Assembly: GCA_032622095.1 (NCBI GenBank)
Contig: CP136064.1
Location: 3,220,280 to 3,284,279 of the forward strand
DNA: 64,000 bases
From: Siphonodentalium dalli
Taxonomy: Eukaryota > Mollusca > Scaphopoda > Gadilida > Siphonodentaliidae
Direction of reading: 5' to 3'
In this document: piece by piece, positions 1-64,000 of the stretch
Layout of the letters: every line of letters starts with the position of its first letter
How positions within the stretch are numbered: the first letter of the stretch is position 1
Translations under genes and position numbers: made by a program
Notes under the pieces: model-generated
Told to the model about the DNA's origin: nothing
What the model saw: the letters and a program-made list of their open reading frames with translations, nothing else
Database searches by the model: none

Positions 1-2
1 AA

Positions 3-110
3 CGTGGTGCAGTTTATGAGATTATCTATGACAACCAGCCAGACACGTATGAGGTTGAGGAACTCCTAGAAGACTTTCTGAAGTCCTGGGTGGAGTTTAT
101 TGATGTGTAG
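3..110 (+). CDS. 3' end of an unrecognised gene
   Basis: A reading frame enters from the left edge and runs 35 codons to a TAG at 108-110. It encodes an acidic C-terminus ending EDFLKSWVEFIDV. The composition (acidic, few rare residues) looks coding and the frame is open to the window edge, but the family is not recognised. A donor-like GTAGGT follows the stop at 119. The true start and exon structure lie outside the window. Inference only: the last coding exon of a host or transposon gene. Confidence 0.4.
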   Translation, partial: RGAVYEIIYDNQPDTYEVEELLEDFLKSWVEFIDV

Positions 111-719
111 CAACCGGTAGGTACATGTATCATTTATTTTTTCTTATCTCCTTTTCCCCAATAGCTTTCATTAAATTGTCATGTATTTGTGACGGCCGCA
201 TGTTTTGTGTAGCTGCGGATATTATCCCCTCTTATGATTTGTAAATATTTGTTTGTAACAAACATTTATTGATAATATGTTGTCTCATTAATTTTTTCCA
301 CTCTGGGTTTCCATACCTGAACTATTTTTCATGCAAATGAGGCAACTTGGCTCATATTTCTCAGAATACCCACCTTGGTATGTCAGTGAATTTTGAAATA
401 TCTGTTTATGTATGTAATATTTGGACTTCTAGCACATGCTGTTGACATGCGTATCAATTTATTGGATAACTTTCTGTATTTTTAGGAGGTGACATATTTC
501 TGGAGTGTTTGTCAAAAGGTTTCACCTATTTTCAAGGTAAGTTTTTATTCATATTGTCCGCATCTACCATCAAGCATGAAGCAGTTTTTTATACCTAGAT
601 TATCTCCCTTTTATTTGACACAAATTTTTTAATAATTCGATTAGCAGTTTGGGAGATATGACTATCTGAATTAGGGTACCCCTTTCTGTGCGTTCGTCCA
701 TCTTGACTGTTTTACATAC
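111..719. other. Non-coding stretch before the inverted unit
   Basis: AT-rich DNA. Apart from the exon-like segment at 486-536 no gene or repeat is supported here. Homology to the zinc-finger unit starts at about 720. Confidence 0.5.
486..536 (+). other. Exon-like segment with acceptor and donor
   Basis: A 51-base segment is bounded by a pyrimidine-rich acceptor (TATTTTTAG) and a strong donor (AAG|GTAAGTTTT). It is open in one frame (EVTYFWSVCQKVSPIFK). It could be a further exon, possibly 3' UTR, of the gene ending at 110, or a chance match. No partner exon is visible. Confidence 0.25.
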
Positions 720-934
720 ACCTTAATGAATGAACTTGAGAACGAAGTTTAATGAATGAAGAACGAAGTTTAAAAAACAAAATTTAATGAGGAAGTTTTT
801 AAACGAACGAAACGTGTGTTGAACGTCCCGATGTCATTTGATTGGTCTAAAATATAGTAACACGAATTTAGTTATAAGACCACAGTATTGGATTCAACCC
901 GATCCTCTTTCACGGGTCGACGGTGGGAAATTAA

Positions 935-1307
935 TGATGGATTATCTCTTTAAATAACACATTTGATATAGTTGCGTGGGTATAAAATTCCTATGGCTAC
1001 GTACTGAACATGAAATTCCCAAGATTGAGTGGTTGTATTGTTTTATTCCATAGTCATAAGCGATAATGAGTATAATTAATGTTTATTTGTGACAACTTGA
1101 AATTACACAATAAAATTTATGGTCTCTGTTGACAGTAACCACTATTGTTCGTTAGATAAACAACCACACATTTTTAAACCAGAAAATATTCGAAATAAAA
1201 TGAATATTAATCGATTGAAGCATTTCCGGACAGGAGTCTTCGATTCAGATCTAATATTTTACACCCGGTAACCATATAATGCATGTTTACAAAGAGATAA
1301 TCCACCT
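935..1307 (-). mobile_element. TTAA-TSD MITE, internally deleted copy
   Basis: Flanked by TTAA on both sides (931-934 and 1308-1311). The terminal inverted repeats begin TGATGGATTATCTC on the left and, read inward from the right, AGGTGGATTATCTC. It is 373 bp against 516 bp in the copies of units A to D, so part of the interior is missing. TTAA targets are typical of piggyBac and Kolobok families; no transposase is present. Confidence 0.75.
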
Positions 1308-1362
1308 TTAACTAAAAATTTAACTAAATACATACAGGTATCAACTATATAACATTAAGTAA

Positions 1363-1685
1363 AGCTGAAGGGGTCACTCTCGCCAAAACAGTGCTGAAGG
1401 GTACACAGGGTTTGAAAATGTGCTGAAGGGTACACATGGTTTGTGATCGGTACGAACACCATTACTTAAATTGTGTTTATGAAAGTCTGCGCCCACTAGC
1501 AGTTTGTTGTCAGTACATTTTGATATTCATTGGAACGAAAACATTTATTCTTTAACAGAAATCATGGCAGATACGAAGACTGAATGTCCTTTAGAATAAT
1601 ATTTCAAAACCTGTGTACCCTTCAGCACATTTTGAAAATCCTTTGTACCCTTCAGCACTTTTTTGGTGAGAGTGACCCCTTCAGC
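1363..1685 (-). mobile_element. hAT-like MITE with 8-bp TSD
   Basis: The perfect 8-bp duplication TTAAGTAA occupies 1355-1362 and 1686-1693. Terminal inverted repeats start AGCTGAAGGGGTCACTCTC, followed inward by two subterminal copies of GTGCTGAAGGGTACACA at each end. Length 323 bp, no coding capacity. An 8-bp TSD points to the hAT superfamily. The same insertion, with the same TSD, is present in every tandem unit, so it predates the duplications. Confidence 0.8.
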
Positions 1686-1771
1686 TTAAGTAAGTGTTAT
1701 TTAGAGTGTGTGGTATGTTCACACGATTCAGTATACCATAGTATTTGCAATAATACATACATTGTAATAAG

Positions 1772-2338
<567 letters not shown>

Positions 2339-2339
2339 A

Positions 2340-2838
2340 TACTTCGTTATTGTATTGTATTGTATTTATTTCAGGCAAGATATGCCCATATATAGTCATA
2401 CATACAACATATAATTACAAATTAAATATAAAGAAGTTGATTCCAATGATTGAATAGATTTGACCGATAGATCAGATCTGAGTTACAAATAGCATTCAAA
2501 ATACTGTTTAAAGATTTATAAATTCTCACACGAAATCCATACACACCCTTTCGAATCAGCACTGTCAGAGAACACATTCTGTCACCTACAAACATCCCAC
2601 TCGCACTACATGATCTCTCATAACCCATAAATTTTCTATATGCATTATTATAACAAACTGTAAGTTTTCTATAACAACGTTTGGTATAGTTAATCCAAAG
2701 ATGAGCACAATATAATGGAGATACGAACATTTTAAATAAATACATTTTCACATTAGGCGAACATTTGTAAAACTTTCTAATAAGCATATTTGAGCGTGAG
2801 CATATAGACCGATATTGGCGCATAATATCATTATCATC
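2340..2838 (-). mobile_element. 5'-truncated non-LTR retrotransposon fragment
   Basis: The minus strand encodes 133 residues (2422-2823) matching the region after the RT domain of Jockey/CR1-type LINEs. Recognisable blocks are NMLIRKFYKCS, LFKMFVSPLYCAHLW, VCYNNAYRKFMG and SCSASGMFV. The element ends on the left in a short ATACA microsatellite tail (2345-2362), as many LINE 3' ends do. It is 5'-truncated at about 2838 and was inserted between the stop codon of the finger array and its decayed tail. No target duplication could be made out. This is a different family from the LINEs in the tandem units. Confidence 0.75.
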
Positions 2839-2846
2839 GGAAAATT

Positions 2847-4107
2847 CTACAGGCGGTCGTCGAAGTGGATTCTCTTATGCTTCGTCATGTTGCATGGTTG
2901 GGTGAATGGTTTCTCGCAAATATCGCACTGATACGGTCGATCGCCAGAGTGAATTCTCTTGTGTGAAGTCAAATGTCCTGACCGGGTGAATGATTTTTGA
3001 CAAATATCACATTTATACGGGCGATCACCGCAGTGGATTATCTTATGCGTTGCCAGGTGGCTTGATTGGGTGAATGCTTTCTCGCAAATATCGCACCGAT
3101 ACGGTCGATCGCCAGAGTGGATTCTCTTGTGTCTCGTCAGGGCGTTCACTATAGAGAATGCTTTCTCGCAAATATCACATGTATACGGGCGATCACCGCA
3201 GTGGATTATCTTATGCGTTGCCAGGTGGCTTGATTGGGTGAATGCTTTCTCGCAAATATCGCACCGATACGGTCGATCGCCAGAGTGGATTCTCTTGTGT
3301 CTCGTCAGGGCGTTCACTATAGAGAATGCTTTCTCGCAAATATCACATTTATACGGGCGATCACCGCAGTGGATTATCTTATGCGTTGCCAGGTGGCTTG
3401 ATTGGGTGAATGCTTTCTCGCAAATATCGCACCGATACGGTCGATCGCCAGAGTGGATTCTCTTGTGTCTCGTCAGGGCGTTCACTATAGAGAATGCTTT
3501 CTCGCAAATATCACATTTATACGGGCGATCTCCAGTGTGCATTATCTTATGAGTCGTCAGGGCGCATGAATGAGTGAATGATTTCTCGCATATATCGCAC
3601 CGATACGGTCGATCTCCAGTGTGAATCCTCTTATGCGTCGTCAGGTGGCTTGATGTAGTGAATGATTTCTCACATATATCGCACTGATACGGTCGATGGC
3701 CAGTGTGAATCCGTTTGTGTGTCGTCAGGGCGCCTGACTGAGTGAATGATTTCTCACATATATCGCACTCATACGGTCGATGGCCAGTGTGAATCCTTTT
3801 GTGTGTCGTCAGGGCGCCTGACTGAGTGAATGCTTTCTCGCATATATCGCACTGATACGGTCGATCTCCGGTGTGATTTGTCTTATGTGTCACCAGGTGG
3901 GACGACTGAGTGAATGATTTCTCACATATATCGCACTGATATTGTCGATCTCCAGTGTGAATTCTCTCATGCTTCGTCAGGTGGATTGATTTAGTGAATG
4001 ATTTCTCACATATATCGCACTGATAAGGTCGATCTCCGGTGTGAATTATCTTATGCTTCGTCAGGTGGCTAGATTTAGTCAATGATTTCTCGCATATATT
4101 GCGCTTA
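2847..4107 (-). pseudogene. C2H2 zinc-finger array, 5'-truncated
   Basis: An uninterrupted minus-strand frame encodes 14 complete fingers plus a partial first one. Each is C-x2-C-x12-H-x3-H with TGDRPY-type linkers and ends HFDDRL at a TAG (2847-2849). The family binds DNA, or sometimes RNA or protein, through the finger helices. The 5' end is lost: in frame, upstream of about 4107, lie GCTTAAGC repeats and a stop, with no methionine and no copy of the leader seen in the plus-strand units. Fingers 8 to 13 are three tandem copies of a two-finger module. The frame itself is intact, so the loss of the start may be recent. An upstream exon supplying the start cannot be excluded. Confidence 0.8.
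3026..3529 (-). repeat. Two-finger module triplicated (168-bp period)
   Basis: Three nearly identical 168-bp copies, with landmarks at 3053, 3221 and 3389. Each encodes the finger pair EKAFSIVNALTRHKRIH and EKAFTQSSHLATHKIIH with a CGDRPY linker between pairs. The near-identity over 504 bp indicates recent unequal exchange or slippage in register with the finger period. Confidence 0.9.
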
Positions 4108-4215
4108 AGATCAATTGATTGTGCTTACGCGCAAATAATTATGCTTAAGCACAATCAATTGCTCTTAAGCTTAATTATTTGTGCTTAAGCATAATTATTT
4201 GAACTTATTTATGCT
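4108..4215. repeat. GCTTAAGC repeat cluster 1
   Basis: Tandem, slightly degenerate units of about 20 bp built on the palindrome GCTTAAGC and spaced by AATTATTTG. The cluster abuts the broken end of the minus-strand finger array. Similar clusters lie at 4970-5085 and 6388-6565. Confidence 0.75.
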
Positions 4216-4969
4216 TAAGTGCAATTCATGGTTATATGTAACTAAACACCCCTTGTGAATAAATAGGTTTATCCATAACTCAACCTTAACCTATTGACAT
4301 ATCACCTCCTGTTTTCATTGGTTTGGATGGGTAGGGAGCTAGATTAACTTCTTTATTAAAATGGCTGACTCGCCATAACATTACCTTCTGTTTTAGTCGG
4401 GGCAACTCATGCAAGCATTATATTTTCTTAAGCATTAGTCAGGGCGACTCGCGATAGCATTACCTTCTGTATTAGTCAGGGCCACTTTGAGTTTCTTCAA
4501 TTTTTTAGTATACAGGCACACCATATGGGGGAAGCAAGCACTCATTGACAATACAGTCACCCTATATGACCATCGAAATACTATTTATCAATGCAAGAGA
4601 TGCTAATTTAATTAAAATACTGGAGCTCAAGGACTGAGACACCATAGCTCCAGTAATGAAACACCAATTGTTTGAACAGGAATGCTGATCATATGAAAAT
4701 AGGGGCCAAATCTGTACAAATTACTTTAAAAAAATTAAATGGAGAAATACAAGAGTTCCTGGAGGGAGACATCAATTCTTAATGCTGATAATATGATACT
4801 AGGGATTACCTTTGTTTGTTGTACACAGACTCACAGTTGACTGTTGAGTACTAGGCTATAAAACAGGTTTTAAAATTAGTCACAACAACTTGTGTTGCTA
4901 GATGTCATATACACCAGGTTATGCCAATAGTTTATGCCTGTATGGGAATATTGGTTAGATAGTAGTTAA
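4216..4969. other. Non-coding stretch with a short tandem duplication
   Basis: No gene is supported. At about 4366-4490 a segment containing ACTCGC, ATTACCTTCTG and TTAGTC occurs twice in tandem with differences. Otherwise unique AT-rich DNA. Confidence 0.5.
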
Positions 4970-5085
4970 AATTTCGCTTAAGCGCATTTCATTATGCTGA
5001 AGCACAAATGCCCTGTTTGTGCTTAAGCACATGCAATTTGTGGTATTTGCACTTAAGCGTAATTATTTGCGCTTTTAACAGCATA
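4970..5085. repeat. GCTTAAGC repeat cluster 2
   Basis: Degenerate units of the same type as 4108-4215 (CGCTTAAGCGC, GCTGAAGCAC, GCTTAAGCAC, CACTTAAGCG). Confidence 0.7.
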
Positions 5086-5574
5086 ATTCATTATTAAATG
5101 TGAATTTGGCTTCCCATACTTCTTGCCACTGAAACATGTATCTGAGCCCCTATGAGTAATTTTATGAGATTTCTGGAGTTTTTCATTAATCTTACATGAT
5201 TGGCATTTCTTCCGCATGGCTATTTAAAACATTTCACACTCTGTGTATGCCTTATCCTTCTATATATTAACCATTTTTCATCAAACTTGTTTTTCTGAAT
5301 CCCCCTCCCCAGGAACATGACTATTTGAATTTTTTTGGGGGGTGGATAGAAGAGTGAGGAAATAAATTTGCCACACCTTTGCTTCATCGGTTTACTATTC
5401 TGCTAGCACGTTGCACCACATATTGCTCCAGCATTAAATTTCCAATGCTTTCATCCAACATATACCAGTAGTGTTTTTAAACTAATAGTTTATTAACTGT
5501 TTGATAGATCACATCAATCTTTATATTTAAAGGGATAAATAGATATCTTGGAGAATTGAATGTTGGCAATGTTG
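5086..5574. other. Non-coding stretch
   Basis: AT-rich DNA with no supported gene, RNA or repeat. Confidence 0.45.
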
Positions 5575-5900
5575 ATCATACAGCATTTTTAACGTTGAAA
5601 ATATAACGTTGATTAAACATTGGAGAAATAACGTTGATACAACGTTGTAAAAATAACGTTGATTCAACGTTGGAAAAATAACGTTGATTCAACTTTGAAA
5701 ATATAACGTAGATTCAACGTTGGAAAAATAACGTTGATTCAACGTTGGAAAAATAACGTTGATTCAACGTTGAAAATATAACATTGATTCAACGTTGGAA
5801 AAATAACATTGATTCAACGTTAAAAAAAAATAACGTTGATTCAACGTTGAAAAAAAAATGTTGATTCAACGTTGGAAATACAACGTTGTTTGAACATTGA
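5575..5900. repeat. AACGTTGATTCAACGTT minisatellite, block 1
   Basis: About twelve units of 24-27 bp with core AACGTTGATTCAACGTTG and spacer GAAAAAT. Each core is itself a near-perfect inverted repeat, so single strands could fold within every unit. Units vary by small changes in A-run length. Confidence 0.9.
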
Positions 5901-5974
5901 TTTATTATTGGAGATATACCACAAACTCCAATAGCTCTAACTAATTCCCTATTTCTGTTAATTTAACAACTCTA

Positions 5975-6160
5975 AATATAATGTTGGAAATAAAACGTTG
6001 ATTCAATGTTGGAAACATAACGTTGATTCAACGTTGGAAAAATAACGTTGATTCAACGTTGGAAAAATAACGTTGATTCAACGTTGGAAAAATAACGTTG
6101 ACTCAACGTTGAAAAAATGACGTTGATTCAACGTTGGAAATACAACGTTCTTTCAACATT
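5975..6160. repeat. AACGTTGATTCAACGTT minisatellite, block 2
   Basis: Same unit as block 1, about seven copies. Both blocks are followed by the same sequence (CAACATTGATTTATTATTGG then a similar stretch), so a larger segment of about 280 bp, minisatellite plus flank, has been duplicated. Confidence 0.85.
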
Positions 6161-6387
6161 GATTTATTATTGGCTACACATTGTAGTAGCTAGCACTGGC
6201 TAATTCCCCATTTCGGTTATTATTAATATAACAACTCTATTGAATTTGTGTATAATACAATATGTATATATAACTTTCTGTATTGATTCTGATGTATATA
6301 AATAATAATTGTGAGTCATAGAGAGCAATCAACATAAGTTTCAATGTATCACAATGAAACATTTTGTATGGGAGGCCAAATACACTT
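6161..6387. other. Non-coding stretch
   Basis: AT-rich DNA; the first part duplicates the flank of minisatellite block 1 (5884-5970). No gene supported. Confidence 0.45.
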
Positions 6388-6565
6388 CAAATAATTATTT
6401 GTGCTTAAGCACAATTATTTGCCCTTAAGCTCCATTATTTGTGCTTAAGCGGGAATAATATAATTTCGCTTCAGTACAAATAAGCCATTTTAAAATTATT
6501 TGCGCTTAAACACAATTATTTGAGCTTTAGCGCAATTAATTGTGCTTGAGCGCAATTAAGAAAAT
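6388..6565. repeat. GCTTAAGC repeat cluster 3
   Basis: Eight or so degenerate units of AATTATTTGTGCTTAAGC type, matching the clusters at 4108 and 4970. Confidence 0.7.
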
Positions 6566-6835
6566 TATAAACCATTACCTGACACACCCTGTTGATATTG
6601 GCAGAGTCCACCACAAATTATCATGGGACATTGAAATTCAAACATGGGGAATCATATTTTATTTTTGAGGGAAGATCTATATTGATGGGGAATTAACATA
6701 CTTATCTGGTAACTTTATTTATTTAACTTTTTGACACAATATTCAGTTAGGTATCTAAAAGTAAGTCAAGTCGAGCCCTTAAATTATTCAGTTCACCAGT
6801 GTATATTCCCACATTCAACCAAAATCAGGTATAGC

Positions 6836-7110
6836 GCTTGCAGCGTTGGCAGAACGTTGGTATACCGTTGGTTGATTTACTGTTAGTTTTTCGACGTTTA
6901 ACCAACATTTGAGTAACGTCGTGGGAATTACGTTGGAAAAACATTGTTGAAATAACGTTGGAAAAACGTTAGAAATCTAACCGTTGAATATCCGTTGGGA
7001 ATCAACGTTGAATCTACGTTGATTCAACGTAGTGAAAACTAACCAACGTAAACTCAACGTTACCAACGAAAAACCAACGTAGAATCAACGTAGCGTTGCT
7101 ATCTGGGAAA
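6836..7110. repeat. AACGTTGG-rich inverted block
   Basis: A third stretch rich in AACGTT and CAACGTTGATT cores, less regular than blocks 1 and 2 and running into inverted orientation (CCAACGTAAACTCAACG) on its right side. It begins GCGTTGGCAGAACGTTGG and ends CAACGTAGCGTTGCTATCTGGG, suggesting the ends of an old foldback element. Confidence 0.6.
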
Positions 7111-7386
7111 TCACTAAAATCATGTATATGGTTACTAATATATCTTGATTATGACTTAAAATACTCACTAATTAGCCTTACTATAATTTAGGCCTAGAAA
7201 TAGTTTGCCCGAGTATGCCCAGAAATAGTTACACATCATTTTCTAACATAATAGGGACGTATTATAGCTTGGCTATGCCTTAAAATAGGCACTAGTTAGT
7301 CTGACTATAACATCTGCCTAGAAATAGTTAGTTAGTTAGTCTTTCAGTAACTTATCTTCTGTAAGATATCAGCAACGATCTTCTCT
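7111..7386. other. Non-coding, imperfect tandem repeat
   Basis: Two degenerate copies of about 125 bp (landmarks GCCTAGAAATAGTT at about 7190 and 7317). No gene is supported. Confidence 0.45.
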
Positions 7387-7640
7387 ATACACTACTTTAA
7401 AATTTTGATATTCTATATCTTTACAATCTGTGACATTCTGTGTTAATCTGTTATGTGACTTGTTACATGTATATCACATGTATACCATGTATTCCTGTTT
7501 TGTATCTATACATGTAGGTTGTCCAACACCAATATGTGGCTTAAAGACCATTGAAACGTATCTTATCTTATTTTATCTCTGTTAGCCTAGCTTCATTAAT
7601 TATTTTGTATATGGCCAAAATTACACAACGTTCAACAATA
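7387..7640 (+). repeat. Direct repeat of the zinc-finger upstream region
   Basis: Closely matches 11042-11300, including GTTGTCCAACACCAATATGTGG followed by a TTATCTTATTTTATCTC tail. The motif plus TATCT tail recurs at about 23668, 35049 and 47483 and resembles a non-LTR 3' end with a microsatellite tail. Homology to the unit A leader stops at about 7640, where about 200 bp, including the start codon, is missing. Confidence 0.8.
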
Positions 7641-7642
7641 TA

Positions 7643-8134
7643 TGTGAGAAAACATTCACTGCAGCGGACTCCCTGACGAAGCATATGTTAATTCACACTG
7701 GTGATCGCCCGTATAAATGTGATATTTGTCACAAATTATTCTCTCACTCAAGCCACCTGGCTAGGCATGTGTTAATTCACGCTGGTGATCGCCCGTATAA
7801 ATGTGATATTTGTCACAAATTATTCTCTCACTCAAGCCACCTGGCTAGGCATGTGTTGATTCACGCTGGTGATCGCCCGTATAAATGTGATATTTGTCAC
7901 AAATTATTCTCTCACTCATGCCACCTGGCTAGGCATGTGTTAATTCACGCTGGTGATCGCCCGTATAAATGTGATATTTGTCACAAATTATTCTCTCACT
8001 CAAGCCACCTGGCTAGGCATGTGTTAATTCACGCTGGTGATCGCCCGTATAAATGTGATATTTCTCACAAATCGTTCACCATGTCATGATATTTGACTTC
8101 ACACAAGATAATTCACTCTGACGATCGACGTTAA
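7643..8134 (+). pseudogene. Truncated C2H2 zinc-finger array
   Basis: Fingers begin mid-motif at 7643, fused directly to the leader, so the start codon and first cysteine pair are gone. One partial finger (CEKTFTAADSLTKHMLIH) is followed by four almost identical copies of HKLFSHSSHLARHVLIH on an exact 84-bp period. The last finger has CDIS in place of CDIC (zinc ligand lost) and a TGA at 8087-8089 where the paralogues read GGA. The frame then continues to TAA at about 8132. Not a working gene as it stands. Confidence 0.8.
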
Positions 8135-8147
8135 ATATCAATGTTAA

Positions 8148-10420
8148 AGGGGGACTGTACTCCAAATTCAGTCATTTATGGGACCATCTCCTTTTATGCC
8201 CAGCAGAAAATATGCTCAGTCCATAAACTCATAAGAGCACATGAGTGTATTTTGCACTCATGCACTGGCTCAAAGTCATTCACTGATTTCACACATTTGT
8301 ATTTGTTTTAGGTTGGGAGAGGTATGCAGTCATGTAGCTGCAACCCTGTTTCAAGTTGAGACAGTTGTCAGATTGGGCTTAGCAGTGACATCAGCTACAA
8401 GCCAAGAGTGTGCCTAGAACCAGACATCAGACAGGGTTGTGGACTATCCGACTATGTGCCCTTTAATATGTGAAATCCCTGACATATTCCAAGGCAAAAG
8501 GACAAAGGAAGTGCAACGTGTTGATCAGGATAATCCAGATATGCCTTTAAGTGAAATGATCCAAAAATTGAAGCTGATATGTCCAAATGCAGCTTATTTT
8601 TCGACAATTCCCAAGCTCAATGATGAGGACACTGACACAGCCTCAGAAACAGAGGACAACTTACCGACAACATTGTTATCATTTTATGATGATACAATAG
8701 AGGATATCAGTAAAAATAGTTTGCAAGAGATTTGCCTAAGCACCTTGCATTCTTACACAAACTCATTGACGCCGTCGAAAATTTCTTCCTTGGAAGATGG
8801 TATTCACACAGATCAGGGAGGATAACAGCATCTAGTGCGCATAATGTTATTACTCGCAGAGACACCACCGACGCCAATAATCTTGTGAACAAAATAATGG
8901 GATACAGTTTGACCAGTTTAAAAACATTGCTGCAGTTCAATATGGTGTAGACAACGAAGCTGTTGCTCGTAAACTTTATTCCAAACATATGAAGGAAATG
9001 CATTGTGATTTCAATATTCTGGCTTCGGAACTTGTAATTTCACATGATAAACCCTTTCTTGGTTGTTCTCCTGATGGAATAGCCAAATGTTCATGTTGTG
9101 GTCAGGCAGTTGTTGAAGTAAAGTGTTTGTATAAACACAAAGACCGTTTGATAGCAGATGCAGCGACTGAAAACTCAACTTTCTGTTTGGACACCAACCT
9201 CCAATTGAAAACCAGCCACAAATATTATTCACAAATACAAACGCAAATGCTTGTGTGCGGTATTGATTTGTGTCACTTTATTGTGTATACAGATGAAGAT
9301 ATGATCATTAACATCATTCAGAAAGAGACGGCTTTCTGTGAAAGAATTTGTTCTAAAGGTGAAATGTTTTTCATGACATATATCTTGCCGGAGTAAATTA
9401 CAAATACACTGGGTAAAATTGAGCCGACAGAAGTTATGCAGAATGACAATGAACCAATGTGTTTATGTAGGCAGCCAAAAAGTGGTAAACTGATTAAGTT
9501 AATCAATTAAATATGCTGTTAACATTAAAATTCAAGCAATTATTATGGCAAATTATTCCCAGTTTATGCTCACCTTCAATGTTATTATCGGTGTTGTCTT
9601 CTGCGACAGCATTAGTATGTGTACCGGTATCAGTGCAAGATAAATCGAGAAGTGCGGTTGCAGCTAGATCTTCCCCCTCCTTCTGTTCTCGTGCTTCAAC
9701 TCTCATCCGTCTCCTCTCAGCCCGGCCCAATTTTGTCTCGGTGGTTGTGATGCTCAATTTGTGATATCCCATGCTGAGTGATGGTACATAATCAGGATGT
9801 AATGGATCATCATTGCGGCTGCCTGAAATTATAGACATTTTAAATTTACATATATATGAAAAGAGATTTCCAAGAATAAGGTACCGGTAATATGTGTAAC
9901 CAGATACACAATCAACCCAACCATGTGGGGCTCTTGTTGCAGAACATGCATTGGTGAAATAACGGCTAATAATGGTCAGCAAATGACCGACGGCTGTAAC
10001 CAGAAGAAGAAGATGAACTATGTATGACCACCTGGGCAATGTTTATTGCACATTTGTTAAATAACTGCTCCCTTTTATGAGGGACACTATGTACCCATCA
10101 GACATGATAGGTGTTAGGTTTCACCCATGCTATTATACCCACTGATAAAAATCTGCAATGTGAGAAATAGCACACACATGTAGCCCTACATGTACACAAA
10201 TCAAAAGTTTATTTTTGAAGATGCAATCAGATATAATCTGTTCACTTGAACAACATTTGAAAAATCTAAATAAAATTCAAACATAAATAAACCAACATTA
10301 TACCTGTTATTTCCAATACCACACATCAAGTCACACTCTGAAGAATGTGCAACTCTGTAACTTTTGCTCCGCAAATTTGCATGGAAATCCCCATTCAAAA
10401 TTGGTCACTTGTCGTCCCCT
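8148..10420. mobile_element. Possible TTAA-flanked element
   Basis: TTAA occurs at 8144-8147 and 10421-10424, with ends AGGGGGACTGTACTCCAAATT and, inverted, AGGGGACGACAAGTGACCAATT. These match only partly. The span holds the YqaJ pseudogene and THAP exon 2, but THAP exon 1 (10713-10911) lies outside, which argues against these being the true ends. TTAA is also common in AT-rich DNA. Weak call. Confidence 0.25.
8312..9510 (+). pseudogene. YqaJ-type exonuclease with SWIM and PHD remnants
   Basis: The 3' exon of an invertebrate YqaJ-recombinase-like gene. A good acceptor (TTTGTTTTAG) precedes 8312. In order: the second half of a SWIM zinc finger (GEVCSHVAATLFQVE, 8319-8363); a position where the family has Trp but here is TAG (8415-8417); an acidic linker (8439-8720); WYSHRSGRITAS in a second frame (about 8732-8910); and, in a third frame, QYGVDNEAVARKLY, CSPDG and VVEVKC (the PD-(D/E)xK nuclease core) and QIQTQMLVCGIDLCHF (to TAA 9394). 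Beyond this stop the frame resumes with CLCRQPKSGKLI, the start of a PHD finger, and ends at 9508-9510. One nonsense change, two frameshifts and a second stop make it a pseudogene. The family is single-strand-processing nucleases, often in mobile contexts. Confidence 0.8.
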
Positions 10421-10911
10421 TTAATTATTATGCATTGGTAATTGTATGCACATGGCATATACCATTCACGTAGACATCATTCTATATGAAAATGGTATAG
10501 TGGCTTCCGATTATCGTTCACATTCCATTAAAACGAATGTCAACATCCAATGTTATTAATTCGAAATTAGGCGACATTAATTTACGGCAAATTCGGAATG
10601 ACCGTTTAATTAATTCTCGATATGGCATATAATTTTAAGTTTGGTATTTGTAACTTAATGTTGATGTTATGAGTTATTTAAAGCTTAATTTTTGTTTATA
10701 TACGGTAGTTACCTGTTATGAAATGTTTTCCGCAAACACGGTCACCACTTCCAGGAATCCACGTCTTCGAAACATCATCCGATTTTAGTCTGCGAATAGC
10801 GTTTATCCAGCAACTTCGTCGAGGTTCTTCCGTCGGAATCCGATGATATGACACATTAGATGTAGGATCATGTCTATTTGCACAATCCGCAACACAACAT
10901 GATGTCGGCAT
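9574..10911 (-). CDS. THAP-domain protein, two 5' exons
   Basis: Exon 1 is 10911-10713, starting MPTSCCVADC. It carries the THAP zinc ligands C6, C10, C60 and H63 (C2CH), the conserved Trp at 35 and VCGKHF, and ends in donor CAG|GTAAC, phase 1. Exon 2 is 9822-9574, after acceptor TTTCAG. It restores the frame and completes the domain as SRNDDPLHPDYVPSL, the usual C-terminal THAP motif. It then continues as a charged, Arg/Glu-rich and Thr-rich region to donor GAAG|GTGAGC. THAP domains are sequence-specific DNA binders found in host regulators and in P and Kolobok-type transposases. No further exon is recognised; exon 2 ends 64 bp from the convergent YqaJ pseudogene. No break is seen in either exon. 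The product beyond about 150 residues is unknown. Confidence 0.75.
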
Positions 10912-11007
10912 TTCGAACTTAAACTAAACTAATTTTGACCGCACGCGAATGTAAACAAAGCACGTCTGGTAGTCTGCGGCCAATGTTTTGCCTACCAGTG
11001 CCAGACC

Positions 11008-11027
11008 CACGTGTTAGTGTGACGTCA
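11008..11027 (-). promoter_or_regulatory. E-box plus CRE upstream of the THAP gene
   Basis: CACGTG (11008-11013) and a full palindromic CRE, TGACGTCA (11020-11027), lie about 100-115 bp upstream of the THAP start codon. The spacing fits a proximal promoter. Sequence match only. Unit A homology begins at about 11042. Confidence 0.45.
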
Positions 11028-11334
11028 TCGAATTTTCTCCTATTACTTTAAAATTTTGATATTCTATATCTTTACAATCTGTGACATTCTGTGTTAATCT
11101 GTTATGTGACTTGTTACATGTATATTACATGTATACGATGTATTCCTGTTTTGTATCTATACATGTACATGTAGGTTGTCCAACACCAATATGTGGTTTA
11201 AAGACCATTAAAACGTATCTTATCTTATTTTATCTCTCTTAGCCTACATGTAGCTTCATTAATTATTTTGTATATGGCCAAAATTGCACAACGTTCAACA
11301 ATATTCCCGTATCGGACAGACCATAACTCTTTGT

Positions 11335-11352
11335 GGTCACTTGTCTGTGACC
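11335..11352 (+). promoter_or_regulatory. Inverted GGTCAC/GTGACC site in the leader
   Basis: GGTCAC, six bases, GTGACC: a perfect palindrome resembling nuclear-receptor half sites, in the roughly 190-bp leader conserved upstream of every zinc-finger start (also 28129-28146, 39580-39597, 51005-51022). The conservation may only reflect recent duplication. Confidence 0.25.
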
Positions 11353-11428
11353 TAATATTTCTTTTTGTTTTAAAATACTTTCATGTGAAGCAGCTTCAAA
11401 TCGCAATCGCATTAAATAAAACTGTACT

Positions 11429-13597
11429 ATGGCTATGTCAGCAGGACCACTGGCAACACACAATAGGATTCACACTGACGATCGACCGTATCAGTGCGAT
11501 ATATGTGAGAAAACATTCACTGCAGCGGACGCCCTGACGCAGCATACTTTAATTCACACTGATGATCGCCCGTATAAATGTGATATTTGTATAAAATCAT
11601 TCACACGGTCAAGATATTTGACTTTACACAAGAGAATTCACACTGGCGATCGACCGTATCCGTGCGATATATGCGAGAAATCATTCACTCAACCAAGCCA
11701 CCTGGCAACGAATAAGAGAATTCACACCGGAGATCGCCCGTATAAATGTGATATTTGCGAGAAAGCATTCTCTACAGTGAACGCCCTGACGAGACACAAG
11801 AGAATCCACTCTGGCGATCGACCGTATCGGTGCGATATTTGCGAGAAAGCATTCACCCAATCAAGCCACCTGGCAACGCATAAGATAATCCACTGCGGTG
11901 ATCGCCCGTATAAATGTGATATTTGTCAAAAATCATTCACCCAGTCAGGAAATTTGTCTGCACACATGAGAATCCACTCTGACGAACGACCGTATCAGTG
12001 TGATATATGTGTGAAATCATTCACCCAGTCAAGCAGCCTGGCAACGCATAAGATAATTCACTTCGACGATCGCCGGTATAAATGTGATATTTGTCAAAAA
12101 TCATTCACACGGTCAGGAGATTTGACTGTACACGTGAGAATCCACTCTGGCGATCGACCGTATCAGTGCGATATATGCGAGAAATCATTCACTCAATCAA
12201 GCAACCTGACGAAACATAAGAGAATTCACATTGGAGATCGACCGTATCAGTGCGATATATGTGAGAAATCATTCACTAAATCAAACCACCTGACGAAGCA
12301 TAACAGGATTCACACCGGAGATCGACCGTATCAGTGCGATATATGTGAGAAATCATTCACTCATTCATCCAACCTGACGAGACACAAAATGATTCACATT
12401 GGCCATCCATGAACCGTATCAGTGCGATATATGTGAGAAAGCATTCACTCAGTCTGGCCACCTGACGACACACAAAATGATTCACATTGGCCATCGACCG
12501 TATCAGTGCGATATATGTGAGAAATCATTCACTCAGTCATGCCACCTGACGACACATAAGAGAAATCACACCGGAGATCGACCATATCAGTGCGATATAT
12601 GCGAGAAATCATTCACTCAGTCAGGCGCCCTGACGACACACAAAAGTATTCACATTGGCCACCACCGACCGTATCCGTGCGATATATGTGAGAAATCATT
12701 CACTCATCCATGCCACCTGACGACACATAAGAGAATTCACACCGGAGATCGCCCGTATACATGTGATATTTGCGAGAAAGCATTCTCTATAGTGAACGCC
12801 CTGACGAGACACAAGAGAATCCACTCTGGCGATCGACCGTATCGGTGCGATATTTGCGAGAAAGCATTCACCCAATCAAGCCACCTGGCAACGCATAAGA
12901 TAATCCACTGCGGTGATCGCCCGTATAAATGTGATATTTGTCAAAAATCATTCACCCAGTCAGGAAATTTGTCTGCACACATGAGAATCCACTCTGACGA
13001 ACGACCGTATCAGTGTGATATATGTGTGAAATCATTCACCCAGTCAAGCAGCCTGGCAACGCATAAGATGATTCACACTGGAGATCGACCGTATCGGTGC
13101 GATATATGCGAGAAATCATTCACTCATTCATGCGCCCTGACGACTCATAAGATAATGCACACCGGAGATCGCCCGTATAAATGTGATATTTGCGAGAAAG
13201 CATTCACCCAATCAAGCCACATGGCAACGCATAAGATAATCCACTTCGACGATCGCCAGTATAAATGTGATATTTGCGAGAAATCATTCAGCACGTCAGG
13301 ATATTTGACTAAACACATGAGAATCCACTCTGGTGATCGACCGTATCAATGTGATATATGTGAGAAAGCATTCAACAAGCAAGCAACCTGGCGACGCATA
13401 AGATAATCCACTTCGACGACCGCCCGTATAAATGTGATTTATGTCATAAATCATTCACCCAGTCAGGAAATTTGACTTCACACATGAGAATCCACTCTGG
13501 TGATCGACCGTATCAGTGTGATATATGTGAGAAATCATTCACTCATTCATGCAATATGACGACGCATAAGATAATTCACTTCGACGACTGCCAGTAG
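11429..13597 (+). pseudogene. C2H2 zinc-finger array, unit A, three frames
   Basis: Starts MAMSAGPLATHNRIH after the shared leader. Frame 1 (11429-12412) has 11 fingers and stops at GHP because of a 4-base insertion near 12406. Frame 2 (12399-13406) has 12 fingers and is lost by a 1-base deletion near 13373. Frame 3 has two more fingers and ends HFDDCQ at TAG 13595-13597. In all about 25 fingers; finger 3 has Asn for the first His (LATNKRIH). The segment 11731-12060 is repeated at 12746-13075, so half the array arose by an internal duplication of about 12 fingers. Unless very short products function, this copy is a pseudogene. No effector domain is seen. Confidence 0.85.
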
Positions 13598-14016
13598 CAT
13601 AACGATTATAAGAGAATGCACTCTGGTGATTGACCGTATAAATGTGATATTTGTCAAAAATCATTCACCGATTCAAACAGTATGACAGAGCATAAGAGAA
13701 TCCACTCTGTTGATGGCCGAGAAAGCATCAACTCAATCAAGCGACCTGAAGAAGCATCACTTTGACGACCGTCCGTTTAGATGTGATATTTATGACAAAT
13801 CATTCACCTTGTTGGGACCATTTACAACACACAGGTGTTCGTCCGTATGAGTGCGATATATGTCCGAAAGCATTGACTACAGTAGGTGCCATGGCGAGGC
13901 ATAAGTTAATTCACACTGGTGATCGACCATATAAATGTGATGTTTGTGACAAATCATTTCTGCTGTCGGCAAATTTGACTGTTCACAAACAGATTCACAA
14001 TGATGAACGACCGTAA
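13598..14016 (+). pseudogene. Decayed finger tail, unit A
   Basis: Remnants of further fingers in several frames. The last two, CDICPKALTTVGAMARHKLIH and CDVCDKSFLLSANLTVHKQIH, keep all zinc ligands and end at TAA 14014-14016. In units B to D the second of these has KYDVC (first Cys lost) and a frame slip, so unit A preserves the older state. Confidence 0.75.
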
Positions 14017-14110
14017 CTTATTACAATGTATGTCTTCTTTTGATTTTGCAAATACTATGGTATACTGAATCCTGTGAACATACCACACACTCTAAATAAC
14101 ACTTACTTAA

Positions 14111-14436
14111 GCTGAAGGGGTCACTCTCACCAAAAAAAGTGTTGAAGGGTACACAGGATTTTCAAAATGTGCTGAAGGGTACACAGGGTTTGAAATGTTA
14201 TTCTTAAGGACTTTCAGGCTTCGTATCTGCCATGATTTATGTTAATGAATAATTGTTTTCGTTCCAATGAATATCAAAATGTACTGAAAACAAACTGCTA
14301 GTGGGTGCCAGACTTTCATAAACACAATTTAAGTAATGGTGTTCGTACCGATCACAAACCCTGTGTACCCTTCAGCCCATTTTCAAACCATGTGTACCCT
14401 TCAGCACTTTGTTTGGCGAGAGTGACCCCTTCAGCT
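14111..14436 (+). mobile_element. hAT-like MITE, unit A, uninterrupted
   Basis: 326 bp flanked by the perfect 8-bp TSD TTACTTAA (14103-14110, 14437-14444). Terminal inverted repeats GCTGAAGGGGTCACTCTC with two inner GTGCTGAAGGGTACACAGG repeats per end. Lacks the nested insertion present in units B to D. Confidence 0.85.
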
Positions 14437-14491
14437 TTACTTAATGTTATACAGTAGATACCGGTATGTATTTAGTTAAAATTTTAGTTAA

Positions 14492-15007
14492 AAGTGGATT
14501 ATCTCTAGGTAAACATGTATCATATGGTTACCGGGTGTAAAATATTAGATCTGAATCGAAGACTCCTGTCCGGAAATGCTTCTAACGATTAATATTCATT
14601 TTATTTCGAATATTTTCTAGTTTAAAAATGTGTGGTTATTTAGCTAACGAACAATAGTGGTTACTGTCAACAGAGACCATAAATTTTATGGTGTAATTTT
14701 GTCACAAATAAACATTAATTATACTCATTATCGCTTATGACTATGGAATAAAACAATACAACCACTCAATCTTGGGAATTTGACGTTCGGTACATAGCCA
14801 TATGCATAGCTTAATGCTCTATGGCGCTATATAGTATCACCCGAATGGTTCTAAAAATAGACAAATAAACGGTCCCAATAAAATATTATAAATAAAATCA
14901 ATATTAATTGATAGAAGCCTTTCGGGACAGGGGTCTTTAGTTCATATTTATTATTTTATACCCACGCAACTATATCAAATGTGTTATTTAAAAGAGATAA
15001 TCCATCA
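14492..15007 (+). mobile_element. TTAA-TSD MITE, unit A
   Basis: 516 bp between TTAA at 14488-14491 and 15008-15011. Imperfect terminal inverted repeats of over 100 bp, starting AAGTGGATTATCTC and TGATGGATTATCTC. No open reading frame. Nonautonomous. Confidence 0.8.
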
Positions 15008-15188
15008 TTAATTTCACACCGTCGACCCGTGAAAGAGAATCGGCTTGAATCCAATACTGTGGTGTTATAACTAAATTCGTGTTACTATATTTTAGTCTAT
15101 TTTTAGACCAATCAAATGACATCGGGACGTTCATTAAACGTTTCGTTCGTTTCAAAACTTCCTTAATAAATTTTGTTTTTTAAACTTT

Positions 15189-15368
15189 ACTTCGTTCATT
15201 AAACTTCGTTCTTCATTCATTAATCTTCGTTCTTCGTTCATTGAACATCGTTCTTCGTTCATTAAACTTCGTTCTTCGTTCATTAAACTTCGTTCTTCAA
15301 ACTTCGTCCATGGTTCAATAAACTTCGTTCTTCGTTCATTAAACTTCATTCTTCGTTCATTAAACTTC
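15189..15368 (+). repeat. TTCGTTCATTAAAC minisatellite, unit A
   Basis: About nine units of 20-21 bp (AACTTCGTTCTTCGTTCATT), ending at CTTCTAGAGG where the foldback element starts. An inverted remnant is at about 723-790. Confidence 0.85.
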
Positions 15369-15369
15369 T

Positions 15370-18300
15370 AGAGGAAGCTAGTCATGGAATGGTTAAACTA
15401 CCCTTATGGAGCCCCTCACAGACGTGAGCAGACAACACTCCGCAATACAAACTGCCATCTGTATGGGGCTCCATACATGAAGCTAGTCATGGAAGGGTTA
15501 CGCCCTTAAAGATATCACTCCCTGGCAAGTTACAGTAATGCCCAAATTAATCGTCCCCTTAACCACAGCTGAATTATGGGTAACTTTTCAGGATTTAGGT
15601 CTGGGCCGAGCCTTTGGCGAGGTCCAGACCTAATTTACTGGACGAGTTTTGTAATACCGCTATAAACTGGGGACGAGTTGTAGATTATATTTATTACATG
15701 ATCCAAAACGTCGACAATGCATACTTAAATCAGCACATGGGACACGAAACTAACATCGGCTTCTATAATGCATATGATGACGTTTCACGTAATTATTCAT
15801 TGTTTGCCAGCGTAAAGAAATAGTCCCAGATAAATAAAGACCTATTTGCGCATTTAATCGCGTATATTTAATGATATAACTTTTCAAACTCTTCATTGAC
15901 GGTAGTTTGTTGGAAGCCATCGTATTTTGAGACGTAGCGCACGGAATGTAAACAGACGACAAACCGGAAGTCAAAGGTCCCCTGTCACTATTTCCTGTTA
16001 TTAAACGAGCATTTAATATCACAATTTATAGAATGGGTTTATTGAATGGAACAAGGGTAGGATTATGTAATAAAATGTGATTTGGTCATTCAAACATTAA
16101 GTGGACCTTTAATATAAGAACCAATCTACATTCGCGTGCAATTATATCTCAATTTGATCTCAATTTGGGGAAAACAAAATCTTTGTTTTATAGAGCCCAT
16201 ATACAAAATGAGCAGGTGATGCCACAGTGTCCTGGGCCCACAAACAAGGTACCCCGCCTTGCTCACCGGAAGCTTATATTATGCTAATGATGAACAGACA
16301 GTCTGCCGTAGGAGCAGTTTTAGCCAGTCAAAAATAAAATTAGTGTAAATAAAATTGTAGAGAATCCTGAATATCATGAATTGATTACATGATGGTATAC
16401 ACTTACAAAGCCCAAAATTACAACTATAAATTCAACAACAGTCGTAGTCAGGTTATATTGTTTACATAAACATCGGAGGTGCCATTGTTGTTAGCGGGAG
16501 TTATCGGAATCCACCGAGATCGCATCGGGCGCATACATTCCTATATTTTACATATTTCCGCGTTATCATATGCGTATTTTACATATTAAATATAGTATAC
16601 ACAAATTATGGCATACAGGTGAGACATAAAAATCTCTCGCGGAAAACAGACGCAAACAGGCGGACGGGCGGACTGACTAAACGGCAGACATTGAATGTCG
16701 GCCACAAAACGTTATCCTACATTATATATTAAATATATGTATTAGCGTCTTTTATGCGTGCAATGAGTTGGACTGTTGGAGTCCGCAATATTTATAACAA
16801 TTAACGCTATTTAATTATATGCATATATGTGCGTGTTTACTTGCTTGTATTTGTGATGCCTGAAGTTCCCGTCTTTGTAAAACAAGTGCGTTTATCATGT
16901 ACGCATATACAAACCATAACCATTCATACTTGGGTATGAATGTTTCACTCCATATACTCATTAAAAGATATCAACATAGACAATTAATTATCGAATAATC
17001 CACACACTATCGTGGAAGGTTATTTCGTTTCTTTGACCAAGGGAGGTCCCGTTGTTTGATTACCTATAATTCCCGTATAAAAATAGATAACTCATAGATG
17101 AACCACTCTTTATATATAATGCAGTATAGCTTAACAGTCTGGGAAACAAAGCTGATACATGTAGTAAGCATTTTTACAAGATAAGACAACATGCGTTATC
17201 ATATATGTGTAATTTACATATTAAATATCGGTATACACGTACTAATGACATCAAGGTGAGACATACAAATCTATCGCGGAAAACAGACACAAACGGACGG
17301 ACGGGCGGACTGACTAAATGGCAGACATTGAATGTCGGCCACAAAACGTTATCCTACATTGTATTAAATATATAAGCGTATTATATGCGTGCATGGAGTT
17401 GGACTGTTGGAGTCCGCAATATTTATAACAAATAAAGCTATTTAAATTATATGCATACGTGCGTGTTTACTTGTTTGCATATTTTGGGGCCTGGAGTTCC
17501 CGACTTTGTAAAATAAGTGCGTTTAACATGTACGCATATGCAAACCATAATCATTCATACTTGGGTATGAATGTTTTCACTTCATATACTTATTAAAATA
17601 TACCAACACTGAAAATTTTCAATTATCGAATTATCCACACATTATCGTGGAAGGTTATTTCGTTTCCTTGACCAAGGGAGGTCCCGTTGTCTGATTACCG
17701 CGGTACCCATAAATCCCGTATAAAATAAATCATAGATAAACCACTCTTTATGTAATGCAGTAGCTTTGGCTATACATGTAGTAAGTATCTATATATCACA
17801 CGACAACTAGTCTATTTTATATCTGTCATGATATATAGGGCTGTTGTCAGTAAGTAATTAAATTACAAACCTATACATATGATATGGTAAACGCTCTTAT
17901 GGAGCCCCTCACAGACGTGAGCAGACAACACTCCGCAATACAAACTGCCACCTGTATGGGGCTCCATACATGAAGCTAGTCATGGAAGGGTTACGCCCTT
18001 AAAGATATCACTCCCTGGCAAGTTACAGTAATGCCCAAATTAATCGACCCCTTAACCACAGCTGAATTATTGGTAACTTTTCAGGATTTAGGTCTGGGCC
18101 GAGCCTTTGGCGAGGTCCAGACCTAATTTACTGGAAGAGTTTTGTAATACCGCTATAAACTGGGGACGAGTTGTAGATTCTATTTATTACATGATCCAAA
18201 ACGTCGACAATGGATACTTAAATCAGCACATGGGACACGAAACTAACATCGGCTTCTATAATGCATATGATGACGTTTCACGTAATTATTCATTGTTTGC

Positions 18301-19272
18301 CAGCGTATTTTGAGACGTAGCGCACAGAATGTAAACAGACGACAAACCGGAAGTCAAAGGTCCCCTGTCACTATTTCCTGTTATTAAACGAACATTTAAT
18401 ATCACAATTTATAGAATGGGTTTATTGAATGGAACAAGGGTAGGATTATGTAATAAAATGTGATTTGGTCATTCAAACATTAAGTGGACCTTTAATATAA
18501 GAACCAATCTACATTCGCGTGCAATTATATCTCAATTTGATCTCAATTTGGGGAAAACAAAATCTTTTTCGATACAGAAATATTGAAAAAAAATGTTTAA
18601 TGAGGCTTTTAAAAAGAAAATGCCAGTGTCGAGGGAGGTCTGAGAACACGGAACTGTTATCTATTTGGTACTTCAGTATAGAAATGGTTGAAGTCGGTCT
18701 ATCAGAATACAGGAAATATAAAGTGAAAACATCACAATAGGAAATATTTTTAACTAATTTCTTTTCTTGAACTGAGACTGAAAGTATGTTTTTTTTTTTT
18801 AAATATTAACTTGTTGTTTAGTGTTAAGTTTAGTTGTAATGTATATTTTTTTTCGAATGAAAAGCTGTTTTCTAAAATGTGAATTATGGGTGTGTACCAT
18901 GTACAGTAATGCTCTAAATAATCGACTCCTTAACCACAGCAGAATTATGGGTAACTTTTCAGGATTTAGTCGGAAATATGGCTTGTTGCCATTCATCTCC
19001 CCGAGAGCTTTCCGTTGAATGGCAACAAGCCATATTTCCGACTAAATCCTGAAAAGTTACCCATAATTCAGCTGTGGTTAAGGGGTCGATTAATTTGGGC
19101 ATTACTGTAACTTGCCAGGGAGGGATATCTTTAAGGGCGTAACCCTTCCATGACTAGTTTCCTGTATGGAGCCCCATACAGGTGGCAGTTTGTATTGCGG
19201 AGTGTTGTCTGCTCACGCCTGTGAGGGGTTCCACAAGGGTAGTTTAATCCTTCCATGACTGGAGCTTCTCTC
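15370..19272 (+). mobile_element. Foldback element with long TIRs, unit A
   Basis: The left arm (about 15370-15605) and right arm (about 19040-19272) are inverted copies of one sequence containing CTAGTCATGGAA, ATGGAGCCCC and GCTGAATTATGGGTAAC. The left arm plus adjoining sequence occurs a second time in direct orientation at about 17890-18560. The interior copy lacks about 110 bp between two CGTA tetranucleotides, a microhomology deletion. A hairpin with arms of about 95 bp sits at 18907-19110. A short frame (RVVD-YYMIQNVDNAYLNQHMG) recurs in every copy but is not recognised and has no supported start. No transposase is seen; the ends show no clear TSD. Confidence 0.7.
16545..17770. repeat. 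Two tandem 637-bp repeats inside the unit A foldback
   Basis: The segment containing GACGGGCGGACTGACTAAA, GAATGTCGGCCACAAAACG and TTGGACTGTTGGAGTCCGC occurs at about 16545-17180 and again at about 17190-17770, offset 637 bp, with substitutions and small gaps. Only unit A has it. Confidence 0.8.
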
Positions 19273-20084
19273 AATTTTCTGAAAACGCTGTGTCAATACA
19301 TTCTCTTATTTTTGCGAGTCTCCCATAGGGATCCTCGAATATATAAGAATACACTGGCCTAACAATAATTACCTTGACATTGTATGTCAGTTCATTCTCT
19401 TATATTTGCAATGATCCCTATGCGAGACTTGCATATTAAAGGAAATGCACTGGCACATTTCAATGCTGTTATTCTATGGTACTGGTATAATAATATTGAT
19501 TTCTAGGCAGCCTGGGTGGGGGCCATGTTTGAGGTAATGGGGAGGGAGAGTAGAGGGGTGGAGTTTTTAGCGTTACATCAATCAAAATTTGAACAGTTGA
19601 AAATGTCATGCCTTAGTTGTAGATTAGATGTTCACACCATAAAATTGCATGCCTGATACAACATTAGAAGTAGATTTTCCAATATTACTTTCTTAATCAC
19701 CACTTATCCAGGTGAATTCTTGCCCTTATTTTCAAAGAAAAATGGGGGGGGGGTATATTGTTTATGGGGGGGGGGTATATTGATATTACTATATGAATGG
19801 ATCTCATAGTTGGGGATTCACCAGGGTTGGCGCTGGACCATAATTTTCTCTTGTCAAAATATTTGCCAAATAATTTTTTTTTTGCCAAATGAAATGTTTT
19901 TTAGCCAAATGAATTTATTTTTTTTGCCAAATTAAATTGAAGGTCAAATTAGGGAAAATTAATGCAAATTAGCATTTTTATCTTGATTCATATAAAACCT
20001 AATGATCTAAAAGACACAGGTAAAATACACAATAATTTAAATACATGTAATTTTGATCAACTAGAAGTATTTTTATATATATCA
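19273..20084. other. Unit DNA without a gene
   Basis: Shared with units B and C. It contains an imperfect inverted pair of CATTCTCTTATATTTGC type at about 19297-19450, G runs at about 19745-19775, and four TTTTTGCCAAAT units at about 19865-19945. The weak minus-strand frame at 19697-19888 is not credible. Confidence 0.5.
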
Positions 20085-20504
20085 TTTATTAAATATTAAT
20101 TAATCTTTATGTGAAAGAGTGATTTGGGGCTAACCCCGGGATTGTCCTTCTTGATGTCATTATGTTTTTGTTTTATATCATTATCTTTTTTTAAATCATT
20201 AAATATTTATATTTGTGAAAACATCTAAGTGACATCTGGAAACTAATAACTTAATATTGTTATGCCATTATCAAATTACAATCTGTCATAAAAGCGTGCA
20301 TATTATTTTGACTGTATCGGTATTGACGACAAATAGCCACAAAATATATGTCGTGATTCAAATTTTGCTGATTAAGCTATTGTCTTACACTTGGTGCTCA
20401 TAAACCTCGACCGTCATAAATACAATGTCATCATAAACATACATTGTGCAGGAGCCCCGTGAGTGACCAGACAGACAGTGGGGGATTAGGGGATTAATTG
20501 TAAA

Positions 20505-20672
20505 ATTATGACATTTTGCTGTTTCGTGCAGAGTGACGTAATCGTTCTCCAGATCACAGTAGCCTGTTACGAACAAATTGCTTATACTGACGTCAATGCA
20601 CACTTTACAAAACATTGCTTTCTTCACTTTGTCATAATTCAACCACGGTCGGTTTAATGTCCATGCGTTTTT
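20505..20672 (-). pseudogene. TTF/BED-type zinc finger of a hAT-like gene, fragment
   Basis: The minus strand reads RPWLNYDKVKKAMFCKVC, then FVTGYCDLENDYVTLHE and AKCHN. This matches the N-terminal zinc finger of hAT-related, DUF4371-type proteins (WL-YD--K-AMFC--C ... G ... H). About 55 residues are preserved, then the similarity stops. No transposase core follows. Recognition is from motif memory, not a search. Confidence 0.5.
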
Positions 20673-20853
20673 GAGTGTCCGTCTTGTGAAAACTAAAGAT
20701 GATGCTTGGTTGATAGAGTTGTCGATCGGGTTTCCCTTTATACTGTCCAGGATTGGGTTTCCCTTTGTACAGTTGGTGATATATTCCCACTTTCGATGTT
20801 TCGGACTAGATTGTTCACATCACAGAATTGAAAACCCACTTGCCAAAATTGTG

Positions 20854-22147
20854 TCATAAACTATCAAGACGAAATGCTAAATCTACTCAAAGAGTGGTGA
20901 TGGAACATCAAGTACCACAAAAGGATTCCTCGTATTTGACATCAAGCATTCTGTCAGCTCTGGGTAAGCTTTTCAGGCATACCAAAATGTTTGATTACCC
21001 TTACCAAAGAAAAAGGAAGTAGAGTCGCATCCTTATATCGCATGGAAATGATGGTATATTGGAAGCACCGTTGAATTTTCTGAGCCCATTGAATTGTACA
21101 TATCAACTATGTTGCAGAAAGCATGGAATTTAGACTTGCCGAGAGACACATTTTCAAATCTTTGCATTGGAGTAGCATAGCATGGAGACGTCACAACAGA
21201 ATCACGACAATATCCTTGTCAACAGTACGAACAATAATCGATGAATGAGCATATGAGATATATGTCCGGCTAAGCTACTGTCAGCTTCGAAGATGGTTTC
21301 CCCTGTTATGGTTTCCAATTTAAAGAGACATTCATTGACCAATGCAAACAATTCTTGCTTGTTGGTGGTATTTCTTAGAAAGTCATTCCAATTCGGTGGA
21401 ATTTTGTAATAAGCCACCAATTTACATCAAATCCCACAACCACGTTTATCTCGCGTTCCTGTTTTGATACTGTCCTCTATTTACCTGTCCAAGTCAATTA
21501 TTCTATAATCTGCGAGTTGCATCATAACATATGGAATAAACGTTATGCTGATATACATTAGAATGTGTGCCCGACTTCGGGTGGCAGTAAGTGTATCAGA
21601 ACACCCCGTCGAACACCTTACACTCGACCCTTGGCTTTAGTTCTGCAGTTTCTATGTCGTTTGAATCGGATGGGACCTTCGTGTAGCTTAAGAAGTCACA
21701 TTTATTACCACCCCTCCTTTCGCACACGCTGGTTTTCGTGTGAGAAGAGCATATATTTCTTACGCTACAAACCGATTATTCATCGATTATTGTTCGCACT
21801 GTTGATACATATATGCATGCTATTCTTCAATGCAAATATTTGAAACTGTTTGTCTTTTGACAAGGCTAAATCACATGATGCCTACAACATAGTTGATATG
21901 TGCAATTCAATTGTCTAAACAAATTCAACTGCACTTATATTCAACTGTACCAATATTCCATCCGATATCAGGATAAGACTCAACTTCCTTTTTCTTTGGT
22001 AATGATAAGCGTAATTTTGGGATGCTTGGAAAGCGCCCATGCCTCACAGAATGCTTGATGCCAATTGCGAGGAATCCTTGTGTCGTACTTGATGTCTCAT
22101 CACCACTATTTGGGTGTATTTAGCGTTTCGTCATGATTGTTTATGAC
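20854..22147. repeat. Large inverted repeat with 370-390 bp arms
   Basis: 20854-21246 and 21778-22147 are inverted, imperfect copies, with landmarks GGATTCCTCG, CATCAAGCATTCTGT, TACCAAAGAAAAAGGAAGT and AACAATAATCGATGAAT. The spacer is about 530 bp. The minus strand of the right arm reads IPRNWHQAFC--W--- and ITKEKEVESYPDIGW in one frame, so the arms may derive from a coding sequence that is not recognised. Confidence 0.75.
21202..21420 (-). pseudogene. Fragment of a transposon-associated invertebrate gene
   Basis: The minus strand encodes AYYKIPPNWNDFLRN and TTNKQELFALVNECL, resembling the P-NW--FLR---NK-ELF block of an uncharacterised protein family common in molluscs and cnidarians. About 50 residues match; the rest runs into the inverted repeat. 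There is no methionine of its own. The assignment rests on a remembered motif. Confidence 0.35.
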
Positions 22148-24134
22148 AAATCTGTGAACCTGACCTCAGTTAACGAAGCTAGACATAAAATGTTCAGGAC
22201 TTGAACATATTCCAACAACGAGGAACATGCTCTTGCAACATGAAAGTCGTGATATATATTATCTGGACTGTAAGCCCCATAGTAGTTGGAAAGTTTCCAG
22301 CACCTGACTTCTTTGGATGGAAATTGATTGACGGTTCTTTTGTTCCTGTATGAATGACAATCCAGAATGCGGCTTGAGAGTGCACAGAGTTGATTAAATG
22401 TGTTTGCAAATCGGTTTGTTCCCGGTGCAAATGTTTAAAAAGCAAAACGTCGATGTATGAAGTTGTGCAGATGTGGTTGTGAGAAGTGAATTGTTCAATT
22501 CAGTTTATTTTAAACAAAGTGCATTTTAAAATTTACTCATTCATCTTCCCACAACAGCACCCCCTGGAGTATATCCCAGCAACAATAGTATACACAAGAT
22601 TACACATATACATGCAATACATTGCAATGATGTACATATTATTGAATCTGGGCTATATTCAAGGGTGCCTTTCATTCCCGCTTGCGTTCGCATGATTGTT
22701 TCATGTTCTGTTGCTGGAATAATTCAGGACACTATATATGTTACAAGGAAACAATATGATTTCTTATTACGACCTCAAATATACTTTCGAGTATACTCTT
22801 CAATCCTTTTGTGTATAATTGGACATATCAACTGAATTTAAATACTGGCAATTTTAATACGAGTCTCGATGATGAAGATATGTTGCAGAATACCTTCCAT
22901 GTGTTCTTGTTTTGTGAACCAAATTGAATTTGACGATTATGGTTTTTGTCATTTGGTGTTTCCTAATTTCGTGGTGAATCCATAACTAAATTGCTTTTTT
23001 ATTTGCAAAGATCTCGATATTCAAATTTTTAATCAATTGATCGAAATATATATTAGTGTCGCAAATAGAATTGAAGACATCAGAGCCATTCATTGTTGGT
23101 TTCTGATCATTTACAAAATGAAACTCTGTCTGAGAATAATTTTGTTCATTTTACATAGCACATATTCTACCTCACATTTGTACCAGAACAAACTATACTA
23201 TTTAGCCTTTAGTGTACATGACTATTTCGCAGAGGTTATTCCATCGAATAATCAACATATTGTTGATATCTTCTCTTATATTATCTCGAAAATTGTAAAG
23301 TATTTAAACAAAAATAAGGCAAAAACCGAATATTTTCATGTTTTGGTCGCCATTTTGGCACCCATCTTCAACAATTGTGGCCATTTTTCAACTAAAAGTG
23401 GGGGCTGTTATTCTACAACAACCATTCTTAGATAATATGGTGGAATTCGTTATGTTTAACATATCAAATTGAGAAGCAAAACTATTAGGTGTACCACCGT
23501 CAAAACGGCTGCCATCTTGGACGCCATCTTGAATTTTCGTTTCTACGTCGGTCAAAAAGTTGGTTCTTGAGAAAATTCCTAGACTAGAGATGCTGTCCTA
23601 CAAGATATTTAAAAATGGCGCTTTTATCCGACTTGTATTGATCAAAACGCTAACTATCTTCACTATAGGTTGTCCTACACCAATATGTGGTTTAACGACC
23701 ATTAAAACGTATCTGATCTTATCTTATCTCTCTCACATACACGTACACATGTATCTCTTCCGGTGATCACGTGATCGGTTGGAAGCAACTTTTTCTCGCT
23801 CCGTCATTTTGGTAAAACTTTTGTCAAAAACATCTCTTATCAGATGGATTTCTAAAGAGGACCACGACTAGTCGCCTCCAGCGTGTTCTCCCAAGACCTT
23901 CACTTGGATCTCGAAACCGGCGAGAACCCACGAGACGCCATCTTGGATCTTCTTGGAACCAGGAAGTGAATTTTAAACTTTTAACTTTTATAACTTTTAA
24001 CCTCACAAATTCGAGAATTACTGTGTATATACAACTATGCACATATCATCATCAGATTTTACTGAACTTTTTAAATGAATTACCGACGAGACTGTTTTCC
24101 TCTATGACAGAAATTGCCTGAAATATTATTTATC
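22148..24134. other. Unit DNA between the inverted repeat and the LINE
   Basis: No gene is supported; several frames of 60-130 codons are shadows without recognisable motifs. The minus strand reads YYGAYSPDNIYHDFHVARA at about 22200-22290 in one frame, possibly the decayed rest of the coding sequence in the adjoining inverted repeat. Paired GCCATCTTGG motifs (YY1-like) lie at 23510-23530. At 23668-23745 is GTTGTCCTACACCAATATGTGG with a TATCT tail. Confidence 0.5.
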
Positions 24135-24281
24135 ATGATAAACTCAACTGTGGTATTTGTTTATTTCATATGGACTTTCGGTCAAATCTGTTTCCCCATT
24201 GACCAGTCTTCAGTGATATACGAAGATGATAACATCATAAATACCGAGAAGATTAAGATATTCTGGACAAAATTAAACTAA
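24135..24281 (+). other. 48-codon frame with signal-like N-terminus before the LINE
   Basis: Begins MINSTVVFVYFIWTFGQICF, a hydrophobic stretch like a signal peptide or anchor, and stops at TAA 24279-24281, twelve bases before the next LINE frame. Present unchanged in length at 35603-35749 and 48030-48176. It may be the N-terminus of LINE ORF1, cut off by a stop, or an upstream frame in the LINE 5' region. Confidence 0.35.
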
Positions 24282-24292
24282 ACACTGACGAC

Positions 24293-26723
24293 ATGGGCAT
24301 GATATCAGCCATCCATAAAACTTTTATATCAGGGACAACTGCCATCCCCACCACCCCCTGTGAAAATGGATCTGGAAGATGCCGGTATATCATAAGACTA
24401 CTGATGTTGATATCGGCCGATATTCACACCAATCCTGGCCCTATAAATGAGAAGACTAAAACAAAGAGGATACCTAAAAACCCGTGTACGTCCTGCGGAA
24501 AAAAGCGTCATCAAAACGACTGCGATGCCTGTAATAAATGAACTCATATAAACTCATATATGGCAAGTTGTAATATGTCTTTGGAAAAGTATAATTTACT
24601 ACAGGAAGGGATGATTGACTATAATTTTATGTGTACAGCATGTCTTATCAAACAACTGCCACTTGACTACCACCGATATGATACTCACAATAGCATCGGT
24701 AACAAATCACATGAATGCTTTGCAAGTAAAGGTCTTAAATTAATTCATCTTAATTGTCAAAGTATTTTGCCGAAAATAGATGAGCTAAAGTTTTTTGCCA
24801 TAACCTCCGGAGTATATATTATGGCTTTCTCCGAGACCTGGTTAGATGACTCAATCAGTAATTCAGAAATAGACATACCTGGTCCGCAAATATCGTGATA
24901 GACATACCTGGTTTTTCAATTGTCCGCAAAGATCGTGATAGACAAGGCGGTGGAGTCTGTCTCTACATCCACCAGTCTATCTCTTTCAATGTGAAGACAG
25001 AGTGGAATACCTCGGACATGGAATTATCTTGGCTTCAAATTTTATTACCAAAATCCAAACCCATTCTTGTCGGGGTGTCATGTCGGCCTCCTAAATTGTC
25101 AAATTCTTTAACGAACTGGAAAAATTTGGTCTTGAACATGATTTTATTGATAAAGAAACCATAATACTTTGTGACTTCAACATAAATCAATCAGACAGTT
25201 ACAAGAAAACTTGTTTTCTCAACAAGAATGTTAACGCTTTTAAAAGACTATTTAGCCTCACCCAGATAATTACTGATTTTACAAGGATTAGTCCAACCAA
25301 CCTCATCCTCTCAGATTGATTTGATATTTGTTTCTGACAAAGACAACATATCACACTCAGGGGTTTATGATGTTGGTCTAAGTGGCCATAGTATGATTTT
25401 CTGCATCAGAAAAGTGAAGAAAGAATCACTTGGAAATGGTATATACAAACCGATTAAATTTCGATGTACAAAAGATTATTCACCTGATGGATTTTTATCC
25501 AAACTCCAGATTATGGACTGGTCTCAAGGGTCATGTTGTCAGGATGTCAATAAATCCTGGACAATCTTTAAAGATACGTTAGTATCATGTATTGACTGTA
25601 TTGCACCATTCAAAAATGTCAGGGTCAAACAGAACTCAGTGGATTGGATTGATGGAGAACTTTTGGGGTTCATTAGGGAAAGCGAAGCTGCTCTAAAGAA
25701 ATATAGAAAATCAAAAGCCCTAAATGATTTTGAAACTTTTAAATTCCTTCGGAATAAAGTCCAACATCTGACAAAAAAAGCTAAAGTTTCTTACATTCAG
25801 GATCAAATTGAAGAACACAAAAATGACTCTAAGTCTCTCTGGAAATCTCTCCACAACCTCGGCACACCTTCAAAGTCAAGCAAAAATGTGAGCAATATAA
25901 CATTGAAAATTGACGGCAATATATGCTTTGATAAACTACAAATTGCTCGTAAATTCAACAACTTCTTCAGCCAGATAGCAGTTGATTTGGTTATCAAACT
26001 ACCCAAAGCACCTGGTATCTTTAAAGAAAAGTTTCTGAATAAATTTTATGCCAACTAGATCCATGAAGATGGTTTCTCATTTAAGGAAGTGACGGAAGAA
26101 GATGTTTAAAAAATCATAATGAGTTGCTCTCCATCCAAAGCCACTGGCCCTGACACGATACCGGCAACATTCTTGAGAGATGGCGCTGCCGTTTTATCAC
26201 AACCATCGAAATATTTCATAAATTTATCTATTTGCAATGGTGAAATTCCTGAAGACATAAAGAGGGCTAGGGTGGTCCCCATATACAAGAAGGGCGACAA
26301 GTTGACACCTGGAAATTATCGACCTATCTCTGTACTAAACCTAGCATCTAAAGTTCTTGAACGCCTGATGTATAACCAAATGGAAAGTTATCTGGAATCT
26401 TACAACCTTCTGTACAAGTACCAATCAGGATTTCGACCAGGTTTTTCAACAGACACCAGTAACTTGTACTTAACCGACCTTATAAGTAATCAATTTGATA
26501 AATCAATTTAACTGGTATGATTTTCATTGACCTACAAAATGCCTTTGATACGGTTAACCATGAAATACTCTTAACAAAGCTAAAAACTCTTTGTCTTAAT
26601 AACATCACCCTATCATGCTTCAACTCTTCCGAAAGGAAGAACTCAGGCTGTGGATATTCAGGGCACCTTATCTGAATTTGAATCCGGTGTCTCACAAGGT
26701 TAATTCTTAGGACCATTACTATT
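24293..26723 (+). pseudogene. CR1-like LINE, copy A, truncated in RT
   Basis: In order: a 2A-like peptide (DIHTNPGP at 24419-24442, preceded by LMLISA); a Cys-rich PHD/zinc-knuckle region (PCTSCGKK, CDACNK, CTACL); an APE-type endonuclease (LNCQSILPKIDEL, ETWLDDS, GGGVCLY, LCDFNIN, GLSGHSMIF); a linker; and RT motifs (KARVVPIYKKGD, NYRPISVL, SGFRPGFST, DLQNAFDTVNH, GVSQG). The frame is broken many times. A 29-bp duplication near 24893 is found only in this copy. In the endonuclease the usual SDH reads SGH, so a catalytic Asp is missing. The element stops before the catalytic ADD box, where a hAT-like MITE begins at 26724. Confidence 0.85.
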
Positions 26724-28020
26724 GCTGAAGGGGTCACTCTCACCAAAAAAGTGCTGAAGGGTACACAGGGTTTGAAAATGTGCTGATGGGTACACAGGGT
26801 TTGAAAATGTGCTGATGGGTACACATGGGTTTGCGATCGACACGAACACCATTACATAAATTGTGTTTATGAAAGTCTGGCGTCTGTTAGCAGTTTGTTT
26901 TCAGTACATTTTAATATTCATTGGCAGGGGCGGCGGAGCCGGGGGGGGGGCACAGGGGGCACGTGCCTCCCCCACTTTTCCCCCCAATTATGGGTACATA
27001 ATCTTCCAATACTAAATACATTGGAGAAAATAATTTTTGATTCCCAAGAAAACATTCCATTAGTAGACAAATGTGTTTAATCTCATCAGTTATGCCACTA
27101 TGGCTAGCAAGATAGATAGTTAATCCCTTGGTCAGTATTGACACTGTGTCTGAGTAATTGCCCTCTGGGAATTTAACTACAGTCTTTGAGTTCTTTGTAG
27201 ATATCAGGTCTTCTGGGGGACTCCATCATAGCCATGTCTTGGATGCTTGTCTAATTAAAATCACATTCATCATACCAATCAAAGGTTTAAATTTGAGTGT
27301 CTTCAATAAAAGTGCAAACCTGCCAAGGTGGTCAATCTCCTGATATGAGATCACTTGCTATATACAATATCAGTTGATGCTGAGTATTCATTGGAATAAC
27401 TTGACTATGATTTTTATCAACTCAGCTAATTTGTTATTACCGAGAAATAAGAAGAGTTAGAAGTTTACTGTGTACATGCAAGTGTTTGTGTACATATATA
27501 TTATAGTGTTATTTTATATTCAAAGTTACTTGTGATTCTTGTTTCTTCGATATCAACGGTTGTCGTATGTGGAGTGAATTGGATTATACAGTATAATGTA
27601 GACTAATTTCAACATAACATTTATGACAAAAGACGCAGGTTTTAGAAGTTGTATCAACGTCATAGGTCATCTTTCACACATTGGCTGCAACAATAAGTTA
27701 GTATAGCAGAGTAGCATCATTTAAACTCTTTCTTATTTTCTACCTCCATAATGGTACATGCTGTAGACACGAATAACATCATACTAAACAATCTTTGCGC
27801 TGGCGCATATTGGAACAGTTTTCAATTCATGTAGTATTTTTTTTTAAATGGTGCCCCCCCCACCCCCCCCCCCACTTTTTTGTAGCTTCCGCCGCCCCTG
27901 CATATGTTCATTGGAACGTAAACAATTACTCTCTGACAGAAATCATGGCAGATACGAAGACTGAATTTCCTTTATAATGACATTTCAAACCCTGTGTACC
28001 CTTCAGCACATTTTGAAAAT
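26724..28020 (+). mobile_element. Second hAT-like MITE, carrying a nested hAT element
   Basis: The left end GCTGAAGGGGTCACTCTC abuts the LINE RT domain. The right end is cut at CATTTTGAAAATCC before the last terminal repeat and joined to CCCCTCTCTCTCC and the next zinc-finger leader. This is the junction between units. Its interior holds the insertion at 26925-27900. Confidence 0.75.
26925..27900. mobile_element. Nonautonomous hAT-type element, about 1 kb
   Basis: Ends CAGGGGCGGCGGAGCC and GCTTCCGCCGCCCCTG are inverted. The target TTCATTGG precedes the left end (26917-26924) and recurs at 27907-27914, six bases (CATATG) after the right end. Unit C has the uninterrupted site ATATTCATTGGAACG at about 50780, confirming an insertion. 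G and C runs lie just inside both ends. No transposase motif is seen. Confidence 0.8.
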
Positions 28021-28231
28021 CCCCTCTCTCTCCCTCCCCTTAGCCTAGCTTCATTAATTATTTTGTATATGGCAAAATTACACAACGTTCAACAATGTTC
28101 CCGTATCGGACAGACCATAACTCTTTGTGGTCACTTGTCTGTGACCTAATATTTCTTTTTGTTTTAAAATACTTTCATGTGAACATTGTGAAGCCGCTTC
28201 AAATCGCACTCGCATTAAATACAACTGTACT

Positions 28232-29131
28232 ATGGCTATGTCAGGACCACTGGCAACACACAATAGGATTCACTCTGGCGAACGACCGTATCAGTGCGAT
28301 ATATGCGAGAAATCATTCACTCAATCAAGCTACCTGGCAACGCACAAGAAAATTCACTTCGACGATCGCCCGTATAAATGTGATATATGTCATAAATCAT
28401 TCACCCAGTCAGGAAATTTGACTTCACACATGAGAATCCACTCTGGCGATCGACCGTATCAGTGTGATATATGCGAGAAATCATTCACCACGTCGGGACA
28501 TTTGACTGAACACATGAGAATACACTCTGGCGAACGACCGTATCAGTGTGATATATGCGAGAAAGCATTCACTGCAGCGGGCGCCCTGACGACGCATACT
28601 TTAATTCACACAGGTGATCGCCCGTATAAATGTGATTTATGTATAAAATCGTTCACCACGTCAGGAGATTTGACTTCACACAAGAGAATTCACACTGGAG
28701 TTCGACCGTATCAGTGCGATATATGCGAGAAATCATTCACTCAATCAAGCAACCTGACGACGCATAAGAGAATCCACTTCGACGACCGCCCGTATAAATG
28801 TGATATATGTCATAAATCATTCACACGGTCAGGAGATTTGACTTCACACATGAGAATCCACACTGGCGATCGACCGTATCAGTGCGATATATGCGAGAAA
28901 TCATTCACTCAATCAAGCAACCTGACGACGCATAAGAGAATCCACACCGGAGATCGCCCGTATAAATGTGATATATGTCATAAATCATTCACCCAGTCAG
29001 GAGATTTGACTTCACACATGAGAATCCACTCTGGCGATCGACCATATCAGTGCGATATATGTGAGAAATCATTCACTAAATCAAGCCACATGACGAAGCA
29101 TAAGAGAATCCACTTCGACGACTGCCAGTAG
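28232..29131 (+). CDS. C2H2 zinc-finger protein, unit B, 10 fingers
   Basis: An intact 299-residue frame. It starts MAMSGPLATHNRIH, whose LATHNRIH is half a finger without cysteines, and then has ten complete fingers (C-x2-C-x12-H-x3-H) with SGDRPY, TGDRPY or FDDRPY linkers, ending HFDDCQ and TAG. The ATG is used in all units, and no better start lies in frame before the upstream stop. The product is presumably a nuclear DNA-binding protein. No KRAB, BTB, SCAN, SET or acidic region is visible; such a domain could lie on an unseen upstream exon. The leader (28040-28231) is nearly identical in units B, C and D. No polyadenylation signal is obvious close to the stop. Confidence 0.75.
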   Translation: MAMSGPLATHNRIHSGERPYQCDICEKSFTQSSYLATHKKIHFDDRPYKCDICHKSFTQSGNLTSHMRIHSGDRPYQCDICEKSFTTSGHLTEHMRIHSGERPYQCDICEKAFTAAGALTTHTLIHTGDRPYKCDLCIKSFTTSGDLTSHKRIHTGVRPYQCDICEKSFTQSSNLTTHKRIHFDDRPYKCDICHKSFTRSGDLTSHMRIHTGDRPYQCDICEKSFTQSSNLTTHKRIHTGDRPYKCDICHKSFTQSGDLTSHMRIHSGDRPYQCDICEKSFTKSSHMTKHKRIHFDDCQ

Positions 29132-29735
29132 CATATAAACGTATAAGAGAATCCACTCTGGTGATCGTTCGTATATAAATGTGATATTTGTCAAAAATCA
29201 TTCACCGAATCAAACAGTATGACAAAGCATAAGAGATTCCACTCTGTTGATGGCCGAGAAATCATCAACTCAATCAAGCGACCTGAATAAGCATCACTTT
29301 GACGACCGTCCATATAGATGTGATATTTGTGGCAAATAATTCACCTTGTCGTGACCATTGACAACACACAAGATAATTCACACCGGAGATCGACCGTATC
29401 TGTGCGATATATATATGCTATAATCATTAACTCAATCAAGCGACATGAAGAAGCATAACTTTGACGACCGTCCGTTTAGATGTGCTATTTGTGGCAAATC
29501 AATTACCTTGTTGGGACCATTGACAACACACAGGTGTTCGTCCGTATCAGTGCTATATATTTCCGGAAAGCATTGACTACAGTAGGCGCCATGGCGAGGC
29601 ATAAGTTAATTCACACTGGTGATCGACCATATAAATATGATGTTTGTGACAAATCATTTCTGCTGTCGGCAAATTTGACTGTGCACAAAAAAGATTCACA
29701 ATGGCGAACGACCGTAACTTATTACAATGTATGTC
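29132..29735 (+). pseudogene. Decayed finger tail, unit B
   Basis: Finger remnants in shifting frames after the stop: [18 protein letters not shown], a [12 protein letters not shown] segment, and finally [21 protein letters not shown], where the first Cys has become Tyr, followed by a frame slip (VHKKDSQWR). Same structure as in units A, C and D. Confidence 0.75.
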
Positions 29736-29811
29736 CTCTCTTGATTTTGCAAATACTATGGTATACTGAACCGTGTGAACATACCACACACTCTAAATAA
29801 CACTCACTTAA

Positions 29812-30461
29812 GCCGAAGGGGTCACTCTCACCAAAAAAAGTGCTGATGTGTACACAGGATTTTCAAAATGTGCTGAAGGGTACACAGGGTTTGAAATGTT
29901 ATTCTAAAGAACATTCAGTCTTCGTATCTGCCATGATTTCTGTTAAAGAATAATTGTTTTCGTTCCAATGAATATCAAAATTTATTATATACTTGCCCAT
30001 GAATTATAAGGTTTTAGCAACGAGATATAAGTGATATCCCACTAGTGAGATATAAGTGATATCCCACTGGTGAAATTTATGATGTATTGACATTCATTGG
30101 GGGCCATAGGCAAGTAACTAAAGTATATAATAAACAGAATACAATGTATCCACACTTTTTCAGTGGATATGGATTAAATTTCATTCGTGATGACAAAACA
30201 TTTGAATTTCCACTCGTGGCTAAAGCCACTCGTGGAAATTCAATGTTTTGTCATCACTCATGAGATATAACCCATATCCACTGAAAAAGTGTGGATATTT
30301 TCTATGTACTGAAAACAAACTGCTAGTGGGCGCCAGACTTTCATAAACACAATTTAAGTAATGGTGTTCATACCGATCACAAACCCTGTGTACCCTTCAG
30401 CACATTTTCAAACCCTGTGTACCCTTCAGCACTTTTTTTGGCGAGAGTGACCCCTTCAGCT
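29812..30461 (+). mobile_element. hAT-like MITE, unit B, with nested insertion
   Basis: Same element as 14111-14436, TSD TCACTTAA/TTACTTAA (one change on the left). Interrupted at 29982-30305 by a 324-bp insertion with hairpin structure: TTTATTATATACTT inverted at about 30120, then a foldback with TATCCACACTTTTTCAGTGG arms around CCACTCGTGGCTAAAGCCAC. Unit A has the empty site (CAAAATGTACTG). Confidence 0.8.
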
Positions 30462-30516
30462 TTACTTAATATTATATAGTAGATACCGGTATGTATTTAG
30501 TTAAAATTTTAGTTAA

Positions 30517-31032
30517 AGGTGGATTATCTCTTTGTAAACATGTATTATATGGTTACCGGGTGTAAAATATTAGATCTGAATCGAAGACTCCTGTCCGGAA
30601 ATGCTTCTATCGATTAATATTCATTTTATTTCGAATATTTTCTGGTTTAAAAAGGTGTGGTTGTTTAGCTAACGAACAATAGTGGTTACTCTCAACAGAG
30701 ACCATAAATTTTATGGTGTAATTTTGTCACAAATGAACATTAATTATACTCATTATCGCTTATGAGTATGGAATAAAACAATACAACCACTCAATCTTGG
30801 GAATTTGACGTTCGGTACGTAGCCATAGGAATAGCTTAATACTCTGTGTTGCTATATGGTATCACCCGAATGGTTCTAAAAATAGACAAATAAATGGTCC
30901 CAATAAAATATTATAAATAAGATCAATATTAATTGATAGAAGCCTTTCGGGACAGGGGTCTTCAGTTCATATTTATTATTTTATACCCGCGCAACTATAT
31001 CAAATGTGTTATTTAAAAGAGATAATCCATCA
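30517..31032 (+). mobile_element. TTAA-TSD MITE, unit B
   Basis: 516 bp, TTAA at 30513-30516 and 31033-31036, ends AGGTGGATTATCTC and TGATGGATTATCTC inverted. Orthologous to the unit A copy. Confidence 0.8.
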
Positions 31033-31145
31033 TTAATTTCACACCGTCGACCCGTGAAAGAGAATCGGCTTGAATCCAATACTGTGGTGTTATAAACGTT
31101 TCGTTCGTTTCAAAACTTCCTTATTAAATTTTGTTTTTAAAACTT

Positions 31146-31306
31146 TACTTCGTTCATTAAACTTCGTTCTTCATTCATTAAACTTCGTTCTTCGTTCATT
31201 GAACATCGTTCTTCGTTCATTAAACTTCGTTCTTCAAACTTCGTCCATGGTTCAATAAACTTCGTTCTTCGTTCATTAAACTTCGTTCTTCGTTCATTAA
31301 ACTTCT
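31146..31306 (+). repeat. TTCGTTCATTAAAC minisatellite, unit B
   Basis: About eight units of 20-21 bp, one unit shorter than in A. Confidence 0.85.
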
Positions 31307-32848
31307 AGAGGAAGCTAGTCATGGAATGGTTAAACTACCCTTATGGAGCCCCTCACAGACGTGAGCAGACAACACTCCGCAATACAAACTGCCATCTGTA
31401 TGGGGCTCCATACAGGAAACTAGTCATGGAAGGGTTACGCCCTTAAAGATATCCCTCCCTGGCAAGTTACAGTAATGCCCTAATTAATCGACCCTTTAAC
31501 CACAGCTGAATTATGGGTAACTTTTCAGGATTTAGGTCTGGGCCGAGCCTTTGGCGAGGTCCAGACCTAATTTACTGGACGAGTTTTGTAATATCCGCTA
31601 TAAACTGGGGACGAGTTGTAGATTCTATTCATTACATGATCCAAAACGTCGACAATGCATACTTAAATCAGCACATGGGACACGAAACTAACATCGGCTT
31701 CTATAATGCATATGATGACGTTTCACGTAATTATTCATTGTTTGCCAGTGTAAAGAAATAGTCCCAGATAAATAAAGACCTATTTGCTCATTTAATCGCG
31801 TATATTTAATGATATAACTTTTCAAACTCTTCATTCATGGTAGTTTGTTGGAAAGGTGTTTGAAGCCATAGTATTTTGAGACGTAGCGCACGGAATGTAA
31901 ACAGACGACAAACCGGAAGTCAAAGGTCCCCTGTCACTATTTCCTGTTATTAAACGAGCATTTAATATCACAATTTATAGAATGGGTTTATTGAATGGAA
32001 CAAGGGTAGGATTATGTAATAAAATGTGATCTGGTCATTCAAACATTAAGTGGACCTTTAATATAAGAACCAATCTACATTCGCGTGCAATTATATCTCA
32101 ATTTGATCTCAATTTGGGGAAAACAAAATCTTTTTCGATACAGAAAATATTGAAAAAAATGTTTAATGAGGCTTTTAAAAAGAAAATGCCAGTGTCGAGG
32201 GAGGTCTGAGAACTCGGAACTGTTATCTATTTGGTACTAAGGTATGAGTATTCAGTATAGAAATGGTTGAAGTCGGTCTATCAGAATACAGGAAATATAA
32301 AGTGAAAACATCACAATGGGAAATATTTTTAACCAATTTCTTTTCTTGAACTGAGACTGAAAGTATGTTTTCTTTTTAAATATTAACTTGTTGTTTAGTG
32401 TTAAGTTTAGTTGTAATGTATATTTTTTTTCGAATGAAAAGCTGTTTTCTAAAATGTGAATTATGGGTGTGTACCATGTACAGTAATGCTCTAAATAATC
32501 GACTCCTTAACCACAGCAGAATTATGGGTAACTTTTCAGGATTTAGTCGGAAATATGGCTTGTTGCAATTCATCTCCCCGAGAGCTTTCCGTTGAATGGC
32601 AACAAGCCATATTTCGACTAAATCCTGAAAAGTTACCCATAATTCAGCTGTGGTTAAGGGGTCGATTAATTAGGGCATTACTGTAACTTGCCAGGGAGGG
32701 ATATCTTTAAGGGCGTAACCCTTCCATGACTAGTTTCCTGTATGGAGCCCCATACAGGTGGCAGTTTTTATTGCGGAGTGTTATCTGCTCACGCCTGTGA
32801 GGGGCTCCACAAGGGTAGTTTAACCATTCCATGACTGGAGCTTCTCTC
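31307..32848 (+). mobile_element. Foldback element, unit B
   Basis: 1.54 kb: left arm about 31307-31540, right arm about 32610-32848, hairpin at about 32480-32690. It lacks the 2.5 kb present between the two left-arm copies in unit A, consistent with recombination between those direct repeats. Confidence 0.75.
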
Positions 32849-35602
32849 AATTTTCTGAAAACGCTGTGTCAATACATTCTCTTATTTTTGCGAGTCTCCC
32901 ATAGGGATCCTCGAATATATAAGAATACACTGGCCTAACAATAATTACCTTGACATTGTATGTCAGTTCATTCTCTTATATTTGCAATGATCCCTATGCG
33001 AGACTCGCATATTAAAGGAAATGCACTGGCACATTTCAATGCTGTTATTCTATGGTACTGGTATAATAATATTGATTTCTAGGCAGCCTGGGTGGGGGCC
33101 ATGTTTGAGGTAATGGGGAGGGAGAGTAGAGGGGTGGAGTTTTTAGCGTTACATCAATCAAAATTTGAACAGTTGAAAATGTCATGCCTTAGTTGTAGAT
33201 TAGATGTTCACACCATAAAATTGCATGCCTGATACAACAGAAGTAGTTGTAGATTTTCCAATATTACTTTCTTAACCACCACTTATCCAGGTGAATTCTT
33301 GCCCTTATTTTCAAAGAAAAATGGGAGAGGGGTATATTGTTTATGGGGGGGGGGGGGGGTATATTGATATTACTATATGAATGGATCTCATAGCTGGGGA
33401 TTCACCAGGGTTGGCGCTGGACCATAATTTTCTCTTGTCAAAACATTTGCCAAATAATTTTTTTTTTGCCAAATGAAATGTTTTTTTAGCCAAATGAATT
33501 TTTGTTTTTGCCAAATTAAATTGAAGGTCAAATTAGGGAAAATTAATGAAAATTTGCATTTTTATCTTGATTCATATAAAACCTAATGATCTAAAAGACA
33601 CAGGTAAAATACACAATAATTTAAATACATGTAATTTTGATCAACTAGAAGTATTTTTATATATATCAGGATAAGACTCAACTTCCCTTTTCTTTGGTAA
33701 TGATAAGCGCAATTTTGGGATGCATGGCAAGCGCCCATGCCTCACAGAATGCTTGATGCCAATTGCGAGGAATCCTTGTGTCGTACTTGATGTCTCATCA
33801 CCACCATTTGGGTGTATTTAGCGTTTCGTCATGATTGTTTATGACAAATCTGTGAACCTGACCTCAGTTAACGAAGCTAGACATAAATTGTTCAGGACTT
33901 GAACATATTCCAACAACGAGGAACATGCTCTTGCAACATGAAAGTCGTGATATATATTATCTGGACTGTAAGCCCCATAGTAGTTGGAAAGTTTCCAGCA
34001 CCTGACTTCTTGGATGGAAATTGATTGACGGTTCTTTTGTTCCTGTATGAATGACAATCCAGAATGCGGCTAGAGAGTGCACAGAGTTGATTAAATGTGT
34101 TTGCAAATCGGTTTGTTCCCGGTGCAAATGTTTAAAAAGCAAAACGTCGATGTATGAAGTTGTGCAGATGTGGTTGTGAGAAGTGAATTGTTCAATTCAG
34201 TTTATTTTAAACAAAGTGCATTTTAAAATTTACGCATTCATCTTCCCACCACAGCACCCCCTGGAGTTTTTCCCAGCAACAATAGTATGCACAAGATTAC
34301 ACATATACATGCAATACATTGCAATGATGTACATATTATTGAATCTGGGCTATATTCAAGGGTGCCTTTCATTCCCGCTTGCGTTCGCATGATTGTTTCA
34401 TGTTCTGTTGCTGGAATAATTCAGGACACTATATATGTTACAAGGAAACAATATGATTTCTTATTACGACCTCAAATATACTTTCGAGTATACTCTTCAA
34501 TCCTTTTGTGTATAATTGGACATATCAACTGAATTTAAATACTGGCAATTTTAATACGAGTCTCGATGATGAAGATATGTTGCAGAATACCTTCCATGTG
34601 TTCTTGTTTTGTGAACCAAATTGAATCGAATAATCAACATATTGTTGATATCTTCTCTTATATTATCTCGAAAATTGTAAAGTATTTAAACAAAAATAAG
34701 GCAAAAACCGAATATTTTCATGTTTTGGTCGCCATTTTGGCACCCATCTTCAACAATTGTGGCCATTTTTCAACTAAAAGTGGGGGCTGTTATTCTACAA
34801 CAACCATTCTTAGATAATATGGTGGAATTCGTTATGTTTAACATATCAAATTGAGAAGCAAAACTATTAGGTGTACCACCGTCAAAACGGCTGCCATCTT
34901 GGACGCCATCTTGAATTTTCGTTTCTACGTCGGTCAAAAAGTTGGTTCTTGAGAAAATTCCTAGACTAGAGATGCTGTCCTACAAGATATTTAAAAATGG
35001 CGCTTTTATCCGACTTGTATTGATCAAAACGCTAACTATCTTCACTATAGGTTGTCCTACACCAATATGTGGTTTAACGACCATTAAAACGTATCTGATC
35101 TTATCTTATCTCTCTCACATACACATACACATGTATCTCTTCCGGTGATCACGTGAGCGGTTGGAAGCAACTTTTTCTCGCTCCGTCATTTTGGTAAAAC
35201 TTTTGTCAAAAACATCTCTTATCAGATGGATTTCTAAAGAGGACCACGACTAGTCGCCCCCAGAGTGTTCTCCCAAGACAACAGCTGGAGTGGTTGAACC
35301 GCGGCTCGTGTCCATCTGGCGAAATTTAGATACATCACGTTTACATTTTTTGACATTTCGTTTACCTTCACTTGGATCTCGAAACCGACGAGAACCCACG
35401 AGACGCCATCTTGGATCTTCTTGGAACCAGGAAGTGAATTTTAAACTTTTAACTTTTATAATTTTTAACCTCACAAATTCGAGAATTACTGTGTATATAC
35501 AACTATGAACATATCATCATCAGATTTTACTGAACTTTTTAAATGAATTACCGACGAGACTGTTTTCCTCTATGACAGAAATTGCCTGAAATATTATTTA
35601 TC
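32849..35602. other. Unit DNA without a gene, unit B
   Basis: Matches unit A 19273-24134 minus the 1.9-kb and 315-bp segments. It contains a G run at about 33344-33359, TTTTTGCCAAAT units and the TATCT-tailed motif at about 35049. About 85 bp (about 35278-35365) present here and in C are missing from A. No gene supported. Confidence 0.55.
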
Positions 35603-38161
35603 ATGATAAACTCAACTGTGGTATTTGTTTATTTCATATGGACTTTCGGTCAAATCTGTTTCCCCATTGACCAGTCTTCAGTGATACACGAAGATGATAA
35701 CATCATAAATACCGAGAAGATTAAGATATTCTGGACAAAATTAAACTAAACACTGACGACATGGGCATGATATCAGCCATCCATAAAACTTTTATATCAG
35801 GGACAACTACCATTCCCACCACCCCTGTGAAAATGGATCTGGAAGATGCCGGTATATCATAAGACTACTGATGTTGATATCGGCCGATATTCACACCAAT
35901 CCTGGCCCTATAAATGAGAAGACTAAAACAAAGAGGATACCTAAAAACCCGTGTACGTCCTGCGGAAAAAAGCGTCATCAAAACGACTGCGATGCCTGTA
36001 ATAAATGAACTCATATAAACTCATATATGGCAAGTTGTAATATGTCTTTGGAAAAGTACAATTTACTACAGGAAGGGATGATTGACTATAATTTTATGTG
36101 TACAGCATGTCTTATCAAACAACTGCCACTTGACTACCATCGATATGATACTCACAATAGCATCGGTAACAAATCACATGAATGCTTTATAAGTAAAGGT
36201 CTTAAATTAATTCATCTTAATTGTCAAAGTATTTTGCCGAAAATAGATGAGCTAAAGTTTTTTGCCATAACCTCCGGAGTACATATTATGGCTTTCTCCG
36301 AGACCTGGTTAGATGACTCAATCAGTAATTCAGAAATAGACATACCTGGTTTTTCAATTGTCCGCAAAGATCGTGATAGACAAGGCGGTGGACTCTGTCT
36401 CTACATCCACCAGTCTATCTCTTTCAATGTGAAGACAGAGTGGAATACCTCGGACATGGAATTATCTTGGCTTCAAATTTTATTACCAAAATCCAAACCC
36501 ATTCTTGTCGGGGTGGCATGTCGGCCTCCTAAATTGTCAAATTCTATAACGAACTGGAAAAATTTGGTCTTGAACATGATTTTATTGATAAAGAAACCAT
36601 AATACTTTGTGACTTCAACATAAATCAATCAGACAGTTACAAGAAAACTTGTTTTCTCAACAAGAATGTTAACGCTTTTAAATGACTATTTAGCCTCACC
36701 CAGATAATTACTGATTTTACAAGGATTAGTCCAACCAACCTCATCCTCTCAGATTGATTTGATATTTGTTTCTGACAAAGACAACATATCACACTCAGGG
36801 GTTTATGATGTTGGTCTAAGTGGCCATAGTATGATTTTCTGCATCAGAAAAGTGAAGAAAGAATCACTTGGAAATGGTATATACAAACCGATTAAATTTC
36901 GATGTACAAAAGATTATTCACCTGATGGATTTTTATCCAAACTCCAGATTATGGACTGGTCTCAAGGGTCATGTTGTCAGGATGTCAATAAATCCTGGAC
37001 AATCTTTAAAGATACGTTAGTATCATGTATTGACTGTATTGCACCATTCAAAAATGTCAGGGTCAAACAGAACTCAGTGGATTGGATTGATGGAGAACTT
37101 TTGGGGTTCATTAGGGAAAGCGAAGCTGCTCTAAAGAAATATAGAAAATCAAAAGCCCTAAATGATTTTGAAACTTTTAAATTCCTTCGGAATAAAGTCC
37201 AACATCTGACAAAAAAAGCTAAAGTTTCTTACATTCAGGATCAAATTGAAGAACACAAAAATGACTCTAAGTCTCTCTGGAAATCTCTCCACAACCTCGG
37301 CACACCTTCAAAGTCAAGCAAAAATGTGAGCAATATAACATTGAAAATTGACGGCAATATATGCTTTGATAAACTACAAATTGCTCGTAAATTCAACAAC
37401 TTCTTCAGCCAAATAGCAGTTGATTTGGTTATCAAACTACCCAAAGCACCTGGTATCTTTAAAGAAAAGTTTCTGAATAAATTTTATGCCAACTAGATCC
37501 ATGAAGATGGTTTCTCATTTAAGGAAGTGACGGAAGAAGATGTTTAAAAAATCATAATGAGTTGCTCTCCATCCAAAGCCACTGGCCCTGACACGATACC
37601 GGCAACATTCTTGAGAGATGGCGCTGCCGTTTTATCACAACCATCGAAATATTTCATAAATTTATCTATTTGCAATGGTGAAATTCCTGAAGACATAAAG
37701 AGGGCTAGGGTGGTCCCCATATACAAGAAGGGCGACAAGTTGACACCTGGAAATTATCGACCTATCTCTGTACTAAACCTAGCATCTAAAGTTCTTGAAC
37801 GCCTGATGTATAACCAAATGGAAAGTTATCTGGAATCTTACAACCTTCTGTACAAGTACCAATCAGGATTTCGACCAGGTTTTTCAACAGACACCAGTAA
37901 CTTGTACTTAACCGACCTTATAAGTAATCAATTTGATAAATCAATTTAACTGGTATGATTTTCATTGACCTACAAAATGCCTTTGATACGGTTAACCATG
38001 AAATACTCTTAACAAAGCTAAAAACTCTTTGTCTTAATAACATCACCCTATCATGCTTCAACTCTTCCGAAAGGAAGAACTCAGGCTGTGGATATTCAGG
38101 GCACCTTATCTGAATTTGAATCCGGTGTCTCACAAGGTTAATTCTTAGGACCATTACTATT
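35603..38161 (+). pseudogene. CR1-like LINE, copy B, truncated in RT
   Basis: Same element and insertion as copy A: signal-like frame (35603-35749), 2A-like DIHTNPGP (35886-35909), endonuclease without the 29-bp duplication so it stays open over 36027-36602, linker 36759-37496 identical in protein to copy A, RT 37557-37949. Shares with copy A the frame-breaking losses in the RT region (GATAAATCAATTT, TCTTCCGAAAGG). Ends at the MITE at 38162. Confidence 0.85.
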
Positions 38162-39471
38162 GCTGAAGGGGTCACTCTCACCAAAAAAGTGCTGAAGGGT
38201 ACACAGGGTTTGAAAATGTGCTGATGGGTACACAGGGTTTGAAAATGTGCTGATGGGTACACATGGGTTTGCGATCGACACGAACACCATTACATAAATT
38301 GTGTTTATGAAAGTCTGGCGTCTGTTAGCAGTTTGTTTTCAGTACATTTTAATATTCATTGGCAGGGGCGGCGGAGCCGGGGGGGGGGGGCACAGGGGGC
38401 ACGTGCCTCCCCCACTTTTCCCCCCAATTATGGGTACATAATCTTCCAATACTAAATACATTGGAGAAAATAATTTTTGATTCCCAAGAAAACATTCCAT
38501 TAGTAGACAAATGTGTTTAATCTCATCAGTTATGCCACTATGGCTAGCAAGATAGATAGTTAATCCCTTGGTCAGTATTGACACTGTGTCTGAGTAATTG
38601 CCCTCTGGGAATTTAACTACAGTCTTTGAGTTCTTTGTAGATATCAGGTCTTCTGGGGGACTCCATCATAGCCATGTCTTGGATGCTTGTCTAATTAAAA
38701 TCACATTCATCATACCAATCAAAGGTTTAAATTTGAGTGTCTTCAATAAAAGTGCAAACCTGCCAAGGTGGTCAATCTCCTGATATGAGATCACTTGCTA
38801 TATACAATATCAGTTGATGCTGAGTATTCATTGGAATAACTTGACTATGATTTTTATCAACTCAGCTAATTTGTTATTACCGAGAAATAAGAAGAGTTAG
38901 AAGTTTACTGTGTACATGCAAGTGTTTGTGTACATATATATTATAGTGTTATTTTATATTCAAAGTTACTTGTGATTCTTGTTTCTTCGATATCAACGGT
39001 TGTCGTATGTGGAGTGAATTGGATTATACAGTATAATGTAGACTAATTTCAACATAACATTTATGACAAAAGACGCAGGTTTTAGAAGTTGTATCAACGT
39101 CATAGGTCATCTTTCACACATTGGCTGCAACAATAAGTTAGTATAGCAGAGTAGCATCATTTAAACTCTTTCTTATTTTCTACCTCCATAATGGTACATG
39201 CTGTAGACACGAATAACATCATACTAAACAATCTTTGCGCTGGCGCATATTGGAACAGTTTTCAATTCATGTAGTATTTTTTTTTAAATGGTGCCCCCCC
39301 CCCCCCCCAACCCCCCCCCCCCCCACTTTTTTGTAGCTTCCGCCGCCCCTGCATATGTTCATTGGAACGTAAACAATTACTCTCTGACAGAAATCATGGC
39401 AGATACGAAGACTGAATGTCCTTTATAATGACATTTCAAACCCTGTGAACCCTTCAGCACATTTTGAAAAT
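38162..39471 (+). mobile_element. Second hAT-like MITE with nested hAT, unit B end
   Basis: As 26724-28020. The right terminal repeat is missing at the same base, so this junction was formed before the units were copied. Confidence 0.75.
38363..39351. mobile_element. Nonautonomous hAT-type element, copy 2
   Basis: Same insertion as 26925-27900: TTCATTGG at 38355-38362 and 39358-39365, with CATATG between the right end and the second target copy. Differs mainly in the lengths of the G and C runs. Confidence 0.8.
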
Positions 39472-39682
39472 CCCCTCTCTCTCCCTCCCCTTAGCCTAGC
39501 TTCATTAATTGTTTTGTATATGGCAAAATTACACAACGTTCAACAATGTTCCCGTATCGGACAGACCATAACTCTTTGTGGTCACTTGTCTGTGACCTAA
39601 TATTTCTTTTTGTTTTAAAATACTTTCATGTGAACATTGTGAAGCCGCTTTAAATCGCACTCGCATTAAATACAACTGTACT

Positions 39683-41060
39683 ATGGCTATGTCAGGACCA
39701 CTGGCAACACACAATAGGATTCACACTGACGATCGACCGTATCAGTGCGATATATGCGAGAAATCATTCACTCAATCAAGCTACCTGGCAACGCACAAGA
39801 AAATTCACTTCGACGATCGCCCGTATAAATGTGATATATGTCATAAATCATTCACCCAGTCAGGAAATTTGACTTCACACATGAGAATCCACTCTGGTGA
39901 TCGACCGTATCAGTGTGATATATGTGAGAAAGCATTCACTACAGCGGGCTCCTTGACGACGCATACGTTAATTCACACAGGTGATCGCCCGTATAAATGT
40001 GATTTATGTATAAAATCATTCACCATGTCAGGAGATTTGACTTCACACAAGAGAATTCACATTGGAGTTCGACCGTATCTCTCACTCAAGCCACCTGGCT
40101 AGGCATGTGTTAATTCACACTGGTGATCGCCCGTATAAATGTGATATTTGTGAAAAATCGTTCACCACGTCAGGACATTTGACTTCACACAAGAGAATTC
40201 ACACTGGCGATCGACCGTATCAGTGCGGTATATGCGAGAAATCATTCACCCAATCAAGCCACCTGGCAACGCATAAGAGAACGCACTTCGACGATCGCCC
40301 GTATAAATGTGATATTTGTCAAAAATCATTCACCCAGTCAGGAGATTTGACTGCACACATGAGAATCCACTCTGGCGAACGACCGTATCAGTGCGATATT
40401 TGCGAGAAAGCATTCACTCTAGCAAGCAACATGACGAGGCATAAGATAATCCACTTCGACGATCGCCCGTATAACTGTGATATATGTCATAAATCATTCA
40501 CCCAGTCAAGAAATTTGACTAAACACAAAAGGATTCATTCCGGAGATCGACCGTATCAATGCGTTATTTGCGAGAAAGCATTCACTACATCAAGCGACAT
40601 GACGAAGCATGAGAGAACTCACACTGACGATCGACCGTATCAGTGCGATATGTGCGAGAAATCATTCACTAAATCAAGCAACCTGACGACGCATAAGAGA
40701 ATCCACACCGGAGATCGCCCGTATAAATGTGATATATGTCATAAATCATTCACCCAGTCAGGAAATTTGACTGCACACATGAGAATCCACTCTGGCGATC
40801 GACCATATCAGTGCGATATTTGTGAGAAATCATTCACTAAATCAAGCCATGTGACGAGCCATAAGCGAATTCACACCGGAGATCGACCATATCAGTGCGA
40901 TATATGTGAGAAATCATTCACTAAATCAAGCCACCTGACGAAGCATAAGAGAATTCACACCGGAGATCGACCATATCAGTGCGATATTTGCGAGAAATCA
41001 TTCACCCAGCCAAGCGCCCTGACGAAGCATAAGAGAATCCACTTCGACGACTGCCAGTAG
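39683..41060 (+). pseudogene. C2H2 zinc-finger array, unit C, frameshifted
   Basis: The first frame (39683-40102) encodes four fingers and ends abnormally after GVRPYLSLKPPG. The second (to 41060) encodes the rest, beginning in a half finger (SHSSHLARHVLIH) without its cysteines. Comparison with unit D shows the cause: 110 bp are missing (equivalent to 51504-51613), joined between short matching bases and shifting the frame. Counting both frames there are about 16 fingers, with the same order as D except for one missing finger (TTSGHLTEH). If translated from the normal ATG the product is a 139-residue, four-finger protein. Confidence 0.8.
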
Positions 41061-42165
41061 CATATAAACGTATAAGAGAATCCACTCTGGTGATCGTTCG
41101 TATAAATGTGATATTTGTCAAAAATCATTCACCGAATCAAACAGTATGACAAAGCATAAGAGATTCCACTCTGTTGATGGCCGAGAAATCATCAACTCAA
41201 TCAAGCGACCTGAATAAGCATCACTTTGACGACCGGCCATATAGATGTGATATTTGTGGCAAATCATTCACCTTGTCGGGACCATGCATTGACAACACAC
41301 AAGATAATTCACACCAGAGATCGACCGTATCAGTGCGATATATATATGCTATAATCATTAAAGGTGGATTATCTCTTTGTAAACATGTATTATATAGTTA
41401 CCGGCGTATAAAATATTAGATTTGAATCGAAGACTCCTGTCCGGAAATGCTTCTATCGATTAATATTAATTTTATTTCGAATATTTTCTGGTTTAAAAAG
41501 GTGTGTTTGTTCAGCTAACGAACAATAGTGGTTACTGTTAACATAGACCAGAAATTATATTGTGCAATTTTGTCACAAATAAACGTTAATTATACTCATT
41601 ATCTTTTATATCTGTGGAACAAAACAATACAAACAACCTATCTGCGACATTTGACATTCGTTGCGTAGCCGTAGGAACAACCCAGTGCTCTATATCGCAA
41701 TACGGTCTCATCCGAATGGTCGGTTCTAAAAATAGTAACATAAATGGGCCCGATTTAATATTCGAAATAAAATCAATATTAATTGATAGAAGCTTTTCCG
41801 GACATAGGTCTTCAGTTCATATCTATTATTTTATACCGACGCAACTATTTAAAATTTGTTATTTAAAGAGATAATCCATCTTTAACTCAATCAAGCGACA
41901 TGAAGAAGCATAACTTTGACATAGATGTGATATTTGTGGCAAATCAATTACCTTGTTGGGACCATTGACAACACACAGGTGTTCGTCCGTATCAGTGCGA
42001 TATATGTCCGGAAAGCATTGACTACAGTACGCGCCATGGCGAGGCATAAGTTAATTCACACTGGTGATCGACCATATAAATATGATGTTTGTGACAAATC
42101 ATTTCTGCTGTCGGCAAATTTGACTGTGCACAAAAAAGATTCACAATGGCGAACGACCATAACTT
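41061..42165 (+). pseudogene. Decayed finger tail, unit C, split by a MITE
   Basis: Same remnants as unit B. The tail is interrupted by the TTAA MITE at 41362-41881. The last fingers show KYDVC and the same frame slip as B. Confidence 0.75.
41362..41881 (+). mobile_element. TTAA-TSD MITE, unit C-specific insertion
   Basis: 520 bp flanked by TTAA at 41358-41361 and 41882-41885. Ends AGGTGGATTATCTC and AGATGGATTATCTC. Unit D at about 52970 reads ATCATTAACTCAATC with no insertion, the exact empty site. Diverged internally from the other TTAA MITE in the same unit, so it came from another source copy. Confidence 0.9.
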
Positions 42166-42256
42166 ATTACAATGTATGTCCTCTCTTGATTTTGCAAATA
42201 CTATGGTATACTGAACCGTGTGAACATACCACACACTCTAAATAACACTCACTTAA

Positions 42257-42906
42257 GCCGAAGGGGTCACTCTCACCAAAAAAAGTGCTGATGGGTACAC
42301 AGGATTTTCAAAATGTGCTGAAGGGTACACAGGGTTTGAAATGTTATTCTAAAGAACATTCAGTCTTCGTATCTGCCATTATTTCTGTTAAAGAATAATT
42401 GTTTTCGTTCCAATGAATATCAAAATTTATTATATACTTGCCCATGAATTATAAGGTTTTAGCAACGAGATATAAGTGATATCCCACTAGTGAGATATAA
42501 GTGATATCCCACTGGTGAAATTTATGATGTATTGACATTCATTGGGGGCCATAGGCAAGTAACTAAAGTATATAATAAACAGAATACAATGTATCCACAC
42601 TTTTTCAGTGGATATGGATTAAATTTCATTCGTGATGACAAAACATTTGAATTTCCACTCGTGGCTAAAGCCACTCGTGGAAATTCAATGTTTTGTCATC
42701 GCTCATGAGATATAACCCATATCCACTGAAAAGGTGTGGATATTTTCTATGTACTGAAAACAAACTGCTAGTGGGCGCCAGACTTTCATAAACACAATTT
42801 AAGTAATGGTGTTCATACCGATCACAAACCCTGTGTACCCTTCAGCACATTTTCAAACCCTGTGTACCCTTCAGCACTTTTTTTGGCGAGAGTGACCCCT
42901 TCAGCT
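42257..42906 (+). mobile_element. hAT-like MITE with nested insertion, unit C
   Basis: Orthologous to 29812-30461, with the same nested 0.3-kb hairpin insertion. Confidence 0.8.
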
Positions 42907-42961
42907 TTACTTAATATTATATAGTAGATACCGGTATGTATTTAGTTAAAATTTTAGTTAA

Positions 42962-43477
42962 AGGTGGATTATCTCTTTGTAAACATGTATTATATGGTTA
43001 CCGGGTGTAAAATATTAGATCTGAATCGAAGACTCCTGTCCGGAAATGCTTCTATCGATTAATATTCATTTTATTTCGAATATTTTCTGGTTTAAAAATG
43101 TGTGGTTGTTTAGCTAACGAACAATAGTGGTTACTGTCAACAGAGACCATAAATTTTATGGTGTAATTTTGTCACAAATGAACATTAATTATACTCATTA
43201 TCGCTTATGAGTATGGAATAAAACAATACAACCACTAAATCTTGGGAATTTGACGTTCGGTACGTAGCCATAGGAATAGCTTAATACTCTGTGTTGCTAT
43301 ATGGTATCACCCGAATGGTTCTAAAAATAGACAAATAAATGGTCCCAATAAAATATTATAAATAAGATCAATATTAATTGATAGAAGCCTTTCGGGACAG
43401 GGGTCTTCAGTTCATATTTATTATTTTATACCCGCGCAACTATATCAAATGTGTTATTTAAAAGAGATAATCCATCA
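42962..43477 (+). mobile_element. TTAA-TSD MITE, unit C (shared copy)
   Basis: Orthologous to 30517-31032, TTAA at 42958-42961 and 43478-43481. Confidence 0.8.
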
Positions 43478-43592
43478 TTAATTTCACACCGTCGACCCGT
43501 GAAAGAGAATCGGCTTGAATCCAATACTGTGGTGTTATAAACGTTTCGTTCGTTTCAAAACTTCCTTATTAAATTTTGTTTTTAAAACTTTA

Positions 43593-43751
43593 CTTCGTTC
43601 ATTAAACTTCGTTCTTCATTCATTAAACTTCGTTCTTCGTTCATTGAACATCGTTCTTCGTTCATTAAACTTCGTTCTTCAAACTTCGTCCATGGTTCAA
43701 TAAACTTCGTTCTTCGTTCATTAAACTTCGTTCTTCGTTCATTAAACTTCT
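43593..43751 (+). repeat. TTCGTTCATTAAAC minisatellite, unit C
   Basis: Same array length as unit B. Confidence 0.85.
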
Positions 43752-45284
43752 AGAGGAAGCTAGTCATGGAATGGTTAAACTACCCTTATGGAGCCCCTCA
43801 CAGACGTGAGCAGACAACACTCCGCAATACAAACTGCCATCTGTATGGGGCTCCATACAGGAAACTAGTCATGGAAGGGTTACGCCCTTAAAGATATCCC
43901 TCCCTGGCAAGTTACAGTAATGCCCTAATTAATCGACCCTTTAACCACAGCTGAATTATGGGTAACTTTTCAGGATTTAGGTCTGGGCCGAGCGTTTGGC
44001 GAGGTCCAGACCTAATTTACTGGACGAGTTTTGTAATATCCGCTATAAACTGGGGACGAGTTGTAGATTCTATTTATTACATGATCCAAAACGTCGACAA
44101 TGCATACTTAAATCAGCACATGGGACACGAAACTAACATCGGCTTCTATAATGCATATGATGACGTTTCACGTAATTATTCATTGTTTGCCAGCGTAAAG
44201 AAATAGTCCCAGATAAATAAAGACCTATTTGCGCATTTAATAGCGTATATTTAATGATATAACTTTTCAAACTCTTCATTGACGGTAGTTTGTTGGAAAG
44301 GTGTTTGAAGCCATAGTATTTTGAGACGTAGCGCACGGAATGTAAACAGACGACAAACCGGAAGTCAAAGGTCCCCTGTCACTATTTCCTGTTATTAAAC
44401 GAGCATTTAATATCACAATTTATAGAATGGGTTTATTGAATGGAACAAGGGTAGGATTATGTAATAAAATGTGATTTGGTCATTCAAACATTAAGTGGAC
44501 CTTTAATATAAGAACCAATCTACATTCGAATGCAATTAGATCTCAATTTGGGGAAAACAAAATCTTTTTCGATACAGAAAATATTGAAAAAAAATGTTTA
44601 ATGAGGCTTTTAAAAAGAAAATGCCAGTGTCGAGGGAGGTCTGAGAACACGGAACTGTTATCTATTTGGTACTAAGGTATGAGTATTCAGTATAGAAATG
44701 GTTGAAGTCGGTCTATCAGAATACAGGAAATATAAAGTGAAAACATCACAATGGGAAATATTTTTAACCAATTTCTTTTCTTGAACTGAGACTGAAAGTA
44801 TGTTTTTTTTTTAAATATTAACTTGTTGTTTAGTGTTAAGTTTAGTTGTAATGTATATTTTTTTTCGAATGAAAAGCTGTTTTCTAAAATGTGAATTATG
44901 GGTGTGTACCATGTACAGTAATGCTCTAAATAATCGACTCCTTAACCACAGCAGAATTATGGGTAACTTTTCAGGATTTAGTCGGAAATATGGCTTGTTG
45001 CCATTCATCTCCCCGAGAGCTTTCCGTTGAATGGCAACAAGCCATATTTCCGACTAAATCCTGAAAAGTTACCCATAATTCAGCTGTGGTTAAGGGGTCG
45101 ATTAATTAGGGCATTACTGTAACTTGCCAGGGAGGGATATCTTTAAGGGCGTAACCCTTCCATGACTAGTTTCCTGTATGGAGCCCCATACAGGTGGCAG
45201 TTTTTATTGCGGAGTGTTATCTGCTCACGCCTGTGAGGGGCTCCACAAGGGTAGTTTAACCATTCCATGACTGGAGCTTCTCTC
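43752..45284 (+). mobile_element. Foldback element, unit C
   Basis: Orthologous to unit B 31307-32848, 1.53 kb, inverted arms intact. Confidence 0.75.
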
Positions 45285-48029
45285 AATTTTCTGAAAACGC
45301 TGTGTCAATACATTCTCTTATTTTTGCGAGTCTCCCATAGGGATCCTCGAATATATAAGAATACACTGGCCTAACAATAATTACCTTGACATTGTATGTC
45401 AGTTCATTCTCTTATATTTGCAATGATCCCTATGCGAGACTCGCATATTAAAGGAAATGCACTGGCACATTTCAATGCTGTTATTCTATGGTACTGGTAT
45501 AATAATATTGATTTCTAGGCAGCCTGGGTGGGGGCCATGTTTGAGGTAATGGGGAGGGAGAGTAGAGGGTGGAGTTTTTAGCGTTACATCAATCAAAATT
45601 TGAACAGTTGAAAATGTCATGCCTTAGTTGTAGATTAGATGTTCACACCATAAAATTGCATGCCTGATACAACAGAAGTAGTTGTAGATTTTCCAATATT
45701 ACTTTCTTAACCACCACTTATCCAGGTGAATTCTTGCCCTTATTTTCAAAGAAAAATGGGAGAGGGGTATATTGTTTATGGGGGGGGGGGGGGTATATTG
45801 ATATTACTATATGAATGGATCTCATAGCTGGGGATTCACCAGGGTTGGCGCTGGACCATAATTTTCTCTTGTCAAAACATTTGCCAAATAAATTTGTTTT
45901 TGCCAAATGAAATGTTTTTTAGCCAAATGAATTTTTTTTTTTGCCAAATTAAATTGAAGGTCAAATTAGGGAAAATTAATGAAAATTTGCATTTTTATCT
46001 TGATTCATATAAAACCTAATGATCTAAAAAACACAGGTAAAATACACAATAATTTAAATACATGTAATTTTGATCAACTAGAAGTATTTTTATATATATC
46101 AGGATAAGACTCAACTTCCCTTTTCTTTGGTAATGATAAGCGCAATTTTGGGATGCATGGCAAGCGCCCATGCCTCACAGAATGCTTGATGCCAATTGCG
46201 AGGTATCCTTGTGTCGTACTTGATGTCTCATCACCACCATTTGAGTGTATTTAGCGTTTCGTCATGATTGTTTATGACAAATCTGTGAACCTGACCTCAG
46301 TTAACGAAGCTAGACATAAATTGTTCAGGACTTGAACATATTCCAACAACGAGGAACATGCTCTTGCAACATGAAAGTCGTGATATATATTATCTGGACT
46401 GTAAGCCCCATAGTAGTTGGAAAGTTTCCAGCACCTGACTTCTTTGGATGGAAATTGATTGACGGTTCTTTTGTTCCTGTATGAATGACAATCCAGAATG
46501 CGGCTAGAGAGTGCACAGAGTTGATTAAATGTGTTTGCAAATCGGTTTGTTCCCGGTGCAAATGTTTAAAAAGCAAAACGTCGATGTATGAAGTTGTGCA
46601 GATGTGGTTGTGAGAGGGAATTGTTCAATTCTGTTTATTTTAAACAAAGTGCATTTTAAAATTTACGCATTCATCTTCCCACCACAGCACCCCCTGGAGT
46701 TTTTCCCAGCAACAATAGTATGCACAAGATTACACATATACATGCAATACATTGCAATGATGTACATATTATTGAATCTGGGCTATATTCAAGGGTGCCT
46801 TTCATTCCCGCTTGCGTTCGCATGATTGTTTCATGTTCTGTTGCTGGAATAATTCAGGACACTATATATGTTACAAGGAAACAATATGATTTCTTATTAC
46901 GACCTCAAATATACTTTCGAGTATACTCTTCAATCCTTTTGTGTATAATTGGACATATCAACTGAATTTAAATACTGGCAATTTTAATACGAGTCTCGAT
47001 GATGAAGATATGTTGCAGAATACCTTCCATGTGTTCTTGTTTTGTGAACCAAATTGAATCAAATAATCAACATATTGTTTATATCTTCTCTTATATTATC
47101 TCGAAAATTGTAAAGTATTTAAACAAAAATAAGGCAAAAACCGAATATTTTCATGTTTTGGTCGCCATTTTGGCACCCATCTTCAACAATTGTGGCCATT
47201 TTTCAACTAAAAGTGGGGGCTGTTATTCTACAACAACCATTCTTAGATAATATGGTGGAATTCGTTATGTTTAACATATCAAATTGAGAAGCAAAACTAT
47301 TAGGTGTACCACCGTCAAAACGGCTGCCATCTTGGACGCCATCTTGAATTTTCGTTTCTACGTCGGTCAAAAAGTTGGTTCTTGAGAAAATTCCTAGACT
47401 AGAGATGCTGTCCTACAAGATATTTAAAAATGGCGCTTTTATCCGACTTGTATTGATCAAAACGCTAACTATCTTCACTATAGGTTGTCCTACACCAATA
47501 TGTGGTTTAACGACCATTAAAACGTATCTGATCTTATCTTATCACTCTCACATACACATGTATCTCTTCCGGTGATCATGTGAGCGGTTGGAAGCAACTT
47601 TTTCTCGCTCCGTCATTTTGGTAAAACTTTTGTCAAAAACATCTCTTATCAGATGGATTTCTAGAGAGGACCACGACTAGTCGCCCCCAGAGTGTTCTCC
47701 CAAGACAACAGCTGGAGTGGTTGAATCGCGGCTCGTGTCCATCTGGCGAAATTTAGATACATCACGTTTACATTTTTTGACATTTCGTTTACCTTCACTT
47801 GGATCTCGAAACCGACGAGAACCCACGAGACGCCATCTTGGATCTTCTTGGAACCAGGAAGTGAATTTTAAACTTTTAACTTTTATAACTTTTAACCTCA
47901 CAAATTCGAGAATTACTGTGTATATACAACTATGAACATATCATCATCAGATTTTACTGAACTTTTTAAATGAATTACCGACGAGACTGTTTTCCTCTAT
48001 GACAGAAATTGCCTGAAATATTATTTATC
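45285..48029. other. Unit DNA without a gene, unit C
   Basis: Matches unit B 32849-35602, including the deletions relative to A. G run at about 45780-45793. No gene supported. Confidence 0.55.
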
Positions 48030-50590
48030 ATGATAAACTCAACTGTGGTATTTGTTTATTTCATATGGACTTTCGGTCAAATCTGTTTCCCCATTGACCA
48101 GTCTTCAGTGATACACGAAGATGATAACATCATAAATACCGAGAAGATTAAGATATTATGGACAAAATTAAACTAAACACTGACGACATGGGCATGATAT
48201 CAGCCATCCATAAAACTTTTATATCAGGGACAACTACCATTCCCACCACCCCTGTGAAAATGGATCTGGAAGATGCCGGTATATCATAAGACTACTGATG
48301 TTGATATCGGCCGATATTCACACCAATCCTGGCCCTATAAATGAGAAGACTAAAACAAAGAGGATACCTAAAAACCCGTGTACGTCCTGCGGAAAAAAGC
48401 GTCATCAAAACGACTGCGATGCCTGTAATAAATGAACTCATATAAACTCATATATGGCAAGTTGTAATATGTCTTTGGAAAAGTATAATTTACTACAGGA
48501 AGGGATGATTGACTATAATTTTATGTGTACAGCATGTCTTATCAAACAACTGCCACTTGACTACCATCGATATGATACTCACAATAGCATCGGTAACAAA
48601 TCACATGAATGCTTTATAAGTAAAGGTCTTAAATTAATTCATCTTAATTGTCAAAGTATTTTGCCGAAAATAGATGAGCTAAAGTTTTTTGCCATAACCT
48701 CCGGAGTACATATTATGGCTTTCTCCGAGACCTGGTTAGATGACTCAATCAGTAATTCAGAAATAGACATACCTGGTTTTTCAATTGTCCGCAAAGATCG
48801 TGATAGACAAGGCGGTGGACTCTGTCTCTACATCCACCAGTCTATCTCTTTCAATGTGAAGACAGAGTGGAATACCTCGGACATGGAATTATCTTGGCTT
48901 CAAATTTTATTACCAAAATCCAAACCCATTCTTGTCGGGGTGGCATGTCGGCCTCCTAAATTGTCAAATTCTATAACGAACTGGAAAAATTTGGTCTTGA
49001 ACATGATTTTATTGATAAAGAAACCATAATACTTTGTGACTTCAACATAAATCAATCAGACAGTTACAAGAAAACTTGTTTTCTCAACAAGAATGTTAAC
49101 GCTTTTAAATGACTATTTAGCCTCACCCAGATAATTACTGATTTTACAAGGATTAGTCCAACCAACCTCATCCTCTCAGATTGATTTGATATTTGTTTCT
49201 GACAAAGACAACATATCACACTCAGGGGTTTATGATGTTGGTCTAAGTGGCCATAGTATGATTTTCTGCATCAGAAAAGTGAAGAAAGAATCACTTGGAA
49301 ATGGTATATACAAACCGATTAAATTTCGATATACAAAAGATTATTCACCTGATGGATTTTTATCCAAACTCCAGATTATGGACTGGTCTCAAGGGTCATG
49401 TTGTCAGGATGTCAATAAATCCTGGACAATCTTTAAAGATATGTTAGTATCATGTATTGACTGTATTGCACCATTAAAAAATGTCAGGGTCAAACAGAAC
49501 TCAGCGGACTGGATTGATGGAGAACTTTTGGGGTTCATTAGGGAAAGCGAAGCTGCTCTAAAGAAATATAGAAAATCAAAAGCCCTAAATGATTTTGAAA
49601 CTTTTAAATTCCTTCGGAATAAAGTCCAACATCTGACAAAAAAAGCTAAAGTTTCTTACATTCAGGATCAAATTGAAGAACACAAAAATGACTCTAAGTC
49701 TCTCTGGAAATCTCTCCACAACCTCGGCACACCTTCAAAGTCAAGCAAAACTGTGAGCAATATAACATTGAAAATTGACGGCAATATATGCTTTGATAAA
49801 CTACAAATTGCTCGTAAATTCAACAACTTCTTCAGCCAGATAGCAGTTGATTTGGTTATCAAACTACCCAAAGCACCTGGTATCTTTAAAGAAAAGTTTC
49901 TGAATAAATTTTATGCCAACTAGATCCATGAAGATGGTTTCTCATTTAAGGAAGTGACGGAAGAAGATGTTTAAAAATCATAATGAGTTGCTCTCCATCC
50001 AAAGCCACTGGCCCTGACACGATACCGGCAACATTCTTGAGAGATGGCGCTGCCGTTTTATCACAACCATTGAAATATATCATAAATTTATCTATTTGCA
50101 ATGGTGAAATTCCTGAAGACATAAAGAGGGCTAGGGTGGTCCCCATATACAAGAAGGGCGACAAGTTGACATCTGGAAATTATCGACCTATCTCTGTACT
50201 AAACCTAGCATCTAAAGTTCTTGAACGCCTGATGTATAACCAAATGGAAAGTTATCTGGAATCTTACAACCTTCTGTACAAGTACCAATCAGGATTTCGA
50301 CCAGGTTTTTCAACAGACACCAGTATCTTGTACTTAACCGACCTTATAAGGAATCAATTTGATAAAGGCAATTTAACTGGTATGATTTTCATTGACCTAC
50401 AAAATGCCTTTGATACGGTTAACCATGAAATACTCTTAACAAAGCTAAAAACTCTTGGTCTTAATAACATCACCCTATCATGCTTCAACTCTTACCCGAA
50501 AGGAAGAACTCAGGCTGTGGATATTCAGGGCACATTATCTGAATTTGAATCCGGTGTCTCACAAGGTTATTTCTTAGGACCATTACTATT
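48030..50590 (+). pseudogene. CR1-like LINE, copy C, least decayed RT
   Basis: Signal-like frame 48030-48176; 2A-like DIHTNPGP at 48313-48336; endonuclease 48454-49029; linker 49186-49923 (five or so substitutions against copies A and B); RT 49983-50590. The RT frame is continuous through SGFRPGFST, FIDLQNAFDTVNHEIL, SYPKGRTQAV and GVSQGYFLGPLLL because it keeps GATAAAGGCAATTT and TTACCCGAAAGG, which are shortened in A and B. It is still cut before the ADD box by the MITE at 50591. Confidence 0.85.
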
Positions 50591-50896
50591 GCTGAAGGGG
50601 TCACTCTCACCAAAAAAGTGCTGAAGGGTACACATGGTTTGAAAATGTGCTGATGGGTACACAGGGTTTGAAAATGTGCTGATGGGTTCACAGGTTTTGC
50701 GATCGACACGAACACCATTACATAAATTGTGTTTATGAAAGTCTGGCGCCTGTTAGCAGTTTGTTTTCAGTACATTTTAATATTCATTGGAACGTAAACA
50801 ATTACTCTCTGACAGAAATCATGGCAGATACGAAGACTGAATGTCCTTTATAATGACATTTCAAACCCTGTGAACCCTTCAGCACATTTTGAAAAT
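50591..50896 (+). mobile_element. Second hAT-like MITE, without nested hAT
   Basis: Left terminal repeat intact, right one missing as in A and B. Contains the empty target ATATTCATTGGAACG at about 50780, where A and B carry the 1-kb hAT element. Confidence 0.8.
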
Positions 50897-51107
50897 CCCC
50901 TCTCTCTCCCTCCCCTTAGCCTAGCTTCATTAATTGTTTTGTATATGGCAAAATTACACAACGTTCAACAATGTTCCCGTATCGGACAGACCATAACTCT
51001 TTGTGGTCACTTGTCTGTGACCTAATATTTCTTTTTGTTTTAAAATACTTTCATGTGAACATTGTGAAGCCGCTTTAAATCGCACTCGCATTAAATACAA
51101 CTGTACT

Positions 51108-52679
51108 ATGGCTATGTCAGGACCACTGGCAACACACAATAGGATTCACACTGACGATCGACCGTATCAGTGCGATATATGCGAGAAATCATTCACTCAA
51201 TCAAGCTACCTGGCAACGCACAAGAAAATTCACTTCGACGATCGCCCGTATAAATGTGATATATGTCATAAATCATTCACCCAGTCAGGAAATTTGACTT
51301 CACACATGAGAATCCACTCTGGTGATCGACCGTATCAGTGTGATATATGTGAGAAAGCATTCACTACAGCGGGCTCCTTGACGACGCATACGTTAATTCA
51401 CACAGGTGATCGCCCGTATAAATGTGATTTATGTATAAAATCATTCACCATGTCAGGAGATTTGACTTCACACAAGAGAATTCACACTGGAGTTCGACCG
51501 TATCAGTGCGATATATGCGAGAAATCATTCACTCAATCAAGCAACCTGACGACGCATAAAAGAATCCACTTCGACGACCGCCCGTATAAATGTGATATTT
51601 GTCACAAATTATTCTCTCACTCAAGCCACCTGGCTAGGCATGTGTTAATTCACACTGGTGATCGCCCGTATAAATGTGATATTTGTGAAAAATCGTTCAC
51701 CACGTCAGGACATTTGACTTCACACAAGAGAATTCACACTGGCGATCGACCGTATCAGTGCGGTATATGCGAGAAATCATTCACTCAATCAAGCCACATG
51801 GCAACGCATAAGAGAACGCACTTCGACGATCGCCCGTATAAATGTGATATTTGTCAAAAATCATTCACCCAGTCAGGAGATTTGACTGCACACATGAGAA
51901 TCCACTCTGGCGATCGACCGTATCAGTGTGATATATGCGAGAAATCATTCACCACGTCGGGACATTTGACTGAACACATGAGAATACACTCTGGCGAACG
52001 ACCGTATCAGTGCGATATTTGCGAGAAAGCATTCACTCTAGCAAGCAACATGACGAGGCATAAGATAATCCACTTCGACGATCGCCCGTATAACTGTGAT
52101 ATATGTCATAAATCATTCACCCAGTCAAGAAATTTGACTAAACACAAAAGGATTCATTCCGGAGATCGACCGTATCAATGCGTTATTTGCGAGAAAGCAT
52201 TCACTACATCAAGCGACATGACGAAGCATGAGAGAACTCACACTGACGATCGACCGTATCAGTGCGATATGTGCGAGAAATCATTCACTAAATCAAGCAA
52301 CCTGACGACGCATAAGAGAATCCACACCGGAGATCGCCCGTATAAATGTGATATATGTCATAAATCATTCACCCAGTCAGGAAATTTGACTGCACACATG
52401 AGAATCCACTCTGGCGATCGACCATATCAGTGCGATATTTGTGAGAAATCATTCACTAAATCAAGCCATGTGACGAGCCATAAGCGAATTCACACCGGAG
52501 ATCGACCATATCAGTGCGATATATGTGAGAAATCATTCACTAAATCAAGCCACCTGACGAAGCATAAGAGAATTCACACCGGAGATCGACCATATCAGTG
52601 CGATATTTGCGAGAAATCATTCACCCAGCCAAGCGCCCTGACGAAGCATAAGAGAATCCACTTCGACGACTGCCAGTAG
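51108..52679 (+). CDS. C2H2 zinc-finger protein, unit D, 18 fingers
   Basis: An intact 523-residue frame, the longest in the window. MAMSGPLATHNRIH is followed by 18 complete fingers and the common end HFDDCQ. All C-x2-C-x12-H-x3-H ligands are present. The scaffold is almost invariant (CDIC-KSFT, HK-RIH, GDRPY), while helix positions -1, 2, 3 and 6 differ in every finger. Likely a nuclear sequence-specific DNA-binding protein with a long binding site. No effector domain is seen in the exon. Compared with unit C it keeps the 110 bp lost there and has one extra finger (TTSGHLTEH, also found in unit B). Start choice as in unit B. Expression is not shown by sequence, but this is the best candidate for a working gene. 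Confidence 0.8.
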   Translation: MAMSGPLATHNRIHTDDRPYQCDICEKSFTQSSYLATHKKIHFDDRPYKCDICHKSFTQSGNLTSHMRIHSGDRPYQCDICEKAFTTAGSLTTHTLIHTGDRPYKCDLCIKSFTMSGDLTSHKRIHTGVRPYQCDICEKSFTQSSNLTTHKRIHFDDRPYKCDICHKLFSHSSHLARHVLIHTGDRPYKCDICEKSFTTSGHLTSHKRIHTGDRPYQCGICEKSFTQSSHMATHKRTHFDDRPYKCDICQKSFTQSGDLTAHMRIHSGDRPYQCDICEKSFTTSGHLTEHMRIHSGERPYQCDICEKAFTLASNMTRHKIIHFDDRPYNCDICHKSFTQSRNLTKHKRIHSGDRPYQCVICEKAFTTSSDMTKHERTHTDDRPYQCDMCEKSFTKSSNLTTHKRIHTGDRPYKCDICHKSFTQSGNLTAHMRIHSGDRPYQCDICEKSFTKSSHVTSHKRIHTGDRPYQCDICEKSFTKSSHLTKHKRIHTGDRPYQCDICEKSFTQPSALTKHKRIHFDDCQ

Positions 52680-53250
<571 letters not shown>

Positions 53251-53348
53251 ATAACTTATTACAATGTATGTCCTCTCTTGATTTTGCAAATACTATGGTA
53301 TACTGAACCGTGTGAACATACCACACACTCTAAATAACACTCACTTAA

Positions 53349-53998
53349 GCCGAAGGGGTCACTCTCACCAAAAAAAGTGCTGATGGGTACACAGGATTTT
53401 CAAAATGTGCTGAAGGGTACACAGGGTTTGAAATGTTATTCTAAAGAACATTCAGTCTTCGTATCTGCCATGATTTCTGTTAAAGAATAATTGTTTTCGT
53501 TCCAATGAATATCAAAATTTATTATATACTTGCCCATGAATTATAAGGTTTTAGCAACGAGATATAAGTGATATCCCACTAGTGAGATATAAGTGATATC
53601 CCACTGGTGAAATTTATGATGTATTGACATTCATTGGGGGCCATAGGCAAGTAACTAAAGTATATAATAAACAGAATACAATGTATCCACACTTTTTCAG
53701 TGGATATGGATTAAATTTCATTCGTGATGACAAAACATTTGAATTTCCACTCGTGGCTAAAGCCACTCGTGGAAATTCAATGTTTTGTCATCGCTCATGA
53801 GATATAACCCATATCCACTGAAAAGGTGTGGATATTTTCTATGTACTGAAAACAAACTGCTAGTGGGCGCCAGACTTTCATAAACACAATTTAAGTAATG
53901 GTGTTCATACCGATCACAAACCCTGTGTACCCTTCAGCACATTTTCAAACCCTGTGTACCCTTCAGCACTTTTTTTGGCGAGAGTGACCCCTTCAGCT
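53349..53998 (+). mobile_element. hAT-like MITE with nested insertion, unit D
   Basis: Orthologous to the unit B and C copies, nested 0.3-kb hairpin included. Confidence 0.8.
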
Positions 53999-54053
53999 TT
54001 ACTTAATATTATATAGTAGATACCGGTATGTATTTAGTTAAAATTTTAGTTAA

Positions 54054-54569
54054 AGGTGGATTATCTCTTTGTAAACATGTATTATATGGTTACCGGGTGT
54101 AAAATATTAGATCTGAATCGAAGACTCCTGTCCGGAAATGCTTCTATCGATTAATATTCTTTTTATTTCGAATATTTTCTGGTTTTAAAAGGTGTGGTTG
54201 TTTAGCTAACGAACAATAGTGGTTACTGTCAACAGAGACCATAAATTTTATGGTGTAATTTTGTCACAAATGAACATTAATTATACTCATTATCGCTTAT
54301 GAGTATGGAATAAAACAATACAACCACTCAATCTTGGGAATTTGACGTTCGGTACGTAGCCATAGGAATAGCTTAATACTCTGTGTTGCTATATGGTATC
54401 ACCCGAATGGTTCTAAAAATAGACAAATAAATGGTCCCAATAAAATATTATAAATAAGATCAATATTAATTGATAGAAGCCTTTCGGGACAGGGGTCTTC
54501 AGTTCATATTTATTATTTTATACCCGCGCAACTATATCAAATGTGTTATTTAAAAGAGATAATCCATCA
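54054..54569 (+). mobile_element. TTAA-TSD MITE, unit D
   Basis: 516 bp, TTAA at 54050-54053 and 54570-54573. Confidence 0.8.
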
Positions 54570-54683
54570 TTAATTTCACACCGTCGACCCGTGAAAGAGA
54601 ATCGGCTTGAATCCAATACTGTGGTGTTATAAACGTTTCGTTCGTTTCAAAACTTCCTTATTAAATTTTGTTTTTAAAACTTT

Positions 54684-54843
54684 ACTTCGTTCATTAAACT
54701 TCGTTCTTCATTCATTAAACTTCGTTCTTCGTTCATTGAACATCGTTCTTCGTTCATTAAACTTCGTTCTTCAAACTTCGTCCATGGTTCAATAAACTTC
54801 GTTCTTCGTTCATTAAACTTCGTTCTTCGTTCATTAAACTTCT
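54684..54843 (+). repeat. TTCGTTCATTAAAC minisatellite, unit D
   Basis: Same array as units B and C. Confidence 0.85.
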
Positions 54844-56375
54844 AGAGGAAGCTAGTCATGGAATGGTTAAACTACCCTTATGGAGCCCCTCACAGACGTG
54901 AGCAGACAACACTCCGCAATACAAACTGCCATCTGTATGGGGCTCCATACAGGAAACTAGTCATGGAAGGGTTACGCCCTTAAAGATATCCCTCCCTGGC
55001 AAGTTACAGTAATGCCCTAATTAATCGACCCTTTAACCACAGCTGAATTATGGGTAACTTTTCAGGATTTAGGTCTGGGCCGAGCCTTTGGCGAGGTCCA
55101 GACCTAATTTACTGGACGAGTTTTGTAATATCCGCTATAAACTGGGGACGAGTTGTAGATTCTATTTATTACATGATCCAAAACGTCGACAATGCATACT
55201 TAAATCAGCACATGGGACACGAAACTAACATCGGCTTCTATAATGCATATGATGACCTTTCACGTAATTATTCATTGTTTGCCAGCGTAAAGAAATAGTC
55301 CCAGATAAATAAAGACCTATTTGCGCATTTAATCGCGTATATTTAATGATATAACTTTTCAAACTCTTCATTGACGGTAGTTTGTTGGAAAGGTGTTGGA
55401 AGCCATCGTATTTTGAGACGTAGCGCACGGAATATAAACAGACGACAAACCGGAAGTCAAAGGTCCCCTGTCACTATTTCCTGTTATTAAACGAGCATTT
55501 AATATCACAATTTATAGAATGGGTTTATTGAATGGAACAAGGGTAGGATTATGTAATAAAATGTGATCTGGTCATTCAAACATTAAGTGGACCTTTAATA
55601 TAAGAACCAATCTACATTCGAATGCAATTATATCTCAATTTGGGGAAAACAAAATCTTTTTCGATACAGAAAATATTGAAAAAAATGTTTAATGAGGCTT
55701 TTAAAAAGAAAATGCCAGTGTCGAGGGAGGTCTGAGAACACGGAACTGTTATCTATTTGGTACTAAGGTATGAGTATTCAGTATAGAAATGGTTGAAGTC
55801 GGTCTATCAGAATACAGGAAATATAAAGTGAAAACATCACAATGGGAAATATTTTTAACCAATTTCTTTTCTTGCACTGAGACTGAAAGTATGTTTTTTT
55901 TTTAAATATTAACTTGTTGTTTAGTGTTAAGTTTAGTTGTAATGTATATTTTTTTTCGAATGAAAAGCTGTTTTCTAAAATGTGAATTATGGGTGTGTAC
56001 CATGTACAGTAATGCTCTAAATAATCGACTCCTTAACCACAGCAGAATTATGGGTAACTTTTCAGGATTTAGTCGGAAATATGGCTTGTTGCCATTCATC
56101 TCCCCGAGAGCTTTCCGTTGAATGGCAACAAGCCATATTTCCGACTAAATCCTGAAAAGTTACCCATAATTCAGCTGTGGTTAAGGGGTCGATTAATTAG
56201 GGCATTACTGTAACTTGCCAGGGAGGGATATCTTTAAGGGCGTAACCCTTCCATGACTAGTTTCCTGTATGGAGCCCCATACAGGTGGCAGTTTGTATTG
56301 CGGAGTGTTGTCTGCTCACGTCTGTGAGGGGCTCCATAAGAGTAGTTTAACCCTTCCATGACTGGAGCTTCTCTC
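54844..56375 (+). mobile_element. Foldback element, unit D
   Basis: 1.53 kb with inverted arms. The right arm is closer to the left-arm sequence (CTCACGTCTGTGAGGGGCTCC) than in the other units, so this copy has the best-matched termini. Confidence 0.75.
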
Positions 56376-56551
56376 AATTTTATGAAAACGCTGTGCCAAT
56401 ACATTCTCTTATTTTTGCGAGTCTCCCATAGGGATTCTCGAATATATAAGAGAATACACTGGCCTAATAATAATGACATTGACCTTGTATGTCAGTTCAT
56501 TCTCTTATATGTGCAATGACCCCTATGGGAGACTCGCATATCAAAGGACAT
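56376..56551. repeat. End of unit D with inverted ATTCTCTTATAT pair
   Basis: Contains CAATACATTCTCTTATTTTTGCGAGTC and, inverted, CTCGAATATATAAGAGAATACACTGG, then a second pair around ACCCCTATGGGAGACTCGCATAT. The same core forms the palindrome at 58510-58576. Confidence 0.65.
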
Positions 56552-56808
56552 GCACTGGTATAGTATCGCATTGCTGCACCATTCGATTAGGACAAGAAAA
56601 CAAATTTTATGTTCATACATCATATGTGTATACATTTATGGATGGAATATATGCTGAGTTAAATGTTGGATTATCCACTGCAATAATATTTCCTTTTTCC
56701 AACTGTTTCCAACGTGTTTTTTTCATCAAATGAAATTGATTTACACTCATTTGTAGAGTTTGCTACATTTATTATTCAACTCAATCAGTTTCTGTTCAGT
56801 TATTAGCG

Positions 56809-56891
56809 AGTTTGCGATTTCAAACGGGTACGGGTACCGGTACGGGTACTTGTAGCTACCCGTACCGGTACACGTTTTGAAATCGCAAACT
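56809..56891. repeat. Hairpin with GGTACGGGTACC core
   Basis: The arms AGTTTGCGATTTCAAA and TTTTGAAATCGCAAACT flank inverted runs of GGGTACCGGTACGGGTA and TACCCGTACCGGTAC around CTTGTAGC. About 35-bp arms. Confidence 0.8.
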
Positions 56892-57639
56892 GTTTTACGG
56901 GTAGAATTAAGCATATCGACGGGTAATGTATGGTCAGCCAACTGCGATACAATTGATAAATTATATTATAGAGAAATTCGCTTTATTGGTCGTCGTTATA
57001 CTTACCGTTATAGATAGGATGGGCCTCATGGGCAATCAGTTGCACTCATCAGGGACGAGGCGACAATGGGAGGGGTTGGTTGTCTTTCTGTCACTCATTT
57101 TGGTAACATTTTTCACAATTCGATTTCACAATTTTTTTTTTAGACTGAGCAAATAGGTTATGCTTGCTCTAATACAATTGCGTTAGTTAAAGTTTCCAAT
57201 AGAGATTCAGCGTAAAGTTTAGACTCAGGGTCCAGTAATGCCCTGTATAAACTTTCAGTCAAATATAAGACCAAATTTTCACATTTATCCCAAAAATTGA
57301 GATTGTTATCCGGATCTAAACCCGGCGGTAGGTTGAAATGTTGAACTTGTAAACTAATAGTAGTCTATTCGCTATATATGGTTTGAATGAAGAGCGTTTG
57401 CTTCATGTATGTGCGAAACATAGAAGACAGCTGACAACCCATGTGACTATGGTAAGAATGCGAAGATCTTAAAGTTTATATATAGATATTTCGTTCTGTA
57501 TCGGCCTATATTATTCCCACTACAATATTTATCATTGTTGTTGTTGAAATGCGCCATGTCCTTCCAAACGAGAAATTAGTGGGTATAATACAACACGATT
57601 CTGGCCATACCGCATCGGTGGAGTTATACATATATATCT
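56892..57639. other. Non-coding stretch
   Basis: No gene or repeat supported. Confidence 0.4.
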
Positions 57640-57815
57640 TTATCTTTATTCCTCCATATAATGAAGAGCATATATAAAAAGCAAAAAAAAAACATTACAA
57701 ATAAATTGAGAACATAAACAATATATAGGGTTATATAATATGACTGACAAAGAGACAAATACGAGCATAGTTTAGTGCATATCAGCATGCCTGTATATAT
57801 ACACGAGTACACGCA
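57640..57815 (-). mobile_element. Possible LINE 3' end
   Basis: On the minus strand the sequence ends TATGGAGGAATAAAGATAAAGATATATATG, an AATAAAGATAAAGATA microsatellite-like tail of the kind that closes Jockey/CR1-type LINEs. No coding motif is left. Confidence 0.35.
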
Positions 57816-57877
57816 CGACCATGTACTTGCATATGCATATCATGCATATACACATATACATACATCCACGTATACAC

Positions 57878-57878
<1 letters not shown>

Positions 57879-57915
<37 letters not shown>

Positions 57916-57931
57916 ACACACACACACACAG
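57879..57931. repeat. (CA)n microsatellite
   Basis: About 26 CA dinucleotides with one TA interruption. Confidence 0.95.
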
Positions 57932-58153
57932 ACAGATCTTCCAAAATATTTAACAGATGGTGAGTTGATGATATCACAGCAGTAATAAATACTATAAATA
58001 TATAATAATAACACTATTGGCAGTATAGACGTGTTGTTCCCGATAGGCAATCACCTTGATTCACTAGCGACTACCTTAAGTTTGGTCTTATACCCCAACA
58101 TCTGAACTATGGAAAGGTGACCATGGATAATTTGTCTGCCAAGTACCTATAAT

Positions 58154-58442
58154 TAACTCTTTCAGTGCCAGGGGCCGATCTCATCGGCCCTAATTTATGG
58201 TCTGTAGAGTGGCCCTAAACAATTGTTTGTTTTTTTTAGATTTTTTTTTTTTTTGGGTTGAATTTTTTCAACGTATGCTTTAGCATGCTATATCGAATTT
58301 AAAAACAAACTGGATAAAACCGTAGGGGCATGTTATAACTCAAAACAATCACCAAGTATTGATAGTAATAATTTTGATGCCCATGAAAAACGTAAGGTTC
58401 CCTGGTACTAAACCTACAAAATAAGTCTGCCACTGAAAGAGG
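58154..58442. mobile_element. Small piggyBac-like MITE
   Basis: TTAACTCTTTCAGTGCCAGG on the left and CTGCCACTGAAAGAGGTA on the right form inverted ends; GGGCCGATCTCATCGGCCC is an inner palindrome. The left end is preceded by TTAA; the right flank reads GTAA. About 290 bp, no coding region. Confidence 0.55.
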
Positions 58443-58509
58443 TAAAGAATGTAAGAAAAAATTTATTAAAATTGTAAAAAATAATAACAAATGATGAAAA
58501 ATTGTTAAG

Positions 58510-58576
58510 CCAATGCATTCTCTTATATATGCGAGGCGACCTATGGTCCACTCGCATATATAAGAGAATGCATTGG
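58510..58576. repeat. Perfect 26-bp palindrome
   Basis: Two perfect inverted 26-bp arms, starting CCAATGCATTCTCTT and ending AAGAGAATGCATTGG, around a 15-base spacer. Confidence 0.9.
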
Positions 58577-58874
58577 TACAGGGTATATCGGTTGATACAA
58601 AAATCGGACTTGGCACCGAAATACTATAAATATATAATAATAACACTAATGGTAGTATAGACGTGTTGTTCCCGATATGCAATGACCTTGATTCAAGGGT
58701 AATAAGTACAGTCAATGAAAGAGTCTGATGCGGACTTTATATACTACTAGCAGGTGGACCCGACTTCGTCCGGGCTGTTTCCCCTCTGCTTTTCGGCGAA
58801 TTGCGCGATTTGACCTTGAATTGTCCATTTTGAAGGTCAAGTGGGGGTCACGATTTGACCCGTCCAAAACACTG

Positions 58875-59024
58875 CCCGGTCGTATAGGCCCGGTTTAGCA
58901 CCATCACTTATCCCCTTACCGTTGTTTCCAGTCACACTGTGGATTGCCATGTGACCGGTCATATAGGCCCGGTTTAGCACCATCCCTTACCCCCTTACTG
59001 CTGTTTCCAGTCACACTGTGGCTT
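58875..59024. repeat. Tandem duplication of about 77 bp
   Basis: GGTCGTATAGGCCCGGTTTAG ... CCAGTCACACTGTGG occurs at 58875-58943 and again at 58952-59024 with a few substitutions. Confidence 0.85.
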
Positions 59025-60308
59025 GGGGGAGGGGTAATAATACAATTGCGGGAAGGTATGCCGGTTGGTGGCCCGAGGGGCAAAAAACACGTTTTTTACA
59101 CTTTCATGCAAATTTTTACTAAAGACCTTTTGTGCCCTTGTATGCCATTTGTTTACAGTTTACAGTTTAAAACATATTATAATAATTTATAACTGCAAAA
59201 ACACCATGCTTATGTTACTGGGACCTCATATGGGCCTTAGTAGAGATGACATTGAGCTATATGGCATGTTGCATATGGGGCGGTGGGGTGAAAAAAATCC
59301 TTCCCGACACCCTCCGGAAAGTAGATTCGAGAAATGAAAACTGAAATAAATAAAGTTGTCTTGATGTATTTAAAGCCAAGATCATTGTGTGCATGGAAAA
59401 CGAGCGAGCAACTGTCTCAAACATTAATGTGACTATCAATGGCAAGAATATAACTGTCATCACACTGTTCATCAGTGCATCAAGCCAATCAGTGAAATAT
59501 GTGCATGTCTATTAGTCGGGGAGCCAATAAGGTCCACATGCACCCCCCCCCCGATGATTACAAATAACCTTATTTTTATTGTTCCCTATGGTATCCAGAT
59601 AAAGAATCCGGATTTCACCGAAAAATAAAGGTGGCCCTACTAGGTGCTAGAGCCATTTGAATCCAAGATGGCCGCCATTTCCTCTAATTCCGACCAGCTG
59701 TATTTAATCGTTGTAATAGATCGGTTATTAGCAAAAGACACAGACAAAATGTATGCCATTATGTTGGTATGATGTCCTTCTTCAAAATGACGACAAATAA
59801 TTTGGAAAAAAAATCAAAATGGCCGCCGAAAAATGACGTCATATGCACGAAGATAGGAAATTTAATTAATATTTCACCATATCTTCCATTTTTCTTCACA
59901 TTAATCATTAGTAAATGGCAATGTTTTTGAGACAGTCATCAAGCGTGATATTATAGCGTCATTTTAAGACATTTGCCATTGACGAGGGTTCCGTAATAGA
60001 TACAGAAAGAGGATTTGAAAAAGAGGGGTAAAATTTTCGATTTTGATAGTCATTTTATCGACAAACCACACAGGCTGTTAATAGAATGTCAACAACTATG
60101 TGCTTTATTTTATTGGACGGATGTTTTACTTCAATGGAAATGAAATTGGTGTAGAAAATTTCCAAAATGGCCGCCGAAAATATGAAAAATGGTAAATATT
60201 CCCTCAGGGTATATATGGCTTACAAGTTGTGGTTGATATATAAAATTGGCTAATCTGTATTATATACATTGGATACTAACATGTCTGATGAACCATGGAT
60301 CATTGTTA
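59025..60308. other. Non-coding stretch with ATGGCCGCC motifs
   Basis: No gene supported. AAGATGGCCGCCATTT (about 59667) and AAAATGGCCGCCGAAAA (about 59817 and 60166) resemble YY1 sites; TGACGTCAT follows at about 59833. A C run is at about 59543-59552. Confidence 0.45.
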
Positions 60309-60889
60309 CTATTGTCACCACTGACATCACCAGAAATATTGGATTTTTCTCTCACAAACTTGACATAAATATCGACAAAAATTCACTTTTCAGGGTTGGA
60401 CAATTTTTTTAAGTAAAATGCAACTATCATTGGTATCAAAAGTATTTATTGTTTTGGTCTATCTTAAATGTGTCACACTACGGTGTTTATAGACCAAATT
60501 GCTCAAGATGGCTTCCAAAATGGCAACCAAATTTGTAAAAAGTTAATTTTTTACATATATCCCGAACATTATTATCTGCGTTATCCGACAAGGTAGCAAA
60601 CTGTGACTCACTTGGTTATTATACGTGTTAGTTAATTAACTGACAACTACGTTCTATTCTGTTTGTCCCAGTTCCGTATGGGGCATGACAAATTAATTTA
60701 AAAGTTGTAGTATGGAATTTTGCGGAGAACCTCTTTTGTGATTCTGGCCATATTATTGAAAGGAAATGGGCAGAACTTTTAGACGGAACTGAGATGAACC
60801 ATAATATGTGGCTATTCTGGCCCATTATGATAAAAAGTGATAAACTGGATAAAATATGGATGCCAAGATTGCAGCCAGGGAGTTACTGT

Positions 60890-61930
60890 ATGATCATAGG
60901 TGATGTGAATAGGTATACAGTGAGTTATTGTATGGTCATGAATGATGTGAATAGGTATACAAGGAGTGTCCATGGTGGGATGTATAGGAATATAAGGAGT
61001 GGCTGTATGGGCATGTGTGAGGTGAATCGGTATGCATGTAGTGACTGTACGGTGTATTGTTGTTTGTGGCCGATGTGATCGTATGGGCATTGCTGTGGTG
61101 TATAGATATAACGAGAGTAGCTGCATGGTCATCTGTGTGTTGTTTATGTATATATGGAGTGACTGTAAGGTCGTGGTGGGATGTATATGTGTACCGTGTG
61201 TGGCTGTATTGTGACATGTGGGTGTATATGTATATTTGTGCTGTCTGTATGATCATGGATGGAGTGCGTAGATAAATAGGGAGTGATTTTATGGTTATGG
61301 GTAATGTGTATAGGTGCACATGGTATGCTTGCACGGTCAAGATTGAAGTTATATGCATACCTGTGGCTATATAGGGAGTGCCCTTTTAGTAACGGGTGGG
61401 TCGTATATTGATATATGTTGTGGATGTATTATCATCGGTGGTGTATATGGTGTAGATGAATGATCATGGATGTCGTGTATGAGTATACAGTGAGTTGCTG
61501 AATTGGCATGTGCGAGGTGTATATGCAAGTATGAAACTTATGAGTGGTCGTGTGTGCGGGTATTGGTATATTTGGAAGGGCTCACCATTGGTGAGGTGTA
61601 TATGTATATCTGGATTGACTCTATGGTCATGGGTATGGCGAATAGATATACATGTAGTGGTTGTATGGTCCATGGTGAGGTGAATATGTATACAATGAGT
61701 GACTGTATGATCGTGAATGTGGTGAATATGTATACTATATGGTCAGGTGTAGGCGTATACATGGTGTTCATGCATGGTGACTCATGGCTGTATCGTCATT
61801 TGTGGCATGTACCGGTATAACCAAATATGGCTGTATGGTCAGGTGTACGTGTATAGAGTGGGTGACTATAGTGTCATTTGTGTGGTGTTTATGTACATAT
61901 GAGGTCATGGGTGGGTTGTACATGTGTCAT
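60890..61930 (+). repeat. About 42-bp minisatellite, left half
   Basis: Degenerate units of the form GAGTGACTGTATGGTCATG...GTGATGTGAATAGGTATACA, roughly 20 or more copies with variable length. Confidence 0.8.
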
Positions 61931-62079
61931 TTGGGTGGCTATCGCTTTCCACAATAACTCAAGGATATGTTAATCGATAGAGAGGTCATGTCAAAGAGTT
62001 CTCCACCTTGATAGTGTTTGTGTACATGGGGGAACTTTAAACGTGAAAAGCGATAGCCACCCATTACCACACAGTCATT

Positions 62080-62950
62080 CCATATATACATAAACACCAC
62101 AGACATAACAATATAGTGACCAACTGTATAAACGTACACCTGACCCATGACCATGGATGGCCATACAGCCATGAGTCACAATGCAGGCACACCGGGTATA
62201 ATCCTAAACATGACCCATAACCATAGAGTCACTCCCTGTATACCCATTCACCTCACCATTGGCCATACGGTCATCCCATGTATACCTATTCTCCACACAC
62301 ACATGGTCAAATAGACATTCAATATATACATCAACACCACAACAATGACCATAGAGTCACCCCGGGTATACATATCCACCTCACCAATGGTCATATAGCC
62401 ACTCGCTTCATACACATACCCTCACCCATGGCACCTGGTATACTCCTTCATCTGACCTATGGCCATATAGTCACCCCGTGTGTACCTATACAAAACATTC
62501 ATACATGATCATGGTCAATCATTGTATATATATTCACCTCACCCTTGGCCATGTTACTCCCTGTATCCCTATTTGTCACACCATAGCAGAATAGCCACTC
62601 AAGATATACTAATACTCCCCAGCCATGTCAGTATGTTCACTCCATGTATGCATATGCACATCATCCATGGCCATATAGCCGCTCGCTATATACACAGACC
62701 CCTCGCCCATGACCATATAGCAACACATGTGTATACCCGTATAACATACACATGACCATACCACCACGAGTCACCAAGCAGGAACACCGGGTATACTCAT
62801 ACACCTGACACATGACCATTTAGTCACTCCCTGTATAGCAATTCATTACATTTATGATAATACAGTCACTCATTGTATACATACATGTACTCATCTCACC
62901 ATTGACCATACAATAATTCCCTGTATACCTAATCACCTCATCTATGATCA
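62080..62950 (-). repeat. About 42-bp minisatellite, right half
   Basis: The same units in the opposite orientation (TGTATACCTATTCACCTCA ... ATGGTCATACAGTCACTC). Confidence 0.8.
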
Positions 62951-63531
62951 TATAGTAACTCCCTGGCTACCATCTTGGTATCCACCCTGTATCCAGTTGA
63001 TATGTTTTATCATAATGGACCAGAATAGCCACATATTATGGTTCATCTCAGTTCCGTTTCAAAGTTCTGCCCATTTCCTTTCAATAATATGGCAAGAATC
63101 ACAAAAGAGGTTCTCCGCAAAATTCCATACTGCAACTTTAAAATGAATTTGTCATGCCCCATACGGAACTGGGACAAACATAATAGAACGTAGTTGTCAG
63201 TTAATTAACTAACACGTATAATAACCAAGTGAGTCACAATTTACTACCTTGTCGGATAACGCAGAGAATAATGTTCGGGATATATGTAAAAAAATAACTT
63301 TTTACAAATTTGGTTGCCATTTTGGAAGCCATCTTGAGCAATTTGGTCTATAAACACCGTAGTGTGACACATTTAAGATAGACCAAAACAATAAATACAT
63401 TTGATACCAATGATAGTTGCATTTTACTTAAAACAATTGTCCAACCCTGAAAAGTGAATTTTTGCCGAAATTTATGTCAAGTTTGTGAGAGAAAAATCCA
63501 ATATTTCTGGTGATGTCAGTGGTGACAATAG

Positions 63532-64000
63532 AAACTAGAATGCACTCAGAGAGATGCCAACGTGCGCAAAAATGTAATAAACAATAATTTAAAAAATAAT
63601 TTCACTGTATTTTACTTAATTTATTTAATTTAATTTAATGTTAGAAAAATTACCATTTCTCATTTCATCACAGATAAATGCAAATTAATATATTAATCAT
63701 TTAAGTAATTAAAACCAATTCCATGTTGCCGAAAGGATGAGACTTTAATATCGATTACAATTTTTTCAGCGGCATATTTTCATTTTCATTTTCCGATAGT
63801 CAAAGTTGACCAAAGGAGCAATTATAAGAAATAATTTATACCATTTGTGTAAATATTGATAGCAGCCAACATGCAACAATAAATATCAATAATTAATCAA
63901 TAATTAATCAATAACGACCATTTTATGTAATAATAAACTCTTCAAACGGTGTTTGTGTCAACAAATGCGTTTTGTTTTGTGTTACGTCAGTCGTCGTATT
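63532..64000. other. AT-rich non-coding end
   Basis: Very AT-rich. Short direct repeats of AATTAATCAATA at about 63890-63912. No gene supported. Confidence 0.45.

Follow-up and report, generated by a model that had tools for sequence, protein, structure and literature searches.

Zinc-finger families are among the fastest-changing animal transcription factors, and block copying together with reshuffling is a well-known route by which these gene families grow. In vertebrate zinc-finger clusters, change is concentrated at the contact residues. Studies of vertebrate KRAB/poly-zinc-finger clusters describe duplicated genes that lie clustered, fingers that are gained and lost, stretches of 2 to 7 contact triplets that recur in the same gene, and signatures of high homology that occur on the opposite strand too; some endogenous retroviruses are enriched in these clusters, the finger region is under positive selection and short gene conversions occur between paralogs (PMC5363842, PMC2604467). 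Lineage-specific expansions are described for the FiNZ-ZNFs of cyprinid fish, with large numbers of zinc-finger genes also in molluscs and arthropods; in zebrafish the FiNZ-ZNFs occupy a transposon-rich chromosome arm and show positive selection (PMC10547256).

In this work we looked at one window, a 64 kb stretch of DNA from the scaphopod Siphonodentalium dalli that was analysed as a whole (Table 1). Our reading, to which we give a probability of about 80%, is that it holds a poly-C2H2 zinc-finger cluster which grew by tandem duplication of a block, consisting of a gene and its downstream mobile elements, with unequal exchange between the copies. Taking poly-C2H2 arrays as at least 3–5 tandem C-X2-C-X12-H-X3-H fingers with 7-residue linkers, units B and D qualify with their regular 28-residue fingers in open frames, and the D frame matches Pfam zf-C2H2 in 18 stretches (1.5e-113). 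The locus resembles the vertebrate KRAB clusters in its clustered duplicates, finger gain and loss and opposite-strand matches, and the FiNZ-ZNF type in that poly-C2H2 arrays were expanded, here apparently without KRAB (PMC10547256). In its N-terminal part it may differ from both: no KRAB, SCAN or BTB effector domain was found among the 25 families listed, of 32, for the D frame or in nine other frames scanned, and these frames gave no FiNZ or other N-terminal domain either. Unlike in vertebrate KRAB genes, the reading frame of the array can start at an ATG that lies a short way upstream within the exon itself, and the linker is TGDRPY or SGDRPY, whereas the usual one is TGEKPY. No description of this locus was found in the literature searched, which is weak evidence.

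Table 1. Positions of the units, arrays and mobile elements in the window.
Feature	Position	Strand	Description
E, inverted partial copy	739..4105	-	array and tail; array without start region
F, short array	7393..8129	+	4 near-identical fingers and one with stop; 5' flank common with A
Unit A	11225..28020	+	16,796 bp; other 5' flank and A-only insertions; B homology from near 11243-11251
A array	11429..13590	+	about 24 fingers; frame lost after 327 aa
A-only 1.9-kb (1886-bp) insertion	20085..21970	+	zf-C17orf113 finger frame on minus strand
hAT-like insert in A	26925..27907	+	
Unit B, complete	28021..39471	+	10-finger array, decayed finger tail, MITEs, CTTCGTT minisatellite, foldback, LINE, junction element with hAT-like insert
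B open frame	28232..29131	+	299 aa, 10 regular C2H2 fingers, intact
~320-bp insert within tail MITE M1 of B	29982..30304	+	also in C and D; absent from A and E
Broken LINE in B	36009..38160	+	interrupted by M1; nine shared stops; counterparts in A from about 24570, in C from 48436
A-like tract in B	36904..39417	+	partner A about 25466-27966; contains hAT-like insert
hAT-like insert in B	38363..39358	+	matches A 26925-27907; empty site in C
Unit C, complete	39472..50896	+	frameshifted array; extra TTAA-flanked 523-bp element in array tail
C array	39683..41060	+	read from matching ATG; frame lost after 139 aa
C-only MITE at this site, 523 bp	41362..41884	+	TTAA duplication; 86% like 54050-54573 in D
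Junction element of C	50591..50896	+	MITE M1 cut in right end, adjoining pyrimidine run that ends TTAG at array exon
Unit D, truncated	50897..56558	+	array, MITEs, minisatellite, foldback only; no LINE, no junction element
D open frame	51108..52679	+	523 aa, 18 regular C2H2 fingers, intact
Foldback in D	54854..56363	+	219-bp arms, 98% complementary
End of D	56296..56558	+	stops at end of imperfect terminal-inverted-repeat element (71-bp arms, 73%)

The tandem repetition is real: in self-alignment B and C are 98.8% identical over 8.9 kb and C and D 98.9% over 3.6 kb, far beyond chance, and the spacing of 11,451 and 11,425 bp between the starts of B, C and D was borne out. The original prediction went further and saw the same ordered set four times, with one junction base in all copies and a range of 11225-56551. 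That picture of four equal copies had to be rejected, since A is longer and has its own insertions and D is cut short of the LINE. The shared junction holds for B, C and D, which have one junction sequence, the cut MITE (lying inside the LINE) against the pyrimidine run that precedes the zinc-finger exon, but not for A, whose different 5' flank matches, at 93% over 261 bp, that of the small array F; the range misses the relatives E and F. All four units have the same orientation, which together with the common junction of B to D is the pattern expected of clustered paralogs duplicated in tandem. Such a junction would have been founded once and then copied.

The same can be suggested for the elements inside the unit. 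From relative position 591 the LINE frame carries nine stops whose positions agree between A, B and C (591/612/696/1485/1536/1938/1947/2001/2010, with A offset by 1), while additional stops are private to C and A differs upstream of 591. The view that the LINE was copied as one event is therefore upheld, repeated independent LINE insertion is ruled out by these common stops, and the LINE was probably already dead when it was copied. For the MITEs the equivalent claim stands in so far as insertion sites are shared, yet other insertions are specific to certain copies: an 85-bp insertion is present in B and C and absent from A, one of ~985 bp is present in A and B and not in C, and those of 1886 and 314 bp are limited to A. 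The common junction, LINE stops and insertion sites support the view that the composite unit was copied together with the LINE and MITEs inside it. One other option is that the LINE and MITEs inserted repeatedly at the same preferred sites near separate zinc-finger genes, and C did indeed receive two insertions of the TTAA-flanked MITE family; however, with identical breakpoints, common LINE stops and a B–C identity of 98–99% across the elements and also the DNA between them, this is extremely improbable. The LINE itself has a reverse transcriptase domain (RVT_1, 7.3e-19, positions 49950-50624). Its endonuclease part may be of the apurinic type; the search for it gave only a weak DUF7078 match (0.079, positions 48436-49029), and positions 36009-36602 had no PDB match at E<=1. 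One LINE frame compared with viral contigs gave three pattern matches, of which none was confirmed as a relative.

In unit B the history is not one of plain serial copying. B reads as a mosaic, mostly C-like up to ~36.7 kb and then, from 36.9 kb until close to the junction, A-like, with the switch located between 36,683 and 36,904. Over the 3129 columns from 33669 to 36890, 28 informative sites join B with C against A (BC|A), 10 are AB|C and 2 AC|B; the 1449 columns from 36904 to 38362 have 0, 19 and 1 (BC|A versus AB|C across the switch, Fisher 4e-8). Right of the switch A and B differ at 1/1459 positions plus 1/975 within the hAT-like insert (2/2434, length changes aside), B–C differences reach 20/1457 as against 7/2498 in the three segments just 5', and A–C divergence stays at 0.7–1.7% in all four segments around the switch; from these three observations A is the likely source of the A-like tract. 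hAT elements carry terminal inverted repeats that begin with CAGGG and duplicate 8 bp of target. The insert in this tract has 13-bp perfect inverted ends, CAGGGGCGGCGGA, and is flanked by TTCATTGG on both sides, yet 6 extra bases precede the right copy. Most simply, it would have reached B from A by exchange and not by transposition.

The rarity of B-only sites on either side of the switch (2/3129 and 1/1449) suits one crossover. Against it stand the 17 AC|B sites in 3330 columns further 5', of which at least 6 fall in one stretch shared with D, and positions 39418 and 39448, where B equals C; in addition, ten AB|C sites are located on the 5' side of the switch. Since A diverges from B and C by ~3.8% further 5', exchange took place in more than one step. 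The question that is raised by such a sharp change, with an almost identical partner beyond it, is whether the assembly itself strung together haplotypes or near-identical copies, or switched between them, which would yield just such an A-like end and inflate the copy number. Against this, B differs from both A and C at the 17 columns named, the four arrays hold 10, 15, 18 and about 24 fingers, and insertions and outer flanks are distinct, so that an assembly artefact is a distinctly unlikely explanation. Differences in insertions and array structure between the copies make whole-unit haplotype collapse into false tandem copies unlikely, and A to D do not reduce to a pair of haplotypes from one or two units; an artefact could account for the A-like end of B alone. 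We favour duplication with exchange, in which paralogous copies would mispair and additional copies would arise by unequal crossing over or gene conversion.

Exchange may reach down to single fingers, which would be added, dropped and moved. The arrays of B and D diverge far more than their flanks, and those of C and D are near-identical where they can be aligned, the frameshift in C being a 110-bp deletion relative to D; rapid array change thus seems to apply to A and B against C/D and not to all pairs. By their sequence, fingers match across paralogous arrays, the inverted E included. The tail of E is 92.7% identical to that of A and 93.9–95.1% to that of B, but A and E, whose whole arrays are 85.6% alike, share an exact run of 211 bp, for which the chance at the divergence of the tail is ~1.4e-4. 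D7 and F2 match at 83/84 positions, the next other array at 64, and B4 and D11 at 84/84, where the best match in C reaches 72.

Another question regards what these arrays encode. One explanation is a decaying, satellite-like array whose copies multiplied passively and encode nothing useful; it fits the frameshifts in A and C, the missing start region of E, the stop in F and the decayed fingers in the tails. Yet B and D are open throughout, and their non-contact positions are constrained, with 1 nonsynonymous to 6 synonymous changes between B and D and a pN/pS of 0.24 within D, which leaves pure decay rather unlikely. We can suggest that B and D encode 10- and 18-finger DNA-binding proteins in which the scaffold is conserved and the contact residues change, as is expected of regulators or transposon repressors with shifting targets. 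In eight B–D finger pairs the DNA-contact positions (-1, 2, 3 and 6) take 6 of the 7 amino-acid changes, and the nonsynonymous to synonymous counts are 6:0 there versus the 1:6 elsewhere (p=0.005). Twenty reciprocal-best pairs gave 20:2 versus 24:23 (p=0.001). The finger pairs were selected by best match and have members in common; the set of 20 omits C, which is near-identical to D, as well as first fingers, decayed fingers, those with stops, and any pair that matched at fewer than 78 or at all 84 of 84 positions. The contact ratio of 20:2 stands against roughly 3.6:1 expected from the B–D site counts, and the significant contrast is that between contact and non-contact positions.

Taken together, the shared junction, orderable insertions, sharp exchange breakpoint and finger-level shuffling make the order of events readable in a single 64 kb window; the accepted picture of zinc-finger cluster growth is unchanged, and a known process becomes visible in unusual detail. 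More tentatively, and as a reading that we hold less likely than not, transposon copies may hitch-hike on paralog exchange, as would have happened to the hAT-like insert, which arose in A and passed into B; that exchange would also trade single fingers between tandem and inverted arrays, with selection adjusting their contacts. The cluster would then keep generating new DNA-binding specificities, with repeats that it possibly silences itself as the fuel.

TTAA-type (piggyBac-like) MITEs have a TTAA target duplication and inverted termini. The C-only MITE is of this type, with termini AGGTGGATTATCTCTTT and AAAGAGATAATCCATCT (one mismatch) and an empty site in D. The TTAG at the array exon might be a splice acceptor, a weak reading because the sequence before TTAG in A and F resembles a repeat present also at 23666, 35048 and 47481. 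Rfam gave no match at the gathering score and ARAGORN, in its bacterial setting, no tRNA. The final 250 bp of D diverge by ~7% from C and derive from a diverged lineage.

The exchange history of this zinc-finger cluster is readable. When the window is aligned with itself, large direct repeats appear, and the starts of units B, C and D agree with the unit spacing of the original prediction. In chained comparisons, B and C are 98.8% identical over 8.9 kb and C and D 98.9% over 3.6 kb; A and B are 95.2-99.4% identical outside the array, in direct pieces with insertions in between, and their arrays reach 78-82% in the longest aligned pieces. One junction had been proposed for all copies. It is indeed identical in B, C and D, where the MITE M1 is cut within its right end and followed by a pyrimidine run ending in TTAG and then by CCTAGCTTC, but A has another start, with a 5' flank that it shares with F, a small array (93% over 261 bp). 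D stops where an imperfect terminal-inverted-repeat element ends, and thus has neither the LINE nor the junction element. Based on the start of A, the end of D and the presence of E and F, the four tandem copies, which are real as tandem units, become two whole units (B and C), an enlarged one (A), a truncated one (D) and two further relatives. The core idea of that prediction is right, with details partly wrong.

Window-relative coordinates of units, arrays and neighbouring elements (finger counts are of regular fingers, without decayed tail fingers, for B and D)
Feature	Position	Strand	Regular fingers	Frame from matching ATG	Remarks
Unit A	11225-28020	+	about 24	327 aa	two frame breaks in array
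Unit B	28021-39471	+	10	299 aa, stop-free
Unit C	39472-50896	+	15	139 aa	finger order as in D, without D11
Unit D	50897-56558	+	18	523 aa, stop-free
E	739-4105	-			inverted partial copy
Frame in region of 0.5-kb insertion of E	2422-2874	-			by eye like a LINE reverse-transcriptase C-terminus; Pfam, no match at 0.1
F	7393-8129	+			short array
Fingers of F	7681-8072				near-identical 84-bp fingers, 4.7 copies, 97% matches
Frame between F and A	8881-9396				YqaJ-like recombinase domain (1.2e-15)
Second copy of part of foldback region, in A	16185-18307				after 1.7 kb of unmatched DNA; 17896-18307 matches B 31340-31752
Hairpin element	58510-58576				32-bp arms, 94% complementary; ends resemble those of the element closing D
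Large foldback	60296-63544				540-bp arms, 96% complementary

The insertions had also been read as the same events copied. For the LINE this is borne out by nine stops at identical places in A, B and C from relative position 591 onward; we infer that it was dead before copying. Its frame in C has additional stops between 1545 and 1911, A deviates upstream, and the third of its frames in C gives an RVT_1 match (7.3e-19). M1 breaks into the LINE of A and C at identical sequence; its 29-30-bp repeats are present also in the tails of all four units, and its ends in D make up inverted arms of 75 bp with 84% complementarity. Several insertions, however, are confined to some copies: about 320 bp within the tail M1 that B, C and D carry and A and E lack; 85 bp shared by B and C but not by A (D ends before that site); insertions of 1886 and 314 bp unique to A, the longer enclosing a frame that matches zf-C17orf113 (4.4e-7); and, in C alone, a 523-bp TTAA-flanked MITE within the array tail, resembling 54050-54573 in D at 86%.

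Over one 792-bp segment, divergence of A from B, C and D is 3.7-3.9% but only 0.4-0.5% among those three, so they are the youngest copies there. The tail of E resembles A at 92.7% and B at 93.9-95.1%. The final 250 bp of D (56,308-56,558) has 17 differences from C against 5 in the preceding 900 bp, which argues that this end comes from another lineage.

Unit B is a mosaic. At 33669-36890 (3129 columns) 28 sites unite B and C against A (BC|A), 10 are AB|C and 2 AC|B, whereas at 36904-38362 (1449 columns) these counts are 0, 19 and 1 (p=4e-8 for the flip), and the switch is placed between 36683 and 36904. Right of it, 1/1459 positions distinguish A from B; within a hAT-like insert of ~985 bp, whose inverted ends are perfect over 13 bp, carried by A and B and represented by an empty site in C, they differ at 1/975, length changes in simple runs accounting for 13 more bases. 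B-C differences are 20/1457 right of the switch and 7/2498 immediately 5' of the tract (p=1.5e-4), and A-C differences are 0.7-1.7% in all four compared segments. This pattern fits A as the source of the A-like tract, in which case exchange would be the simplest route of the ~985-bp insert into B. An assembly switch at 36.7-39.4 kb is the most serious rival to a real exchange. If the exchange is real, its form may be of two kinds. At sites 39418 and 39448, near the junction, B groups with C again, and comparison with other M1 copies points to a derived B/C state at 39448, and this favours a closed conversion tract. A single unequal crossover creating B is favoured by the rarity of B-only sites on either side of the switch (2/3129 and 1/1449), but 17 AC|B sites in 3330 columns further 5' do not suit it. 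Six sites in one stretch of that further part, 31930-32429, place B with D, a hint of a further exchange.

Fingers, too, appear to pass from one paralog to another, and this includes the inverted array, as judged from single-finger and exact-run matches. Finger D7 is identical to F2 at 83/84 positions (next other array, 64), and B4 equals D11, with a best match in C of only 72. Exact matches run to 211, 180 and 167 bp (A-E), 279 bp (A-A), 694 bp (C-D) and 164, 124 and 108 bp (B-D). With tails 92.7% alike, the 211-bp run has a chance of ~1.4e-4; taken whole, the arrays of A and E reach only 85.6%, a patchiness that exchange would give. The B array is 77-91% like those of C and D in most blocks, against 98.7% in its left flank. 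C and D arrays are 98-100% alike where aligned, so fast array change is not evident in this pair, lost fingers aside; a 110-bp deletion in C removes the equivalents of D6 and part of D7 and breaks the frame. The near-identical fingers of F are a recent internal expansion.

DNA contacts were taken at helix positions -1, 2, 3 and 6. In the eight best-matching B-D finger pairs (B8 and B11, with no close partner, excluded) nonsynonymous:synonymous counts were 6:0 at contacts and 1:6 elsewhere (p=0.005). Twenty reciprocal-best pairs (78-83 identities in 84; fingers of C and identical pairs left aside) gave 20:2 and 24:23 (p=0.001), the pairs having members in common and thus not being independent. 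Inside D, contacts show a pN/pS of 0.56 against 0.24 at the other positions. Constraint on the finger scaffold is clear; the counts suggest but do not prove positive selection at contacts.

The length of the finger arrays points to an animal source. The locus is in line with the published picture of zinc-finger clusters, to which it contributes a fine-grained example. Emerson and Thomas (PMC2604467) describe poly-zinc-finger families that gain and lose fingers, undergo short gene conversions and are under positive selection, and zinc-finger number is linked to retroelements across animals (Wells and others, PMC10547256). A mouse KRAB survey names helix positions -1, 3 and 6 as contacts and reports repeated contact-triplet runs, highly homologous signatures on the opposite strand too, and enrichment of some retroviral elements in clusters with those signatures (PMC5363842).

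Near the right end of the window, the large foldback encloses a degenerate 42-bp repeat in inverted arrays, and its GC skew runs from +0.36 to -0.25.
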